DNA of 64,000 nucleotides from Microcella alkaliphila (lineage in GTDB: Bacteria; Actinomycetota; Actinomycetes; Actinomycetales; Microbacteriaceae): contig NZ_AP017315.1 of NCBI RefSeq assembly GCF_002355395.1, forward strand, positions 1,674,001-1,738,000. Direction: 5' to 3'. Shown one piece after another: positions 1-64,000 of the stretch. The position numbers and the translations under genes were made by a program. Position 1 is the first letter of the stretch; the number at the start of each line of letters is the position of its first letter. The notes beneath the pieces were generated by a model, which saw only the letters and a program-made list of their open reading frames with translations, was not told where the DNA came from and did no database searches.

Positions 1-6
1 GCGGCT

Positions 7-160
7 GTCAACAACTCAGGACTAGTGCGCCTCGTCTCCTCCCGGTGCCAATCCGCGGGGGTGTCGACAACTCAGGACCAACGCGGCCGGTCGCGCTGCC
101 GTGGCCCGGCCGGACGCGGGTCGCCGGGCCATCGCACTGCGTTAGTCCTGAGTTGTTGAC
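7..160. repeat. Repeat cluster C1 (forward, forward, reverse)
   Basis: Three copies of the dispersed 21-bp repeat: forward at 7-25 (degenerate after the core, reading ACTAGTG) and at 63-83 (variant GTCGACAACTCAGGACCAAC), and reverse at 140-160. Left-edge spacings are 56 and 77 bp. The cluster fills the space upstream of the P-loop gene that starts at 187. The gene to its left is outside the window. No promoter could be identified between 160 and 187. Confidence 0.9.
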
Positions 161-186
161 ACGCGGGCGGCGACTACAGTCGTCGG

Positions 187-774
187 GTGCCGAAGCGTGT
201 GCCCAGCCCCGAGCTCATGGCCGCGGTGGACGCGCTCAGAGCGCCGGATGCGCGGGTCGCCATCGCGGGGGTCTCCGGCTCGGGGAAGTCCACGCTCGCT
301 CGCCGGCTGTCGGCGGCCGTCGATCTGCCCTACACCGAGCTGGACGCCCTGCACTGGGGAGCCGATTGGACTCCGCGGCCCTCGTTCGCGGACGACGTCT
401 GTGAACTCGTCGCTCGCGAACGCTGGGTCACGGAGTGGCAGTACCGCGCGGTGCGCCCCCTGATCCTCGGACGGGCAACGGTGATGATCTGGCTGGATCC
501 GCCGTTCCGCACGACCTTCCGACGGGTGGTTTCACGGACACTGTGGCGACGCCTCCGGCGCGAAGAGCTGTGGAACGGCAACCAGGAACCGGGCATCCGG
601 CACGCAATTCTGCACCGCGAGGGGATCATCCGCTGGACGGTGTCGACCCGCAACAAGTATCGCAACCTCATCGAGAGTGCTGTGCGCACCCGTCCCGACC
701 TCGTTGTCCTGCGCACCCGCCGAACCCGAGAAGTGCGGGCACTCCTCGCCGCGGTGTCAACAACTCAGGACTAA
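187..774 (+). CDS. Small P-loop nucleoside-kinase-like ATPase (AAA / topology-modulation type)
   Basis: A 195-residue protein with a Walker A motif GVSGSGKST at residues 28-36, followed by an acidic LDALHW segment and a basic helix-rich C-terminal half with ArgArg pairs. This is the layout of the small adenylate-kinase-like family often annotated as AAA ATPase or DNA topology modulation protein; the substrate is unknown. The start taken is GTG at 187; an in-frame ATG at 217 would still keep the P-loop. The last six residues (VSTTQD) and the TAA stop are encoded by a copy of the dispersed repeat (756-776), so the original C-terminus was probably replaced when the repeat arrived. Repeat clusters lie on both sides of the gene. 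Confidence 0.8.
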   Translation: MPKRVPSPELMAAVDALRAPDARVAIAGVSGSGKSTLARRLSAAVDLPYTELDALHWGADWTPRPSFADDVCELVARERWVTEWQYRAVRPLILGRATVMIWLDPPFRTTFRRVVSRTLWRRLRREELWNGNQEPGIRHAILHREGIIRWTVSTRNKYRNLIESAVRTRPDLVVLRTRRTREVRALLAAVSTTQD

Positions 775-943
775 CGCGTGAGGTGCGGCCCGTTAGCCGC
801 AACACTGCGCGACGAAATGACCGTGATCGCGGCGTTAGTCCTGAGTTGTTGACGGCGACCCGGTTCGGGCGGCGCGGCGTTAGTCCTGAGTTGTTGACGG
901 CGACCCGGTTCGGGCCGCGCGGCGTTAGTCCTGAGTTGTTGAC
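756..943. repeat. Repeat cluster C2 (forward, reverse, reverse, reverse)
   Basis: One forward copy (756-776), which supplies the stop codon of the preceding gene, then three reverse copies at 833-853, 878-898 and 923-943. The last three form a near-perfect tandem array with a 45-bp period in which the spacer (GGCGACCCGGTTCGGGC followed by a GC-rich stretch) is duplicated with the repeat. The forward-to-reverse step is 77 bp. The cluster separates two convergent genes, the P-loop gene and leuA. Confidence 0.93.
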
Positions 944-987
944 GGCCCAGGGGCAGGCGCCGCACATCGCGGCACAGCGCCACACCC

Positions 988-2787
<1,800 letters not shown>

Positions 2788-2804
2788 TCAGCCGACGACG
2801 AACT

Positions 2805-2842
2805 CCGCGACGAGGGAGGCTAAGGGCTAAGCCTCGTCGCGG
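2805..2842 (-). promoter_or_regulatory. Hairpin in the leuA leader (probable attenuator)
   Basis: Perfect 11-bp inverted repeat: CCGCGACGAGG at 2805-2815 and CCTCGTCGCGG at 2832-2842, with a 16-base loop. On the leuA transcript the 5' arm overlaps the last codons of the leader peptide, so a ribosome stalled on the Leu codons at 2848-2856 would cover it and stop the hairpin forming. No U-run follows the 3' arm, so the effect may be Rho-dependent termination or blocked translation rather than intrinsic termination. Confidence 0.65.
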
Positions 2843-2883
2843 CAACGAAGAAGAAGCGTGCCGAACACGCTTTCAGGGTACAC
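2827..2883 (-). CDS. Leucine leader peptide upstream of leuA
   Basis: A short ORF on the leuA strand. From GTG at 2868 it reads M-F-G-T-L-L-L-R-C-R-D-E-A-stop; an in-frame GTG at 2883 would add five residues (V-Y-P-E-S). The three consecutive leucines are all CTT codons (2848-2856), a rare choice in such GC-rich DNA, which suits a charging sensor. The stop TAG (2827-2829) lies in the loop of the downstream hairpin. Leader-peptide control of leuA is established in several actinobacteria; its operation here is inferred. No strong ribosome-binding site is visible, and the exact start is unsettled. Confidence 0.65.
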   Translation of the reverse strand: MYPESVFGTLLLRCRDEA

Positions 2884-2962
2884 CCGGCGCGCACGCACCC
2901 GCCAACGGCACGGGATGCACGCCCCCGGTACGACTGCCGGCCCGGTTCTGTACGACTAAAGG

Positions 2963-4339
2963 ATGAAAGCTCGCATCCGAGCGGATGAACGGGGCGCGTT
3001 TCGCGCGACGCGCCGCTTCGCGATGCGTAGCGTGACGCTCATGTTCGACCGAATAGTCACGTGGTTCACGCCCCAAAGGGCTGCGCTCCTCCGGTTCTCG
3101 CTCGAGATCGCGCTCGGCGCGTCATTCACGATTGCAGTGCTTCTCAACCAACAGTGGTGGGGAGGGGCATCTCACACCATCGGAAACGCCTTGGTCGCTT
3201 TCGCACTAGGTGCGGGGGTCGCACTCCACCGCATTCGCCCTCACTACGCCCTTGCTGGTTTAGGGTTCGCGGTGTTGGGTGTACTCCTTGCAGCCCTATC
3301 GGGCGCGAGCGCTACGCCACTCACCATTGTTGGGGCGGCAGTAATCGTGTTTGGCGCTGCCGCGTATGGAACGCCGCTCGCTCGAAACGTTGCTCTGGGC
3401 ATTTCGCTTGTTGCGGCAGTCTCGCTCGTTCTTGCATTTGCACTGGGCAGCGCATTCTCTGGGAACACCAGCATCTTTTACGTCGCCAGCCGAATCATCG
3501 AGTTACTGATTTGGCCACTACTCGCGATGCTCCCGTGGGTCCTCGGCGAACTCGTGCGCAACATCCGCAACCGCCGAACGCTCTCCGCCGCCGTCGAAAC
3601 GGTGAGCACCGAGCGCGACGCCGCACTCACCCGTGCCGACCTCGAGGCCGAGCGCACGCGGGTGGCGCGCGACGTGCACGACATCGTGGCGCACTCCCTC
3701 ACGGTGGTCATCGCCCAGGCCGACGGTGCGCGCTACGCGACGACAGCCGACTCCCCCGCCGCGGCCGACGCGTTCGGCGCGATCGCGCAGACGGCGCGTG
3801 ACGCGCTCGCCGACGTGCGCACGCTGCTCACCGAACTCCGGCACACACAGGAGTCCGGGCCGCAGCCCGGGCTCGCCAACCTCGATGCGCTGTTCGAATC
3901 ATTCCGCGATTCTGGGCTCGAGCTCACCGTGCATGAGTTCGGCGATCGGGGTCGACTCACCGATGCCCGCGAGCTGGCGCTCTACCGAATCGCGCAAGAG
4001 TCGCTCACGAACGCCCTCCGCCACGGCGATGGCGCGGCAACCCTCGACCTCGACTGGGGCGACGCGACCGTCGACCTGCTCGTCACGAACGTCGCGGCGG
4101 CCCCGGCCCCGGCGACAACCGACGCGGCCGTCACAGTGGTGAAGCACGGCGACCACCAGCCCGAACGCGGCCACGGCATCGACGGGATGCGCGAACGTTC
4201 GATCCTTGCGGGCGGCGAGTTCAGCATCCATGAGGGCGCGACGTATCGCGTGAGGGCGCGGCTCCCGCGGGAACCGCTCGAGCATCCCCGCTCCGAGGCT
4301 CGGGACAGCGAGGACGTCGTCACCGAGGTGCACGCGTGA
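2963..4339 (+). CDS. Sensor histidine kinase (NarL/DesK-type two-component system)
   Basis: Membrane sensor kinase of 458 residues. About five or six hydrophobic segments lie between residues 45 and 195, followed by a coiled dimerisation region and a HisKA_3 box, RVARDVHDIVAHS, with phosphorylatable His239. The N-box is RIAQESLTNALRHG, and the ATPase domain ends in a GHGIDGMRER motif. The start is uncertain: ATG 2963 lies directly behind AAAGG, and ATGs at 3023 and 3041 are alternatives. The sensor half (about 3060-3540) uses many T- and A-ending codons, including in-frame TTA at 3260 and 3503, unlike the kinase half, which suggests a mosaic gene. It overlaps a tiny ORF that leads into the response regulator. 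Confidence 0.9.
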   Translation: MKARIRADERGAFRATRRFAMRSVTLMFDRIVTWFTPQRAALLRFSLEIALGASFTIAVLLNQQWWGGASHTIGNALVAFALGAGVALHRIRPHYALAGLGFAVLGVLLAALSGASATPLTIVGAAVIVFGAAAYGTPLARNVALGISLVAAVSLVLAFALGSAFSGNTSIFYVASRIIELLIWPLLAMLPWVLGELVRNIRNRRTLSAAVETVSTERDAALTRADLEAERTRVARDVHDIVAHSLTVVIAQADGARYATTADSPAAADAFGAIAQTARDALADVRTLLTELRHTQESGPQPGLANLDALFESFRDSGLELTVHEFGDRGRLTDARELALYRIAQESLTNALRHGDGAATLDLDWGDATVDLLVTNVAAAPAPATTDAAVTVVKHGDHQPERGHGIDGMRERSILAGGEFSIHEGATYRVRARLPREPLEHPRSEARDSEDVVTEVHA

Positions 4340-4476
4340 CCGCGCCGGTGTCGCCCGGGAACGCGCCGGCGAGCCACTCAGCCGCCGACGCCGCGACCGT
4401 CACTATTCCGGTCGGATTCGTCGTTGTGCCGCGCCGGCCTCTCACCCCGGCCACCCTCCCGTGGAGTGCCGCGTGA
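4336..4476 (+). CDS. Possible small protein bridging kinase and regulator
   Basis: An ORF of 46 codons that starts at a GTG overlapping the kinase stop (GTGA at 4336-4339) and ends with a TGA at 4474-4476 that overlaps the GTG start of the response regulator (4473). It encodes an Ala/Pro-rich peptide with one short hydrophobic stretch, VTIPVGFVVV. The overlaps at both ends would allow unbroken translational coupling across the three reading frames. No homologue is recognised. It could be a real small protein, a coupling device, or chance; the regulator also has its own GGAG ribosome-binding site. Confidence 0.35.
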   Translation: MTAPVSPGNAPASHSAADAATVTIPVGFVVVPRRPLTPATLPWSAA

Positions 4477-5159
4477 AACCAATTCGCGTGCTACTGGTGG
4501 ACGATCAGCCGCTGTTCCGGCGCGGGATGCGCATGCTCATCGAGTCGCAACCCGACCTCACCGTTGTCGGCGAGGCAGGCGACGGGGGCGAGGCGGTGAC
4601 CGCGGCCGCCGAACACTCGCCCCACGTTGTTCTGATAGATATCCGCATGCCGCGCGTCGACGGCATCGCCGGCACGAGCGGCATCCTGCGCGCCGCAGCC
4701 GAGGCTGAACAGACAGCGCCCCGCATCATCGTGCTCACCACCTTCGACCTCGACGACGCGGCGCTGCGGGCAATCCGCGCCGGCGCGAGCGGCTTCCTGC
4801 TGAAGGACGCCGAGCCCGAGTTCCTGCTCGCCGCAATCCGCGCCGTGCACGGCGGACACGCCGTCGTCGCGCCCGGCGCGATCGCCGACCTGCTCACCCA
4901 CGTGGATGCCCGCCCCGCGCCCCCGGCAGACCTCACCGCGGCGCGCGACACCGCCCTCACCGCCCTCAGCCCCCGCGAGCGCGAGATTTTTGGCACCATC
5001 GCCGAGGGCCTGAGCAACGCCGAGATCGCCGAACGCGAGTACGTCAGCGAGGCGACGGTGAAGTCACACGTGGGGCGCATTCTCGCAAAACTCGGACTGC
5101 GCGACCGGGTGCAGGTGGTGCTCTACGCGCACGACCACGGGTTGCTCCCTCGCCGCTGA
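4473..5159 (+). CDS. LuxR/NarL-family response regulator
   Basis: Receiver domain (about 4-120) with acidic pair Asp10/Asp11, phosphoacceptor Asp56 in LIDIRMP and the conserved Lys in FLLKDAE. A C-terminal GerE/LuxR helix-turn-helix follows (LSPREREIF, then NAEIAEREYVSEATVKSHV). The start taken is GTG 4473, because GGAG lies six bases upstream and the KPIRVLLVDDQ sequence begins there; GTG 4461 is an in-frame alternative. It is the partner of the histidine kinase just upstream. The targets are unknown. The 262 bases between this gene and era contain a short imperfect direct repeat around CCACCTGGCCGA but no gene. Confidence 0.93.
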   Translation: MKPIRVLLVDDQPLFRRGMRMLIESQPDLTVVGEAGDGGEAVTAAAEHSPHVVLIDIRMPRVDGIAGTSGILRAAAEAEQTAPRIIVLTTFDLDDAALRAIRAGASGFLLKDAEPEFLLAAIRAVHGGHAVVAPGAIADLLTHVDARPAPPADLTAARDTALTALSPREREIFGTIAEGLSNAEIAEREYVSEATVKSHVGRILAKLGLRDRVQVVLYAHDHGLLPRR

Positions 5160-5421
5160 GGGCCGCGCACCCCCGCCCGCGTGCCGCCCGGCGGGCTCTC
5201 CCACCTGGCCGAGACACCGGACCGGCCCATCCACCTGGCCGATATCCCCGGGTGGATGTCTGCAGGACCGACAGCGCGGCGCAACGCGCCGAGTCTTGTG
5301 GCCGACACTCCGCAACCGCACTCGACCTGTCGGCCTGGCAGACACCGCCCTCGAACATGAGGCGTCACCGAGGCAGTCCGCTGCGCAGCTGATACCGCGG
5401 GGAGCGCGCGCCGAACGGCCC

Positions 5422-6399
5422 CTAGAACCCGAGTCGACCCAACTGCTTCGGGTCGCGCTGCCACTCTTTGGCGACCTTCACGTGCAGCTTCAGAAACACG
5501 CGACGCCCAAGCAACTGCTCGATCTCGCCGCGGGCCCGCCGGCCCACGTCGCCGAGCCGCGAGCCGCGGTGGCCGATGATGATGCCCTTCTGGCTGTCGC
5601 GCTCCACCCAGACGTTGGCGAAGATTTGCAGCAGGCCGTCGCCCTCGCGCTCGACCATCTCGTCGATCGTGACGGCGAGCGAGTGCGGCAGCTCGTCGCT
5701 GACGCCCTCGAGCGCCGCCTCGCGGATGAGCTCGGCGACCCGGTCCTCCTCGGTCTCGTCGGTCGTCGACTCGGCCTCGTAGAGCGGCGGCGACACGGGC
5801 ATGAGGCGAATCAGCTCGTCGGCGAGCACGTCGACCTGGTCGCCGGTGAGCGCCGACAGCGGGATCACGAGGTCCCAGTCGCGCAGGGCCGACACGGCGA
5901 TGAGCTGCTCGGCGACGCGCTCGGGGCCGACGCGGTCGGTCTTCGTCACGATCGCAACCTTGCGTACGCGGCCGCCGTGCGCATCCAGCTGCTCGTTGAT
6001 GTATGTGTCGCCGGGGCCGATCGGCTCGCCGGCGGGAACGCAGAACCCGATCACGTCGACGTCGCCGAGCGTCTCCTGCACGAGCGCGTTGAGCCGCTCG
6101 CCGAGGAGCGTGCGGGGCCGGTGCACGCCCGGCGTGTCGACGACGATCAACTGCCCGGATGCTCGGTGCACGATCCCGCGGATCGCCCGCCGCGTCGTCT
6201 GCGGCTTTGAGGAGGTGATGGCGACCTTTTCGCCGACGAGCGCGTTCATGAGGGTCGACTTGCCGACGTTCGGGCGGCCGACGAAGGTGACGAATCCGGC
6301 TCGGTGTTCCGCGGTTTCGGAAGGGGGTGTCGCGCTGGCGCGGGGTGTGCGGGCGGGAGGGGCGTCGGGGGCGTCGGGGGCGTCGGGGGCGTCGGTCAC
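5422..6399 (-). CDS. era: GTPase Era
   Basis: Era binds GTP and the 3' end of 16S rRNA during 30S subunit maturation. The 325-residue protein has G1 GRPNVGKST (41-49), the switch region PQTTR, G3 DTPG, G4 TKTD and a C-terminal KH domain with GIIIGHRGSRL. The N-terminus carries an extra Ala/Pro/Asp-rich tail with DAP repeats encoded by a 9-bp DNA repeat. The GTG start at 6399 overlaps the stop of the upstream CBS-domain gene (GTGA), so the two are translationally coupled. It is the last gene of a ribosome and RNA maturation operon. Confidence 0.96.
   Translation of the reverse strand: MTDAPDAPDAPDAPPARTPRASATPPSETAEHRAGFVTFVGRPNVGKSTLMNALVGEKVAITSSKPQTTRRAIRGIVHRASGQLIVVDTPGVHRPRTLLGERLNALVQETLGDVDVIGFCVPAGEPIGPGDTYINEQLDAHGGRVRKVAIVTKTDRVGPERVAEQLIAVSALRDWDLVIPLSALTGDQVDVLADELIRLMPVSPPLYEAESTTDETEEDRVAELIREAALEGVSDELPHSLAVTIDEMVEREGDGLLQIFANVWVERDSQKGIIIGHRGSRLGDVGRRARGEIEQLLGRRVFLKLHVKVAKEWQRDPKQLGRLGF
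6361..6398. repeat. 9-bp tandem repeat at the start of era
   Basis: Unit GCGTCGGGG repeated three times plus a diverged fourth copy, encoding the DAPDAPDAPDAP tail of Era. The unit is a multiple of three, so copy-number changes would alter tail length without shifting the frame. Confidence 0.85.
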
Positions 6400-7481
6400 G
6401 GGGCGCTCCTCGGGGAGGTGGGGCGGGCATCCTGGACGGGGATCGCGCCGGTGTCTGATGACGCGGCGGCAAACGCGAGGCGCGCGTCGATGAGCGCTTG
6501 GTCGGCTTCGACCAGCACGGTGACGACGCGCTTGCGGCGCCCCTCCGTGCGTTCGGCGGTGAGGTGCAACCCGTCGACCTCGACGGTCGAGCCGGCCACA
6601 GGTAGGCGGTCGAGGTGCTTGGTGAGCAGGCCGCCCACCGTGTCGACGTCGTCGTCGTCCAAGTCGATACCGAACAGGTCGCCGAGTTCGTCGACGGGCA
6701 TGCGCGCGCTCACACGGAAGCGATTCTCACCGAGCTGCTCGAACGCGCTCTGCTCGCGGTCGTACTCGTCGGTGATGTCGCCGACGAGTTCCTCGATGAG
6801 GTCCTCCATGGTGACGAACCCCGCGATTCCGCCGTACTCGTCGACGACGAGCGCCAGGTGGTTCGACTCGAGCTGCAGATACCGCAGCGCGTCGTCGGCC
6901 TTCTTCGACTCGGGCAGGAACTGCGCGGGCGTCGCGAGCACGTCGACCTGCGTCGCCCCCGCCGTTTCGGGCGACGAGACGGTGAGCCGCGTCACGTCCC
7001 GCAGGTAGACGACGCCGCGGATGTCGTCGGCGTCGTCGCCGATCAGTGGGATGCGCGACACCCCCTTCTCGAGGAACAGCGCCATCGCCTCGGCGACCGT
7101 CTGCCCGGTTTCGAGCGTGATCATGTCGGTGCGCGGCACCATGACCTCCCGCACGATCGTGTCGTTGAATTCGAAGATCGAGTGGATCAGCTCGCGGTCT
7201 TCGACCTCGAGCACGTCGAGGTCGGTGGCCTCGTCGACCATCGACAGCAGCTGCTCCTCGCTGGAGAAGGCCACGCTGCGCGGCCGTCCAGGCGTGACCC
7301 GGTTGCCGATGACCACGAGGGCGTCGGCGATCGGGCCGGTCAGCACGCGGATCGTCCGCACGAGCGGCGCCGTTGCGACGATCAGCGCACGCGGATGCGC
7401 GCGGCCGACGCTGCGCGGGCTCGAGCCGACGAGCACGACGAGCACGAACGCCACCGCGAAGAAGACGGTGGTGAGCACCAT
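6396..7481 (-). CDS. CorC/HlyC-type CBS-domain membrane protein, short N-terminus
   Basis: Family of possible Mg/Co transport-associated membrane proteins (CNNM/CorC). The 361-residue product has one clear transmembrane helix (residues 2-20), a second hydrophobic stretch around 30-60, two CBS motifs (DTIVREVMVPRTDM and the region ending in DEYGGIAGFVTMEDLIEELVGDI) and a CorC_HlyC C-terminal domain (FRVSARMPVDELGDLFG). Homologues usually have a DUF21 domain with three or four helices, about 90 residues longer at the N-terminus, so this one looks shortened. The start ATG 7481 overlaps the ybeY stop (ATGA). The upstream open frame runs against ybeY and is not protein-like. Confidence 0.88.
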   Translation of the reverse strand: MVLTTVFFAVAFVLVVLVGSSPRSVGRAHPRALIVATAPLVRTIRVLTGPIADALVVIGNRVTPGRPRSVAFSSEEQLLSMVDEATDLDVLEVEDRELIHSIFEFNDTIVREVMVPRTDMITLETGQTVAEAMALFLEKGVSRIPLIGDDADDIRGVVYLRDVTRLTVSSPETAGATQVDVLATPAQFLPESKKADDALRYLQLESNHLALVVDEYGGIAGFVTMEDLIEELVGDITDEYDREQSAFEQLGENRFRVSARMPVDELGDLFGIDLDDDDVDTVGGLLTKHLDRLPVAGSTVEVDGLHLTAERTEGRRKRVVTVLVEADQALIDARLAFAAASSDTGAIPVQDARPTSPRSAP

Positions 7482-7942
7482 CAGCGTTTGCGTTCGGCGA
7501 GCGTGTAGCCGACGAGCACGTCGCGCTGGATGCCGAACATCTCGCGCTCTTCCTCGGGCTCGGCGTGGTCGAAGCCGAGCAGGTGCAGCAGGCCGTGGGT
7601 GGTGAGCAGCAGCAGCTCGTCCATCACCGAGTGCCCGGCCGTTTCGGCCTGGGCGATCGCGACCTGCGGGCAGAGCACGATGTCGCCGAGTAGCCCCGGC
7701 GGGGTCGGCTCGTCGTCGCTGCCGGGGCGCAGCTCGTCCATCGGGAAGCTCAGCACGTCGGTCGGGCCGGGCTCGTCCATCCACTCGATGTGTAGCCGCT
7801 CCATGGCGCCCTCATCGACCATCTGGATCGCGACCTCGGCATCGGGATGCACGTTCAAGTGGTCAAACGCGTACACGACGAGCCGCTGGATCGCCGCCTC
7901 GTCGACGTCGATGCCCGACTCGTTGTTGATCTCGACGCTCAC
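7481..7942 (-). CDS. ybeY: Endoribonuclease YbeY
   Basis: Metal-dependent RNase needed for 16S rRNA 3'-end maturation and rRNA quality control. The 153-residue protein has the family signature HGLLHLLGFDH with zinc ligands His116, His120 and His126. It is coupled by ATGA to the downstream CBS-domain gene and lies 25 bases after phoH, the usual actinobacterial order phoH-ybeY-corC-era. Confidence 0.96.
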   Translation of the reverse strand: MSVEINNESGIDVDEAAIQRLVVYAFDHLNVHPDAEVAIQMVDEGAMERLHIEWMDEPGPTDVLSFPMDELRPGSDDEPTPPGLLGDIVLCPQVAIAQAETAGHSVMDELLLLTTHGLLHLLGFDHAEPEEEREMFGIQRDVLVGYTLAERKR

Positions 7943-7967
7943 GCGCGACCTCTCGCCCTACTCACGC

Positions 7968-9107
7968 TCACCATCGTTGCGTACCGCGACGGCTGCGCCC
8001 GGGAAGCCGGTCGCGGGTCGCGGCGCGTCGGGCCGCGCGGTTCACGCCCTGCGCGCCCCGTGCATCCCCGTTTCCGCCGCCCGAGCGGCGCCGCTCGGCG
8101 CGCTCGTACTCAGCCTTCTGCTTCTCGGCGTCGTACTTCGTGTACGCGTCGACGATGCGGCCGACGAGCGAGTGGCGCACGACGTCGTCGCTCGTGAGGC
8201 GGGCGAAGTGGATGTCGTCGATGCCGTCGAGCACGCGGGTCACGAGTGACAGCCCCGACGCGCCGCCCGGCAGGTCGACCTGGGTGATATCGCCCGTGAC
8301 GACCATGGTCGAGCCGAAGCCGAGGCGGGTGAGGAACATCTTCATCTGCTCAGGAGTGGTGTTCTGCGCCTCGTCGAGCACGACGAAGGAGTTGTTCAGC
8401 GTGCGGCCGCGCATGTAGGCGAGCGGCGCGACCTCGACGACGCCGGAGGCGAGCAGCTTCGGCACGAGCTCCGGGTCCATCATCTCGTTGAGGGCGTCGT
8501 AGAGCGGCCGCAGGTACGGGTCGATCTTGTCGGTGAGCGTGCCGGGCAGGAAGCCGAGGCGCTCGCCGGCCTCGACGGCCGGGCGCGTCAGGATGATGCG
8601 GTCGACCTCCTTGCGCGTTAACGCCTGCACGGCCTTCGCCATCGCGAGGTACGTCTTGCCGGTTCCGGCCGGGCCGATGCCGAACACGATCGTGTGCTGG
8701 TCGATCGCGTCGACGTACGCCTTCTGGCCGAGCGTCTTCGGGCGGATGCTCTTGCCTCGGCTCGTCAGGATCGCCTGGCTCAGCACATCGGCTGGGCTGC
8801 CCGAACCGTCGCGCAGGATGCGCGCCGAGCTCTGCACCTCGACCTCGCCGAGGTCGGTCCCGTTTCGCACCATCCGGATGAGCTCCTCTACCAGCGTTGC
8901 CGCCTGTTCGACTGCCGGGCGCTCGCCCTGCAGGGTGATCTGATTGCCGCGCACGTGCACGTCAACGCCGGGGTGCTCGCGCTCGAGCGTCGTCAGCAGG
9001 CGGTCCTGGGGGCCGAGCAGCCGCACCATGGCGACGCCGTCGACGTCGAGTTGGCGGGTGTATGGCGCGTCGGGAAGGGGCGCGTGGGGTGCGTTATCCG
9101 TGGGCAA
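7968..9107 (-). CDS. PhoH-family ATPase
   Basis: PhoH-like protein: an N-terminal KH-like region (about 20-85) followed by a P-loop NTPase with GPAGTGKT (145-152) and the DEAQN Walker B box near residue 250. Members are ATPases linked to RNA metabolism, and phoH is consistently next to ybeY. The C-terminus is a basic Arg/Gly-rich tail (GGGNGDARGAQ, then RRAATRDRLPGRSRRG), suggesting RNA binding. The start chosen is TTG 9107, overlapping the HIT gene stop by 14 bases; a later in-frame start is possible. Confidence 0.92.
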   Translation of the reverse strand: MPTDNAPHAPLPDAPYTRQLDVDGVAMVRLLGPQDRLLTTLEREHPGVDVHVRGNQITLQGERPAVEQAATLVEELIRMVRNGTDLGEVEVQSSARILRDGSGSPADVLSQAILTSRGKSIRPKTLGQKAYVDAIDQHTIVFGIGPAGTGKTYLAMAKAVQALTRKEVDRIILTRPAVEAGERLGFLPGTLTDKIDPYLRPLYDALNEMMDPELVPKLLASGVVEVAPLAYMRGRTLNNSFVVLDEAQNTTPEQMKMFLTRLGFGSTMVVTGDITQVDLPGGASGLSLVTRVLDGIDDIHFARLTSDDVVRHSLVGRIVDAYTKYDAEKQKAEYERAERRRSGGGNGDARGAQGVNRAARRAATRDRLPGRSRRGTQRW

Positions 9108-9450
9108 GCGACCCCTCGGCGAGCCCGCCCGCGAGGACGTGCGCGTGAACGTGGAAGACGGCCTGGCCCGCGTTTTCCCCCGAGTTGAACACGAGGCGGA
9201 AGTGCCCGTCAGCGTGACTCTCGGCGAGCGTCTGCGCGGTGGCGACGACCTCGGCCAAGAGCTCGGGGTCGCCGGCCGCCAGCTCGGCGACCGTGGCGTA
9301 CGCGGCGGTCTTCGGCACGACGAGGAGGTGCACGGGGGCCTGCGGCGCGATGTCGCGAAACGCGATCACGCTGTCGGTCTCGTGCACGATGTCGGCCGGG
9401 ATCTCACGCGCAATAATGCGCTCGAAGATCGTCCGCTCGCGGGTTTCCAT
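9094..9450 (-). CDS. HIT-family hydrolase (HinT-like)
   Basis: A 118-residue histidine-triad protein with HLLVVPK and the catalytic triad HVHAHVLAG near the C-terminus. HinT proteins hydrolyse phosphoramidates such as adenosine-5'-monophosphoramidate and aminoacyl-AMP adducts. It lies between rsmE and phoH in the same operon; its end overlaps the phoH start. Confidence 0.94.
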   Translation of the reverse strand: METRERTIFERIIAREIPADIVHETDSVIAFRDIAPQAPVHLLVVPKTAAYATVAELAAGDPELLAEVVATAQTLAESHADGHFRLVFNSGENAGQAVFHVHAHVLAGGLAEGSLAHG

Positions 9451-9540
9451 GAGCGCAATTCTACGGGCGATATCGGATGCGCGCCCCGGCTACCGCTCAG
9501 GGTTCGCTTGCAGCGGAGCCGCTGACGTGCCGAAAAGCGA

Positions 9541-10287
9541 TCACCAGCGGCCGAGTGTGGTCGACAGCACGCTGAGAGCGGCGGGCCCCGCCGTCGAGGT
9601 GCGCAGCACGGTGTCGCCGAGGCGCACCGGTCGCGCGCCGGCGGTCGTCAGTGCGGCGAGCTCGTCGGGCGCGACACCCCCCTCGGGCCCGACGACAAGC
9701 AGCACCTCGCTGCCCAGCTCATCCGGCGTGAGTGCGCTCAGCCGGTCCGGTGCGGTGGGCTCGAGCACGAGCACACTGACGTCCACTTCCCCGGCCTGCG
9801 CGACGAGCTCGCGGGTCGTCGCGATCGGTGCCACGGAGGGCACGCGCGGGCGAATCGCCTGCTTGGAGGCCTCCCGCACGATCGTCTGCCAGCGGGCGCG
9901 GCCCTTATCTGCCTTCGGCCCTTTCCAGATCGAGACGCTGCGGGCGGCCTGCCACGGCACGATGGCGTCGACACCCAGCTCGGTCGCGGCCTGGATGGCC
10001 AACTCATCGCGGTCGCCCTTCGCGAGCGCCTGGACGAGCGTGAGGCGCGTCGGGGGCTCGGGATGCGCATCCACGCTCTCGAGGACGAGCACGACCCGAT
10101 CGGGCGCCGCGTCGCGCACGCCTCCGAGCGCGATCGTTCCCGCGCCGTCGCCGACGCGCACCGTTTCGCCAGCGCGCAGGCGTGCGACCGTGACGGCGTG
10201 ACGGGCATCAGGACCGGTCAGGGCGACCTCGTGGCCCGCGGCGGCGCTGGCCAGCGCGAGCGTCTCGTCGAGGTAGAAGTGCGCCAC
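9541..10287 (-). CDS. rsmE: 16S rRNA m3U1498 methyltransferase
   Basis: SAM-dependent SPOUT methyltransferase that modifies U1498 of 16S rRNA. The 248-residue protein has an N-terminal PUA-like domain, the LVQALAKGDR segment, and a knotted C-terminal domain with VVGPEGGVAPDE and RLGDTVLRTSTAGPAAL, the typical RsmE signatures. It follows dnaJ by 10 bases in the hrcA operon. Confidence 0.96.
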   Translation of the reverse strand: MAHFYLDETLALASAAAGHEVALTGPDARHAVTVARLRAGETVRVGDGAGTIALGGVRDAAPDRVVLVLESVDAHPEPPTRLTLVQALAKGDRDELAIQAATELGVDAIVPWQAARSVSIWKGPKADKGRARWQTIVREASKQAIRPRVPSVAPIATTRELVAQAGEVDVSVLVLEPTAPDRLSALTPDELGSEVLLVVGPEGGVAPDELAALTTAGARPVRLGDTVLRTSTAGPAALSVLSTTLGRW

Positions 10288-10297
10288 GCCGCCGACG

Positions 10298-11395
10298 CTA
10301 CAGGTTCAGGAAGCGGTCACGCAGCTTCGAGAACAGCCCCTGCTGGAAGGTCGAGAACTGCGGAGGCACGGGCCGGCGGCTCTGCGCAAACTCTTGGATG
10401 AGCTTCGTCTCTTTGCTGTTGAGCCTCACCGGCGTGACCACCTGAATGCCGAGCTTCAGGTCGCCGCGACCGGCGCCGCGCAGGCGCGTAATACCGCGTT
10501 CTTTCACGGTCAGCACCTCGGCACTCTGCGTGCCCGGCTTGATCTCGATGGACACGTCGCCGTCGAGCGCGGGCAGGGTGACGGTCGTGCCGAGGATCGC
10601 GTCGGCCATCTGCACCTCGACGGTGGCCATCAGGTCGTCGCCCTGGCGGCTGAACGTCTCGTGCGTCTTCACCTTGATCTCGAGGTAGAGGTCACCGTTG
10701 GGGCCGCCGGCGGGGCCCACCTCGCCCTGTCCGGGCAGTTGGATGCGCAGGCCGGTGTCGACGCCGGCGGGAATGTCGACGGGGATCGAGCGGCGGGCGC
10801 GCACGCGGCCCTGACCGGCGCACGACGGGCACGGGTTCGGGATGACCGTGCCGTAACCGCGGCAGGATCCGCACGGCGACGAGGTCATCACGTTGCCGAG
10901 CAGGCTGCGTACCGTGCGCTGAATCTGGCCGGAGCCGCGGCAGATGTCGCAGGTGATGGGCTCGGTTCCGGGGGCGCAGCACGAGCCGTTGCAGGTCTCG
11001 CAGAGGATCGCCGTGTCGACATCGAGGGTGCGGGTCGTGCCGAAGATAATCTCGTTCAGCTCGACCTCGACGCGCAGGAGGGCGTCCTGGCCGCGCTCGC
11101 GGCGCGATCGGGGGCCGCGCTGCGACTGACCGCCGCCGAAGAACGTCTCGAAGATGTCGCCGAAGCCGCCAAAGCCGCCGCCCATGCCGCCGGAGCCGCC
11201 GAGGTCGTACTGCTGGCGCTGGTTCGGGTCGCTCAGCACATCGTACGCGTGCGTCACCTGCTTGAAGCGCTCGGCCGCCTCGCTCGACGGGTTCACGTCG
11301 GGGTGCAGCTCGCGCGCGAGGCGCCGGTAGGCCTTCTTGATGTCGTCGGCGCTCGCGTCTCGGGCGACCCCGAGGGTCTCGTAGTGATCTGCCAC
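10298..11395 (-). CDS. dnaJ: Chaperone DnaJ (type I)
   Basis: Hsp40 co-chaperone of DnaK, 365 residues. The J domain at the N-terminus has HPD (31-33); a Gly/Phe-rich linker ([17 protein letters not shown]) and four CxxCxG zinc repeats follow ([31 protein letters not shown]). The first repeat reads [12 protein letters not shown] rather than the usual CxxCxGxG. It lies directly behind hrcA, as for the actinobacterial DnaJ2 copy; a dnaK-linked copy may exist elsewhere. Confidence 0.96.
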
Positions 11396-12421
11396 TTAGC
11401 GTTCGTCCTCACCCAGTAGGCGGCTGACATAGCGCGCGACGGCGCGTACCGCTGCCATGTTGTTCGAATAGTCCATGCGGGTCGGGCCCAGAACGCCCAG
11501 CCTCGCCGATTGATCTGCGCCCATGCTGTACGGCGACGTCACAACCGCCGCCTCGTGCAGGGCCTCCGCATTCTCGCGGCCGATCCGAGCCGCGACCGCC
11601 TGCGAGTCGAGTTCCATCTCGCTGAAGAGCTTGAGCAGGGTCACCTGCTCCTCAATGGCCTCGAGCACCGGGTACACGCTGCCGGCGAAGTCGCCCTCTG
11701 TGCGCACGAGGTTCGCCGCCCCCGCCATGACGAGCCGATCTTGCCGGTGCGCATCCACGTGGCCGACGAGGGCCTCGGCGACGACGCGAACGGCGTCCCG
11801 TCGCTCGGGTGCGAAATGCTCGCCGAGAACGTCGGCGAGGCCGCCGACGTCCGCGAGCGGCCGGCCGTCGAGAAGCGCGTTGACCTTCGCGCGCAATTCG
11901 CCGACGAACACCTCGTCGGCCTCGAGCGGAAGCTCGATGATGCGCTGGTCGACCCGCCCACCGTCGGTGATGAAGACCGTCATGAGACGGGTCGCCGTCA
12001 TCGGCACAAACTCGACGTGACGAACGCGGGCATTGCCGAGCGTCGGGTACTGCACGAGCGCCACCTGGTTGGTGAGCTGGCTGAGCAGGCGCACGGTGCG
12101 GGCAAACACGTCGTCAAGGTCGATCGACTGATCGAGGAACTGCGCGATCGCCTGGCGCTGGCCAGCGCTCAGCGGCCGCAGCTCGGCGAGCTGGTCGACG
12201 AACATCCGGTAGCCCTTGTCGGTCGGAACGCGGCCGGAGGACGTGTGCGGCGCGGCGATCAACTCTTCTTCCTCGAGAAGGGCCATGTCGTTGCGAATCG
12301 TCGCCGAACTCACCCCGAACTGGTGACGCTCGACCAGGGCCTTCGAGCCCACGGGTTCTCGCGAGGACACGTAGTCCTGCACGATGGCGCGAAGCACCTG
12401 CAGTGCTCGATCCGACACCAT
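11396..12421 (-). CDS. hrcA: Heat-inducible transcription repressor HrcA
   Basis: Repressor of class I heat-shock genes that binds CIRCE operators. The 341-residue protein begins MVSDRALQVLRAIVQDYV and has the N-terminal winged helix (SSREPVGSKAL, SSATIRNDMALLEE) and the HrcA effector domain. The start ATG 12421 is chosen because a strong AAAGGGGG site precedes it; longer upstream frames lack one. The stop abuts the dnaJ start. A CIRCE-like inverted repeat lies about 40 bases upstream, implying autoregulation of the operon. Confidence 0.96.
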   Translation of the reverse strand: MVSDRALQVLRAIVQDYVSSREPVGSKALVERHQFGVSSATIRNDMALLEEEELIAAPHTSSGRVPTDKGYRMFVDQLAELRPLSAGQRQAIAQFLDQSIDLDDVFARTVRLLSQLTNQVALVQYPTLGNARVRHVEFVPMTATRLMTVFITDGGRVDQRIIELPLEADEVFVGELRAKVNALLDGRPLADVGGLADVLGEHFAPERRDAVRVVAEALVGHVDAHRQDRLVMAGAANLVRTEGDFAGSVYPVLEAIEEQVTLLKLFSEMELDSQAVAARIGRENAEALHEAAVVTSPYSMGADQSARLGVLGPTRMDYSNNMAAVRAVARYVSRLLGEDER

Positions 12422-12458
12422 GCGATGCCCCCTTTCGTGCCGCTCGCCGCCGCCATTC

Positions 12459-12485
12459 CTGGCACTCACCTGACGTGACTGCCAA
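12459..12485. promoter_or_regulatory. CIRCE-like operator
   Basis: CTGGCACTC, nine bases, GACTGCCAA. The arm length and the 9-base spacer match the CIRCE consensus TTAGCACTC-N9-GAGTGCTAA, with the arm positions mostly conserved. It lies upstream of hrcA, where HrcA would repress its own operon. The rightward DUF4870 gene starts about 175 bases away, so an effect on it is possible but unsupported. Confidence 0.75.
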
Positions 12486-12660
12486 TTCTACCGCGGGGCG
12501 CGGGCGCGAAATCGTTGCCCTCGCGGTGCGGCGCGAGTACGGTCGAGCGTGTGTCAGTGCCAACGAAGGCGTTCCGTGCTCTCCGACGGCGCCGGCACGG
12601 TCATGCTCCACCCCGGGTATTCATACGCACCGTTCGCTCGCTCGAAAGGCAGTTCACCCC

Positions 12661-13059
12661 ATGACTGACACCCCTCCTCCCCCCGCGTCGTCGGCCGCAC
12701 CGGCGCCGCTCAGCGAGGCCGAAGACCGCCAGTGGGCCTCGTTCGCGCACCTCGGCGGCATCATCGGCATCCTGCCGTCGCTCATCATCTTCCTGATCTT
12801 CAAGGACCGCGGAACCTTCACGCGTCAGGAGTCGAAAGAGGCCCTGAACTTCCAGATCACGATGGCCATCGCCCAGATCGCCGTGTTCATCCTGAACTCA
12901 ATCCTCACCACAGTGACGTTCGGCCTCTGGGCGCTGATCGGCTGGATCTTCCCGCTCGGGCTCTGGGTGCTCTCGCTCATCTGGAGCATCATGGGCTTCC
13001 AGAAAGCGAAGGACGGCGTGGCCTACCGCTACCCGTTCGCGCTGCGCCTCATCAAGTAG
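12661..13059 (+). CDS. DUF4870 membrane protein
   Basis: A 132-residue protein with a Pro/Ala-rich N-terminus, a DRQWASFAHLGGIIGILPSLIIFLI helix region and two more hydrophobic segments, ending YPFALRLIK. This is the DUF4870 (Tic20-like) family of small membrane proteins, whose function is unknown. The ATG at 12661 has AAAGG upstream. A second family member follows after a strong hairpin, apparently as a tandem duplication. Confidence 0.88.
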   Translation: MTDTPPPPASSAAPAPLSEAEDRQWASFAHLGGIIGILPSLIIFLIFKDRGTFTRQESKEALNFQITMAIAQIAVFILNSILTTVTFGLWALIGWIFPLGLWVLSLIWSIMGFQKAKDGVAYRYPFALRLIK

Positions 13060-13083
13060 GCGCCGCCTGACCGATCACACGAC

Positions 13084-13113
13084 GAGGGGCTCGGCCGCAG
13101 GGCCGGGCCCCTC
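13084..13113 (+). terminator. Hairpin terminator after the first DUF4870 gene
   Basis: GAGGGGC (13084-13090) pairs with GCCCCTC (13107-13113), with inner GGCC pairing. It is a GC-rich stem without a clear T-run, 24 bases after the stop codon. Confidence 0.6.
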
Positions 13114-13149
13114 TCGCGTGCAGGGCACTGCTGGGTGTTTACTGGCCTC

Positions 13150-13527
13150 ATGACTGACGTGCCTCCCCCGAGCTCGCCGTATGCCGCCCCGCCGCAGCCG
13201 ATGCGGCCGGAAGACGAGAAACTCTGGGCCACCCTCATTCACATCGGCGGGATCTTCTTCGGATTCCTCCCCGCGCTGATCGGATACCTCGTGCTGAAGG
13301 ACCGCGGTCCGTTCGTGCGCGACCACACGGCGACGGCGCTCAACTTCCAGCTCACGATGCTGATCGCGGCGATCGTTGGCAGCGTGTTGACGCTCGTGCT
13401 GGTGGGCTTCTTGATCTTGGTGGGGGTGTCGATCGCGATCCTCGTGCTGTCGATCCTCGCCGCAGTGGCCGCGAACCGCGGCCAGGCCTACACCTACCCG
13501 CTCGCGATTCGCTTCATCAAGAACTAA
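13150..13527 (+). CDS. DUF4870 membrane protein, second copy
   Basis: A 125-residue paralogue of the preceding gene: Pro-rich start, EDEKLWATLIHIGGIFFGFLPALIGYLVLKDRGPFVRDHTATALNFQ, then two helices and YPLAIRFIKN at the end. The shared ALNFQ(I/L)TM and closing YP-RxIK segments show common descent. The ATG at 13150 is preferred to GTG 13135 because the conserved MTD start matches the first copy. Function unknown. Confidence 0.88.
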   Translation: MTDVPPPSSPYAAPPQPMRPEDEKLWATLIHIGGIFFGFLPALIGYLVLKDRGPFVRDHTATALNFQLTMLIAAIVGSVLTLVLVGFLILVGVSIAILVLSILAAVAANRGQAYTYPLAIRFIKN

Positions 13528-13536
13528 GCGCAGCGG

Positions 13537-14778
13537 TTACGCGGGCTCGGGCAGCAGCCGACGCACAACCGCGTCGGCGAGGAGGCGGCCGCGCGCCGTG
13601 AGCACGAGGCGGCCTGCGATGGCGAGGCGAGCATCCACGAGTTCGTCGGCGATGAGACCGGCGACCGCGGTGCGTCCGGGCGCATCGAGCGCGCTGACCG
13701 ACAGGCCGAGGGCCGTGCGGGTCTCCAGCAGCACGCGCTCGACCCGCCGCGTCTCGGCGTCGAGCGTTTCGCGGCCCGCAGCCGGGCTCAGGGCAGACGC
13801 GAGGCGCTGCGCGTAGGCGGCCGGGTGCTTCACGTTCCACCAGCGCACGCCGCCGACGTGGCTGTGCGCGCCGGGACCGACGCCCCACCAATCCTCACCG
13901 GTCCAGTAGGCGAGATTGTGGCGCGAGCGATGAGCGTTGTCGCGCGCCCAGTTACTGACCTCGTACCAGGCGTATCCGGCCGAGGCGAGCCGTGCATCCA
14001 GGTGCTCGTACATGTCGGCGTGCAGGTCGTCATCGACCGGGGGCACCTCGCCGCGGGCGATCTGGCGAGCGAGCTTCGTGCCCTCCTCGACGATCAACGC
14101 GTAGGCGCTCAGGTGGTCGGGCTCCGTCGCGAGCGCCGCGTCGATGCTGCGGTCAAGGTCGGCGAGGCTCTCGCCGGGCGTGCCGAAGATCAGGTCGACG
14201 CTCACCTGCAGGCCCGCCGCACGCGCCTCGGCGACCCGCCGCGGCACGTTCTCGGGGTCGTGGGTGCGCTCGAGCGTCGCCAGCACGTGCGGGACCGCCG
14301 ACTGCATGCCCAGGCTCACCCGGGTGAAACCCGCCTCGGCAAGCTCGGCGAGACCGCGCGCATCGATGGAGTCGGGGTTCGCCTCCGTCGTCACCTCCGC
14401 GCCGTCGGCGAGGCCGAAGGCGCCGCGCACGGCGTCGAGCATGCGGGCAAGGTCGCGCGTCGGCAGAAGGGTGGGGGTTCCGCCGCCGAAGAACACCGTG
14501 CTCGCGGGGCGGGGCGGAAGATCGGCCTCGGCGAGCACGCGGGTAGCAAGCTCGACCTCCGCGATTGCCTGCTCGGCGAAATCGGCCCGGGACGTTCCCC
14601 GCACCTCGTCGGCCGTGTAGGTGTTGAAGTCGCAGTATCCGCAGCGCACGCGGCAGTAGGGCACGTGCAGGTAGACGCCGAAGGCCCGGTCGGCGGCGCC
14701 GTCGGCGACGGTCGCCGGCAGGGCCCCGTCGTCGGGGGCCGGGTCGGCGAGGGGCAGGGCGCTGGGCATCACCACCAT
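13537..14778 (-). CDS. hemW: Radical SAM coproporphyrinogen III oxidase-like protein HemW
   Basis: Radical SAM protein of 413 residues with the cluster motif CRVRCGYC (Cys42, Cys46, Cys49), GGGTPTLLP and a C-terminal HemN-like domain. HemW proteins are thought to be haem chaperones rather than true coproporphyrinogen oxidases. The start could also be the ATG at 14769. It converges on the second DUF4870 gene with a 9-base gap and diverges from the HAD gene. The usual order lepA-hemW-hrcA is broken here, because lepA lies about 15 kb away. Confidence 0.93.
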   Translation of the reverse strand: MVVMPSALPLADPAPDDGALPATVADGAADRAFGVYLHVPYCRVRCGYCDFNTYTADEVRGTSRADFAEQAIAEVELATRVLAEADLPPRPASTVFFGGGTPTLLPTRDLARMLDAVRGAFGLADGAEVTTEANPDSIDARGLAELAEAGFTRVSLGMQSAVPHVLATLERTHDPENVPRRVAEARAAGLQVSVDLIFGTPGESLADLDRSIDAALATEPDHLSAYALIVEEGTKLARQIARGEVPPVDDDLHADMYEHLDARLASAGYAWYEVSNWARDNAHRSRHNLAYWTGEDWWGVGPGAHSHVGGVRWWNVKHPAAYAQRLASALSPAAGRETLDAETRRVERVLLETRTALGLSVSALDAPGRTAVAGLIADELVDARLAIAGRLVLTARGRLLADAVVRRLLPEPA

Positions 14779-14822
14779 TCTCGCCGGTCTGGCGCCTGGC
14801 CGACGCCTGAAAGGATGGAGAC

Positions 14823-15491
14823 GTGACCACGATTCTCTGGGACGTCGACGGAACCCTGCTGCTCAACTCGTTCACCGGCGGCGGCGAGCTCTACCACACC
14901 GCTGTCGAGCGGGCCGTGGGCCGCGAGCTCAGCCCGCCGCTCCCCCGCACCCACGGCAAGACCGACGGCCACATCCTCACCGACATCCTCGAGCACTTCG
15001 GCTTCGACGCGGCCGAGTGGCACGAGCGGGCTCGAGTCGCGCTCGACGAGCTGTCGGTCGAGCGCGCGGAGGCGGGCGATCGTCGAGAGATCGCGCCGGG
15101 CATCCGAGAGGCACTCGATCAGGCGGATGCCCGTGGCTGGGTCAACGCACTACTCACCGGCAACTCGGCCACCCGCTCCCGCGTCAAGCTCGACGGCTCG
15201 GGGCTCGGCGCCGACCGATTCGACTGGAACCGCTCGTTCTTCGGGGCGACCGCGCCCGAGCGCAGCGACATCACCCGGGCGGCGCGCGCCGCTCTGCCCG
15301 ACGAAACCCTCGTGATCATCGGCGACACCCCGCGCGACGACGAGGCGGCGGTGGCAGCGGGCATCCCGTTCATCGCGGTGGCGACCGGGGTGTTCAGCGT
15401 CGAGGAACTGCGAGAGACGTCAGCGGTGCTCGTCGTGCCCACCATCGACGGGCACCTCGACGAGGTGATGGCGGCGATCGAGGCGCTGTAG
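14823..15491 (+). CDS. HAD-superfamily phosphatase (PGP-like)
   Basis: A 222-residue HAD hydrolase with DVDGT (7-11) as motif I, LLTGNS as motif II, and GDTPRDDEAA as motif IV. The cap insertion after motif I and the overall length fit phosphoglycolate-phosphatase-like enzymes; the substrate is not evident. GTG start with GGAG upstream (AAAGGATGGAGACGTG). Confidence 0.9.
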   Translation: MTTILWDVDGTLLLNSFTGGGELYHTAVERAVGRELSPPLPRTHGKTDGHILTDILEHFGFDAAEWHERARVALDELSVERAEAGDRREIAPGIREALDQADARGWVNALLTGNSATRSRVKLDGSGLGADRFDWNRSFFGATAPERSDITRAARAALPDETLVIIGDTPRDDEAAVAAGIPFIAVATGVFSVEELRETSAVLVVPTIDGHLDEVMAAIEAL

Positions 15492-15496
15492 CTGAG

Positions 15497-15883
15497 CTAC
15501 GCGCCGAGCGCGCCGCCCACCGTCTGCACGAACCAGATCTGGTTCATGCGGTAGACCATCACCGCCACGGTGACCGCAACCACGCCCAAGATGATGGTCG
15601 CCCAGCGGGTGCGATCGATGAGCGCCCACACAACGCCGGCGACCACGAGCAGCAGCGCCACGATGAGGTAGAGCCACCACTCGACGATGTCGCCGGTCGG
15701 GTCGTTGCCGACGAGCGGCTGCACGATGCCGACGACGATCTGCGCAATGAGCAGTAGCGCGACGAGGGCGCTCCCGAGCACCGTCACGTCGTCGGGGCGA
15801 CGCCCCATCGCGCCGAAGACCAGCGCGATCAGACCAACCAGCGTGGCGACGCCGATCTGCACGAAGCTGAACCACTCGATCAC
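15497..15883 (-). CDS. Four-helix membrane protein of unknown function
   Basis: A 128-residue hydrophobic protein with helices near residues 5-25, 35-55, 68-88 and 94-113. No family is recognised. It converges on the HAD gene with five bases between the stops and lies upstream of the truB end on the same strand, probably in an operon with truB. Confidence 0.7.
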   Translation of the reverse strand: MIEWFSFVQIGVATLVGLIALVFGAMGRRPDDVTVLGSALVALLLIAQIVVGIVQPLVGNDPTGDIVEWWLYLIVALLLVVAGVVWALIDRTRWATIILGVVAVTVAVMVYRMNQIWFVQTVGGALGA

Positions 15884-15936
15884 GGTGTACTCCTGGGCGG
15901 CGGGGGTCTGCGATGCGGGCTGTGCAGTGCGGGGGT

Positions 15937-16854
15937 CTACGGCTCCTGCGGGAACCCCGTCAGAATACGGCCCCGTCCCGCCTCAACGCTGAGCAACGCC
16001 ACGAGACGGCCCTGCATGTCGACGGCGGCGACCGGGGAAGCGTCGGCGATGTCCAGGCCGTCGAGCTTCTTGCCGTGCGACAGATCCCGCGTCTGGTCGT
16101 CCGTGGTGTGGAGGACGGGGAACAGGCGGGCGGCGACCTCGGCGGGCGGCGCGAGGAGGGCTGGGGCGGACGCGTCCCCGCCCGCGGCGACAAGAGCATC
16201 CAGGGTGATCGTCGCATCGTCGTCAACTGTGAACGGGCCGACGCGGGTGCGGCGCAGGGCCGTCAGATGCCCGCCGACGCCGAGGGCGGTGCCGAGGTCG
16301 CGGGCGAGCGCGCGGATGTAGGTGCCCGACGAGCAATCGACGACCGCGTCGACGTCGACGGAGTCACTCGTTCGGCGAATGTCGAGCACGTCGAAGCGCG
16401 AGACGGTCACGCGACGCGAGGCCAGCGTGACCTCCTCGCCCGCGCGCACGCGGTCGTACGCGCGGCGACCGTCGACCTTGATCGCGCTGACCGCGCTCGG
16501 CACCTGGTCGAGCTCGCCGGTGAGGGAGGCGACCGCGGCGGCGATGCGGTCGTCGGTGGCGGCGGCGAGCGCGGCGGCCGACGCTCGCTCGCCGATCGCG
16601 TCACCCTCGGCGTCATCGGTCGTCGTGCTCTGGCCGAGGCGGATCGTCGTCGTGTACTGCTTGTCGAGACCCACGAGATAGGTGAGCAGGCGCGTCGCAG
16701 GGCCCGCGCCCAGCGTCAGCAGGCCGGTGGCCGCAGGGTCGAGGGTGCCGGCGTGGCCGACCTTGCGCGTACCGAGGGCGCGACGAGCGCGAGCGACCAC
16801 GTCGTGGCTGGTGAGGCCGGCAGGCTTATCGACGAGCAGCAGGCCGGAGATCAC
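15937..16854 (-). CDS. truB: tRNA pseudouridine-55 synthase
   Basis: TruB converts U55 in the T-loop of tRNAs to pseudouridine. The 305-residue product starts MISGLLLVDKPAGLTSHD and contains GHAGTLDPAATG with catalytic Asp39 and a C-terminal PUA-like region. The GTG at 16854 is chosen because it leaves about 36 bases to the divergent panE start; an ATG at 16884 would leave only six. The usual ribF neighbour is about 9 kb away. Confidence 0.95.
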   Translation of the reverse strand: MISGLLLVDKPAGLTSHDVVARARRALGTRKVGHAGTLDPAATGLLTLGAGPATRLLTYLVGLDKQYTTTIRLGQSTTTDDAEGDAIGERASAAALAAATDDRIAAAVASLTGELDQVPSAVSAIKVDGRRAYDRVRAGEEVTLASRRVTVSRFDVLDIRRTSDSVDVDAVVDCSSGTYIRALARDLGTALGVGGHLTALRRTRVGPFTVDDDATITLDALVAAGGDASAPALLAPPAEVAARLFPVLHTTDDQTRDLSHGKKLDGLDIADASPVAAVDMQGRLVALLSVEAGRGRILTGFPQEP

Positions 16855-16890
16855 GGAGTCAACGCTACCGGCTCGACCTAGCATGGGCGG

Positions 16891-17901
16891 ATGCGCGTCA
16901 TCGTGATCGGAGCCGGAGCCGTCGGCGGGGTGCTCGCCGCGCTCCTCCACCGCGCGGGGCACGTCGTCGCGGTGGTCGCGCGCGGTGAGCACGCGGCGGC
17001 GATCGCGGCCGACGGTCTTCACGTCGACGGGGGCTGGGGCAAGTGGCGCGCCCGCGTCTCGGTCGTGGGCGGCGACGCCGAGGCAGCCGACCTTCTCGTG
17101 CTCGCCACGAAAGCGCATGACTCCGCGGCGGCGCTCCCAGAGTGGGCCGGCCACGACGGCACTCCGGTGCTGGTGCTGCAAAACGGTCTGGGTGGCGAGC
17201 AGGCGGTTCGGGATGCGCTTCCGAACTCTCCCGTCGCCGTCGGCCTGGCGCTGTTCGCCGTGAGCCTCACCGGCCCCGGTCGCATCACCGTGACCGGGCC
17301 GAACGGTCTGACGCTCGGAGGTGAAGACGACGCCGTGGCGGTCACAGAGCCGGTCTTGCGCCATGCGCTTCCGGCGGAGCTCACCGTCACCGACGACATC
17401 CGCGGCGCACAGTTCACCAAGCTGCTCATCAACCAGGTCAATGCCCTACCCGCCATCACCGGGCTGAGCGTCCAGCAGACCATCGCCGATGACCGACTCC
17501 GCCGCGTTCTCACAAGCGGGATGGTCGAAACCGTCGCTGTCGGCGACGCCGAGGGCGTCTCGTGGGGCCCGATCGGGGGCGTGAATGCGGACGCCGTCGC
17601 GCGCATTCGAGAGCGAGGCCGTGTCGCCGCCGACGAGCTGGCGAGGCGCCTGGCCACAGGGATGGGGGACGTGCCGAACCCGGCATCCATGCTGCAGAGT
17701 ATTCGCCGCGGTCGTGTGACCGAGGTCGATCAGATCAACGGTGTCATCGTCGCCCTCGGCGGTGCGCACGGCGTGCCCACGCCGGTGAACTCCGCGCTCG
17801 TTGCGCTCGTGCACGAGGTCGAACGCACCGGCGAGCACCTCAGCCCCGCGGACACCCTCGCCCGCCTCGCCCTCGCGCTCCCGTCAACAACTCAGGACTA
17901 A
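16891..17901 (+). CDS. panE: 2-dehydropantoate 2-reductase (ketopantoate reductase)
   Basis: NADPH-dependent reduction of ketopantoate to pantoate in coenzyme A synthesis. The 336-residue protein has the Rossmann motif GAGAVGG (7-13), LATKAHD, the catalytic-Lys segment FTKLLINQVNALPAITG and a C-terminal domain with PNPASMLQ. Many paralogues of this family exist, so the substrate is inferred. The last residues PSTTQD and the TAA stop come from a copy of the dispersed repeat (17883-17903), just as in the P-loop gene at 187. Confidence 0.88.
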   Translation: MRVIVIGAGAVGGVLAALLHRAGHVVAVVARGEHAAAIAADGLHVDGGWGKWRARVSVVGGDAEAADLLVLATKAHDSAAALPEWAGHDGTPVLVLQNGLGGEQAVRDALPNSPVAVGLALFAVSLTGPGRITVTGPNGLTLGGEDDAVAVTEPVLRHALPAELTVTDDIRGAQFTKLLINQVNALPAITGLSVQQTIADDRLRRVLTSGMVETVAVGDAEGVSWGPIGGVNADAVARIRERGRVAADELARRLATGMGDVPNPASMLQSIRRGRVTEVDQINGVIVALGGAHGVPTPVNSALVALVHEVERTGEHLSPADTLARLALALPSTTQD

Positions 17902-18012
17902 CGCGCGGGCACCTCCCGCCCCGCTCGTCAACAACTCAGGACTAGCGCGCGCGAACGCGCCCGTAGAGGCGGGTGTCGCGTCGTGCCGGACCGTTAGTCC
18001 TGAGTTGTTGAC
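17883..18012. repeat. Repeat cluster C3 (forward, forward, reverse)
   Basis: Forward copies at 17883-17903 (in the panE 3' end, supplying its stop) and 17927-17947, and a reverse copy at 17992-18012. Spacings are 44 and 65 bp. The cluster fills the gap between two convergent genes; the stop of the next gene is at 18017. Confidence 0.95.
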
Positions 18013-18016
18013 ACAC

Positions 18017-18487
18017 TCAGCCGCGGATCGCGGCGACGGCGGCCCAGGCGAGCGCGCCGAACGCGACGCCCCACAGGATGATCGAGATGATCTGCCAGAC
18101 GATGACCTTCTGCTTCGACGCGCCGATCCCCACCATGATTGACGACGTGATCTGGCTCGGCAGAATCCACTGACCGAGCAGGCTCACGCCGGGCACACCC
18201 CACTTGTCGAACGCTCGGGTGAAGCTCTGACGGCGGGGGCTCAGCGGCTTCTCGGCGTTCGTGAGCTTGTCGCGGGCGCCGCTCGTCGCGAGCACCACGA
18301 TCGTCATGGATGCAATGTTCCCGGCGATGGCGGCCAGGATCGCGACGATTGGCGTCACCCCGACGACGATCCCGATCGGGCCCGCACCGTACGACTCGAC
18401 GAACGGAATCGCTCCCGCCCCCATGACGGCGAGCCACTGCCACAGCGGGTCGACGGACGCGGTGAACTCTTGAATATCGGCAATCAC
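18017..18487 (-). CDS. Small multidrug-export-like membrane protein
   Basis: A 156-residue membrane protein with about four helices and the segment GAGAIPFVESYGAGPIG, characteristic of the Sm_multidrug_ex family (Pfam PF06695); the transport role of that family is not firmly established. A basic loop (KLTNAEKPLSPRRQSF) lies between helix pairs. Repeat clusters C3 and C4 flank the gene on both sides. Confidence 0.75.
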   Translation of the reverse strand: MIADIQEFTASVDPLWQWLAVMGAGAIPFVESYGAGPIGIVVGVTPIVAILAAIAGNIASMTIVVLATSGARDKLTNAEKPLSPRRQSFTRAFDKWGVPGVSLLGQWILPSQITSSIMVGIGASKQKVIVWQIISIILWGVAFGALAWAAVAAIRG

Positions 18488-18586
18488 GTGACTATCTCTC
18501 CTCAGGGTCAGCCTGCAACGTTACCGACACGAGGGTCACTCGCCATCCCCCGCGCGGGGGAACCCGCTCCCCCTCACGACCCATGT

Positions 18587-18726
18587 GTCAACAACTCAGG
18601 ACTAACGCCGCCAGCGGCCGTGATCGCGCCGCGGCAGACCGCGTGATGGCGCGTTAGTCCTGAGTTGTTGACACCGGGTGGGGCGGGCGCGGGCGCCGCG
18701 GCGCGCGCTAGTCCTGAGTTGTTGAC
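18587..18726. repeat. Repeat cluster C4 (forward, reverse, reverse)
   Basis: Forward copy at 18587-18607, reverse copies at 18652-18672 and 18706-18726, with spacings of 65 and 54 bp. It lies 11 bases after the stop of the short aldehyde dehydrogenase gene and upstream of the small membrane protein, both leftward. The rest of 18488-18737 shows no gene. Confidence 0.93.
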
Positions 18727-18737
18727 GCAGCAGAGAG

Positions 18738-19601
18738 CTAGAGCATCGACTTGGTGTGCCAGACCGTCTTCGTCTCGGTGAACGCGGTGATGCGCTCGAG
18801 CGCCGGGGCGGGAACGCCCGACACCGGGGCGAGCACGCGCTTGAGCGTCTCGGCCGCCGACAGCTGCAGGTCGACCCACTCGATGTCGGCGGCTCCGGCG
18901 AGGTCGAGCGCGTTCACGTCGGCGTGCGCGGCCAGCCACGGCGCCATTTCGGCGGGCGAGCCGGTCAACACGTTGATGACGCCACCCGGCACATCCGAGG
19001 TGGCGAGCACCTCCGCGAGGGTGATGGCCGACAGGGGCGCCTGCTGGTTCGGCACGACGACGACGGTGTTGCCCGACACGATGATCGGCGCGACGACGGC
19101 GGCGAGACCCAGCAGCGACGTTCCGACGCGCTGCTGCGGCGCGATCGCGGCGACGACGCCGGTCGGTTCGGGCACGGACAGGTTGAAGTACGGGCCCGCG
19201 ACGGGGTTGCCGTTGCCCGCGACCTGCGCGTACTTGTCGGCCCAGCCGGCGTACCAGACCCACACGTCGATGGCGGCGTCGACCTGGGCGCCGGCGGCGG
19301 CCTCGGTCACCCCTTCGGTGCGGCTGATCTCGTCGATGAACTGCGCGCGACGACCCTCGAGCACCTCGGCGATGCGGTAGATGACCTGCCCGCGGTTGTA
19401 CGCGGTGGCTCCGGCCCATCCCTTGACGGCCGCGCGAGCTGCCACGACGGCGTCGCGGGCGTCCTTCCTCGAGGCGAGCGCCGCGTTCGCGACGAACTCT
19501 CCGGCCGGCGTCGTCACCTCGTAGGTGCGCCCCGACTCGCTGCGCGGAAACTTTCCGCCGATGTAGAGCTTGTACGTCTTCGGCACGGCCAACCGGCTCA
19601 C
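18738..19601 (-). CDS. Truncated aldehyde dehydrogenase-like subunit (ALDH16 C-terminal half)
   Basis: A 287-residue ALDH-fold protein with the NAD-binding half (PEPTGVVAAIAPQQ, GNTVVVVPNQQAP, PGGVINVLTG) but without the catalytic Cys region and C-terminal third of normal enzymes of about 480 residues. The GTG start at 19601 overlaps the stop of the full-length ALDH gene (GTGA). A complete ALDH followed by a catalytically dead partial ALDH is the layout of the single-chain ALDH16 family; 511 plus 287 residues is close to ALDH16 length. It is therefore probably a non-catalytic partner subunit, not a pseudogene. Confidence 0.8.
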   Translation of the reverse strand: MSRLAVPKTYKLYIGGKFPRSESGRTYEVTTPAGEFVANAALASRKDARDAVVAARAAVKGWAGATAYNRGQVIYRIAEVLEGRRAQFIDEISRTEGVTEAAAGAQVDAAIDVWVWYAGWADKYAQVAGNGNPVAGPYFNLSVPEPTGVVAAIAPQQRVGTSLLGLAAVVAPIIVSGNTVVVVPNQQAPLSAITLAEVLATSDVPGGVINVLTGSPAEMAPWLAAHADVNALDLAGAADIEWVDLQLSAAETLKRVLAPVSGVPAPALERITAFTETKTVWHTKSML

Positions 19602-21133
19602 TTCGCCACCGCCTTCTTCGTCGTCTTTTTGCGTCCGCCGGAGGCGGCCGTGGTCGCGGATGCTGCGCTCGCCATGATCGCGGCGGGCGCCTCCCAGCCG
19701 GCCGATTCGAGGTAGGCGGCCAGGCCCTGGCGGCCGCCCTCGCGGCCGTAGCCCGACTCTTTGTAGCCGCCGAACGGCGACGCGGGGTCGAACTTGTTGA
19801 ACGTGTTGGCCCAGACGACGCCGGCGCGCAGGCGGTCGGCGACGGCGAGCATGCGGGACGCCTTCTCGGTCCAGATACCGGCCGACAGGCCATACGGGGT
19901 GTTGTTGGCCTTCGCGATCGCTTCGTCGGGCGTGCGGAACGTCAAGACCGACAGCACGGGCCCGAAGATCTCTTCGCGGGCGATCGTGTGCGCGGCTGAG
20001 ACGCGCGTGAAGATCGTCGGCCGGAACCAGAAGCCCTTCTCGGGAATCGTGCAGTCGAGCTGCCAGCGCTCGGCTCCCTCGTTCTCGCCGGTGTCGCTGA
20101 GCGTGCGAATGCGCTCGAGCTGCGCGGCAGAGTTGATCGCCCCGATGTCGGTGTTCTTGTCGAGGGGGTCGCCGAGACGCAGGGTTGACAGCCGGTACTT
20201 CAGCTTGTCGACGACCTCGTCGTGCACGTTTTCTTGCACGAGTAGGCGGCTTCCGGCGCAACAGACGTGGCCCTGGTTGAAGAAGATGCCATTGACGATG
20301 CCCTCCACGGCCTGGTCGATCGCGGCATCGTCGAAGACGATGTTCGCCGCCTTGCCGCCCAACTCGAGGGTGAGCTTTTTCGACGAGCCGGCGACCTGGC
20401 GCGCGATCATGCGGCCCACGCCGGTCGAGCCGGTGAAGGCGACCTTGTTGACGTCGTCGTGGGTGACGAGCGCCTGTCCGGTCGAGCCCGGGCCGGTGAC
20501 GATGTTGACGACACCGGCGGGGAGGTCGGCCTGCTGCAGGATCTCGGCGAACAGCATCGCGGTGAGCGACGTGGTCTCGGCCGGCTTGATGACGACCGTG
20601 TTGCCGGCGGCGAGAGCCGGCGCGATCTTCCACGCGAGCATGAGAAGCGGGAAGTTCCACGGAATCACCTGCGCGGCGACGCCGAGCGATCGCGGGTTCG
20701 GCCCGAGTCCGGCGTACTCGAGCTTGTCGGCCCAGCCGGCGTAGTAGAAGAACCAGGCGGCGACGAGCGGCACGTCGACGTCGCGCGTCTCACGGATCGG
20801 CTTGCCGTTGTCGAGGCTCTCGGCGACGGCCAGCTCGCGCGAGCGCTCCTGCACGAGGCGCGCGATGCGGAACAGGTACTTGCCGCGGTCGCTACCCGAC
20901 ATGCGCGACCACGTGCGGTCGTAGGCGCGGCGGGCGGCGGCGACGGCGCGGTCGACGTCGGAGGCGTCGGCCTGCGCGATGCGGGCGATGACCTCTTCGG
21001 TAGCGGGCGAGATCGTGTCGAAGACCTCACCGGAACCGTCAACGAACTCGCCGTCGATGAAGAGCCCGTACTCGCTCTTGAGGTTCAGGATGCTCGTGGA
21101 TTCGGGAGCAGGGGCGTACTCGAGGAAGCTCAT
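19598..21133 (-). CDS. Aldehyde dehydrogenase, catalytic
   Basis: A 511-residue NAD(P)-dependent ALDH with the IPWNFPLLM and KPAETTSL cofactor segments, general base Glu257 in LTLELGGK, catalytic Cys291 in QGHVCCAGSRL and FGPVLSVLTF near the end. A Lys/Ala-rich tail (GGRKKTTKKAVAK) is unusual. It lies three bases after deoC, so it probably oxidises the acetaldehyde released by DeoC to acetate or acts on deoxyribose-derived aldehydes. Coupled to the short ALDH gene behind it. Confidence 0.93.
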   Translation of the reverse strand: MSFLEYAPAPESTSILNLKSEYGLFIDGEFVDGSGEVFDTISPATEEVIARIAQADASDVDRAVAAARRAYDRTWSRMSGSDRGKYLFRIARLVQERSRELAVAESLDNGKPIRETRDVDVPLVAAWFFYYAGWADKLEYAGLGPNPRSLGVAAQVIPWNFPLLMLAWKIAPALAAGNTVVIKPAETTSLTAMLFAEILQQADLPAGVVNIVTGPGSTGQALVTHDDVNKVAFTGSTGVGRMIARQVAGSSKKLTLELGGKAANIVFDDAAIDQAVEGIVNGIFFNQGHVCCAGSRLLVQENVHDEVVDKLKYRLSTLRLGDPLDKNTDIGAINSAAQLERIRTLSDTGENEGAERWQLDCTIPEKGFWFRPTIFTRVSAAHTIAREEIFGPVLSVLTFRTPDEAIAKANNTPYGLSAGIWTEKASRMLAVADRLRAGVVWANTFNKFDPASPFGGYKESGYGREGGRQGLAAYLESAGWEAPAAIMASAASATTAASGGRKKTTKKAVAK

Positions 21134-21136
21134 GGG

Positions 21137-22150
21137 TTAGTCCACCGTCACGTAGTCGGGGCCACTGTAGTGACCGGTTCGCAGTTTCTGGCGCTGCAGC
21201 AGCACGTCGTTGACGAGGCTCGACGCCCCGAATCGCCACAGGTGCGGCGTCAGCCACTCTTCGCCGACCGTTTCGGCGACGGTGACGAGGTAGCGCACGG
21301 CATCTTTGGAGGCACGGATGCCGCCGGCCGGCTTCATTCCGACCTTCTCGCCGGTGAGCCGGTGCCAGTCGCGAATGACCTCCAGCATGAGCAGCGTGAC
21401 GGGTAGGGTCGCCGCGGGGCTCACCTTTCCGGTAGACGTCTTGATGAAGTCGGCACCGGCGAGAATCGCGAGCCACGAGGCGCGCTTGACGTTGTCATAC
21501 GTCACGAGCTCGCCGGTTTCGAGGATCACCTTGAGGTGCGCGTACGTGCCGTCGGGGCGACGGCAGGCTTCCTTGACGGCGACGATCTGGTCGAAGACGA
21601 GACCGTAGCGGCCCGAGAGGAAGGCTCCACGGTCGATGACCATGTCGATCTCGTCGGCCCCGGCGGCGACCGCCTCGCTGGTGTCGGCGAGCTTGATGTC
21701 GAGGCTCGCGCGACCGGAGGGGAAGGCGGTGGCGACGGCCGCGACCGAGACGAGGCCAGCATCCGGGTCGCCGTGCAAGGAGCCGAGCGCCTCGACGGCG
21801 TACGGAACCATGTCGCCGTAGACGCAGACCGCCGCGACGCGCGGCGTCGTCGGGTCGCTCGCGTCGGGGGTGACGGCCTTGGCAACGAGGGAGCGCACCT
21901 TGCCGGGCGTGTCGGCTCCCTCGAGGGTGGTCAGGTCGCAGGTGCGCATGATCGTGTCGAGCGCCCACGCTTTCGAGCTGGTCTTGATCGAGCGGGTCGC
22001 GAGGCCCGCGGCGCGCTGCTCGAGGCCGACAGCGTCGACGCCGGCGAGACCGTCGAGGTGCAGCGCGAGCGCCTTCTCGGTGAGGTCGCCGCCGAGCAGC
22101 CGAACGGCGCGCTCAGCGGGTGCCAGGGCGACCGGGTGGTCGATGGTCAT
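21137..22150 (-). CDS. deoC: Deoxyribose-phosphate aldolase
   Basis: Cleaves 2-deoxyribose-5-phosphate to glyceraldehyde-3-phosphate and acetaldehyde. The 337-residue protein carries the Schiff-base Lys in ADFIKTSTGK, the second Lys in VGMKPAGGIR and the acid residue region EIDMVIDRGAF. It has an N-terminal extension relative to the 220-residue E. coli enzyme, as in the longer class of DeoC. The ATG start overlaps the regulator stop (ATGA). Confidence 0.95.
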   Translation of the reverse strand: MTIDHPVALAPAERAVRLLGGDLTEKALALHLDGLAGVDAVGLEQRAAGLATRSIKTSSKAWALDTIMRTCDLTTLEGADTPGKVRSLVAKAVTPDASDPTTPRVAAVCVYGDMVPYAVEALGSLHGDPDAGLVSVAAVATAFPSGRASLDIKLADTSEAVAAGADEIDMVIDRGAFLSGRYGLVFDQIVAVKEACRRPDGTYAHLKVILETGELVTYDNVKRASWLAILAGADFIKTSTGKVSPAATLPVTLLMLEVIRDWHRLTGEKVGMKPAGGIRASKDAVRYLVTVAETVGEEWLTPHLWRFGASSLVNDVLLQRQKLRTGHYSGPDYVTVD

Positions 22151-23211
22151 GGGGTGTCCTCTCGCGGTGCGGTGGAAGGCGTCGAGTCGGTCGAGTGGTC
22201 GAGGTCGGCATCGCGGTCGGCATCGCGGTCGGAATCGCGGTCGGCATCGCGGTCGGCATCGCGGTCGCGGCCGAGCAGGAATCGGGCCGTGTGCTCGTCG
22301 GTGACGAGCACCGAGCAGAGGCCGTGCGTCACGATCGCGCGGGCAACCGGGTGCTTCGTCTCGCCCCCGACGGCCAGGATGCTCGTGGTCGCGGCACGCA
22401 GCTCATCGAGGCCGAGGCCGAGCGTGCGGGCGTCGAGCTCGGGGTCGGCGATTTCGCCATCGGCGGTGATGTATCGGCCGAGCACGTCGCCCACGGCGCC
22501 GAGGTCGACGAGGCGGGTGATGTCGTCGGCGGTCAGGTAGCCACTGTCGACGTGCACCGAGCTGGTGTCGGCCGGGCCGGCGGAATACAGGTAGGCGTTC
22601 GCGGTGCGGGCGAGCTGGATGACGCCGCCGACCGTGCGGTCGCCCTCGATGGCGCGCTTCGTCTCGAGGCGCTCGAGGATGGCTGGAGTCGGCAGCAGGG
22701 TCGCCTGACCGCCGGCCTTCTGGGCGATCATCGTCGCGGTGGCCGCCGCGGTTCCCGGCCGCTTCGAGAGGCTTACACCCCCGTTCACCTGCACGACGTT
22801 GACGCCGGTCGACCAGCCAACGGGAAGCGCTTCGGCGACTTGGTGCAGCGTGCGGCCCCAGCTGAGCCCGAGCAGCCGCGGGATCGGCCGCATGCTGACG
22901 AGGTAGTCGGCCGCCGCCTCGGCGACTCGTGACTGCAGTTCGACGTCGTCGAGCGGCGCCGGAACGACCACCGCGTCCTTGAGCCCGAACTGCGCGGCCA
23001 GGTCGCGCTCGAGCCCGAGCCGACGGGCGCGCGGGTGCACGATTTCAATGCGGATGATGCCGCGATCACGGGCCTGGGCGAGCAAACGCCCGACTTTCCA
23101 GCGCGTGATGCGCAGAATCGCGCCGATCTCGTCCTGGGTCTTGTTCTCCTCGTAGTAGAGCTCCGCCGCCCGCACGGCGAGCAGTTCGCTGTCGCTGGTG
23201 TCGAGCGGCAC
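22147..23211 (-). CDS. SorC/DeoR-family sugar-phosphate-responsive regulator
   Basis: A 354-residue transcription factor with an N-terminal helix-turn-helix (YYEENKTQDEIGAILRITRWKVGRLL) and a C-terminal sugar-binding domain (LGLSWGRTL, GLCSVLVTDEHTA). It heads the deoC-ALDH-ALDH operon and probably responds to deoxyribose-5-phosphate. The C-terminus ends in an Asp/Arg tail encoded by a 12-bp tandem repeat. Two inverted repeats upstream (23308-23340) are candidate operators shared with the divergent ROK gene. Confidence 0.92.
   Translation of the reverse strand: MPLDTSDSELLAVRAAELYYEENKTQDEIGAILRITRWKVGRLLAQARDRGIIRIEIVHPRARRLGLERDLAAQFGLKDAVVVPAPLDDVELQSRVAEAAADYLVSMRPIPRLLGLSWGRTLHQVAEALPVGWSTGVNVVQVNGGVSLSKRPGTAAATATMIAQKAGGQATLLPTPAILERLETKRAIEGDRTVGGVIQLARTANAYLYSAGPADTSSVHVDSGYLTADDITRLVDLGAVGDVLGRYITADGEIADPELDARTLGLGLDELRAATTSILAVGGETKHPVARAIVTHGLCSVLVTDEHTARFLLGRDRDADRDADRDSDRDADRDADLDHSTDSTPSTAPREDTP
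22203..22262. repeat. 12-bp tandem repeat encoding an Asp/Arg tail
   Basis: Five units of GGTCGGCATCGC, one with a single change, in the 3' end of the regulator gene; on the coding strand each unit encodes D-A-D-R or D-S-D-R. The unit is a multiple of three, so copy-number changes keep the frame. Confidence 0.9.
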
Positions 23212-23307
23212 GGTCCCTCCGAGGCGATGGGGCGCGGTGTACGGCGCGGGGTGGCGGCGAGGCGAGCGCCCCGTTCGTCCACGCTATTGCGCACCCCGGG
23301 CATCCAC

Positions 23308-23340
23308 CAACATTTGTTGCGTGTCTGCTCAGATGAGCAG
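23308..23340. promoter_or_regulatory. Candidate operators between the SorC regulator and the ROK kinase
   Basis: Two inverted repeats with the same geometry: CAACA-TT-TGTTG (23308-23319) and CTGCTCA-GA-TGAGCAG (23325-23340). Both lie in the divergent promoter region between 23211 and 23368. The second is a perfect 7-bp palindrome around two bases, of the size expected for a SorC-type operator half. Binding is inferred. Confidence 0.5.
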
Positions 23341-23367
23341 CAACGCGCCAATCTGTAGTCTGAACGG

Positions 23368-24306
23368 GTGACCGACTACGCCCTCGCCGTCGACCTCGGC
23401 GGCACCAAAGTCGAAGCCGCCATCGTTGACCCGACCGGCTCGGTTCTGCCCGGATCGCGGCACCGCCGACCGACCGGCCAGGCCGCCACGAGCGACGATC
23501 TCGCGCGCAGCGTCACCGAGGCCGTTCAGGATGCGGTGGGCGCGCTCGTCGACGCGACCCGCCACGACCGCGTGGTCGGCGTGGGAATCGGCTCCGCGGG
23601 CCCGCTCGTCGGTTCCGACGGCCGGGTCTCTCCCCTGAACCTGCCCGCCTGGCGCGGGTATCCGCTCGGCGATCTGGTCGCCTCTCTCGTGCCCGACGTG
23701 CCGGTCGTGACCCGCATCGACGGCATCGCCATCACCCTCGCCGAGACCTGGGTGGGTGCGGCCCAGGGCGAGCGCAACGTCATGGGCATGGTCGTGTCGA
23801 CCGGTGTCGGCGGCGGTTTGCTGCTCGACGGGCGCACCCACGGCGGACCCTCGGGCAACGCCGGACACATCGGCCACGTGCAGGTCGCCGGTCACGATGA
23901 CCAGTGCGCCTGTGGCGCACGCGGGTGCCTCGAGGCCGTCGCCTCGGGCCCGCGCACCGTCGCCTGGGCGCGCCGGAACGGCTGGGCCGGGGACTCCGGC
24001 GAGCAGCTCGCCGAGAGGGCGCGCGGCGGCGACCCCATCGCGCGCGCGGCGATCGAGCGCTCAGCGACCGCCGTCGGCCACGCCATCGCGTCGACATCGG
24101 CACTGCTCGACCTCGACGTCGTCGCGATCGGCGGTGGCTTCTCGCACGTCGCCGACGACTACATCGACATCGTCGCCCGCACCGTCGCGGGGCACAGCGA
24201 CTTCGGCTTCGTGACGAGCACCCGCGTCGTCGCGAGCGGGCTGAGCGGTGAGGGGCCGCTGATCGGCGCTGCCGCGCTCATCCACCACCGCGAGCAGGTC
24301 GGTTAG
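23368..24306 (+). CDS. ROK-family sugar kinase
   Basis: A 312-residue ROK protein without an N-terminal DNA-binding domain, hence a kinase. It has the phosphate-binding DLGGTK (9-14), a candidate catalytic Asp118 (RIDGIAITLAE in place of the usual NDANxxALGE), STGVGGG, and the zinc site with His167/His170 in GHIGH and CACGARGC (Cys180, Cys182, Cys187). The substrate may be glucose, an amino sugar, or a sugar linked to the divergent deo operon. It ends in a 4-base convergent overlap with the MFS gene. Confidence 0.9.
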   Translation: MTDYALAVDLGGTKVEAAIVDPTGSVLPGSRHRRPTGQAATSDDLARSVTEAVQDAVGALVDATRHDRVVGVGIGSAGPLVGSDGRVSPLNLPAWRGYPLGDLVASLVPDVPVVTRIDGIAITLAETWVGAAQGERNVMGMVVSTGVGGGLLLDGRTHGGPSGNAGHIGHVQVAGHDDQCACGARGCLEAVASGPRTVAWARRNGWAGDSGEQLAERARGGDPIARAAIERSATAVGHAIASTSALLDLDVVAIGGGFSHVADDYIDIVARTVAGHSDFGFVTSTRVVASGLSGEGPLIGAAALIHHREQVG

Positions 24307-25562
24307 CGCGCGATCTCGTCGTCCACGTAGCGCGCACGCCGCAGGAGCGGGATTGCCGTCGCCGTCGCCACCGTGAGAACGGTCATGAGCGCCATCGAGG
24401 CGGACCAGGAGCCCGACGTGTCCCGCAGCAGACCCAATACCGGAGGCACCGCAGCGGCCGCCAGATAGCCGACCGTCTGCACGAACCCGCTGACGGCGGC
24501 AGCGCTGCGGTCGGTGCGGGTGCGCAGGCCGATGAGCGTCAGCCCCAGCGGGAACGCAATCTGCCCGAGCCCGATCGCCGCCACCCACACGACGGGCGCG
24601 AGCGCGGGCGCCAGCCACAGCCCGCCCCAGCCGACGCCGAACAGCACGGTCGCGGCGGTAAGCAGGGGCGTCGGCGTGCGCAGCCGCGCCGTGAGCCCCG
24701 GCACGGTCAACGCGAGCGGGAGCCCAAGGATGCCGAACAGCGCGACGAGCGCACCGGCGGCGGCCGGCCCCACGCCGGCGCCTTCTCGCAGGACCTCCGG
24801 CAACAGCGTGAACAGCGCGTACGCCGACACGCTGGACAGGCCGAACCCGATGGTGATGCCCCAGACGGTGCGCGAGCGGGCAAGCGCGATCGCACCCCGC
24901 GCATCCGGGGCTGTCGGAGTGTCGCCGCCGCGCGTCGCGACGCGACGGGCGCGCACGGCGAGCACGGTCCACGGAACGAGCGCGGCGACCGCGACGACGC
25001 TCCACACGGCCAGGGATGCGCGCCAGTCGGCGCCCACCGCGATCGGCACGGCGACCAGCGGCGGCAGGGCGGCCCCGATCGACATCGCGGTGCCGTAGGC
25101 GGCGGTGAGCGCGGCGATGCGATTCGGTGCGTAACGCTTCACGGCGCTCGGCAGGAGGATGTTCCCGAAGCCGGCACCCAGCAGAACGATGAGGCTTCCG
25201 GTCAGCAGGGTGGCGACGTCCGCGGCGGCCGCGCGCACGAGGTGACCGGCGATCATCGCGACCAGTGCCGCGACGAGCGTGCGCTCGAGCCCGAACCGGT
25301 GCGCGGCCGACGGAGCGAGCACGCCGGCGAGCGCGAACCCGAGCGGCGCTGCGATGCCAAGCGCGCCGAGACTCGCGGCTGACAGCGGGATCTCTTCACC
25401 GATCGTCGATGCCAACGGCGACAGCCCGCCAACGCCGGTGCGCAGGTTCACCGCGAGCAGCAGGATCGCGACGACGGCGAAGAACACGCCCGGAGCGACC
25501 GGGCGGCCTGCTGTCGCGGAGGATGCGCCGGGCACGACGCTCAGCCTACGGCCGCCCACCAC
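24303..25562 (-). CDS. MFS transporter, CynX/NimT (cyanate-permease-like) family
   Basis: A 419-residue membrane protein with 12 predicted helices. The NLRTGVGGLSPLASTI segment after helix 1 is typical of the CynX/NimT group of major-facilitator permeases. The substrate is not predictable. The start is uncertain, since several in-frame GTG codons occur near the beginning; the divergent gene starts only 19 bases away. Confidence 0.85.
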   Translation of the reverse strand: MVGGRRLSVVPGASSATAGRPVAPGVFFAVVAILLLAVNLRTGVGGLSPLASTIGEEIPLSAASLGALGIAAPLGFALAGVLAPSAAHRFGLERTLVAALVAMIAGHLVRAAAADVATLLTGSLIVLLGAGFGNILLPSAVKRYAPNRIAALTAAYGTAMSIGAALPPLVAVPIAVGADWRASLAVWSVVAVAALVPWTVLAVRARRVATRGGDTPTAPDARGAIALARSRTVWGITIGFGLSSVSAYALFTLLPEVLREGAGVGPAAAGALVALFGILGLPLALTVPGLTARLRTPTPLLTAATVLFGVGWGGLWLAPALAPVVWVAAIGLGQIAFPLGLTLIGLRTRTDRSAAAVSGFVQTVGYLAAAAVPPVLGLLRDTSGSWSASMALMTVLTVATATAIPLLRRARYVDDEIAR

Positions 25563-25581
25563 GAACGCCTACAGTGGAACC

Positions 25582-26268
25582 GTGAGCGATTGGGCGCGGC
25601 ACCTGCCGTTGAGCAACCGCCCGCGCCGCGACGAGTCGGCCGTCACGGGCGACCGGTCGGCGGCAACGGCGGCCGTGCTGACGGCCCTCGCCGACGTGCT
25701 CACCGCGCGCCCCGACCTGCTCATGGCCGACACCGCACACGCCGACGTGACCGTCGACCGCGCCCTGCGCATCGCCCTCACCCGGATGCGCTGGTCGCGC
25801 TGGCAGCGCCTCCTCGCGGTCGTCGGCGTGGTCGACGCACCCAGCGACGAGCTCGCCGGTCTCGACACCGCCGCTCTCCCCGAGATTCTGCGCGTCGAGG
25901 CGGCGGCGCGTACCTCGAGTGAGCGCCCCACCTCGGTGCAGGCCCTCAGCGAGATCGTTGTCGTCGCCCTCGACATCGCGTCCCGTCACACCGTGCCGCT
26001 GACGGTCGACCCGCACGACCTGGGCGCCGTCGCGCTCGACCTGGCGTTGCGGGTTCCGACCGAGCGGCGCGCCGTGCTCACCGCCCGCGCCATGCGCGCC
26101 GTCGACGGCGGCTGGCAGGTGGGGGCCGGTCGTCCGCTGTACGCGACGAGCGCGGGCATCGTGCTGTTTCTCGCCGGACGCGGAGGTATCCCCGACGAAC
26201 TTCCCGAGCCGGAGCCGCGACCCCGGCGTCCACGCGACGACGAGGACGAGGACGACTACGAGGCCTGA
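25582..26268 (+). CDS. Conserved-looking cytoplasmic protein of unknown function
   Basis: A 228-residue soluble protein starting VSDWARHLPLSNRPRRDESAV at GTG 25582, with Ala/Leu/Arg-rich helical character and a highly acidic tail (DDEDEDDYEA). No family is recognised. Its 3' end overlaps the ribF 3' end by 13 bases on the opposite strand. The possible -10 TACAGT lies just upstream, so a very short leader is likely. Confidence 0.65.
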   Translation: MSDWARHLPLSNRPRRDESAVTGDRSAATAAVLTALADVLTARPDLLMADTAHADVTVDRALRIALTRMRWSRWQRLLAVVGVVDAPSDELAGLDTAALPEILRVEAAARTSSERPTSVQALSEIVVVALDIASRHTVPLTVDPHDLGAVALDLALRVPTERRAVLTARAMRAVDGGWQVGAGRPLYATSAGIVLFLAGRGGIPDELPEPEPRPRRPRDDEDEDDYEA

Positions 26269-27221
26269 GGCTCCGCCGGGAGCCCCAGTACCTCACGGAT
26301 CTCGAGCTCGTCGACGCGCATCTGGTGCGCGAGAGCGTCGGCGCTCGGAAACTTCCGCATGCCGCGAATGAACCGCACGAACTCCAGCTCGACGGTCTGG
26401 CCGTACAGGTCGACGGTCACGTCGATGGCGTGCGCCTCGACGGTCTTTTCGGGCACGTCGCCGAACGTCGGATTGTTGCCGACCGAGACGGCCGCGCCGA
26501 AGCGCTCACCGTTCACGTGCATCCAACAGGCGTAGACCCCGTCGGCGGGAATGAACCCCTCCGCGCCGTGCGCGAGGTTCGCCGTCGGGTAGCCGAGCGT
26601 GCGCCCCCGCTGGTGCCCGGGCACGACGAGCGAACGGATGCGCGGGAGTCGTCCCAGCGCGGCGGCGGCTTCGGCGACGTGACCGACCTCCAAGAGGCGG
26701 CGGATGCCCGTGGACGAGATGCGCTCGCCGTCGGACACGCAGACATCGTCGACCAGGGCGACATCGAACCCGTGGGTCTCGCCGGCGGCGCGCAGGGTTT
26801 CGAGCGTGCCGGCGCCGTTCGCGCCGTAGCGCACGTCGGAGCCGACGAGCACGCAGGCGGCACTGAGGCCCGACACGAGCACGTCATCGACGAAGCGATC
26901 GGGGGCGAGCGCCGCGAACTCGGGAGTGAACGGAATCACCACCACGAGGTCGACGCCCGCCTGAAGGAGAGCCTCGGTCTTCTGGGCAATGCTGATGAGC
27001 GGCAGCGGTGCCGCCTCGGGGCGCAGTACCTCGAGCGGGTTGCGGTCAAAGGTGATGACGACCGTGCGGTCGATCCCGCGCTCGGCCGCCTCGTCGCACA
27101 AGCGCTCCAACACCCGTTGGTGGCCGAGGTGCACGCCATCGAATTTGCCGATCGTGACCGCGGAACGGCGGCCATCTCGAGGCAGAGCCTCGATGCCGGT
27201 GACGACACGGGGGTCGCTCAT
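26256..27221 (-). CDS. ribF: Bifunctional riboflavin kinase / FAD synthetase
   Basis: Makes FMN from riboflavin and FAD from FMN. In 321 residues, the N-terminal adenylyltransferase domain has GKFDGVHLGHQ (25-35) and SSTGIRRLL, and the C-terminal flavokinase domain has GHQRGRTLGYPTANL and VEAHAIDVTVDLYG. The start overlaps the upstream membrane-protein gene (ATGA). It is the last gene of the operon lepA, DUF1990, membrane protein, ribF. Confidence 0.96.
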   Translation of the reverse strand: MSDPRVVTGIEALPRDGRRSAVTIGKFDGVHLGHQRVLERLCDEAAERGIDRTVVITFDRNPLEVLRPEAAPLPLISIAQKTEALLQAGVDLVVVIPFTPEFAALAPDRFVDDVLVSGLSAACVLVGSDVRYGANGAGTLETLRAAGETHGFDVALVDDVCVSDGERISSTGIRRLLEVGHVAEAAAALGRLPRIRSLVVPGHQRGRTLGYPTANLAHGAEGFIPADGVYACWMHVNGERFGAAVSVGNNPTFGDVPEKTVEAHAIDVTVDLYGQTVELEFVRFIRGMRKFPSADALAHQMRVDELEIREVLGLPAEPQAS

Positions 27222-27661
27222 GCGCTCACCTCAGCGCGATCGCGGCGGGCGCGAGCGGTACGCGACAGCGCCCAGAGCCCCAGGATCGGCAGCACGAGCG
27301 GCACGAAACCGTAGCCCCGACCGAACTGCGACCACACCGTGTCCGCCGGGAACAGTTCCGGAATCGCGATGCTCACGGCGCCAACCGCGACGACGCCGAC
27401 CATCTCAAAACCGATCGCGAGCCACGCGACGCGAAACCAGACGCGCCCCGGCGCCACGAGAGCCACCGTCGCCAGGATGTACACGACCGCCGCGACCGCG
27501 GACAGGGAGTACGCGAGCGGCGCCTCCTCGAACTTCGTCGCGATCTGGTAAAACGAACGACCCGTCGCGGCCAACGCGAGAATGCCGTACACGGCGACGA
27601 GAACGCGCGTAAAGCCGTTCACGCGAGACGGAGCGGCAGCCGAATCAGACACGCTCGTCAT
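27218..27661 (-). CDS. Four-helix membrane protein of unknown function
   Basis: A 147-residue protein with helices near 19-35, 50-70, 76-98 and 118-135 and a basic C-terminus (RTARARRDRAEVSA). No family is recognised. It is joined by ATGA overlaps to both neighbours, DUF1990 upstream and ribF downstream, so the three are surely co-translated. Confidence 0.75.
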   Translation of the reverse strand: MTSVSDSAAAPSRVNGFTRVLVAVYGILALAATGRSFYQIATKFEEAPLAYSLSAVAAVVYILATVALVAPGRVWFRVAWLAIGFEMVGVVAVGAVSIAIPELFPADTVWSQFGRGYGFVPLVLPILGLWALSRTARARRDRAEVSA

Positions 27662-28329
27662 TGTGACCCCTCGCGGGTGGGAATCGGCCCAGCGAGGGCC
27701 TTTAAGAACCGGGCGGCGATCAGGCGGCGCGCCACGAGCATCCCGGGCCATGCCGGCCACAGCCACCAGTGCGCCGGGCGCGCGAAGCTGCGCACGGTCA
27801 GCCACACGGAGCCATCGGATGCTCGCTCCAGGGTGAACGATTCCTCGCCGCGCAGAACGTGTCCGGGCAGGGTGCCCATCACCAGCGTCACGCGGGACTC
27901 AGCCTGCTCGAGCAGCACCACCCGGGTCGGCAGAGGAAACCAGAGCGCGTTGCGCACGTCGAGGCCGACGGTGATCTCGTCGGCAGGACGCAGCAGGGGA
28001 CGGCCATCGGCCGTGAACACCTGCTCGGCCGGCGACAGCTCGGCCGGCTCGACCGGCTCGCCGTCGTCGTCAAATCCGACCGGGGTGTACCCGTCGGCGG
28101 CGATCTGGTCAGGTGCCGGCCGGTACCGCACTGTCATACCGGCGCCGCGGTACACGCCGCCATCGAGAAGGCCTTCGACCGCGTACGCCCACCGGTTCTC
28201 GCCGTGGCCAATGCGCGCGGTGTAGGCGGCCGGACGGAACCCGCGCGGCGGGAACGTCATCAGGTCGGGCGCTTGCGTCGCGCCGACGACGGCGTAGGTG
28301 ACCGGCGGGCGGTCGGCAGTCGCCGGCAT
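27658..28329 (-). CDS. DUF1990 family protein
   Basis: A 223-residue soluble protein with segments typical of DUF1990: GFRPAAYTARIGHGENRW near the N-terminus, a central GLDVRNALWFPLP, and LPGHVLRGEESFTLER. The fold is SRPBCC-like and the function unknown. It follows lepA by five bases and is coupled to the next gene by ATGA. Confidence 0.85.
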   Translation of the reverse strand: MPATADRPPVTYAVVGATQAPDLMTFPPRGFRPAAYTARIGHGENRWAYAVEGLLDGGVYRGAGMTVRYRPAPDQIAADGYTPVGFDDDGEPVEPAELSPAEQVFTADGRPLLRPADEITVGLDVRNALWFPLPTRVVLLEQAESRVTLVMGTLPGHVLRGEESFTLERASDGSVWLTVRSFARPAHWWLWPAWPGMLVARRLIAARFLKALAGPIPTREGSQ

Positions 28330-28334
28330 GGCGC

Positions 28335-30203
<1,869 letters not shown>

Positions 30204-30283
30204 GTCGGGCCATTCTCCCACGGCGGGCGGGTGCCCGCGGAATCGGGGCCGCGTGCGACACGCGCTCCGTGCATCCCGCACGA

Positions 30284-30313
30284 TTGTCGGCCGCGGCGCC
30301 CGACTGGTAATGT
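30284..30313 (+). promoter_or_regulatory. Candidate rpsT promoter
   Basis: TTGTCG (30284-30289), an 18-base spacer and TAATGT (30308-30313), about 125 bases ahead of the rpsT start in the lepA-rpsT divergent region. The long 5' leader contains a CGTGCC/GGCACG inverted repeat. Assignment is by similarity to a sigma-70-type promoter only. Confidence 0.45.
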
Positions 30314-30439
30314 TTCCTGTTGGCTTGCGTGCCAGGAAGCCCTCTCTCTTCCGGCACGGAACGCGACCGGGCTCAGTTCTCCGTCAGGCACACCCCACGA
30401 CCGGTCGCTCATCCCGTACACACACGAAGAAAGACAGTC

Positions 30440-30700
30440 ATGGCGAACATCAAGTCGCAGATCAAGCGCATCAAGACCAACCTGAAGGCCCAGGAGCGCA
30501 ACAAGGCCGTCAAGAGCGAGCTCAAGACCGCCGTGCGTAGCACGCGTAAGGCGATCGCGGCGGGCGACAAGGAGGCGGCGACCGCCGCGCTGAAGGTCGC
30601 GTCGAAGAAGCTCGACAAGGCGGTCAGCAAGGGCGTCATCCACCAGAACCAGGCCGCGAACCGCAAGTCGGCCATCGCGAAGCAGGTCGCGGCCCTCTAG
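30440..30700 (+). CDS. rpsT: 30S ribosomal protein S20
   Basis: An 86-residue very basic three-helix ribosomal protein starting [20 protein letters not shown] and ending in AIAKQVAAL, which matches the bacterial S20 family in length and sequence. The start ATG 30440 sits behind GAAGAAAGACAGTC. Followed by a long perfect hairpin and then by repeat cluster C5. Confidence 0.97.
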
Positions 30701-30720
30701 GTCGTCACCACACGCACGCA

Positions 30721-30755
30721 GAAGCGCCCCGGGGCTCAGCGCCCCGGGGCGCTTC
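30721..30755 (+). terminator. Terminator hairpin after rpsT
   Basis: A perfect 15-bp stem (GAAGCGCCCCGGGGC at 30721-30735 with its complement at 30741-30755) around a 5-base loop. It begins 20 bases after the stop. No T-run follows, as is common in high-GC actinobacteria. Confidence 0.85.
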
Positions 30756-30818
30756 GCTGTGTCCGGGGCCTACTGGTGCCTGCGGAGCGCCGTGCGCAGG
30801 CCCGGCCCACCCACGCGT

Positions 30819-31126
30819 GTCAACAACTCAGGACTAACGGCCGCGGTCGCAACGCAGTTCTTCACGTCCGGCCGTCAACAACTCAGGACTAGCGCTGCGC
30901 GCGCCGCAGGAGCGCACCACGCGGCAACGCCAACAACTCAGGACTAGCGGGGTTCTGCGACTGTGCCTCCCGCGGCCTGGGTGGGCACGGGACTCGTTAG
31001 TCCTGAGTTGTTGACAGCGGGTTGCGGGCGCGGGTGCAGGGGTCGCGCGCGTTAGTCCTGAGTTGTTGACACCGGCGCTACGGGCGCGGGCACAGGTGCC
31101 GCGCGCGCTAGTCCTGAGTTGTCGAC
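30819..31126. repeat. Repeat cluster C5, largest (three forward, three reverse)
   Basis: Forward copies at 30819-30839, 30874-30894 and 30929-30949 (the last starts GCCAAC), then reverse copies at 30995-31015, 31050-31070 and 31106-31126. Left-edge spacings are 55, 55, 66, 55 and 56 bp, so the array is nearly mirror-symmetric. The spacers 31016-31049 and 31071-31105 resemble each other (both contain CGGGCGCGGG and GCGCGCG), pointing to growth by duplication. It lies between the convergent genes rpsT and holA. Confidence 0.95.
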
Positions 31127-31185
31127 GCCTGGGCGCGCCGGGACGCTGGGCGGGCGTCGCAGCGGCGCTGAACGGGCGGCGGGGG

Positions 31186-32229
31186 TCAGGCGCGGGGGTG
31201 TCCCCGGTCGGCGATGAGGGTGACGAGGCGCTCGAGGGCGAACACCGGGTCGCGGCTTGCGCCCTTCACGGCGGCGTCGGTTTCGGCGACCGTCAGGATG
31301 GCGCGGCCGAGTCCGACCTCGTCCCACCCCTGGAGGTCGCGCCGCGCGCGGTCGACCTGCCACGGGGCGAGCCCCAACTGCGAGGCGATCTGGCCGCCCG
31401 AGCCGCGGGTTCCGCCGACCTTCGCCATGGTGCGCAGCTTCATCGCGAACGCGGCAACCATCGGGACGGGGTCGGCGCCGGTGTCGAGCGCGTGCCGCAG
31501 CAGCGAGAGCGCCTGCCCGAGCTGCCCGGCGATGGCTGCGTCGGCGACGGCGAACGCGGTCGCTTCGACCCGCCCGCCGTAGTAGCGCTGCACGATCTCG
31601 GCAGAAATGTCGCCCTCAGTGTCGGCGATCAGCTGCTGGCACGCGGCCCCCAACTCGCCGAGGTCGTCGGCGAAGGCGGCGACGAGCGCGCGCAGTGCGA
31701 CCGGGGCGATCGCGCGGCCCGCGTGCCGGAACTCGGCCGCGGCGAAGTCGGCACGGTCGGATTCGCGCTTCAGCTCGGCGCACACCACCTCCACGCCGCC
31801 ATCCGTGCCCGCGCGGATCGCATCGAGCAACTTCTTGCCGCGCACTCCCCCGGCGTGACGCAACGCGACGACCGCACCGTCGGCAGGTTCCTCCAGAAAC
31901 GCCAGCGCCTCCTCGAGGAAGGCGTCGGTCATCTTCTCGACGTTCGTGACGCGCAAAAGGCGCGGTTCGCCGAACAGCGACGGGCTCGCGAGCGTCAGCA
32001 GCTCGCCCGGCGCGTAGGCCGCAGCGTCGACATCGTGCACCTCAAGGGCCGGGTCTTCTGTGCGCAACGCGTCGCGCAGGATGCGCAGGGCCCGGTCGGC
32101 GAGGAACCCCTCGGTGCCGCTGATGAGCACGATCGGCGCGGGGCGAATCTCGTGCCACGCCAGCTGCGGGATGCGCGTGCCGGCAGACCGCCCCGACCCC
32201 CCGCGCGCGGGTGCCTTCGCTCGTGCCAT
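31186..32229 (-). CDS. holA: DNA polymerase III subunit delta
   Basis: Clamp-loader subunit that opens the beta clamp. The 347-residue protein has the N-terminal ISGTEGFLADRAL segment, LRVTNVEKM, FLEEPADGAVVALRH and the C-terminal helical domain with YYGGRVEATAF. The ATG at 32229 (MARAKAPARGG) is chosen over longer frames because the sequence before it is Arg-rich and shadow-like. Its usual actinobacterial partners comEC and comEA precede it. Confidence 0.92.
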   Translation of the reverse strand: MARAKAPARGGSGRSAGTRIPQLAWHEIRPAPIVLISGTEGFLADRALRILRDALRTEDPALEVHDVDAAAYAPGELLTLASPSLFGEPRLLRVTNVEKMTDAFLEEALAFLEEPADGAVVALRHAGGVRGKKLLDAIRAGTDGGVEVVCAELKRESDRADFAAAEFRHAGRAIAPVALRALVAAFADDLGELGAACQQLIADTEGDISAEIVQRYYGGRVEATAFAVADAAIAGQLGQALSLLRHALDTGADPVPMVAAFAMKLRTMAKVGGTRGSGGQIASQLGLAPWQVDRARRDLQGWDEVGLGRAILTVAETDAAVKGASRDPVFALERLVTLIADRGHPRA

Positions 32230-32249
32230 TGATGTCCTCCCCCGCCAGC

Positions 32250-34571
32250 CTACTGATCGGCTCCGACACCTCCGGGCCGCTCGTGCCACACCCACAGACC
32301 GTCCCCGTCGGCGCCGACGAGGACGAGCCCGTGGAGGTCAGAACGGCTGACCGCACCGCCGGCGCTCACCACGGTGTCGATCACCGACGCCGCCGGATGC
32401 CCGTACGAGTTGTCGGCCCCCACTCCGATGAGACCCACCGCAGCGCCGGCGCGCGCGTACACCTCGTCGAACTGGTCGGGCGACCCGTGGTGGCTCACCT
32501 TCACCACGTCGACGGGCCGGACGTCGGCCGTCGCCATCATCGTGCGCTGCACGGACTCGCCGAGGTCCCCCAGGGCCAGGAGGCTGGGACACCGCGGACA
32601 CCCGGCACCGAACCGCACGTCGACGACGACGCTCGCGTCGTTTCCGGGCACCACGCCCCGATGGTCGGGCGGCCACAAGACCTGCCAACGCGCGTCGGCG
32701 AGCTGCAGAACGTCGCCCTGGCGCACGTTGTGGACCTCCGCACCCGACGCGATGAGAGCATCCAGCACCGCTTGGTCGGCGTCGCGACCGACGGGCCCCG
32801 TCCAGACGGAATCGACCCGTCCGAGAATCGCCTCGACGCCGCCCACATGGTCGAGGTCGAAGTGGCTGATCAGAAAGACGTCGACCTTGTCGACCCGCAG
32901 CACGTCGAGGCATTCGCCGAGCGCCTCGGCGGTCGGGCCGGTGTCGATCAGCACCGTCAGCGGACCATCACGCACGAGCACCGCGTCGCCCTGCCCCACA
33001 TCGCACTGGGCGATCACCCAGTCGGCAGGAACGGCGATCCGGGTCAGCGCGTCGCGCCCCGCCGTCACCCCGAGCGTGATGACCGCAGCGACCAGCCCTG
33101 CCACAACGAGTCGTCGGCGAAAGCGCTGCGAGCCGAGCGCCGCCGGCACCCGCCATGCCACGAGCAGCAGCGCGGTCAGCACCGCCAGCAGTGTCGCGCC
33201 GAGCGCGCCCTCGGGCCACGGAATGAGCGCCCCCGGCATGCCCGCGCTCACGCGCGCGACGCCCGCAATCCACGCGGACGGCACCCAGGCTACGCCCGCG
33301 ACCACCGTCGCTAACCACGGGATGCTCGGGGCAAGCACGCAGGCGATCATGCCGACGACCGTCGCCACGGGCGCGGCGGGCGCGGCCAGGATGTTCGCGA
33401 CGACACCCCACACCGGCACCTCGGGCTGCAGCAGGATGAGCACGGGTTGGCACGCGAGCTGGGCCGCGAGCGGCACCGCAACCCAGAGAGCCATGGCGGG
33501 CGGCATGATTGCCGACAGCCGGTCGGCGATGGGGCCGGCCAGCACAAGCAGAGCCGCGGTGGCGAGCACCGACAGCACGAAGCCGTACTGCCGCGCGATC
33601 CACGGGTCGAGCACGATGATGCCGATCACAGCGAGCGCGAGCACGGGCAGCCCGTGCACGGGCCTTCCCACCTGTGTGGCGAGCAGCACGGCGGTCGCCA
33701 TGATCGCCGCACGAATGACGCTCGGCTCGGGCGTCACGAGAACCACGAAGAAGCCGAGCGCGGCCAGCGCGATGATGATGCGCACCCAGCGGGGCCAGCG
33801 CAGGATGCCTCCGAGCCCGAGGATGAGGCCGACGACGATCGCGCAGTTGGCTCCGCTGACCGCCGTGAGGTGGCTGAGGGCGCTCTGCTTCATGGCGAGG
33901 TCGAGGTCGTCGGGCACCTCCGACGTGTCGCCAATGGCGAGGCCGGGCAGAAGAACGGCGCCGTCGCCGCCGAACTGTTCCATCAGGGCGAGGAATCGCT
34001 CGCGCAGCGCGTCGCCCGCGGCAAGCAGTGGCGGCGGGTCGCGGGTGGGAGTCCACGCGCCGATGACGCGGACGAGGGCGACGCGTCCGTCGCCCGCTCC
34101 CACGGGGATCAGTCGGCCGGTTCCGACGAGCGTTGTGCCCAGGGGCGTGCGGCGATCGACGTCGATCGACAACAGCCGCACTGGTACCGAGACGCGGGCG
34201 ACCGCACCCTCGGACTGCACGACGCCGACGATGCGCGCGGGCACCGTCGTCGTCTCGGGTGTCGCCGTCAATTCCAGCTGCACGACGAGCTCAGTCGGCG
34301 CACCGTCCAGCGCGTCGGTGAGCGCCGGGGGCGTTCGCGCCGGTGCCGCGAGCCCCACTGCCCCGGCGATCAGGGCGAGCGCGAGCAGGGACGGGACGGC
34401 GGAACGGGTCCGCCGGAGGGGCCACCAAGTTGCGAGCGACAGAGCGATCGCCGCGGTGGCGACGCTCCAGGCGACCGGCACGACGACGTCTCGGCTCACC
34501 CCGATGAGCACGAGCGCCCCGACCCACGCGACCCCGGCAGGAATGGCCAGCCGAGCGTCGAGGACTCGCAC
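32250..34571 (-). CDS. comEC: ComEC/Rec2-type DNA uptake channel protein
   Basis: A 773-residue membrane protein: a cluster of N-terminal helices, the soluble DUF4131 region, a competence domain of many helices (SALSHLTAVSGANCAIVVGLIL) and a C-terminal metallo-beta-lactamase-like domain with LISHFDLDHVGG and KVSHHGS. It forms the inner-membrane channel for single-stranded DNA in naturally transformable bacteria. The GTG start at 34571 overlaps the comEA stop by one base. Competence in this organism is not shown by this alone. Confidence 0.93.
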   Translation of the reverse strand: MRVLDARLAIPAGVAWVGALVLIGVSRDVVVPVAWSVATAAIALSLATWWPLRRTRSAVPSLLALALIAGAVGLAAPARTPPALTDALDGAPTELVVQLELTATPETTTVPARIVGVVQSEGAVARVSVPVRLLSIDVDRRTPLGTTLVGTGRLIPVGAGDGRVALVRVIGAWTPTRDPPPLLAAGDALRERFLALMEQFGGDGAVLLPGLAIGDTSEVPDDLDLAMKQSALSHLTAVSGANCAIVVGLILGLGGILRWPRWVRIIIALAALGFFVVLVTPEPSVIRAAIMATAVLLATQVGRPVHGLPVLALAVIGIIVLDPWIARQYGFVLSVLATAALLVLAGPIADRLSAIMPPAMALWVAVPLAAQLACQPVLILLQPEVPVWGVVANILAAPAAPVATVVGMIACVLAPSIPWLATVVAGVAWVPSAWIAGVARVSAGMPGALIPWPEGALGATLLAVLTALLLVAWRVPAALGSQRFRRRLVVAGLVAAVITLGVTAGRDALTRIAVPADWVIAQCDVGQGDAVLVRDGPLTVLIDTGPTAEALGECLDVLRVDKVDVFLISHFDLDHVGGVEAILGRVDSVWTGPVGRDADQAVLDALIASGAEVHNVRQGDVLQLADARWQVLWPPDHRGVVPGNDASVVVDVRFGAGCPRCPSLLALGDLGESVQRTMMATADVRPVDVVKVSHHGSPDQFDEVYARAGAAVGLIGVGADNSYGHPAASVIDTVVSAGGAVSRSDLHGLVLVGADGDGLWVWHERPGGVGADQ

Positions 34572-35377
34572 TAGATGCCCACCTGGTCGCGGAAGCCCGA
34601 CAGGGTCTTCTCACCGATGCCCGACACGGCGAGCAGCTCGTCGACGCTGCGGAAGGGCCCGTTCTGCTCGCGCCAGGCGATGATGCGCCCAGCCAGCGCC
34701 GGGCCCACGCCCGGCAGGGCCTCCAGCTCGGCAGAGGCGGCCGTGTTGATGTTGACAACGCCGCCCGCGGCCGCGCCGCCCGCCCCACCGCCGGACGCCG
34801 ACGACCCGGGGCCGGCCGCCGGCGAATCGGGCGGGTGCTCTCCGACTCGGGGGATGTGGATCTGCTCGCCGTCGACGATCTCGCGGGCGAGGTTCACCGC
34901 GGCCAGGTCAGCGTCGTCGGTCGCGCCACCGGCGCGGGCGACGACATCGATGACGCGGGCCCCCTCGGACAGCTCGACAACGCCCGGGGACTCGACCGCG
35001 CCGGTGATGTGAACGAATACGGCCCGTGCAGCCGGTGCACCCGCTAGGCCTGCACCATTCCCGGCCGCGCCCTCGCTCCCTCCGTCGTCGCCGGGCCCTT
35101 CACCTCGATCGCCCGTCTCGTCGCGATCACCGTGCCCGGAGGGCGACCCGGCCGCCGCGCTCTGCCCCACGGGGACGCGCTCGCCACCCGGGGTCACGAT
35201 CGACGCAACAACAGCGGCTCCGAACCCGATGAGCACGAGCACGACGGTGCCGCTGACCGCCGCGCGCACGCGCGCCGAGCGGCGCGGCGGCTCGACTGCC
35301 GTGCTCGACAGACCGGCCACCCCGGCCGCTCCGCGCTCACCGCGGGTCGACGGAGCGATCGAATCGGGCGGATGCAC
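34571..35377 (-). CDS. comEA: ComEA-type DNA-binding protein
   Basis: A 268-residue membrane-anchored DNA receptor with one N-terminal transmembrane helix (GTVVLVLIGFGAAVVASIV), a charged Gly/Asp-rich linker, an SLBB domain (ITGAVESPGVVELSEGARV) and two C-terminal helix-hairpin-helix motifs (LEALPGVGPALAGRII, LLAVSGIGEKTL). Directly ahead of comEC. Confidence 0.92.
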   Translation of the reverse strand: MHPPDSIAPSTRGERGAAGVAGLSSTAVEPPRRSARVRAAVSGTVVLVLIGFGAAVVASIVTPGGERVPVGQSAAAGSPSGHGDRDETGDRGEGPGDDGGSEGAAGNGAGLAGAPAARAVFVHITGAVESPGVVELSEGARVIDVVARAGGATDDADLAAVNLAREIVDGEQIHIPRVGEHPPDSPAAGPGSSASGGGAGGAAAGGVVNINTAASAELEALPGVGPALAGRIIAWREQNGPFRSVDELLAVSGIGEKTLSGFRDQVGI

Positions 35378-35491
35378 GCGGCGAGGCTACGAGGCGACCA
35401 CCCCTCCAGCGGCCCACGCCCGCTCGATCGGGGACGAGCATCCCGAGGCGCCCCTGTGGGGGACGCACGCGGCACCCACCGGGCGCGCCCG

Positions 35492-38077
<2,586 letters not shown>

Positions 38078-38137
38078 GGGGCTCTCAATCGCGAAAAGTG
38101 GGGTGGCTGTCGGGGCGCAGTGACCCGACGTCCCAGG

Positions 38138-39538
38138 TTAGTCGCCTTCTCTGGCACCGAGCGCGGCGAGGAGGGCGCGCGCCTTCAGGTGCATCTCCTC
38201 GGTTTCCGCCTCCGGCTGGCTGAGCGCCGTGATGCCGCCGCCCGCACCCACCGTCGCGACACCGTCGGCGATGACGATCGAGCGGATGACCATCGCGAGG
38301 TCGGCGGACCCGTCAGCCCCGAGCATCCCGAACGCGCCCGAATAGATGCCGCGCGGCGCGCGCTCCCACTCCGCGAGCAGGTCGACGGCGCGACGCTTGG
38401 GAGCGCCCGTCATCGACCCGGCGGGGAAGCACGCACCCACCGCATCCAGCGCGTCGAGCCCGGGCCGTAGCCGGCCCGTGACGGTCGACACCAGCTGGTG
38501 CACGTGTGCGTAGGTTTCGACGTCGTGCAGTCCGGTCACGGTCACGGTGCCGACCTCGCAGACCCGCTGCAGGTCGTTGCGCATGAGGTCGACGATCATC
38601 AGGTTTTCGGCGCGCTCCTTGTCGTCTTCCGCGAGCTCGCGGGCCAACTGTGCGTCGCTTGCGGCATCCGCCCCGCGGCGGCGCGTGCCCTTGATGGGTC
38701 TGGTCGTCACCTGGCCGTCGGCGACCGTGAGGAAGGTCTCCGGGCTCGCCGACAGCAGACTGACGCCGCCGATCGTGATGAGCGCGCCGTGGTGCGCGGG
38801 GCTCGAGCGGCGCAGGCGCCGATAGACGGTGATCGGCTCGTCGGGGTCGGCGACGCGCGCCGCGCTCGTCAGACACAGCTGGTAGGCCTGCCCGTCACGG
38901 ATGGCGGCGAGGCAGCGGCGCACGAGCTCGGCGTAGTGGTCGTCGGTGTCGCGCCACAGGACGTCCCGCGCGGGCTGCGCAAGCGGCTCATCCGGCGAGT
39001 GCTCAGCCGACTCGTCGATCAGCGCCCGCACCCGCTCGGCCCAGGCGACCGCGTCAGCATCGGTCGCGAGCGCGAGCACGTGACCGCGCCCAGTCGCGTG
39101 GTCGCGCACGAGCGCCGCATCCACGCGCATCCAGGATGCTCGGTGCGCGTCGGCAACGCCGGGCACCGTTGCGCCCATGGTCTCGTCGCGCAGCTCGTAG
39201 CCGAACCAGCCGACGAGTCCGATCGGCGACGGAAGCTCACCCGCGGCGCCGAGCGACGCGCGTTGCGCGGCAAGCGCGGCCCGCAGGCCGGACAGGGTCT
39301 CCCCTCGCGCCAGGGCCACCCGCGAGCCGACCGCCAGCACGCTGCGGCCGTGGCGCGCATCGCGGCCCGAGTCGAGCCACGCGACGCCGAGCGGGTCGGC
39401 CGCCGACGCCTCGCGCTCCACCCCCTCGATCGCGAATAGGCGGGGGTCGGCGTGCACCCGTGCGGCGAGTGCTTCGAGGTCGTCGATCCTGCCGAGGTCG
39501 ATGCGGTGCACGCGCACCGTTCGGGGTCCCCTCGCCAT
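38138..39538 (-). CDS. pabB: Aminodeoxychorismate synthase component I (PabB-type)
   Basis: Chorismate-binding enzyme, 466 residues, with PIKGTRRRG (the Lys typical of PabB and anthranilate synthases) and GSMTGAPKRRAV in the C-terminal catalytic domain. It makes 4-amino-4-deoxychorismate for folate with a glutaminase partner not present here. The start ATG 39538 (MARGPRTVRVHRIDLG) leaves 12 bases to the divergent aminotransferase gene, so the promoters must lie inside the genes. Anthranilate synthase is the alternative; the next gene favours PabB. Confidence 0.88.
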   Translation of the reverse strand: MARGPRTVRVHRIDLGRIDDLEALAARVHADPRLFAIEGVEREASAADPLGVAWLDSGRDARHGRSVLAVGSRVALARGETLSGLRAALAAQRASLGAAGELPSPIGLVGWFGYELRDETMGATVPGVADAHRASWMRVDAALVRDHATGRGHVLALATDADAVAWAERVRALIDESAEHSPDEPLAQPARDVLWRDTDDHYAELVRRCLAAIRDGQAYQLCLTSAARVADPDEPITVYRRLRRSSPAHHGALITIGGVSLLSASPETFLTVADGQVTTRPIKGTRRRGADAASDAQLARELAEDDKERAENLMIVDLMRNDLQRVCEVGTVTVTGLHDVETYAHVHQLVSTVTGRLRPGLDALDAVGACFPAGSMTGAPKRRAVDLLAEWERAPRGIYSGAFGMLGADGSADLAMVIRSIVIADGVATVGAGGGITALSQPEAETEEMHLKARALLAALGAREGD

Positions 39539-39550
39539 ACGCTGAAGTGT

Positions 39551-40393
39551 ATGGGCGCGGGCGGCGGGGCGATCGGCAGCACCCTCGTCTGGCGCCCCGA
39601 TGCGGCGGGCACCACGCGCGCCTTCACGACGGTCGACTGGTGCGACCCGGGGCAGGGCGGGGTTGCCGTCGCCGACTCGTTTCGGCTGGACGGCGGACGA
39701 GTGCGCGGCCTCGCTCACCATCGGCAGCGTTTCCTCGCGAGCGCGGCGATAAACGGTCCTGGCGAGCTGGAGCGCGCCACCGCCTTCTGGGAGGATGCGC
39801 TGGCGGCCCTGCGCACGATCGTGGCGGCCGACCCCGAGCATCCCGCCCTGTTCCCCCGCCTGGAGAGGCGCGAGCGCGGGGAGTTTCGGCTGCTCGTGCG
39901 CCCGAGCCCTCCGATCGTCACGGGCGACGGCCTCGCCGCGATCACCGTGGCGACGGCAACACACGACCCGCGACGCGTGCCGCTCGTCAAAGGCCCCGAC
40001 CTGGAGCGGCTCGCCGCGCTGCGCACGCAGGCACAGCTCGCCGGCGCGGATGAGGCCGTCATCGTGGATGCTCGGGGCCGCCTCGTCGAGGGCGCGTACA
40101 GCTCCCTGCTCATCGCGCGCGACGGCCGCCTGGCGGTCATCGGGCAGCCGGCCCCGCGCATCCCCAGTGTGACCGAGCGTCTCGTGCGGGACGCCGCCCG
40201 CACGCACGGGCTCGCGGTCGACGAGGCCCGCCCCACCGTCGCCGAGCTGGCCAGAACGAGCCTGTGGGTGCTGAGCGCCCTGCACGGGGCCCGCGCGGTC
40301 GAGCGCTGGGTGGACGGGCCCGTACTCGTGCGTGACGGTGAGCGCGACGCGTGGCTGCGCCACACCCTTGCGAACGCCGCGACCGCGCTGTGA
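39551..40393 (+). CDS. pabC: Class IV aminotransferase (aminodeoxychorismate lyase-like)
   Basis: A 280-residue PLP-dependent fold-type IV protein with the cofactor Lys in VPLVKGPDLERLA and the later segment ADEAVIVDARGRLVEGAYSSLLI. Its position opposite pabB supports 4-amino-4-deoxychorismate lyase, which releases 4-aminobenzoate for folate synthesis. The exact start is unsettled because ATG 39551 lies only 12 bases from the pabB start. Confidence 0.85.
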   Translation: MGAGGGAIGSTLVWRPDAAGTTRAFTTVDWCDPGQGGVAVADSFRLDGGRVRGLAHHRQRFLASAAINGPGELERATAFWEDALAALRTIVAADPEHPALFPRLERRERGEFRLLVRPSPPIVTGDGLAAITVATATHDPRRVPLVKGPDLERLAALRTQAQLAGADEAVIVDARGRLVEGAYSSLLIARDGRLAVIGQPAPRIPSVTERLVRDAARTHGLAVDEARPTVAELARTSLWVLSALHGARAVERWVDGPVLVRDGERDAWLRHTLANAATAL

Positions 40394-40411
40394 CCAACGA
40401 CATGTGTCGAG

Positions 40412-40429
40412 TACCCCCCAAAAGGGGCA
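40412..40429. promoter_or_regulatory. TACCCC box upstream of the first DUF2510 gene
   Basis: TACCCC, CCAAAA, GGGGCA: an imperfect inverted repeat resembling the perfect TACCCCC-N5-GGGGGTA at 48312-48330 ahead of the third DUF2510 gene. A possible operator, about 105 bases before the gene. Proposed from comparison within this window only. Confidence 0.4.
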
Positions 40430-40534
40430 CACTCGTACTGGGGGGACCTATCCGTCTAGTCGACAGAGCCTCGCAACCTTAGACTGCACACAGCCGGTCG
40501 GGGGATCGGCACTCGAACTCGGGGGCGATACATC

Positions 40535-42244
40535 GTGGCAGACGACGAATACGGGCGCGTACCTGCAGGGTGGTATCCCGATCCCTTGGGGCTTCCGCAG
40601 CTTCGCTGGTGGGACAACCACGCCTGGACGGAGCACGTCTCAGACGCGCGCCAGCCGATGGTGCCCACCGAGACCGCGTACGCCGACGATGACCTTCCGC
40701 GCCGCCGCGACCGGCGCAGCGCCGAGTCGGCCGACAGCACGCCCGTCGACGGCGGCGTCAACGACAGCCAGCCTGCGCAGCAGCCCACCGCACAGGTGTT
40801 GCGTCAGCTCGCCCCTCCCGTCGCCGACGCAAAGGTGACCGACGCCGACGCGGCCGCCGCTGCTGCGGCCGCGGCAGCCGCCGCCCGTGAGGAAGCCGAG
40901 CGCGCCCGCAAGATCGCCGAAGCGCGCGCCGAACAGGACCGTCTCGAAGAGGCCCGCCGAGAACAGGAGCGTGTCGAAGCCGCCCGTCTCGAGGCAGAGC
41001 GTGTGCAGGCAGAGCGTCGCGAGGCAGAGGCCCGCGCCGCGGCAGCCACCGTCCGGCCGACCGAGTCGATCGGCACGCCGGGAGCGGACAACGCTCCCCC
41101 GCAGGCATCGCGCCCCGCATCGAACGCCGCGGACGCCTTCGCCGCCGCCGCGTTCACCGACCCGAGCGTGAGCTCGGCCACGGCCGCGACCGGAGCCGGC
41201 ACGACGTCGCCGGCGGCCTCACCGTGGGTTCCCGTCAACCGGGACGAGATGACCGCTGAGCCCCGCTCGGCGCGCTCCAGCGTGAATTCGGCCAGCAGCC
41301 AGGCGAGCGTCGCCTCAGCGGCCTCCGTCACGGGGATGCCCTCGGCCTCGGTTCCCGGAAGTGCCGCCGCCCAGAACCTCGCGGGCAGCACGCCGCACCC
41401 GTACGCACCGGGCTACGGCTCGGCCCCGGGCTACGGCTCGGCCCCCGGCTACGGGTCGGCCCCCGGATTCGGCTCGGCCCCCGGCTACGGCAGCGTTCCG
41501 GGCTACGGTTCGGCGTCGGCACCAGGCTTCGGGAGCGCACCGGGCGCTCCGGGCTATGCGCAGGCCGCGGGCGATGCGCCGGTGTCCGCCGGCCGTCGCG
41601 GAGCACTCGCGGCGGGCGCGCCCGCCGGGGTCGCAGGTCTCCACACCGTCGAGGCGTGGGCGATCGCCCTGCTTCCGATGCTGCAGCTGCTGTTCAGCCT
41701 GCTCGTCGTGTCGGCGTTCGCGACCGGCCCGAGCCTCGCCATGATGGCGGGCATCTGGCTGGGGCCGCTGCCGATCGTCGTCGTGCTCGCGCTTCTCGAC
41801 GCCCGCCGCCTTGGTCGCCTCGGGCTCGACCGCCCGGCCAGCGGCTGGTGGGCCCTCGCCGGTCCGATCGTGTACCTCATCGTGCGGGCTGTGCGCCTGA
41901 GCCGCGTCTCCGGCGTCGGATTCGGCCCCGTCGCGGTCTGGCTGCTCCTCACCGGCCTGATGGGAGCATCCATTTTGGCTGTTCCGGGTCTCGTGATCGC
42001 GTCGTTCCCCGGCGTCTTCGCCGAGCAGGCGAACCAGACGATCTCGTCGACGAGCCGCTCGATCGGCGCGAACCTCACTGCGACGTGCCCCGCCACGCCG
42101 CCCCTGTTCATCGGCCAGCAGCTACGCTGCCCGGCCGTCAACCCGTCCGGTGAGGCCTTCATCGTCACCGTCAGCCTCCAGCGTGCCAACGGTTGGATCG
42201 CGTGGCAGGTCGACGACTGGGGCGTCTTCGGATTCTCGCGCTGA
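40535..42244 (+). CDS. DUF2510 membrane protein with coiled coil and GYGSAP repeats
   Basis: A 569-residue protein. A DUF2510 domain (AGWYPDPLGLPQLRWWDNHAWTEHV) opens it, then an Ala/Glu/Arg-rich coiled coil (about 105-170), a low-complexity region with 6-residue GYGSAP-like repeats encoded by an 18-bp DNA repeat (about 41402-41530), and several hydrophobic segments from about residue 370 to 490. A C-terminal extracytoplasmic domain with two Cys (TCPATPPLFIGQQLRCP) closes it. GTG start. DUF2510 proteins are common actinobacterial envelope proteins of unknown function; two paralogues lie nearby. Confidence 0.88.
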   Translation: MADDEYGRVPAGWYPDPLGLPQLRWWDNHAWTEHVSDARQPMVPTETAYADDDLPRRRDRRSAESADSTPVDGGVNDSQPAQQPTAQVLRQLAPPVADAKVTDADAAAAAAAAAAAAREEAERARKIAEARAEQDRLEEARREQERVEAARLEAERVQAERREAEARAAAATVRPTESIGTPGADNAPPQASRPASNAADAFAAAAFTDPSVSSATAATGAGTTSPAASPWVPVNRDEMTAEPRSARSSVNSASSQASVASAASVTGMPSASVPGSAAAQNLAGSTPHPYAPGYGSAPGYGSAPGYGSAPGFGSAPGYGSVPGYGSASAPGFGSAPGAPGYAQAAGDAPVSAGRRGALAAGAPAGVAGLHTVEAWAIALLPMLQLLFSLLVVSAFATGPSLAMMAGIWLGPLPIVVVLALLDARRLGRLGLDRPASGWWALAGPIVYLIVRAVRLSRVSGVGFGPVAVWLLLTGLMGASILAVPGLVIASFPGVFAEQANQTISSTSRSIGANLTATCPATPPLFIGQQLRCPAVNPSGEAFIVTVSLQRANGWIAWQVDDWGVFGFSR

Positions 42245-42263
42245 GCCACGGCGCGAAACCTCA

Positions 42264-42403
42264 CACCACAGCACAACTGAACAGCGTGACATCCGGGTAC
42301 CCCCCCGGCGTTCGGAAAGCGAAGGGCACGCACGCCCGAAACTCGCGAGATGAGACACCGCCGGAGACACTGGATGTACGCACCACACCACAACTGAACA
42401 TCG
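42264..42403. repeat. 23-bp direct repeat pair in an intergenic region
   Basis: CACCACAGCACAACTGAACA plus GCG at 42264-42286 and CACCACACCACAACTGAACA plus TCG at 42381-42403, 117 bp apart, with two mismatches. They lie in the 314-base gap 42245-42558 between the first two DUF2510 genes. The gap also has a half TACCCCC box at 42298, but no gene is seen in it. A promoter and control region for the second gene is likely. Confidence 0.6.
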
Positions 42404-42558
42404 ACGGCATCCACGCCGCACTCGGCGCCGAATACCCGGTACGAGAGTGACGCGAATGCCGGTCGCGCAGACCCGAACACGCGCGACGCACACCGGTAGC
42501 CGGGGGGCTACGGGTGATCACGAACCCGGTCGGGGGACCGGGATCTGGGGGAATTGCA

Positions 42559-43431
42559 ATGACAACGACGGCAGTTCGGGTGCCGGCAGGTTGGTACGCC
42601 GACCCGCTCAGCGCCGATGCGTCGGGCCAGCCGACGCACCGCCGCTGGTGGGACGGCCACGGCTGGACGCACCACACCGCGCTCATCGGAGACACTCCGC
42701 GCTCGGTTGAGACCGCCTGGAGCGCTCCGACGAGCCCCGACATCTCGCCCGCCACGGTCGAAGCGATGCGCTTGAGCGCCAGCTACACGCAGGAGGCGCG
42801 CCGCGAGGCGGCCCGCGTGGCCGAGACGATGTCGCTGCACCCGGGCACGCCTGTCTCGCCCGTCACGCCCGCCGCTGGCACGCCGGTCGCCACCCGCGCC
42901 GCCGCCGAGGCTCCTGCCGCCCGTGCGGCCACCGCGTCGGCCGCCGGTCTCACGCCCACTCGCCTCGACCTCGACGAGCTGTGGAAGGAAACGCCCACCC
43001 GGCGCCCGCACACTCACCGTGTCGAGCGTCCGAAGGTTCACACGGTCTCGCAGTGGCTCATCGCGGTCATGCCGATCACGCAGGTGCTGATCATGCACTG
43101 GGTGCTCGAGCTGTCCGCCTCCGGAGCCGCCCCGCAGCAGTCCATCTGGCTTGCCATGGTGCTGCCCTTCGTTCTCTACGGCGCGCTCGCCAGCCAGGAT
43201 GCCCGCCAGCTCGCCGCCGCCGGCCACCTGACGTCCACGCCGTGGATCGTGGCGGTCATCATGCCGGCTGTGTACCTCGGCTCGCGCGGAGTGCAACTGC
43301 ACCGGACGACCGGCGCCAGCCCGTGGCCCGCACTGATCCTGTGGGGTCTGTTGCAGGGCGTGGTGGTGGCCGTTGCTACCGTACTCGACCCGGCGTGGTT
43401 CGACCGCGTCCTCGCGGCGGCCGGCCTGTAG
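42559..43431 (+). CDS. DUF2510 membrane protein, second copy
   Basis: A 290-residue protein with an N-terminal DUF2510 domain (VPAGWYADPLSADASGQPTHRRWWDGHGWTHHT region), an Ala-rich linker and a C-terminal membrane domain of about four helices (TVSQWLIAVMPITQVLIMHWV onwards). ATG 42559 has GGGGGAA seven bases upstream; the in-frame GTG 42514 is less likely. It lacks the C-terminal Cys domain of the other two copies. Two tandem hairpins follow. Confidence 0.87.
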   Translation: MTTTAVRVPAGWYADPLSADASGQPTHRRWWDGHGWTHHTALIGDTPRSVETAWSAPTSPDISPATVEAMRLSASYTQEARREAARVAETMSLHPGTPVSPVTPAAGTPVATRAAAEAPAARAATASAAGLTPTRLDLDELWKETPTRRPHTHRVERPKVHTVSQWLIAVMPITQVLIMHWVLELSASGAAPQQSIWLAMVLPFVLYGALASQDARQLAAAGHLTSTPWIVAVIMPAVYLGSRGVQLHRTTGASPWPALILWGLLQGVVVAVATVLDPAWFDRVLAAAGL

Positions 43432-43433
43432 AC

Positions 43434-43511
43434 CGGTCGCGCGGCTGTCCCCCCTTTAGCCGCGCGACCGCACACCGTCGGTGGGCCGAGGGCCCTCGGT
43501 CCACCGACGGT
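43434..43511 (+). terminator. Two tandem hairpins after the second DUF2510 gene
   Basis: First hairpin: CGGTCGCGCGGCT (43434-43446) with AGCCGCGCGACCG (43458-43470), 11-base loop. Second hairpin: ACCGTCGGTGG (43474-43484) with CCACCGACGGT (43501-43511) around the self-complementary CCGAGGGCCCTCGG. Strong stems directly after the stop at 43431. Confidence 0.8.
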
Positions 43512-43544
43512 ATACCCGCACTCTCGCGCGCGTAGGCTCGACGG

Positions 43545-43856
43545 GTGACGTCCGACGACCATCCACGCAGGGCCAGCCTCGAAGTGCTTCGTGCCGAAGC
43601 CGCCGACGAGCTGGCGACGGTCGTGCACGAGCGGGCGCGCGGCGGCGAAGACCCGTGGGACTTCATGTCGGAGATTCCCACCGTCGATGAACTCGTGGTC
43701 TGGATGCTCAGGGCCGACCGCATCGCCGCTGACGGTGGCCGCCGCCCCACCCCCGCCATGAACTACCGCATGCTGCGCCAGATCGCCCTCAGCTACCCCG
43801 ACCTCACGCCGACGGTGTGGAGCATGATCGGGCGCCTCGAGCGCACGGCGGGGTAG
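43545..43856 (+). CDS. Small protein of unknown function
   Basis: A 103-residue soluble acidic protein starting at GTG 43545, with Trp-containing segments DPWDFMSEIPTVDELVVWML and TVWSMIGRLERT. No family is recognised. It ends eight bases before the convergent helicase gene. Confidence 0.6.
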   Translation: MTSDDHPRRASLEVLRAEAADELATVVHERARGGEDPWDFMSEIPTVDELVVWMLRADRIAADGGRRPTPAMNYRMLRQIALSYPDLTPTVWSMIGRLERTAG

Positions 43857-43863
43857 GGCACTC

Positions 43864-46539
43864 TCACAGCCGGGTGAGCCCGGTCACTCGCAGCACGGCG
43901 ACGCCCTCCTCGGCGCTCGCGTCGAGGTCGACGACCGCGTCGATCCCCCAGTCGTGGTGGCCGGCCGGGTCGGCGAGCACCTGACGAACGCGCCAGACGC
44001 GTTCGCCGGGGCGAGCATCCTCGGGCTTCTCATCGATGTGCACGAGCGCCGTCGCCCGCGCGGCGGCGTCGATGCCAATGTCGTCGTGCTCGGCGAAGTA
44101 GGCGTCGAGACCGGCGGGCCAGTCGGCGTCGGGGTCGAGTGCGACAAGCTCGTCGTCCGCCTCGCGCGCGGCCAGCTGCACGCGGCGGAACACCTCATTG
44201 CGCACGAGCACGGTGAAGGCCCGACGGTTGGTGGTGACGTCGGGCGGGGGCGGCGGCGTCACCGGCGTGTCGCTCGGCGCGGCGGGCGTTCCCGCGTCGG
44301 CCGCCTGCGTCAGCGCCTCCCACTCGTCTTGCAGGCTCGAGTCGACCTGGCGCACGAGCTCGCGCAGCCACTCGACGATGTCGGTCAGCTCGTCGGTCAT
44401 CGCCTCCGGCGGTACGGTCTGACGCAGCGCGCGGTCGGCGTCGCTCAGATACCGCAGCAGTCCGCCCTCGCTGCGCTGCAGTTGGTAGAAGCTGACGTAC
44501 TCGCCGAACGTCATCGCGCGTTCGAACATGTCGCGCACGACGCTCTTCGGCTTCAGCTCGACGTCGCGAATCCACGGCTGGGCGGCCGCGAAACCCTCGA
44601 ACGCCTCCTCGAGGAGCTCGGCGAGCGGCTGCGGGTGCGTGACGGCCTCGAGCCGCTCCATCCGCTCGTCGTACTCGATACCGTCGGCCTTCATCTGGGC
44701 GACAGCCTCGCCGCGGGCACGGAACTGCTGCTGCGAGAGCACGGCGCGCGGGTTGTCGAGCGTCGCCTCAACGACGCTCACGACATCGAGGGCGTAGTGC
44801 CCCGTGCCGAGCAGGCCGTTCGCGGCGCCGGTGTCGTCGCGACGGAAGCCGACGGTGTCGGCCGGGTCGAGCATCCCGATCACCGACAGGGCGAACGGGC
44901 TGAGGGGCTGGTTGAGGGCGAAGTTCGGCTGCAGGTCGACGGTCAGCCGCACCTCGGGTGTCAACAACTCAGGACTACTGCGAGATGACCCCACCGTCTG
45001 GGGCTCGTCAGCGCCGTCATCGGCCGTTAGTCCTGAGTTGTCAACACGAGACTCGGGTGGGCGCACGATCTCGACGACGCCGGCCGTGACGAGGGTCTTG
45101 GCGATGCCGAGCGCGCGGCGCACGAGCTCTCGCTGACGGTGGGGCGGCTCGTGGTTCTCGGTGAGCAGCGCGCGGGCGTGGGCGACGACGTCTCCCCCGC
45201 GGGCAATCAGGTTGATGAGCATCGCCGCTGACACCTGCATGCGGCTCTCGAGCGGCTCGGGCGGTGCGGCAACGAGCCGCTCGAACGTCTTCTCTGTCCA
45301 CACGACGGTGCCGGCGGGTGCCGACTTCTTGGGCGCCTTCTTCACCTTTTTGCCGCTCGTCCCGGCCTTCTGCGCCTTCGCCTCGGCCTGCGCGTTTTCG
45401 ACGTCGTGCTCAGGGGCCTGCACGACGACGAAACCTTCATCGTCGAAGCCGGCGCGGCCCGCCCGCCCCGCGACCTGGTGAAACTCGCGCGCGGTGAGGT
45501 GGCGGGTTTTCTCGCCGTCGTATTTGCTGAGCGCCGTCAGCAGCACTGTGCGAATCGGCACGTTGATGCCGACGCCGAGGGTGTCGGTGCCGCAGATGAC
45601 CTTCAGCAGACCCTTCTGGGCGAGCACCTCGACGAGGCGTCGGTACTTGGGCAGCATGCCCGCGTGGTGCACGCCGATGCCGGAGCGCACGAGCCGGCTG
45701 AGGGTCTGCCCGAAGCCGGTCGTGAAGCGAAATTCGCCGAGCTCGCGGGCGATCTCGTCGCGCTGCTCGCGCGTGATCACCTTGATGCTCGACAGCGCCT
45801 GCGCGCGCTCCATCGCGGCGGCCTGGCTAAAGTGCACGACGTAGACGGGGGCCCGCCGCTCCTCGAGCAGTCTTTGCACCGTTTCGTGCACAGGCGTGCG
45901 CACGTACTCGTACGACAGCGGGATCGGCCGCTCGGTGTGCGTGACCTCGCTGACGGGATGCCCGGTGCGCCTCTCGAGGTCGCTCGCGATCGCGCTCACG
46001 TCGCCGAGCGTCGCACTCATCAGCAGGAAGCGCGTGCCGGTCAGTTCGAGCAGCGGCACCTGCCACGCCCACCCGCGCTCGGGATCGGCGTAGTAGTGGA
46101 ACTCGTCCATGACGACGTGACCCACATCGAGCGCGTCACCCGAGCGCAGCGCCTGGTTGGCAAGGATCTCGGCCGTGCAGCAGATAATCGGCGCGTCACC
46201 GTTGACGGCGCTGTCTCCGGTCACCATGCCGACGTTCTCGGCGCCGAAAGTGTCGACCAGCTGGAAGAACTTCTCGCTCACGAGCGCCTTGATGGGTGCC
46301 GTGTAATAGCTGCGACGCCCCTGCGCGAGCGCGATCGCGTGGGCGGCGACGGCGACGAGGCTCTTGCCGCTACCGGTCGGGGTGGCGAGCACCACGTGGG
46401 CTCCGGCGACGAGCTCGAAGATCGCCTCCTCCTGCGCCTCATACAGCGGCCGCCCCGTGCTCTCCGCCCAGGCGGCGATCGCGTCGAACGCCGCACCCGC
46501 CTCGAACGGGGCGGGCATTGCGCTCATGAGGGGGGTCAC
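43864..46539 (-). CDS. Ski2-like DEAD/DEAH-box RNA helicase (DUF3516 type) with a repeat insertion
   Basis: A superfamily 2 helicase of 891 residues: motif I ATPTGSGKS (52-60), motif II DEFHYY (145-150), SAT motif III, and motif VI QVAGRAGRAGF. A long C-terminal part follows, as in the DUF3516 helicases of actinobacteria, thought to act on RNA. Between about residues 498 and 528 sits a segment (RVDNSGLT, 15 residues, SSPELLTPEVR) that is entirely the product of an inserted pair of the dispersed repeat. The frame is kept, and the protein is presumably functional with an extra surface loop. The start is GTG 46539 or one of two nearby ATGs. Confidence 0.9.
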   Translation of the reverse strand: MTPLMSAMPAPFEAGAAFDAIAAWAESTGRPLYEAQEEAIFELVAGAHVVLATPTGSGKSLVAVAAHAIALAQGRRSYYTAPIKALVSEKFFQLVDTFGAENVGMVTGDSAVNGDAPIICCTAEILANQALRSGDALDVGHVVMDEFHYYADPERGWAWQVPLLELTGTRFLLMSATLGDVSAIASDLERRTGHPVSEVTHTERPIPLSYEYVRTPVHETVQRLLEERRAPVYVVHFSQAAAMERAQALSSIKVITREQRDEIARELGEFRFTTGFGQTLSRLVRSGIGVHHAGMLPKYRRLVEVLAQKGLLKVICGTDTLGVGINVPIRTVLLTALSKYDGEKTRHLTAREFHQVAGRAGRAGFDDEGFVVVQAPEHDVENAQAEAKAQKAGTSGKKVKKAPKKSAPAGTVVWTEKTFERLVAAPPEPLESRMQVSAAMLINLIARGGDVVAHARALLTENHEPPHRQRELVRRALGIAKTLVTAGVVEIVRPPESRVDNSGLTADDGADEPQTVGSSRSSPELLTPEVRLTVDLQPNFALNQPLSPFALSVIGMLDPADTVGFRRDDTGAANGLLGTGHYALDVVSVVEATLDNPRAVLSQQQFRARGEAVAQMKADGIEYDERMERLEAVTHPQPLAELLEEAFEGFAAAQPWIRDVELKPKSVVRDMFERAMTFGEYVSFYQLQRSEGGLLRYLSDADRALRQTVPPEAMTDELTDIVEWLRELVRQVDSSLQDEWEALTQAADAGTPAAPSDTPVTPPPPPDVTTNRRAFTVLVRNEVFRRVQLAAREADDELVALDPDADWPAGLDAYFAEHDDIGIDAAARATALVHIDEKPEDARPGERVWRVRQVLADPAGHHDWGIDAVVDLDASAEEGVAVLRVTGLTRL
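44960..45045. repeat. Repeat cluster C6 inside the helicase gene
   Basis: A forward copy at 44960-44980 (ending ACTACTG) and a reverse copy at 45025-45045 (variant ending TTGTCAAC), 65 bp apart. Only two of the six frames through a copy pair are free of stops; the helicase frame is one of them and reads V-D-N-S-G-L-T and S-P-E-L-L-T. Confidence 0.95.
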
Positions 46540-46631
46540 ACGCTCCAGTTTGTCAGCGTGCGCGTGCCTGCTCGACTTCCTGGGAAGTCAACCCCTTTTT
46601 CTTCCGCGTAGGCTCCGCTTGCCTGGTCGGC

Positions 46632-46952
46632 ATGGATACCAATGCGAATTCCGGAGAAGAGTACGGCGACATCCACGACCCCGCAGAGCTCGCTGCCCGT
46701 CAGCAGCAGGAGGCGGAGCGCGCACAGGCTGAGAAGATTGCGGCCGACAACACGGCGGCGGGAGACGCGGGCGAAACCCCGAAGGACCGTCGCGTGGACG
46801 GAGTGGGCGACGGAAACGCGCCCCGCGAGAACGACGACCGCACCGAGCCGCTGGGCGAGCCGACGCCGCCCGACGGGCTCGACGACCCGCTCGGCACCGA
46901 CGGTGGGGCGACCGACCGCGACCTCGGCGAGTTGGGTGGCGGCCATGAGTGA
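46632..46952 (+). CDS. Small acidic hydrophilic protein, first of three
   Basis: A 106-residue protein rich in Asp, Glu, Gly and Ala without hydrophobic segments (AELAARQQQEAERAQAEKIAADN, GLDDPLGTDGGATD). It looks intrinsically disordered. No family is recognised. Overlaps the next gene by eight bases. Confidence 0.6.
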   Translation: MDTNANSGEEYGDIHDPAELAARQQQEAERAQAEKIAADNTAAGDAGETPKDRRVDGVGDGNAPRENDDRTEPLGEPTPPDGLDDPLGTDGGATDRDLGELGGGHE

Positions 46953-47193
46953 GCGGCGCGACGACCCGGCGGAGCGGGGCGAGGAGGCGCACGACGCGGG
47001 GTTCGCGTCAGACGACCTCGAGCATCCCGACGATCTGGAAGACGGCGAGCAGAACGTCGACGGCGCCTACCGCGACGGGATGCTCGGGGGCGGCGCGATC
47101 GGCGGAGCGATCGGTGCCGCCGCGAACGACGCGGCCACCGGGGTTCCGGTGCGCGACGATGAGCGCCGCGACGAGCAGGAAGGGCGCCGCTGA
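46945..47193 (+). CDS. Small acidic protein with a glycine zipper, second of three
   Basis: An 82-residue protein with acidic flanks (DDLEHPDDLEDGEQNVDG) and a Gly-rich hydrophobic centre, MLGGGAIGGAIGAAAND, which resembles a glycine-zipper segment and could associate with a membrane. The ATG at 46945 overlaps the previous stop, and its own stop overlaps the next start (TGATG). Confidence 0.6.
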   Translation: MSERRDDPAERGEEAHDAGFASDDLEHPDDLEDGEQNVDGAYRDGMLGGGAIGGAIGAAANDAATGVPVRDDERRDEQEGRR

Positions 47194-47414
47194 TGGCCAC
47201 GCATGACGACCGCGACAAGCTGACCGACACCCTTCCCGACAACGATGCTCAGAAGGGGCAGCGCGAGACGACGATCGGGCATGACGTCGACGACTGGACC
47301 GACCCCGACGGTGCCGCGGAGCGCGCCCACGAGGCGGATGAACGGTCCGACGCTGACGACGCGCCGGGTGTGCCCGACCGGGATTCTGACGAGCGCGAGG
47401 ACTGGCAGGGCTAG
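47193..47414 (+). CDS. Small acidic hydrophilic protein, third of three
   Basis: A 73-residue very acidic protein (TDTLPDNDAQKGQRETTIGHDVDDWTD region, ending DSDEREDWQG). Its start overlaps the previous stop. It ends four bases before the convergent CPBP-type gene. The three genes form a tightly coupled operon of probably disordered proteins; stress or desiccation protection is possible but unproven. Confidence 0.6.
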   Translation: MATHDDRDKLTDTLPDNDAQKGQRETTIGHDVDDWTDPDGAAERAHEADERSDADDAPGVPDRDSDEREDWQG

Positions 47415-47418
47415 CGCG

Positions 47419-48261
47419 CTACGACCCCGGCGCCTGGATCAGGAAGAACGGGAAGACGCCGGGGTTGTGGGCGTGCACGATCGCGAGGAACACGACCAGG
47501 TCGAACAACAGATGCACGATGATCACGTAGGTGAGGGACTTCGTGCGGTGGAAGATCCAACCCTGCAGCAAGGCGAAGGGGATCGTCATGAGCGGGCCCC
47601 AGGCCTGGTAACCGAGCTCCCACAGGAAGCTGACGAAGATGATCGCCTGCAGGATGTTCGCGACTAAGAGCGGGAAGTGTCGCATCAGCAGCACGTAACA
47701 GGTGCAGATGAAGAACAATTCGTCCCAGATGCCGACCGCGTTGACGCCGACGAAGAGGCGCGCCACCTCGCTGAACTCACTGACCGCCGGCCAGTTCTGG
47801 TACGAGCCCGACTGGATGAAGTAGAGCGGCAGGATCAGCCAGCCGAGGAACGGCACGGCGAACAGATACGACTTCTCCCACGGCTGCCACTTCTGCCCGC
47901 CCCGCCAGGGAAAGCGGATCACGCGCCGCTTCAGCACGAACCGGTCGAGCACGAACGGTACGGCCACGGCGAGGCTCAAGACGAACCCGAGCAGGAAGAA
48001 GTTGGGCCACGAAATGTCGGCCTTGACGCTCACCGTGCTCACCACGATGAGGCCCGCCGCGATGATGCCGAGGTCGCGCATGAGTTCGCGGTCGACGACG
48101 TACGCGACGATCAGGCCCGCGAGAAGCCAGGGGTAGCCGATGAGCCGGTTCTCGAAACCGAACAGCACGATCGCGCTCGTCGCGACGATGGCGGCGGGGA
48201 TCAGCTTGGCGCTGAGGATCGGAAGGGAGTCCGTCGGGGCGATCGGAGCGGCGGCGGGCAT
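47419..48261 (-). CDS. CPBP-type intramembrane protease-like membrane protein
   Basis: A 280-residue protein with about eight helices. Segments resembling the CPBP/Abi motifs are IWDELFFICTCYVLL (Asp-Glu where Glu-Glu is usual), FLWELGYQAW and HLLFDLVVF. The missing first Glu leaves activity in doubt. ATG 48261 is chosen (MPAAAPIAPTDS); longer frames run into the promoter region of the divergent DUF2510 gene. Confidence 0.72.
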   Translation of the reverse strand: MPAAAPIAPTDSLPILSAKLIPAAIVATSAIVLFGFENRLIGYPWLLAGLIVAYVVDRELMRDLGIIAAGLIVVSTVSVKADISWPNFFLLGFVLSLAVAVPFVLDRFVLKRRVIRFPWRGGQKWQPWEKSYLFAVPFLGWLILPLYFIQSGSYQNWPAVSEFSEVARLFVGVNAVGIWDELFFICTCYVLLMRHFPLLVANILQAIIFVSFLWELGYQAWGPLMTIPFALLQGWIFHRTKSLTYVIIVHLLFDLVVFLAIVHAHNPGVFPFFLIQAPGS

Positions 48262-48311
48262 GCGCCCATGCTGACAGTCGCCCGCTGGGAACCGCGCACA
48301 GTGCGCCGAAA

Positions 48312-48330
48312 TACCCCCGGAACGGGGGTA
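48312..48330. promoter_or_regulatory. TACCCCC inverted repeat upstream of the third DUF2510 gene
   Basis: A perfect inverted repeat TACCCCC-GGAAC-GGGGGTA, 60 bases before the gene and 51 bases from the divergent CPBP-type gene. It closely resembles the box at 40412-40429. Candidate operator. Confidence 0.55.
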
Positions 48331-48389
48331 GGCCTGAGACGCTCTCACGGCTTAGGCTGAGCGCAACATCGCGCAGGGGGGCTGACTCG

Positions 48390-50066
48390 ATGACCGCATC
48401 CACCCCGGTACCCGGTTGGTACCACGACCCGGCAGACGCACGCCTCGTGCGCTGGTGGGACGGTTCGGCGTGGACCGAGCACGTGCAAGATGCTGCTGCT
48501 GTCTCTGCACCGACCGCCGAAACGGCGGCGGTCGCGGCCGCGCCCGCCGAACCCCGAGCCGCTGCCCCCGCGGTGTCTGGGGCGGCCACCGCGATCGCGC
48601 CAGCCCCGGCGGCGACCTTTGCGGCGCCAACCGCCGCTCACACCGCGACGACGGCAACGCCGGAGGGCTTCTTGCTGCCGGATCCGCTGGCGTCGCCCGG
48701 CCGCCGACCCGACGCGCCCGTCGCCCGCCGCAGCGCGCTCGAGACCGCACCCCCGCCGCAGCTGCCGAGTCGGCGCGAACGCCGTCAGTTGGAGTCGGCC
48801 ACCTCGACCCAGTCGGGCGAGTCAGCGCCGTCAACCGCATCCACGGCGTCGAGCGAATCGGCCGGCTCGGGAGCGTCAACATCGTCCGCCCCGGCCGCGA
48901 GCTCACTCACCGGCCCGCAACCGGTGGTCGACCTGCGCATCCCGCCGCTGGAGGCGTTCAACGATCCGGGTGTCGCTGCTTTCGCCGCAGTCGAGTCACC
49001 CGTGCCGGGCCCGACCGTGGCGCCGCCTCCGGCGCCCGCGGAGCCCTCTCCTCGTGTCATCAGCTCAGAGCCCGTGGTGCCCAGCGCGCCCGCCGAGCCC
49101 GCGGTGCCCGATTTTCCGGCGGCGGTGCCGCACCGCTACGCGGCCGACGCACACGGGGCACGCCCGGCCGACGCACCCGGCACACGCCCCGCCTCCGCCG
49201 CCATCCCGGCGACGCTTCCTCAGACTCCGATCGCTCCGTCCAACGCGGAAGACGACGAAGGCTTCGCGCGCCCCTGGGTCAGCGTCGACGGTGGCGCGGT
49301 ACCGCTGTCGGCCGTCGAGCTCGCCTCGGTCGACTACGAACCGCTGCCGCGCGGAGTGTTGAATCCGCCGCGCACACTCCCTCCGGCACCGACGCGCTCC
49401 GGCACCGTCTCCGCCTGGATGCTCGCCTTCAGCCCGCTCATCGCGCTGCTTCTGCTCGTGGGCGCTCTCCTTGCCGCCACTGTTCTCGCGGGCGGCGCCC
49501 TCAGCGCGTCGGCCGCTCCCCTGTCGGCGCTTGCAGCCGACACGACGGGGCTCGCCATCCTGGGCGGGGTGTTGCTGGCGATCCCGCTGCTGCTGATCGT
49601 CTGGGTTATGCTTGACCGGCGCGCGTTGTCCCGCTTCGGATTCCAGCAGCGCGCATCCGGGTTCTGGATTCTTCTTGGGCCGCTGTTCTACCTGATCGCC
49701 CGCGCGGTGGCGACCCGGCGTGAGGGGCGCGGCAGCGCATCCCCCACCTGGGTGCACGTGGGCGTCATCGTGACGGTAGCGGCGCTCGGCGTTGCCGCAC
49801 CGTTCCTCGCCCCGCGTGAGGCGACCGTCGCCGAGATGCGCACCGTCGAGCAGAGCATCGCGCAGGATCTGCAGTCTCAGGACCTCGGGCTCAGAGTGGT
49901 CTGCCCGGACTCGTCGGATGCTCGCATCGGCTCGGTCTTCGTCTGCAACGCGGTCGCCGACGACAGCTCGGTCGTCGGTCTCATCACGGTGCGCTGGGCC
50001 GGGGTGGACGGATCGATTCAATACTGGGTCGAGCTGGGCGATCTGCCGACCGAGGCCACAGGCTGA
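48390..50066 (+). CDS. DUF2510 membrane protein, third copy, with DUF4333-like C-terminus
   Basis: A 558-residue protein: DUF2510 domain (VPGWYHDPADARLVRWWDGSAWTEHV), a long Pro/Ala/Ser-rich region (about 40-330) that is probably disordered, about four helices (residues 345-470), and a C-terminal extracytoplasmic domain of about 85 residues with two Cys (VVCPDSSD and SVFVCNAV) resembling DUF4333. ATG start behind CAGGGGGG. The two Cys may form a disulphide outside the membrane. Confidence 0.87.
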   Translation: MTASTPVPGWYHDPADARLVRWWDGSAWTEHVQDAAAVSAPTAETAAVAAAPAEPRAAAPAVSGAATAIAPAPAATFAAPTAAHTATTATPEGFLLPDPLASPGRRPDAPVARRSALETAPPPQLPSRRERRQLESATSTQSGESAPSTASTASSESAGSGASTSSAPAASSLTGPQPVVDLRIPPLEAFNDPGVAAFAAVESPVPGPTVAPPPAPAEPSPRVISSEPVVPSAPAEPAVPDFPAAVPHRYAADAHGARPADAPGTRPASAAIPATLPQTPIAPSNAEDDEGFARPWVSVDGGAVPLSAVELASVDYEPLPRGVLNPPRTLPPAPTRSGTVSAWMLAFSPLIALLLLVGALLAATVLAGGALSASAAPLSALAADTTGLAILGGVLLAIPLLLIVWVMLDRRALSRFGFQQRASGFWILLGPLFYLIARAVATRREGRGSASPTWVHVGVIVTVAALGVAAPFLAPREATVAEMRTVEQSIAQDLQSQDLGLRVVCPDSSDARIGSVFVCNAVADDSSVVGLITVRWAGVDGSIQYWVELGDLPTEATG

Positions 50067-50106
50067 CCGCGCCTCCTCACACACTGGGGCGTGATTGACT
50101 CGGGGA

Positions 50107-51117
50107 GTGACCGCACCGTTGCGCCTCGTCGCTGTCCTCGCCCCCCGCTGGACGGCGACCTCGTCGCTGGCCGCTGAGCTGAGCGCCCGGGCCACCGCCG
50201 GTGCACTGCCCGCGGGGGTGGTCTATCCGCTCGATGCGGCGTGGTTTGGGCGAACGGCCGACAGCGTTACCGTGCACGCAGAGCTCGTCGAGTTGTCAGG
50301 CGCCAGTCGCCCAAACGACGGCCACGGGGCGCTGCGCGCCCGGCCCCCTCAGGCGCGCCAGGTGGTGCGCGACCGCCTGCGCCGTGTGGCCGACGACGCC
50401 CGAGACGCGGGCGCCCACACCCTCGTGCTTGTCGCCCCTGGAGCCGCGTGGCTCGCCGACCCGTCGGGGCTGCGCCGCGAACTGCGCACCGTTGCCGACA
50501 GTGTCGACGTCGTATTGCCCGTGCGCCGACCCGACGACGCGCTGGCGGCCGCCCTCGCCCAGTCGGTGCGACTCGCCGAGCAGACCGGGGAGACGACGCT
50601 CACGGCACGCGCGGCGCTCGCCAGTGACCAGCGCGCCCACGAACACCGTTATGCCGACTTGCTGCGGCGGTGGACGGACCCCGACGGGAAGGTTCGCGTG
50701 CTCGTCACACCCGTGTCGGGCGGTTCGGCTGTCGATGCGCTGGTGGCGACGCTCGGCCTGGATGCCGCCAGCCTGGCCGTGGATACGGACGGCCCCGCCG
50801 CCGTCGTGCCCCCGCCCAGCCGAGAGGCGTTGGCCGCGATCGCGGGCCTCGCTCGTCGACGCGCCCGCGTCGGCTGGGTGCCCGGGGTTCGTCGTCGCAC
50901 CGATGCGCAGCTCGCGGAGGTTCGCCGCGCTGCCGACAACGCGGCCCTCGCGGGCGCCGCACCGTTCGCCTTCACCGACGCCGAACGGCGGATGCTCGCC
51001 CGTCGCTTTCGCACGGATCGCGAGGCGGTGCGCGCACACGTCGCGTGGCAGTGGCCCGAGGGCGCGCCGGCCGGCCCACTGCGCGACGCGTGGCTCGCGT
51101 GGTTCGCCGAGGACTGA
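50107..51117 (+). CDS. Unassigned protein, weakly sulfotransferase-like
   Basis: A 336-residue soluble protein starting at GTG 50107 (TTG 50095 is in frame). Segments such as LVLVAPGAAWLADP, VVLPVRRPDDALAAALAQSVRLAEQTGETTL and YADLLRRWTDPDGKVRVLVTPV recall the layout of bacterial sulfotransferase-like proteins, but the N-terminal phosphate-binding loop (LAPRWTATSSLAAEL) lacks the usual Gly residues. Function unassigned. Confidence 0.5.
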   Translation: MTAPLRLVAVLAPRWTATSSLAAELSARATAGALPAGVVYPLDAAWFGRTADSVTVHAELVELSGASRPNDGHGALRARPPQARQVVRDRLRRVADDARDAGAHTLVLVAPGAAWLADPSGLRRELRTVADSVDVVLPVRRPDDALAAALAQSVRLAEQTGETTLTARAALASDQRAHEHRYADLLRRWTDPDGKVRVLVTPVSGGSAVDALVATLGLDAASLAVDTDGPAAVVPPPSREALAAIAGLARRRARVGWVPGVRRRTDAQLAEVRRAADNAALAGAAPFAFTDAERRMLARRFRTDREAVRAHVAWQWPEGAPAGPLRDAWLAWFAED

Positions 51118-51189
51118 TTCGTGCCCGCGAACCTCCAACAACCCTGAGACTGGCCTGCACGAACGCCCCACGCTCACTAGCGTTGTCGG

Positions 51190-52725
51190 ATGGCGTTCTC
51201 GCGTGACACCCACACGGCCGTCGTCGTCGGCTCGGGCCCGAACGGTCTCGCCGCGGCGGTGCTGCTCGCCCGCGCCGGCGTGCGGGTCACCGTGTTCGAG
51301 CGGGCCGACACGGTCGGTGGCGGCGCCCGAACCGGTGAGCTAACCCTTCCCGGCTTCCGTCACGACCTTGGCAGCGCCGTGCATCCGCTCGCGGTCGCGT
51401 CGGGATTCTTCCGAAAGTTCGAGTTGCACAAGCGCGTCGACCTGATCACGCCCGACATCTCGTACGCCCACCCGCTTGACGACCGCCCGGCGGGCATCGC
51501 CTTCCGGAGCCTGGAGGACACCGCCGACCGGCTCGACGAGACGGGCATCCCGCTGCCGGGCGGGGGTTTCGCTGCCGGCGACGGCAACGCCTGGCACGCG
51601 CTCTTTGAACCGCTCGTCGAGCGCGCGCGGGAGGTGGCGCAGTTCACGGGGTCGTCTCTGCTGCGCATCCCCGCGCATCCCGTGACGACCGGCATGTTTG
51701 GCGTGCGGGCGCTCGAGCAGGGCTCCCCCGCCTGGAATCTGCGGTTCCGCGACGCGGTCGCCCCCGCCCTGTTCGCGGGGGTGGCGGCCCACTCGGTGCG
51801 ACCCATGCCGAGCCTCGCGACGGCCGGTACGGCGCTCGCGCTCGCGACGGCCGCGCACGCGGGCGGCTGGCCGATTCCGCGCGGCGGGTCCCAGTCGATT
51901 GTGGATGCTCTGGTCGCCGATCTGGTCGCCCACGGCGGCGAGGTGGTCGCCGACCACCCGGTGCGCTCGCTCACGGAGCTGCCGCCCGCCGACGCCGTGC
52001 TGCTGGATGTGACGCCGCGCGCGCTCGTCGAGCTTGCGGGGGGCGCGCTGCCGAGCTGGTTCGCCCGCCGGATGCTCGCCTACCGTCACGGGGACGCCGT
52101 CGCGAAGGTCGACTTCGCCCTGTCGGGCCCGGTGCCGTGGCGCGACCCCGAGCTGCGGTCGGCCCCGACGCTGCACCTCGGCGGCACGCGGGAGGAGATC
52201 GCGGCGGCCGAGCGCGACGTGGCGCAGGGGCGGCACTCGTCGAACCCGTATGTGCTCGTGTCACAGCCGTCCATCGTGGACGACTCGCGGGCGCCCAACG
52301 GGCAGCACGTGCTGTGGACGTACACGCACGTGCCGCACGGTTCGACGGTGGATCAGACGGAGGCGATCACGCGGCAGGTGGAGCGGTTCGCGCCGGGTTT
52401 CCGGGACGTGATCCGGGCATCCGCGGGTTTTTCGGCGGTGGAGATGGAGCGCCAGAACCCGAACTATGTGGGCGGCGATATCGCGACGGGCGCGGCGACG
52501 CTGTGGCAGTTGGCGGCGCGTCCGCGGCTGGCGGTGGATCCGTGGCGCACTCCCCTGCCGGGCGTGTACCTGTGCTCGTCGGCGACGCCGCCGGGGCCGG
52601 GCGTGCACGGGCTCGCGGGCGCGTACGCGGCCCGCAGCGCGCTGAGAAATGAGTTTGGGGTGCGGGAGCTGCCGCACCTCGGGGTCGCCGGGTCGGCGAT
52701 CGATCTGACGGAGGGGACGCACTGA
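51190..52725 (+). CDS. FAD-dependent phytoene-desaturase-like oxidoreductase
   Basis: A 511-residue flavoprotein with the N-terminal dinucleotide motif VVGSGPNGLAAAVLLARAG and GGGARTGELTLPGFRHDLGSAVHPL, and the C-terminal FAD segment LCSSATPPGPGVHGLAGAYAA. Of the phytoene-desaturase/PYROXD2-like family. No carotenoid genes are nearby, so the substrate is unknown. The stop overlaps the start of the SRPBCC gene (TGATG). Confidence 0.87.
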   Translation: MAFSRDTHTAVVVGSGPNGLAAAVLLARAGVRVTVFERADTVGGGARTGELTLPGFRHDLGSAVHPLAVASGFFRKFELHKRVDLITPDISYAHPLDDRPAGIAFRSLEDTADRLDETGIPLPGGGFAAGDGNAWHALFEPLVERAREVAQFTGSSLLRIPAHPVTTGMFGVRALEQGSPAWNLRFRDAVAPALFAGVAAHSVRPMPSLATAGTALALATAAHAGGWPIPRGGSQSIVDALVADLVAHGGEVVADHPVRSLTELPPADAVLLDVTPRALVELAGGALPSWFARRMLAYRHGDAVAKVDFALSGPVPWRDPELRSAPTLHLGGTREEIAAAERDVAQGRHSSNPYVLVSQPSIVDDSRAPNGQHVLWTYTHVPHGSTVDQTEAITRQVERFAPGFRDVIRASAGFSAVEMERQNPNYVGGDIATGAATLWQLAARPRLAVDPWRTPLPGVYLCSSATPPGPGVHGLAGAYAARSALRNEFGVRELPHLGVAGSAIDLTEGTH

Positions 52726-53216
52726 TGGCGACGACGACGAGGCTGTTCCGATGCCCGCCCGAGGCGGTGTTCGCGGTGCTCGCCGACGGGTGGACGTACC
52801 CCACGTGGGTCGTCGGCGCGTCGCGTATGCGGTACGTCGACGAGGAGTGGCCATCGCCGGGTTCGCGGATCAACCACTCGGTGGGCATCTGGCCGGCGGT
52901 GATCGACGACGAGACGGTCGTCGTGGAGTGGGATGCGCCGAAGCGCGCCGTGTTTCACGCGAAGGGCTGGCCGATCGGTGAGGCCCGCATCGTGGTGGAG
53001 ACGCGGCCGCACGCTTCAGGCTGCGTGGTACGCATTCACGAGTGGGCGGTGCGCGGGCCCCTGCAGTTTGTGCCCCGGCTGTTCACCGACCCGCCACTCG
53101 ATTTGCGCAATCGCGAGGCGCTGCGCCGGCTCGCGTACCTCGCCGAGGGGCAGTGGGTGAACGACGAGACCGAGGAGCGGTCGGACCCGGAGGAGCGCGG
53201 GGCGACGGAGTCGTAG
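52725..53216 (+). CDS. SRPBCC-family (polyketide-cyclase-like) protein
   Basis: A 163-residue protein with the start-domain pattern FRCPPEAVFAVLADGWTYPTWVVGASRMRYVD and SRINHSVGIWPAVIDDETVVVEWD. Such proteins bind hydrophobic ligands. It is translationally coupled to the FAD oxidoreductase and may bind its substrate. Confidence 0.83.
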   Translation: MATTTRLFRCPPEAVFAVLADGWTYPTWVVGASRMRYVDEEWPSPGSRINHSVGIWPAVIDDETVVVEWDAPKRAVFHAKGWPIGEARIVVETRPHASGCVVRIHEWAVRGPLQFVPRLFTDPPLDLRNREALRRLAYLAEGQWVNDETEERSDPEERGATES

Positions 53217-53217
53217 G

Positions 53218-53253
53218 GGCGGGCCCAGGGCACGATTCTGCCCTGAGCCCGCC
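53218..53253. terminator. Bidirectional terminator hairpin
   Basis: GGCGGGCCCAGGGCA (53218-53232) pairs with TGCCCTGAGCCCGCC (53239-53253) with a single mismatch that becomes a G-U pair on the minus-strand transcript; loop of six bases. It lies between the convergent SRPBCC and TM2-domain genes. Confidence 0.8.
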
Positions 53254-53270
53254 GGCGAATCGTGGGTTTG

Positions 53271-54344
53271 CTAGTCAATCGCCAGAGTCCAGGCACCGTC
53301 GGCCTGGACGGTGATCACCGCAGGGCCCGCCGACAGCGGCACCGTTCCGTTGTAGGCGCCGATGTCGTTGATCAAGAGTCCGAATGAGAACGCCTCGTTC
53401 GTGTACTGCTGGACGATGAAGTTTCTTTCGCCCGTGTGCGTCGCGGTGAGGGCGCCCGCTCCTCCGACGTAGGAGCTCACTGCGTCTCCCGTTCCGGCTT
53501 CCGCGATCGGCTCGAGACTCGCGATGGGACGGATGCTGATGGTCCAGTTGCCGTCAGCGTTGATCTCGAGTCGGGTCGGGTCACCGCCGAACGACCCGCC
53601 CAGTCCGTACGCCGTCGCGCCGCTGTAGGCACCGATCGTGTTGACCAGCAGGTCGCCCGTTGCCGAGTTGTCCTGGTCGAGGACGTTGACGACGAAGTTG
53701 CGACTGCCATCGTGCGACGCGACCACCACGGCCGCCGAGATTCCCGCGGGCAGGCTGATCAGGGTGTCGCCGGCGCCGGACTGCTCGATGGCGTCGAACT
53801 CCCCGTAGGCGTCAGTGGCCCAGGCGGCGAAGTCGTCCACGGGCGCTTCGTCGGGTTGCGGTTCCTCTTCCGGCTCGTTCTGCTCCTCTTCGGGAGCGGG
53901 TGAGTCGTCGGGTTCGGCCGGCTGAGTCGGAGCCGGTGTGGCACCGTCGTCGGTGTTTCCCGCAGCTGTGACGGCGTTGACGAGGACGCTGCCGAGCAGG
54001 AGAACGGCTGTGACGATGATGGCGACGAGCTTGTACTGGTCGTACCCGTCAAGTCGGGCGCCGCTCTTGTCGGTCTGCTTGCCCGCCAGGACGAGGATGA
54101 GGTCAACGAGTACCCAGACGCCCAGACCGCCGAGGGTCAGCAACTTCGCGATCGCGGTGCCGATCTTGCCGAGGTAGAAGCGGTCGACGGCGAACAACCC
54201 CAGGAAGAGAGCGAAGATCCACGTCAGCAGGAAGCTCTTCTGCCCGACGGGGACGGGGGCGGTCGCAGCCGTGGGCGTGGGCGGAGGTGGGGGCGTTGCT
54301 CGCTGATCGGCGTCGCCGGGCTCGGGGTTCTGTGTGTCGGACAT
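53271..54344 (-). CDS. TM2-domain protein with a duplicated extracytoplasmic domain
   Basis: A 357-residue protein: Pro-rich N-terminus, TM2 domain (LLTWIFALFLGLFAVDRFYLGKIGTAIAKLLTLGG), another helix (LVAIIVTAVLLLGSVLVNAV), an acidic Pro/Glu-rich linker and two tandem copies of a beta-rich domain of about 75 residues. Each copy has the pattern GDxxxxLxxGxxA..., (S/T)H(D/T)GxRNFxV and LLxNxIGAYxG. ATG 54344 has AGGAG eight bases upstream. The function of the repeated domain is unknown; a surface role is likely. Confidence 0.85.
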   Translation of the reverse strand: MSDTQNPEPGDADQRATPPPPPTPTAATAPVPVGQKSFLLTWIFALFLGLFAVDRFYLGKIGTAIAKLLTLGGLGVWVLVDLILVLAGKQTDKSGARLDGYDQYKLVAIIVTAVLLLGSVLVNAVTAAGNTDDGATPAPTQPAEPDDSPAPEEEQNEPEEEPQPDEAPVDDFAAWATDAYGEFDAIEQSGAGDTLISLPAGISAAVVVASHDGSRNFVVNVLDQDNSATGDLLVNTIGAYSGATAYGLGGSFGGDPTRLEINADGNWTISIRPIASLEPIAEAGTGDAVSSYVGGAGALTATHTGERNFIVQQYTNEAFSFGLLINDIGAYNGTVPLSAGPAVITVQADGAWTLAID

Positions 54345-54489
54345 GGTGTCTCTCCTGTGCGTGTGCGACCGGCCTCGGTCCACGCGCGTGGTGTGGGGGA
54401 ACGCGATGACGGGTTCGACATCGCACCCCTGACGCTAGGGACGACCTCCGACACGGCTACCAGAGCAGACGATGTGGTTCGCGGAGTTG

Positions 54490-55287
54490 CTACTCCGCTG
54501 TAGGAATTCCTACACCGAGGTAGCTGACGCGGGTGCGGGGTGGCACGCCGCCGCTCGCGCGGGTCACCTCGCGCACGCGGTCCACGATCAGGGCGACGAC
54601 GCTGGGGTGCGCGAGCACCCGGAAGTGTCCGACGAGCGGCACCGGGATGCGCGTGGCCGCGTCGGGCGCGGAATCACGCGGCACGTACTGGTCGATGGCG
54701 GAGTCGATCGCGGTGACGCGTGCATCCACGTCGTTTTCGGCGGCGAGGCGCGCCATCACGGGGCGGCGCGGCGCGAACTCGCGCCACGCGCCGACCCCGT
54801 ACCGGGCGAGCTCGCTGCCGCGCCAGGGGGTGTTGACGGCGATCAGGTGGGCGACGCGGCGGCGACCCGGAAGGTCAGCACCGGGGTTGTCCTGCGCGTC
54901 GTGCAACATGACGTGCTTGCCGATCAGCCCGCCTTTGGAGTGGGCGACGAGGATCGCGTCGCGCAGGTCGTGGGCGACGAGGTAGCGGTAGACGCGGCGG
55001 GCGGTGGCGGGGATGGGCCGACCGTTGATGCCGATGTCGCCGACGATGTAGACGGGGTGGCCGGCGGCGGAGAGGGCTTCGACGATGCGTTCGAGGTAGT
55101 GCCAGCTTTCGAAGATGCCGGGCAGGATGACGACGGGGCGTCCCCTGCTGCCGGGCGGGGTGCCGTCTCCGGGCAGCGGCGCGCGGGGCTTCAGGGTGGC
55201 GGTGAGGCGGCGGCCGAGCACGTACGCGTAGTCGGCCGCGACCCCGGCGACGATGCGCGGGATGCTGGGGCGGGCGTTCGCGGGCAT
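54490..55287 (-). CDS. Alpha/beta-hydrolase (lipase/esterase-like)
   Basis: A 265-residue protein with VVILPGIFESWHYLERI (oxyanion region), the nucleophile elbow VAHSKGGLIGKH, and a late His in PLVGHFRVLAHPSV. Pattern of lipase-like alpha/beta-hydrolases; no signal peptide is evident. The substrate is not predictable. Confidence 0.85.
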   Translation of the reverse strand: MPANARPSIPRIVAGVAADYAYVLGRRLTATLKPRAPLPGDGTPPGSRGRPVVILPGIFESWHYLERIVEALSAAGHPVYIVGDIGINGRPIPATARRVYRYLVAHDLRDAILVAHSKGGLIGKHVMLHDAQDNPGADLPGRRRVAHLIAVNTPWRGSELARYGVGAWREFAPRRPVMARLAAENDVDARVTAIDSAIDQYVPRDSAPDAATRIPVPLVGHFRVLAHPSVVALIVDRVREVTRASGGVPPRTRVSYLGVGIPTAE

Positions 55288-55357
55288 CCGTCCACGGTAG
55301 CGCGGGCGGCTGGGTGCGAGCGTCGGGTGGCACTTCGGCGGCCCGAGAGGCCGCGAT

Positions 55358-55699
55358 CTACACGTTCAGGACTAGCCGGAGGCCAGCATCGAGTTCGTCG
55401 AGCAGGGGCCGTGGAAGTCGTGCGACAGGCTGCTCAATCCGAGAACGATCGGCCGTGATGATCTCTGTCGGCACGATCATGCTGTTGTGCGGCAGGCCGC
55501 TGATCGACTTGGGAACAAACACCGTTCCCCGAAGGCGCGCCCTTCCCAACTTGCTGCTCATCGCGACGACCAGGATCGTGCCGATGGAGGTGTGCGTGAA
55601 AATGTCGTTCTGCACGACAACGACGGGGCGACGTTTCGCGGGCGCGTGGTCGACGATCGGCCCCAAGTCAGCCCAGCAGATGTCTCCTCGACTGATCAC
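55358..55699 (-). CDS. mazF: MazF/PemK-family toxin endoribonuclease
   Basis: A 113-residue protein with GDICWADL at the N-terminus, RRPVVVVQND and the SKLGRARLRGTVFV strand region followed by a conserved MIVPTEIITADRSRI, as in MazF/PemK ribosome-independent mRNA interferases. Its start overlaps the antitoxin gene stop (ATGA). Confidence 0.9.
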   Translation of the reverse strand: MISRGDICWADLGPIVDHAPAKRRPVVVVQNDIFTHTSIGTILVVAMSSKLGRARLRGTVFVPKSISGLPHNSMIVPTEIITADRSRIEQPVARLPRPLLDELDAGLRLVLNV

Positions 55700-55965
55700 C
55701 AGTCCTCATCCTCGCTGAGTTGTGCCCATCGCTGCATCGAGTAGGCCACGATCTCGGCAGTGCTGTCATCGTCGTTGCCGTCGGGATCGGCCGCGATCGC
55801 CGTGACGGCCGCATCGATTTCCTCTCGAAGCCGCTCGGACTCGCGTTGTTGCAAATACGCTCGTGCCGCCTCCGCGAAGAACTCTGATCGCCCTGTGCCG
55901 TCTTCGGCTCGCGCAGCTTCGACCCGCTGGAACAGCTCATCAGGTAGCGATATTGCGGTCTTCAT
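55696..55965 (-). CDS. mazE: MazE-type antitoxin (ribbon-helix-helix)
   Basis: An 89-residue protein starting MKTAISLPDELFQRVEAARAEDG, a ribbon-helix-helix DNA-binding domain, with an acidic C-terminal tail (DPDGNDDDSTAEIVAYSMQRWAQLSEDEDW region) suited to blocking the toxin. ATG 55965 is chosen because it starts the conserved domain. Two TATAAC boxes upstream are the probable autoregulatory operator. Confidence 0.88.
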   Translation of the reverse strand: MKTAISLPDELFQRVEAARAEDGTGRSEFFAEAARAYLQQRESERLREEIDAAVTAIAADPDGNDDDSTAEIVAYSMQRWAQLSEDEDW

Positions 55966-55972
55966 GCATGCA

Positions 55973-55989
55973 GTATAACTCGGTATAAC
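55973..55989. promoter_or_regulatory. Direct-repeat operator of mazEF
   Basis: GTATAAC at 55973-55979 and again at 55983-55989, one helical turn (10 bp) apart and just ahead of the mazE start. On the coding strand they read GTTATAC twice, and one may also serve as a -10 box. This is typical for ribbon-helix-helix autorepression. Confidence 0.6.
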
Positions 55990-56112
55990 ACGGGCTGTCG
56001 TGGTCGTCATGGGGCCAGCGTGCCGACTGGTCCTCCGCTCACACGCGACATTCGAACGACGGTGGATAGCAGCGCCGCGTTGAACCCGTGTGAGGGATTC
56101 GAGGCCCGTCGC

Positions 56113-59100
56113 TCAGTCGATGAGGCGGAGGAACGCGCTGAGTTCGGCGAGGCCTGCGGGAGTGTGCGGCAGGTGATCGGCGATGGCGGGCGAGTGCACG
56201 ATGTGGGCGGCCCATTGGGCGCGCGAGATGGCGACGTTGAGCCGGTTGCGGTTGAGCAGGAAGTCGAGCCCGCGGGGCGCGTCGGCGGCACTGGATGCGG
56301 CGAGGGTGACGATGGCGATCACGGCCTCCTGACCCTGGAACTTGTCGACGGTGCCGGCGCGGGTGTCGGTGTGCCCGGCTGCGTCGAGGGCGTCGCGCAC
56401 GGCGTGCACGTGGGCGTTGTACGGCGTGACGACGATGATGTCGGCGGCGGTGAGCGGGCGGGAGCGCGGGGCGTCGCCGCGCGCGACGGGGCCGTCTGTG
56501 GGGTCGGTCCACGGGCGTCCGATGGCCCGGTCGACGAGGGCGACGACGGCGGCGGCCTCTTCGGCCGACTCGGTGGCGTTGCCGTGGTGGGTGACGGGGT
56601 GCGCGTGGATTCCGGGCGCGATTCCGTCGAGGTGGCGGCGGGCGGCGCTCGGGTGGGCGTGCAGCTGGCCCTCGTAGGAGAGGTCGCTGACGTGGGCGGC
56701 GAGGGCGGGGTGCACGCGGCGGGTTTCGGCGAGGAAGTACCCGTAGTCGGCGGGGAGCACGTCGTGGCCGTCGGTCAGGTAGCCGAGGGCGGAGCCGTCG
56801 ATGGGTTCGGGGTGGGTGCCCTGGCTGACCTGCGGCAGCTGCTGCGGGTCGCCGAGCAGGAGGAGGTTGCGGGCGCTGACGCTCGCGGCGATGGTGGCGG
56901 CGAGCGAGTATTGGCCGGCTTCGTCGATGACGAGCAGGTCGAGGCTGTCTCGTTCGACGCGGGCGGGGTTGGCGAAGTCCCAGGCTGTGCCGCCGATGAC
57001 GTAGCCGCGCGGCTGTTCGGCGGTCCACGCGGCGAGCTGGTCGGCGCGGCCGAGCACGGTCCACTCGGCGGTGGCGTACTGCGCGGGGTCGGCCCCCGTC
57101 TTCGGGGCTTTGGCGACGTGCGCCCCGTCGAGGCCGGCGCTGACGACGGCGTCGAGCACGTGTTCGACGGTGGCGTGTCCCTGGGCGACGACGCCGACGC
57201 GCCAGCCGTGCTCGGCGACGAGGCGGGCGATGACGCGGGAGCCCAGGTAGGTCTTGCCGGTTCCGGGCGGGCCTTGCACGGCGAGGTAGCTGTGGTCGAG
57301 GGCGAGCAGGCTGTCGGCGACGGCGCGGATGCGGTCGGGTTCACCGTGCTCGTCGGCGGTGACGGCCGCGAGCCCGACGTCGCCGCGGGTGCGCGGCGGG
57401 CGGCGCAGCAGGAGGTCGACGACGGCGTCACGCGGCAGCTCGGGGTGGGTGATGGCGAGACGCGCCCCCCACTCGTGGATGGCGTCGACCTGTTTGCCGG
57501 CGGGCGGGGGCTTTGCGGGCGTGAGGGCGGCGGGCAGGTCGCGGTATTCGTCGACGGGTCGACCCGTGTACGGGTCGGTGGCGAGCGTTTCGGTGATGGC
57601 CACCCAGTCGTCTCCGGCGGCGTCGAGGGTGATACCGCGCGCGGGTCGGCTGAGCGGGTCGCGCGGGTTGAGGGGTAGCGGCGCGGGATGCTCGTATACG
57701 GCGAACGGGCCCCCTTGACCGCCGATCGATGGCCGGCTTCCGGGCGCCCATTGCCCGTGCATGCGCAGTTGCCGTCGGAGGGAGCGTTGCCGACCGGTCA
57801 TGCCCCAGTCGGTTTGGGTGACGGGCTGGTCGGGGTCGACGATGAAGACGTCGCGGGTGTCGGCCCACTCGTCGAGGGGGCTGGAGAGTCGGTCGAAGTG
57901 AGCCCACCAGTAGGTTTTGTGTTCGCGCCGGTGGTAGTCGATGGCGGCGGCCGCGTAGGCGTAGAGCCGCTGTTCGGCGGTGCGGTCGGGTTCGAGCGCG
58001 GGACTGCCGTCGGGGTTCGCGGCGAGGCGGGTGAGGTCGTCGTGCAGGGGCGAGGTCTCGATGATGCGGTCGTCGACCGCGCCCGGCGCGTCGGCGCCCG
58101 CCGAGTCCGGGCCGGCCGCGTCGGGGTCGGCACCCGCCCCCGCGTCGCCGTCACCCGACCCGTCGCCGCCTGCTCCCCCGCTGTCGACGCCGCGCCCCCG
58201 GGGGTAGGCGCGCAGCCACTGTTCGAGTTTGCGGGTGCTGACGCAGTCGATGCGGTTGTAGTCGGCAATGTCGTCGAGGATCTGCTGAGCCTCGTGCGTC
58301 TCGCCGCCGAGCCGCAGTTCGCGGGCGCGCACGTATTCGGCGACGGAGTCGTCGCCGGCGGTGACGGCCGAGCCGAGTCGGGATTCGGGCCAGTAGAGGG
58401 GTTCGAGTTTCTTGATCGAGTAGCTGGTGCTGCCGATGCGGAGCGCGCGTTTGACGACGGCGTAGAGGTCGACGAGCACGCCGTCGCGCAGCAGCCGGTC
58501 GACGGTGTCTTCGCCTATGCCGTGGCGGGCGGCGAGCAGGCGCAGGTGGGTCTTCTCGTAGGGGGCGTAGTGGTAGATGTGCAGGTCGGGGTGCTCGGCG
58601 AGGCGCCGGTCGACGTCGTCGAGGAAGGCGATGAGCGCGGCGCGTTCGTCGGCGAAGGTGTGCGCCCAGTAGGCGGTGAAGGCGTCGTCGCGGTCGGTGA
58701 CCCCGAACAGGTAGTCGATGCCCCACCAGCCGGCGCCCTCTTCGGTGTACAGCGGGTCGCCTTCGAAGTCGAAGAACAGGTCGCCGGGGTTCGGCGCGGG
58801 CAGGGAGTCGAGGGCGGAGGCGTCGATCAGTTCGACGGGCGGCACGGGGTCACCGGCGTCGGCGCGCAGCTGAAGTGCGGCTTGCGCGCGCAGCCCGTCG
58901 AGCGTGCGCTGCGGGATGCCCGCCACCGCGGCGGTGTGGGTGACGAGGTCGTTCATGGTGGTGATTCCGGCGTCGGCGAGTTTTTGCCACTGGCCACCGC
59001 GCAGCCCGTAGGTCTGCCACACGTCGCCGTGGCTGGCGATGCTGTCGGCGCACCACACGCACTTTCCGCAGTGACTCAGGCCAGGGGCGCGCCAGGTGAC

Positions 59101-59766
59101 CACGTCGGAGGCGCGCGCGCGGTCGCGGAGGAGGGCGTGCATCCGGTCGCGCTGGCGGCGGTGTACGGGCGCGATGTCGTCGAGGCGGTGGATGCTCAGC
59201 TCGTCGTCGCCGAGGATCAGCCCCGTCTCGCTGTCGACGGGGATACCCAACCGCTCGAGCTGTTCGGCGTATGCCGCCAGTTGCATGAGCGCGGTGACTT
59301 TGGCGCGGCGGGCGAGTTTCGAGTCGAGCACGCGGTAGACGCCGTCGCCGCGGTGTTCGAGGAAGTCGGCGTAGCCGACGAAGCCGAGCCCCATGCCGGG
59401 CGTGACGTCGGGACCGTGTTCGGGGTCGAAGAACGTCGCCTGCACGACCATGTCGGTGCGGGCATGCAGCGCGTCGAGCGTCGCCTGCTGGGCCGCGAGC
59501 ATCCCGTCGATGCCGCGGGCGGGCCGGTCGATTTCAATCAGCGAGCCGGCTGCGCGGTACGCCTCGATCAGCCTGGCCTCGTGCGCGTGGCCCATGACGA
59601 TGGTGCGCTCGTTCATAGCGTCGAGCGGCTCGTCGGGCGCCTCGATGCGGCCGAGCAGCGCGTCGACGCGGCGCGCGAAGCCGAACTCGCACTCGGCGGC
59701 CGCGTTGAGGTCGCTCGCCGAGGTGACGAGCAGCTGCGACCCGTCACCGTGATCGATCAGGTACAT
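56113..59766 (-). CDS. TM0106-family RecB-like nuclease fused to a DNA2/NAM7-type helicase
   Basis: A 1217-residue protein. The N-terminal part has a RecB-like nuclease region with a Cys cluster (HCGKCVWCADS), then an RNase H/DEDD-like domain (DLFFDFEGDP, HYAPYEKTHLRLL, ADYNRIDCVSTRKLEQWL), an Ala/Gly/Asp-rich linker, and a C-terminal superfamily 1 helicase with VQGPPGTGKTYLG, DEAGQYSLA, LGDPQQLPQV, and a late GTVDKFQGQEA. It probably processes DNA or RNA ends, in repair or defence. It lies between two toxin-antitoxin modules. Confidence 0.9.
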   Translation of the reverse strand: MYLIDHGDGSQLLVTSASDLNAAAECEFGFARRVDALLGRIEAPDEPLDAMNERTIVMGHAHEARLIEAYRAAGSLIEIDRPARGIDGMLAAQQATLDALHARTDMVVQATFFDPEHGPDVTPGMGLGFVGYADFLEHRGDGVYRVLDSKLARRAKVTALMQLAAYAEQLERLGIPVDSETGLILGDDELSIHRLDDIAPVHRRQRDRMHALLRDRARASDVVTWRAPGLSHCGKCVWCADSIASHGDVWQTYGLRGGQWQKLADAGITTMNDLVTHTAAVAGIPQRTLDGLRAQAALQLRADAGDPVPPVELIDASALDSLPAPNPGDLFFDFEGDPLYTEEGAGWWGIDYLFGVTDRDDAFTAYWAHTFADERAALIAFLDDVDRRLAEHPDLHIYHYAPYEKTHLRLLAARHGIGEDTVDRLLRDGVLVDLYAVVKRALRIGSTSYSIKKLEPLYWPESRLGSAVTAGDDSVAEYVRARELRLGGETHEAQQILDDIADYNRIDCVSTRKLEQWLRAYPRGRGVDSGGAGGDGSGDGDAGAGADPDAAGPDSAGADAPGAVDDRIIETSPLHDDLTRLAANPDGSPALEPDRTAEQRLYAYAAAAIDYHRREHKTYWWAHFDRLSSPLDEWADTRDVFIVDPDQPVTQTDWGMTGRQRSLRRQLRMHGQWAPGSRPSIGGQGGPFAVYEHPAPLPLNPRDPLSRPARGITLDAAGDDWVAITETLATDPYTGRPVDEYRDLPAALTPAKPPPAGKQVDAIHEWGARLAITHPELPRDAVVDLLLRRPPRTRGDVGLAAVTADEHGEPDRIRAVADSLLALDHSYLAVQGPPGTGKTYLGSRVIARLVAEHGWRVGVVAQGHATVEHVLDAVVSAGLDGAHVAKAPKTGADPAQYATAEWTVLGRADQLAAWTAEQPRGYVIGGTAWDFANPARVERDSLDLLVIDEAGQYSLAATIAASVSARNLLLLGDPQQLPQVSQGTHPEPIDGSALGYLTDGHDVLPADYGYFLAETRRVHPALAAHVSDLSYEGQLHAHPSAARRHLDGIAPGIHAHPVTHHGNATESAEEAAAVVALVDRAIGRPWTDPTDGPVARGDAPRSRPLTAADIIVVTPYNAHVHAVRDALDAAGHTDTRAGTVDKFQGQEAVIAIVTLAASSAADAPRGLDFLLNRNRLNVAISRAQWAAHIVHSPAIADHLPHTPAGLAELSAFLRLID

Positions 59767-59775
59767 GCGGCAACG

Positions 59776-60231
59776 CTAGCGGCGAGCACCGACATCGCCG
59801 ATAAAGCGCGGTGACGCTGAGCGGGTCACGACGCTCAAGCTGGAACCACTGTGAGGTCGGCGCTCGCCGAACACGGGGTCGGCCGTCATGAAGGGCAGCT
59901 GTTCGAGCTGGGCCTGAGCGGCGAGCACGCGGTCGAACGGGTCGCGGTGGTGCCAGTCGAGTTGTCCGGCGGCGAGGGCGTGAGCTGGGGTGATCGAGAG
60001 CGTGTGCGCCCCCAGCCGATCGACGTGTTGCTCGAAGTCGCTCATGATGCGTTCGACTCCCGGCAGTTTTCCGATGCGGTGTTTCGTCGCGATCTCCCAC
60101 GCACTGGCCGCGGAAACGAAGAGATCGACTTTCCGGTCGGCGAGGAGCAACCGAGCCCGAGCTGTCAGTTTCTCGGGCTGCGTCAGCGCCCACAGGAGGA
60201 CGTGGGTGTCGAGCAGCAGCGCCCGGGTCAC
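59776..60231 (-). CDS. vapC: VapC-type PIN-domain toxin, probable C-terminal frameshift
   Basis: A 151-residue PIN protein: LLLDTHVLLWAL (first Asp), SAASAWEIATKHRIGKL, and HRDPFDRVLAAQAQLE followed by TADPVFGE. Phd-linked PIN toxins usually end soon after this point; here the frame runs on for about 30 residues of Arg/Ser-rich sequence. In another frame a one-base shift near 59859-59865 would give GEADLTVVPA and a stop at 59835, matching the usual C-terminus. The GTG start at 60231 overlaps the antitoxin stop (GTGA). Confidence 0.82.
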   Translation of the reverse strand: MTRALLLDTHVLLWALTQPEKLTARARLLLADRKVDLFVSAASAWEIATKHRIGKLPGVERIMSDFEQHVDRLGAHTLSITPAHALAAGQLDWHHRDPFDRVLAAQAQLEQLPFMTADPVFGERRPHSGSSLSVVTRSASPRFIGDVGARR

Positions 60232-60461
60232 GCCCCCTCCCACACGGAAACTTCGTCGTCGGGCAACGGTTCGAAGAATGAGTCAGGCAGGGTGAAGCCC
60301 TCGACGAACCCGAGTTCGCGTGCGGTCGGCTCGGCGATGGCCACGAGGGTCGCGACGGGGTGGCCTGCGCGGGCGATGATCACCTCGTCACCCGCTTCGA
60401 CACGCGCGAGCAGCTCAGACATGCGCGTCTTCGCCTCGTGCACGTTCACCTGTACCCTCAT
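60228..60461 (-). CDS. vapB: Phd/YefM-type antitoxin
   Basis: A 77-residue protein starting MRVQVNVHEAKTRMSELLARVEAGDEVIIARAG, with the Phd/YefM fold, and a C-terminal acidic part (LPDDEVSVWEGA) that would neutralise the PIN toxin. ATG 60461 is chosen from the conserved start; the upstream frame is not protein-like. Confidence 0.9.
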   Translation of the reverse strand: MRVQVNVHEAKTRMSELLARVEAGDEVIIARAGHPVATLVAIAEPTARELGFVEGFTLPDSFFEPLPDDEVSVWEGA

Positions 60462-60463
60462 GC

Positions 60464-60484
60464 GGACTAAGTTTAGTGGACTAA
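60464..60484. promoter_or_regulatory. Probable operator of the phd-vapC module
   Basis: GGACTAA at 60464-60470 and 60478-60484, 14 bp apart, with the imperfect palindrome ACTAA-GT-TTAGT (60466-60477) between and overlapping them, directly ahead of the antitoxin start. The GGACTAA heptamer also forms part of the dispersed 21-bp repeat. Confidence 0.5.
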
Positions 60485-60897
60485 CCATCGGGATACTGGG
60501 CGTATGCGCGAACTCCCCGGCTGTGACTGATGAGCACGAGGCCAATGTCGAGTCCCACGCGTTCGGCCGCGTCGCGGACTGCGCGCATCCATTCCCGGTC
60601 GCGCGCGGTGGGCTGGGGCCCTCCGCGGCGTTCGAGCACGGGTGTCACGCTCGTGTAGTTGCCCTGCTCGACGAGCGCCGCCATGACATTCGTCAGGTTG
60701 GCTGCCGCTTCTGGCGGAGCGGCCGCGGGCAGCTGGTCGAGCTGAATGACCACGCCTTTGGTGGCGGCACCGGGCGTGTCGAAGCGCAGCCACAGTTGAC
60801 GGCGTATGGCCGGGCCCAGTGCTTCGATGAATTGTCGGTCGGCGTCGTTGATGAAGGTGCTGTCGGGCGGGGCGATGGTGCGAAAGCGTCCGGTCAT
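60481..60897 (-). CDS. Protein of unknown function upstream of the phd-vapC module
   Basis: A 138-residue soluble protein starting MTGRFRTIAPPDSTFINDADRQF. It has a helix-rich middle (ALGPAIRRQLWLRFD) and a C-terminal RDREWMRAVRDAAERVGLDIGLVLIS stretch. No family is recognised. It ends 20 bases before the antitoxin, and its stop lies in the GGACTAA box. Confidence 0.5.
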   Translation of the reverse strand: MTGRFRTIAPPDSTFINDADRQFIEALGPAIRRQLWLRFDTPGAATKGVVIQLDQLPAAAPPEAAANLTNVMAALVEQGNYTSVTPVLERRGGPQPTARDREWMRAVRDAAERVGLDIGLVLISHSRGVRAYAQYPDG

Positions 60898-61036
60898 GAC
60901 GCCACCGTGCGCCTTTTCCGGCAGTACGTGGCGCCTCGCCCCACAACCCGGTGATGCCGTGAGCGACCTCCTGGCTGTGAGGGAGGCGACACGAATGGTG
61001 TTTCGTGGCTACGCCCCGGCGAGCCTCCGCACGGCG

Positions 61037-61918
61037 TCAACGAGGAACCTTTGTGGCCGCGCCCCCCGGCAACACTCGCCTCACGGCCTCGAACGCCTCA
61101 TCGACCCCGACCCCGTACTGCCGCACCGCATACAGCGCCGCGACCGACGGCGTGTGGCTCTGCGCCTGCACGCAGTGCACGAGCACGGTCTTGCCCTCAC
61201 CCCGCAGCTGGGCGATCACATCGACCGTGTCGGCGAGCACGTGGTTGAGGTTGGGGTTCAGCCCGTCTTCGGGATCGTCGATGAGCCACTGCTCGATGTG
61301 GGTGGCGGCCCGCTGCGCCCGCCCCACCCGGCATAGCGACACGACCGCGTCGACCTGCACCCCGGCACTGCCGTCGAGCACCGTGTCGAGGTCGACGATC
61401 GAGCCGAGCAGCACCCCCTCGTCGTGCGGATGCGCGGTGAGCATCGCCCGCGCACCCCACCCGTCGTAGTCCATGCGTTCGCCGAGCGGCCACTCGCCGG
61501 CGCCGGGTTCGGTACCGCGGACGGCCCGCACGGCGAGCTCGGTGAGGCCGCGGGTGTCGAGGCCGGGCCAGCCGTGGATGAGCCGCCGCCAGGCGGCGGG
61601 CGTGGCCGATGCCCCGTGTACGGCGCCGAGCATCCCGCCGGCGATGGCGGCGACGGTGTCGGTGTCGCGCCCTCCGCGCACGGCGCGTTCGAGGCCGTCG
61701 CGCAGCGCGGTCGCGCGCGGAGCCCCCGTTTCGAGCACGGCGACGCCCGCATGGTGGATGCTCGACCAGGCTCCCTGCAGCGCGTGCACGACCCAGCCGT
61801 TGCGGTCGAAGTCGCGCGGCTGGGATTCCTCCGCCTCGCGCACGAGCCTCGCCCACCGGTCGCGGCGCGCGGCGGCTAGGGCCGCGAGGCCCACCTCAAT
61901 CTCGAGTGAGCCAGTCAC
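61037..61918 (-). pseudogene. 5'-truncated ADP-ribosylglycohydrolase fused to a dual-specificity phosphatase
   Basis: A 293-residue frame. Residues 20-135 match the C-terminal half of ADP-ribosylglycohydrolases (RNGWVVHALQGAWSSIHHA, then the metal-binding RGGRDTDTVAAIAGGMLGAVHG). Residues 200-290 form a dual-specificity phosphatase-like domain (HCVQAQSHTPSVAALYAV). The N-terminal half with the first metal site is absent, and the region before it (61919-62438) shows no gene, so the hydrolase is probably inactive. The phosphatase part could still be expressed. The active-site loop HCVQAQSHT has the Cys but not the usual Arg. Confidence 0.7.
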
Positions 61919-62438
61919 TATGGCCTGTCCGATGGCGACCGACCAGAAATCTGGACGTCAGCGAGGTCGGCTCCCGATGCTACGACTCCGGATGTGTACA
62001 TGGACGGTCAAGATTCGTCATTGCGTGGCCACGGGACCTGGCAGACGCTGCCGCCCTCAATCACAGATAGGGCGTCGCAGAACGACATTGGCCTGCACAC
62101 GTATCCGGCGACACCGGTGCAACTCGTACCTGGTCTTGACTACGAGAAGCGCATTGTAGCTACTGTCACGTCGAGACTGTGGGCGTCAGACCAGGAGCCA
62201 AGAGGTGCCGTCGGCTCCCGGGGCCCGCGCGACACCTCCACACTTCTCAGGAGCCCGAACTTGCGTTTGGCACAAATACCGAGCGCAAGTCTCGACGTGC
62301 GCAAGATCCGGCACCGCGGGGACAACCTAAAGGAGTCGCAACCAACCGGCAGACTAGCCCCGGTACACCATCGCCGATTTCTTAGCTGTATGGATGGCTT
62401 TACAGGACCGCTTTGCCGACGCAAGCGAACGGGAACCG
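61919..62438. other. Stretch without a recognisable gene, lower GC than its surroundings
   Basis: About 520 bases in which the frames on both strands give only short, non-protein-like translations. A plus-strand frame beginning near 61994 is open but carries no recognisable domain. Base composition looks visibly less GC-rich than the flanking genes. It may be remnant DNA from a rearrangement that also truncated the neighbouring glycohydrolase gene. Confidence 0.6.
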
Positions 62439-62822
62439 CTAGAACACATCGCTGAGGGCTGCAATCTTGGAGCGCAAGAGCGTCAGATCTGGCGGCGTGA
62501 GCCCCTGCTCCCGTTCCAGTTTGGACAGCATCGCAGCAATAAGTGCTTCCGTGTTCACTGTGTGGTCGTGTTCATTGCACATCCGGAAACCCTGAACCTC
62601 AGGCCTCAGCCAGACCAAGGACCGACACTGCAACGGTTGGTTCCTGTCTACGGCGCCCGCGTCCAGAGAAACCATAGGCTCGCCGAAAACGCGCATCCCC
62701 TCACCTCTTGTCACGTTGAAACGCTCAGCGGTAAGGCGCAGGAAAGGACCTCGGCCACATGACACCGAGTCGGCGCTATCGACGCTTGGCTTCGCCACAT
62801 CTCGCGTAGTCCATGTGTTCAT
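62439..62822 (-). CDS. Unknown protein coupled to the exonuclease gene
   Basis: A 127-residue protein from ATG 62822, whose start overlaps the exonuclease stop (ATGA), an arrangement that suggests real translation. It contains RLTAERFNVTRGEGMRVFGEP and a C-terminal helical LIAAMLSKLEREQGLTPPDLTLLRSKIAAL. No family is recognised. Its base composition is lower in GC than its neighbour, like the empty stretch behind it. Confidence 0.5.
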   Translation of the reverse strand: MNTWTTRDVAKPSVDSADSVSCGRGPFLRLTAERFNVTRGEGMRVFGEPMVSLDAGAVDRNQPLQCRSLVWLRPEVQGFRMCNEHDHTVNTEALIAAMLSKLEREQGLTPPDLTLLRSKIAALSDVF

Positions 62823-64000
62823 GATCCGGCCTCGACACGTTGCGACAGCAAAACATCCAAGTACGACTCCCCCACCACCGGGATGCCATACTCGCGGGCC
62901 TTGCGCGCCTTGCCGGATAGCGAGTCGGGGTCGGCGGCGACCACCAGACCGACATTCTTCGATACCGCCGACGCGATGCGGAATCCTCCCGCGACCAGCT
63001 CGGCCTCCCACTGCTCGCGGGGGCGCGACATCGCCCCGGTGAGCACCACGATCGAGCCGAGGGCGATCGCCGACGCCGCCGCGCCGGCAGCCGGGGCGGG
63101 CGCGACGGGAGTTGCGGGCTCACGACCGCGAGCATCCAGGGCCCGCTCGCGCAACTCGTCAGAGACGCCCAGCATGCGCGCGACCGCCTCGATGTCGGCG
63201 CGCTCCTCGGCCGTCAGCACGCCGTCGGCCCACGCGACGGCGGCGAGCTGCTGGACGTACGACTCGTGGAGGGCTAGAGCGGTCGGGCGGTCGACTCCGA
63301 GCTCGTCGGCCAGGGCGATCAGTTCGACGGCCTCATGCTGCGACACGTGCCGGTCGATCAGGCAGCGGTCGAGCAACGCCAGGTAGTCGAGGTGCGCCTC
63401 CGGTGCGCTGACCTCGGGAAGCGCCGCGGACATCCGTTCAAGAAAATGGCGGTCATCACGGGCGGTGGCGCGCGGCATCCAAGCCGAAAACGGCGCCGGC
63501 GACGTGTGCTCGGGGCGCCGCCACGACACCGACGCCGCCTTCTCGAGGTGCGGCCTCCACATCGCGGCACCCGTGCTCGCGATGTAGCCAGCCAGTAGCT
63601 CGGCCGTCGCACGGGCGTCGCCGAGGGCGTGGTGGGCGCTCGACAGTTCGACGTCAAACGCCGCACAACAGTCGGCGAGGCTGCGACCGGCGCCGGGGAT
63701 GATCTCGCGGGCCAGCCGCATCGTGCACACGAACGGCGCGTCGTCGGGCAGCGGGGCGCGGGCGCGGGCGAATTCGGCGGCCAGAAACCGGCGGTCGAAG
63801 CTGGCGTTGTGCGCGACGATCGCGCGGCCGTCGAGCACGTCGACCAGGTCAGGGAGGATGTCGGCGAACGCGGGGGCGTTCATGAGGGTGGCGCCGTCGA
63901 GTCCGTGCACGTGGCCGGCGCCGATGTGCCGGCGGGGGTTCACGACCGTCTCCCACTCGCCGGTCACCGAGCCCAACTCGTCGGTCGTCACCACGGCAAG
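62819..64000 (-). CDS. Exonuclease (DnaQ-like) with TerB-like and BRCT domains, N-terminus outside window
   Basis: The frame is open to the right edge (position 64000), so the start and the DxE motif I of the exonuclease are missing. Visible are ExoII HNASFDRRFL and ExoIII HHALGDARATAEL, then a central helical domain resembling TerB (DYLALLDRCLIDRHVSQHEAVELIALADELG, WADGVLTAEERADIEAVARMLG) and a C-terminal BRCT domain (IVVLTGAMSRPREQWEAELVAGG, KNVGLVVAADPDS). This architecture is common in actinobacteria and implies a DNA repair or maintenance role. Confidence 0.9.
   Translation of the reverse strand, partial: LAVVTTDELGSVTGEWETVVNPRRHIGAGHVHGLDGATLMNAPAFADILPDLVDVLDGRAIVAHNASFDRRFLAAEFARARAPLPDDAPFVCTMRLAREIIPGAGRSLADCCAAFDVELSSAHHALGDARATAELLAGYIASTGAAMWRPHLEKAASVSWRRPEHTSPAPFSAWMPRATARDDRHFLERMSAALPEVSAPEAHLDYLALLDRCLIDRHVSQHEAVELIALADELGVDRPTALALHESYVQQLAAVAWADGVLTAEERADIEAVARMLGVSDELRERALDARGREPATPVAPAPAAGAAASAIALGSIVVLTGAMSRPREQWEAELVAGGFRIASAVSKNVGLVVAADPDSLSGKARKAREYGIPVVGESYLDVLLSQRVEAGS

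Follow-up and report, generated by a model that had tools for sequence, protein, structure and literature searches.

Why should a short repeat lie, in cluster after cluster, with all its forward copies before its reverse copies, and which protein might read such an arrangement? The question is raised by a 64-kb stretch of the Microcella alkaliphila chromosome, called the window. A search of the window with TCAACAACTCAGGACTA, allowing up to three mismatches, gives 21 matches where 0.02 are expected, a number that none of 100 shuffles reached. The copies form six clusters in which forward (F) copies always precede reverse (R) copies. The copy number, the clusters and every orientation string agree exactly with the initial annotation, coordinates included. 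The arrays and the genes that they adjoin are the following.

7..160, array FFR, copies at 8+, 64+ and 143-, between the 3' end of a plus-strand gene and the bracketed kinase-like gene
199..774, plus strand, small kinase-like gene (label by eye), arrays on both sides
756..943, array FRRR, copies at 757+, 836-, 881- and 926-
17883..18012, array FFR, copies at 17884+, 17928+ and 17995-, between convergent gene ends (open frames read by eye)
18017..18487, minus strand, small membrane-protein-like gene, DedA-like (label by eye), arrays on both sides
18587..18726, array FRR, copies at 18588+, 18655- and 18709-
30819..31126, array FFFRRR, copies at 30820+, 30875+, 30930+, 30998-, 31053- and 31109-
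44960..45045, FR pair with a spacing of 67, within a helicase-like coding sequence (43864-46539, minus strand)

The last codons of the kinase-like gene (S T T Q D stop) fall in the F copy at 757. This gene is bracketed in five genomes, has an unbracketed homologue in G046 and is not found in the stretches read of the other 20. The DedA-like gene is patchy in the genus, being bracketed in three genomes and present without two brackets in two. In the FRRR array, two 45-bp R-R steps (881/926) have a nearly identical spacer, which is consistent with tandem duplication. The FFFRRR array, whose convergent neighbours are read as rpsT and holA, has spacings of 55, 55, 68, 55 and 56.

In the whole genome of M. 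alkaliphila, the conserved block is about 22 bp long, YGTCAACAACTCAGGACTARCG, slightly more than the 21 bp first proposed, and by inspection it has no internal palindrome. Its 38 copies (up to two mismatches) all lie at 1,633,936-1,719,044 of the 2,702,837-bp chromosome, that is within 85 kb, and 160 kb sampled elsewhere in the genome held no copy, even with up to four mismatches. Over the chromosome, therefore, the repeat is not dispersed. Neighbours of opposite orientation lying no more than 130 bp apart comprise 12 FR and 0 RF pairs, so that looking for diverging clusters elsewhere in this genome, as the initial annotation proposed, does not refute the convergent order here. A few F and R partners, within genes, are widely separated (205, 257 and 371 bp).

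The motif is found in Microcella and in 13 other genera, with at least 10 copies each, and the gene described below was confirmed to adjoin the sites in 10 of these 13 genera. Diverged versions of the motif, some of them at the same borders between genes, also came up in further Microcella and Microbacteriaceae when geometry alone was searched for. Neighbour orientations in 16 genomes amount to 160 FR, 8 RF, 20 FF and 22 RR, counts that are not independent because the genomes are related; when six clades are represented by a genome each, 69 FR and 3 RF are counted. RF neighbours occur in G001, G003, G008, G011, G054 and G106. The order claimed at the outset is thus a strong rule, but not an absolute one. 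In Microcella, the sites stay within about 50-100 kb around the gene, except that G002 has a further pair on a separate contig. They spread more widely in other genera. Copies are distant from the gene in G104, G166 and G046, and lie up to about 180-220 kb away in G062 and G191.

The spacing of the copies follows the DNA helix. Distances between F and R copies (17-mer starts) are mostly 67-68, 77-81, 89-91 and 100-101, which corresponds to steps of about 11 bp, and those between copies of the same orientation are mostly 33-35, 43-46 and 54-57. The phase concentration R is 0.92 for F-R distances (n=159; the 1 of 160 units outside 60-110 bp was dropped) and about 0.75 for the same orientation (n=42). 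Off-step spacings exist, namely 25, 38, 50, 62, 65 and 66 for the same orientation and one F-R distance of 39 (14-mers). Between F and R, A/T recurs with a period of 10.75 bp and a power of 0.093, as compared with a null maximum of 0.007 (159 units); this phase test and the fold test given below kept only F-R units of 58-106 or 66-106 bp (14-mer starts). The observed phase power was reached by none of 500 shuffles, either in the M. alkaliphila genome alone or in six pooled clade representatives (69 units). Two genomes show this signal only weakly, G001 (reached by 26 of 500 shuffles, best period 7.5) and G005 (18 of 500). These regularities make it very probable that a protein occupies the sites in helical phase. 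Because the spacing moves in steps of about 11 bp and A/T recurs every 10.75 bp, the DNA between facing sites is probably bent on that protein.

The motif is also better preserved than its surroundings. When G000 is compared with G002, for which 12 of 12 pairs could be matched, 446 of 457 motif positions are identical (97.6%), as against 604 of 715 in the interior and 1156 of 1404 in the flanks (82-85%), a comparison biased upward since the pairs were picked by a motif match in both genomes. Between G000 and G010 only 4 of 12 pairs could be matched, those with less than 60% identity or without a partner of like length being left out. The two nadB sites, followed in 12 genomes, have changed together without moving: one clade has a CAACAACTCAGGAC-like motif at both, another has a CCACAATTCAGGAG-like motif at both, and the flanks differ. 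From this conservation, it is highly likely that the sites are under selection.

Which protein could bind them? A gene for a protein of 330 residues lies about 12 kb to the left of the window (genome positions 1661425-1662417, minus strand). All 22 genomes checked have a facing pair beside it on at least one side, and 18 of them have one on each side (stricter count). With up to three mismatches, an F-R pair is located about 107-223 bp upstream of the chosen start in 19 of 19 cases, and 16 of these 19 have a second pair at the 3' end of the gene. The gene is present in 25 of the 30 motif-bearing genomes read and in none of the four motif-poor genomes whose sequence covers both dsbA and glyS. 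G066 has 14 motif copies without the gene and without a pair at the usual place, and G003, G282, G138 and G135 have motif copies and no gene in the partial stretches read. In G000, gaps of about 70 and 260 bp separate the gene from the dsbA-like gene and glyS, and in G005 the gap to glyS is several kb. Gene order is the same in 21 of 22 genomes. In G108, the AbiEi-like gene and dsbA are swapped.

Domain matches to this protein are weak. Among 17 orthologues, at E values up to 0.1, Pfam gives MTES_1575 in 13 (best 2.3e-8), AbiEi_4 in 9 (2.5e-5) and DUF559 in 8 (0.0037). For the G000 protein, the best match is MTES_1575 with an E value of 1.4e-4, below the Pfam cut-off, and there is no AbiEi match. 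All 17 orthologues have D237, G238 and H242, and nearly all have E235. Searches against NCBIfam and PADLOC gave no match, the best match among solved structures was 3hrl (E only 0.53), and an AlphaFold2 model from two sequences was unusable (mean pLDDT 37.5). At the flanks of a paralogue (1103077-1104096), nothing beyond single 9-mer pairs was seen, roughly the number to be expected by chance on an informal estimate.

The motif and the protein vary together. Over 17 genomes, the partial correlation of motif distance with the whole protein is 0.72, and the best of 44 neighbouring genes reaches 0.26; these control genes come from this region only, those with fewer than 14 orthologues being dropped. 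By part, the partial r is 0.68 for the N-terminal 90 residues, 0.64 for the middle and 0.52 for the nuclease part. In partial Mantel tests over 23 genomes, the values are 0.63, 0.64 and 0.33, respectively (each P = 0.0005). Since the middle co-varies as strongly as the N-terminal region, this result does not single out a DNA-binding domain, and a partner protein encoded elsewhere could equally co-vary. Taken with the bracketing, co-variation suggests that the protein binding the sites is probably this 330-residue candidate.

We therefore favor, with a probability of about 0.7, the reading that the repeats are binding sites of the candidate protein and that one facing pair corresponds to one complex. 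In this model, drawn from sequence comparison, the 22-bp repeat would be bound by the 330-residue protein, with its AbiEi-like N-terminal region and its Vsr/MTES_1575-like nuclease-fold C-terminal region. A facing pair of one F and one R copy would carry a complex of two protomers placed on the same face of the DNA, about five to nine helical turns apart, the intervening DNA being bent. Further F or R copies would lengthen the array in the same phase. The upstream pair would be the likely operator of the gene itself, and the remaining loci around it, about 15 in M. alkaliphila, would form a local, selectively maintained set of such complexes. Selection or a fixed mode of formation had been suggested from the window at the start, with facing arrays for a binding protein or an inverted mobile unit as examples, and no known repeat family had been recognised. 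Helical spacing, phased A/T, motif conservation and a co-varying protein all support the facing arrays. Neither the confinement to 85 kb nor the protein, whose gene is outside the window, was visible at that stage.

A less likely reading, to which we give a minor share, is that the facing pair is a REPIN- or MITE-like mobile unit replicating as such, mobilized in trans by the bracketed nuclease and mostly over short range; orientation would then be constant, as copying would take in both sites of a pair together. This would fit with the single bracketed gene, with sites that tend to be densest close to it, and with the patchiness of pair-bracketed genes and the swap in G108. Inverted doublets, a linked gene and extragenic placement are common to RAYT-REPIN systems (PMC3116915). 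Pairs are also present or absent as blocks, by gain or by loss: the FR pair of the helicase gene is found in G000, G002, G001 and G022 and is missing from the aligned genes of G004, G005 and G008. Alignments around the missing pairs, examined for a target-site duplication, leave the exact ends ambiguous. However, no footprint of excision or insertion was established, and block sizes, among the cases listed, vary well beyond 80-100 bp. Interiors differ among copies, except for a recent duplicate in G054, and they form no general hairpin (mirror complementarity 33.2% vs. 31.4%, z 2.7; folds with z < -2 in 8% of 159 units vs. 4% of 80 controls). Moreover, orthologous copies remain whole beside diverging flanks, the letters of the motif are replaced without the site moving, and no relative of the protein was found in viral contigs.

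The arrays may instead be chromosome-domain sites with a matS/MatP-like role, organizing a terminus-proximal domain. The single 85-kb region of M. alkaliphila starts about 70 kb from dif, as this idea would have it (sampled GC skew of the genome was too weak a signal to use). Nevertheless, among relatives the region lies anywhere from about 40 to more than 250 kb from dif, to one side of it or the other; the copies of G104 and G166 are scattered, and what stays constant is the link to the gene rather than to dif. As the region moves with its genes and keeps no set distance from dif, we regard this role as improbable.

RNA-level elements, such as bidirectional terminators formed at gene ends when F and R fold onto each other in a long hairpin, are very improbable. 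In their favor, 6 of 11 intergenic loci in G000 lie between convergent genes and none between divergent ones (hand classification), and a few interiors fold into strong hairpins. In seven relatives, though, a pair or array occupies the divergent hemW|HAD gap, some sites are inside nadB and nifS, FRRR-type arrays would pair unevenly, hairpins require neither helical spacing nor phased A/T, and an Rfam search of the window at gathering scores gave 0 matches. Finally, neutral local repeats homogenized by recombination, with orientation by chance, would explain arrays that clearly grew via tandem duplication (the 45-bp step at 881/926), but are hardly credible in view of 69 FR vs. 3 RF with one genome per clade, motif conservation and co-variation with one protein.

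Other origins were considered and set aside. For a viral origin, searches of viral contigs gave no relative of the candidate protein and no motif pair (one exact pattern); for Tn7-like ends, the one feature looked at, a fixed terminal base, is lacking (position -2: C 20, T 18).

Beyond binding, further steps can be proposed only tentatively. The nuclease might act at the sites, promoting local gain, loss or exchange of DNA, in a selfish or domesticated system of gene plus sites. It is conceivable, if rather doubtful, that this is a new class in Microbacteriaceae, in which a single AbiEi-like nuclease-fold protein, with its own helically phased facing pairs on both sides of its gene, spreads and maintains more pairs nearby and co-evolves its specificity with the copies. 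With the same reserve, such a system might be a counterpart of RAYT-REPIN on double-stranded bent DNA rather than on hairpins, shaping local gene turnover. Literature searches found no published description of the repeat/gene system. If true, it would show a DNA-binding protein and some 10-50 scattered sites switching specificity jointly while the sites stay put, and would open many natural protein-motif pairs to testing. It would also assign a function to nuclease-fold proteins of a family that, as far as the searches showed, has none described, and would place a novel type of bacterial repeat system alongside CRISPR, REP and parS.

Among known systems, REPIN-RAYT resembles this one in its short repeats, which form inverted doublets located for the most part outside genes, and in having one bracketed, co-evolving gene; some of the pairs described here are inside genes. 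In contrast, the repeat here is not palindromic, the interval is not a general hairpin, and the gene is not a Y1/HUH RAYT, Pfam giving no HUH family in 17 orthologues. In addition, Microcella sites are kept near the gene, with helical-step spacing and phased A/T. AbiEi proteins recognise inverted repeats of 23 bp within the promoter of their own gene, which full-length AbiEi bends (PMC7319586). An AbiEi-like N-terminal region (weak match, 9 of 17), inverted repeats of about 22 bp upstream of the protein's own gene and an expected DNA bending are common features. However, the C-terminal region here has a nuclease fold where AbiEi has an antitoxin domain, the repeats are about 33-78 bp apart rather than 3 or 13 as in the AbiEi promoter, and many more copies lie beyond the promoter. 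Gaps of only about 70 and 260 bp leave no room for an AbiEii (DUF1814) toxin gene beside the candidate in G000. MTES_1575/DUF559 Vsr-like proteins match in the C-terminal region, with conserved D-G and H residues, and literature searches on these proteins gave, among the records listed, no described site family or arrays. Unlike MITEs, the units have no common interior between terminal inverted repeats. In the matS/MatP system, many sites for one protein lie in one chromosomal region, fixed at the replication terminus. Many sites in one region are found here too, but as non-palindromic facing pairs, and the region is tied to a gene instead of the terminus.

A motif search confirmed the 21 copies that the initial annotation had counted in the window (C1:1674001-1738000), together with all six of its orientation strings (FFR, FRRR, FFR, FRR, FFFRRR, and FR, where F and R are forward and reverse copies). 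In the genome under study (G000), a single contig of 2,702,837 bp, 38 copies of the motif occur with at most two mismatches, every one within 1,633,936-1,719,044, and 160 kb sampled elsewhere contained no copy at up to four mismatches. Twenty of the 38 are located at most 15 kb from the gene of a 330-aa protein, the candidate binder of the motif. A tandem duplication is visible at window positions 881 and 926, since a 45-bp unit is repeated there. The reference features of the G000 genome are:

1661425-1662417, minus strand: gene of the 330-aa protein, between a dsbA-like gene and glyS, among arrays
1,563,537, strand not given: dif-like site, by sequence match
230,851, strand not given: dnaA, as located in the genome

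Exactly one dif-like match was found in 18 of the 26 genomes of the genus, and none in 8. The site region starts about 70 kb from dif in G000; in relatives, it is found at about 40 to over 250 kb, also on the opposite side. Because distance and side vary in this way, the region is tied to its own genes rather than to the terminus. Left of the first site pair, C1:1620266-1632574 carries a run of small minus-strand genes having no matches in the stretches of eight relatives compared, probably a prophage or island that ends just before the first F-R pair. On the same contig, five open frames of 683 aa (at 666406, 805113, 1929298, 2448561, and 2700735) all show the same low score of 24.3 bits for Bac_DnaA and probably represent an insertion sequence that has an ATPase helper.

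Orthologues of the 330-aa protein are present in 19 genomes (12 Microcella and 7 others), in four of five further motif-bearing genomes (the exception is G066), and in two of four additional ones (G193 and G048; G282 and G138 are covered only in part). The parts of G003 (40 kb, 17 sites) and G135 (13 kb) that were read encode none. In total, the gene accompanies the motif in 25/30 genomes, four of the five misses resting on partial stretches, and it is found in none of the four motif-poor genomes in which dsbA and glyS are both in view (G019, G113, G061, and G083). An F-R pair starts 107-223 bp upstream of the gene in 19/19 cases, with start codons chosen by hand, and a further pair is found at its 3' end in 16/19, where the protein, near its C-terminus, often has the residues N-S-G that the motif would encode. 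By a stricter count of pairs adjoining the gene, at least one side is occupied in 22/22 genomes and both sides in 18/22. G066 has 14 motif copies genome-wide, yet neither the gene nor a pair between dsbA and glyS; the gene may have been lost there or relocated. In G048, the homologue was read in two overlapping frames (stretch L219, G048:C6:165001-184000, at about 176606-177783 of the contig).

Among named relatives, the same motif occurs in Microcella species, Yonghaparkia sp. Root332, and one Actinomycetota MAG. An exact 15-mer is found in 9 of the 26 genus genomes, G000 included, a looser 16-base pattern in 15 of the 26, and an exact 14-mer in 7 of 398 family genomes, six of them Microcella. 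A k-mer search based only on the geometry of facing pairs, with no motif letters, recovered CTCCACAATTCAGGAG-like words in G006, G007, G008, and G020, as well as, in other genera, GGAAATTCAGGAG-like words (G054 and G108); G106 gave only two pairs. For G019 it gave no facing-pair word, and for G113 and G104 nothing beyond GC-rich words at low counts, although two pairs around the gene are present in G104. The pattern CGGAAAYTCAGGA is present in 60/398 family genomes, and by our own count from the table at least 10 copies occur in 21 genomes of 13 genera other than Microcella, in which the reversed pattern used as control scored 0. In other genera, sites are also found at a distance from the gene: in G062 and G191 as much as about 180-220 kb away, and elsewhere in G104, G166, and G046. 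One F-R pair of G002 (L069, G002:C4:69411-69506) is on a contig other than that of its main region. The Microcella genome G019 has an otherwise syntenic 80-kb region without gene and without sites, and is a natural null for experiments. In the full-text literature, where subscription papers are mostly outside coverage, no description of this system was found among the matches listed.

Pairs recur, partly across genera, at the same borders, with gene names assigned by eye from translations: ybaK-dsbA, dsbA-AbiEi (the gene of the 330-aa protein), AbiEi-glyS, recO-nifS, inside nadB, TRIC-leuA, hemW-HAD, and rpsT-holA. Of 11 intergenic loci of G000, classified by hand, six lie between convergent genes (P = 0.004 by number, 0.03 by length) and none between divergent genes (P = 0.14 and 0.008, respectively). 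This convergent placement is not general, because seven relatives (G001, G003, G004, G005, G007, G008, and G020) carry arrays in the divergent hemW-HAD gap. Presence or absence of some pairs involves a whole block, of 80-100 bp in a helicase gene and at hemW-HAD and of other sizes elsewhere. Single genes at window 199-774 and 18017-18487, patchy in the genus, are bracketed on both sides by arrays, as if they were cassettes; the first of them, kinase-like, is bracketed by pairs in five genomes. In G108 (L178, G108:C1:2002001-2022000), the AbiEi-like gene and dsbA have exchanged places with respect to the other 21 genomes, and F-R pairs still bracket each of them. Block presence or absence, the patchy bracketed genes, and this swap hint at local recombination at the sites. 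They would also allow a way of life of gene and sites resembling that of RAYT-REPIN systems (PMC3116915, PMC8266576), a reading that we consider rather unlikely.

As for the putative binding sites of the 330-aa protein, motif identity between G000 and G002 (12/12 pairs) is 97.6%, vs. 84.5% in the interior and 82.3% in the flanks, and between G000 and G010 (4/12 pairs alignable) 91.5, 71.2, and 73.5%, the motif figures being inflated since pairs were picked by motif match in both genomes. At both nadB sites, the motif letters change in place: in 12 genomes the core varies by clade at constant position, with different flanks, an observation less exposed to this bias. Neutral decay predicts neither motif identity above that of flanks nor letter change in place. 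Motif distance follows protein distance in partial Mantel tests on 23 genomes, at 0.63 for the N-terminal 90 residues, 0.64 for the middle, and 0.33 for the nuclease part (P = 0.0005 each). Over 17 genomes, the partial r is 0.72 for the whole protein and 0.68, 0.64, and 0.52 for the same parts; no value exceeds 0.26 for 44 other genes of the region, from which all controls were taken, so that a partner encoded elsewhere could fit as well.

Between 17-mer starts, F to R spacings are mostly 67-68, 77-81, 89-91, and 100-101, and same-orientation spacings mostly 33-35, 43-46, and 54-57. Off-step values are 25, 38, 50, 62, 65, and 66 for same-orientation copies and, between 14-mer starts, a single F-R case of 39. 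With 16 genomes pooled, the phase concentration of F-R pairs (n = 159) reaches 0.92, with a period of 11-11.25 bp. Same-orientation copies (n = 42) give about 0.75. Some genomes favor a single step, counted between 14-mer starts (17-mer register in brackets): 81-82 (78-79) in G006, G007, and G020, except one short pair each, 70-71 (67-68) for 15/20 spacings in G054, and an unusually short 59-60 (56-57) in G048. The F-R interval is GC-rich, and its A/T bases repeat every 10.75 bp, measured from the motif (power 0.093 vs. 0.0032 for the 95% level of the null and 0.0071 for its maximum). The phase signal is reached by 0/500 shuffles in G000 alone and by 0/500 with six clade representatives pooled; it also holds in G007, G054, and G108, is weak in G005 (18/500), and in G001 lacks a helical period (best 7.5, 26/500). 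Such phased A/T is the pattern expected of DNA bent over a protein complex. Mirror-complementarity and fold tests revealed no general hairpin in the interval. The converging order would follow if the asymmetric sites of a pair were read by two equal protomers meeting in the middle, in which case the sites must face each other; extra copies would lie on the same face and point the same way, which would yield FF..RR arrays.

Pfam matches of 17 orthologues, at E up to 0.1, are weak and uneven (MTES_1575 in 13, AbiEi_4 in 9, DUF559 in 8), the G000 protein matching only the first of these three. In the alignment, D237, G238, and H242 never vary and E235 almost never does, a pattern suggesting retained catalysis in the predicted nuclease part. 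The AlphaFold2 model (mean pLDDT 37.5) is too poor for use. According to PMC7319586, the inverted repeats that AbiEi proteins bind at their own promoters are 23 bp long and separated by 3 or 13 bp, and the full-length protein bends DNA. Here, in contrast, about 33-78 bp separate the 22-bp repeats; a longer bent interval would suit an AbiEi-like head carrying a larger C-terminal body.
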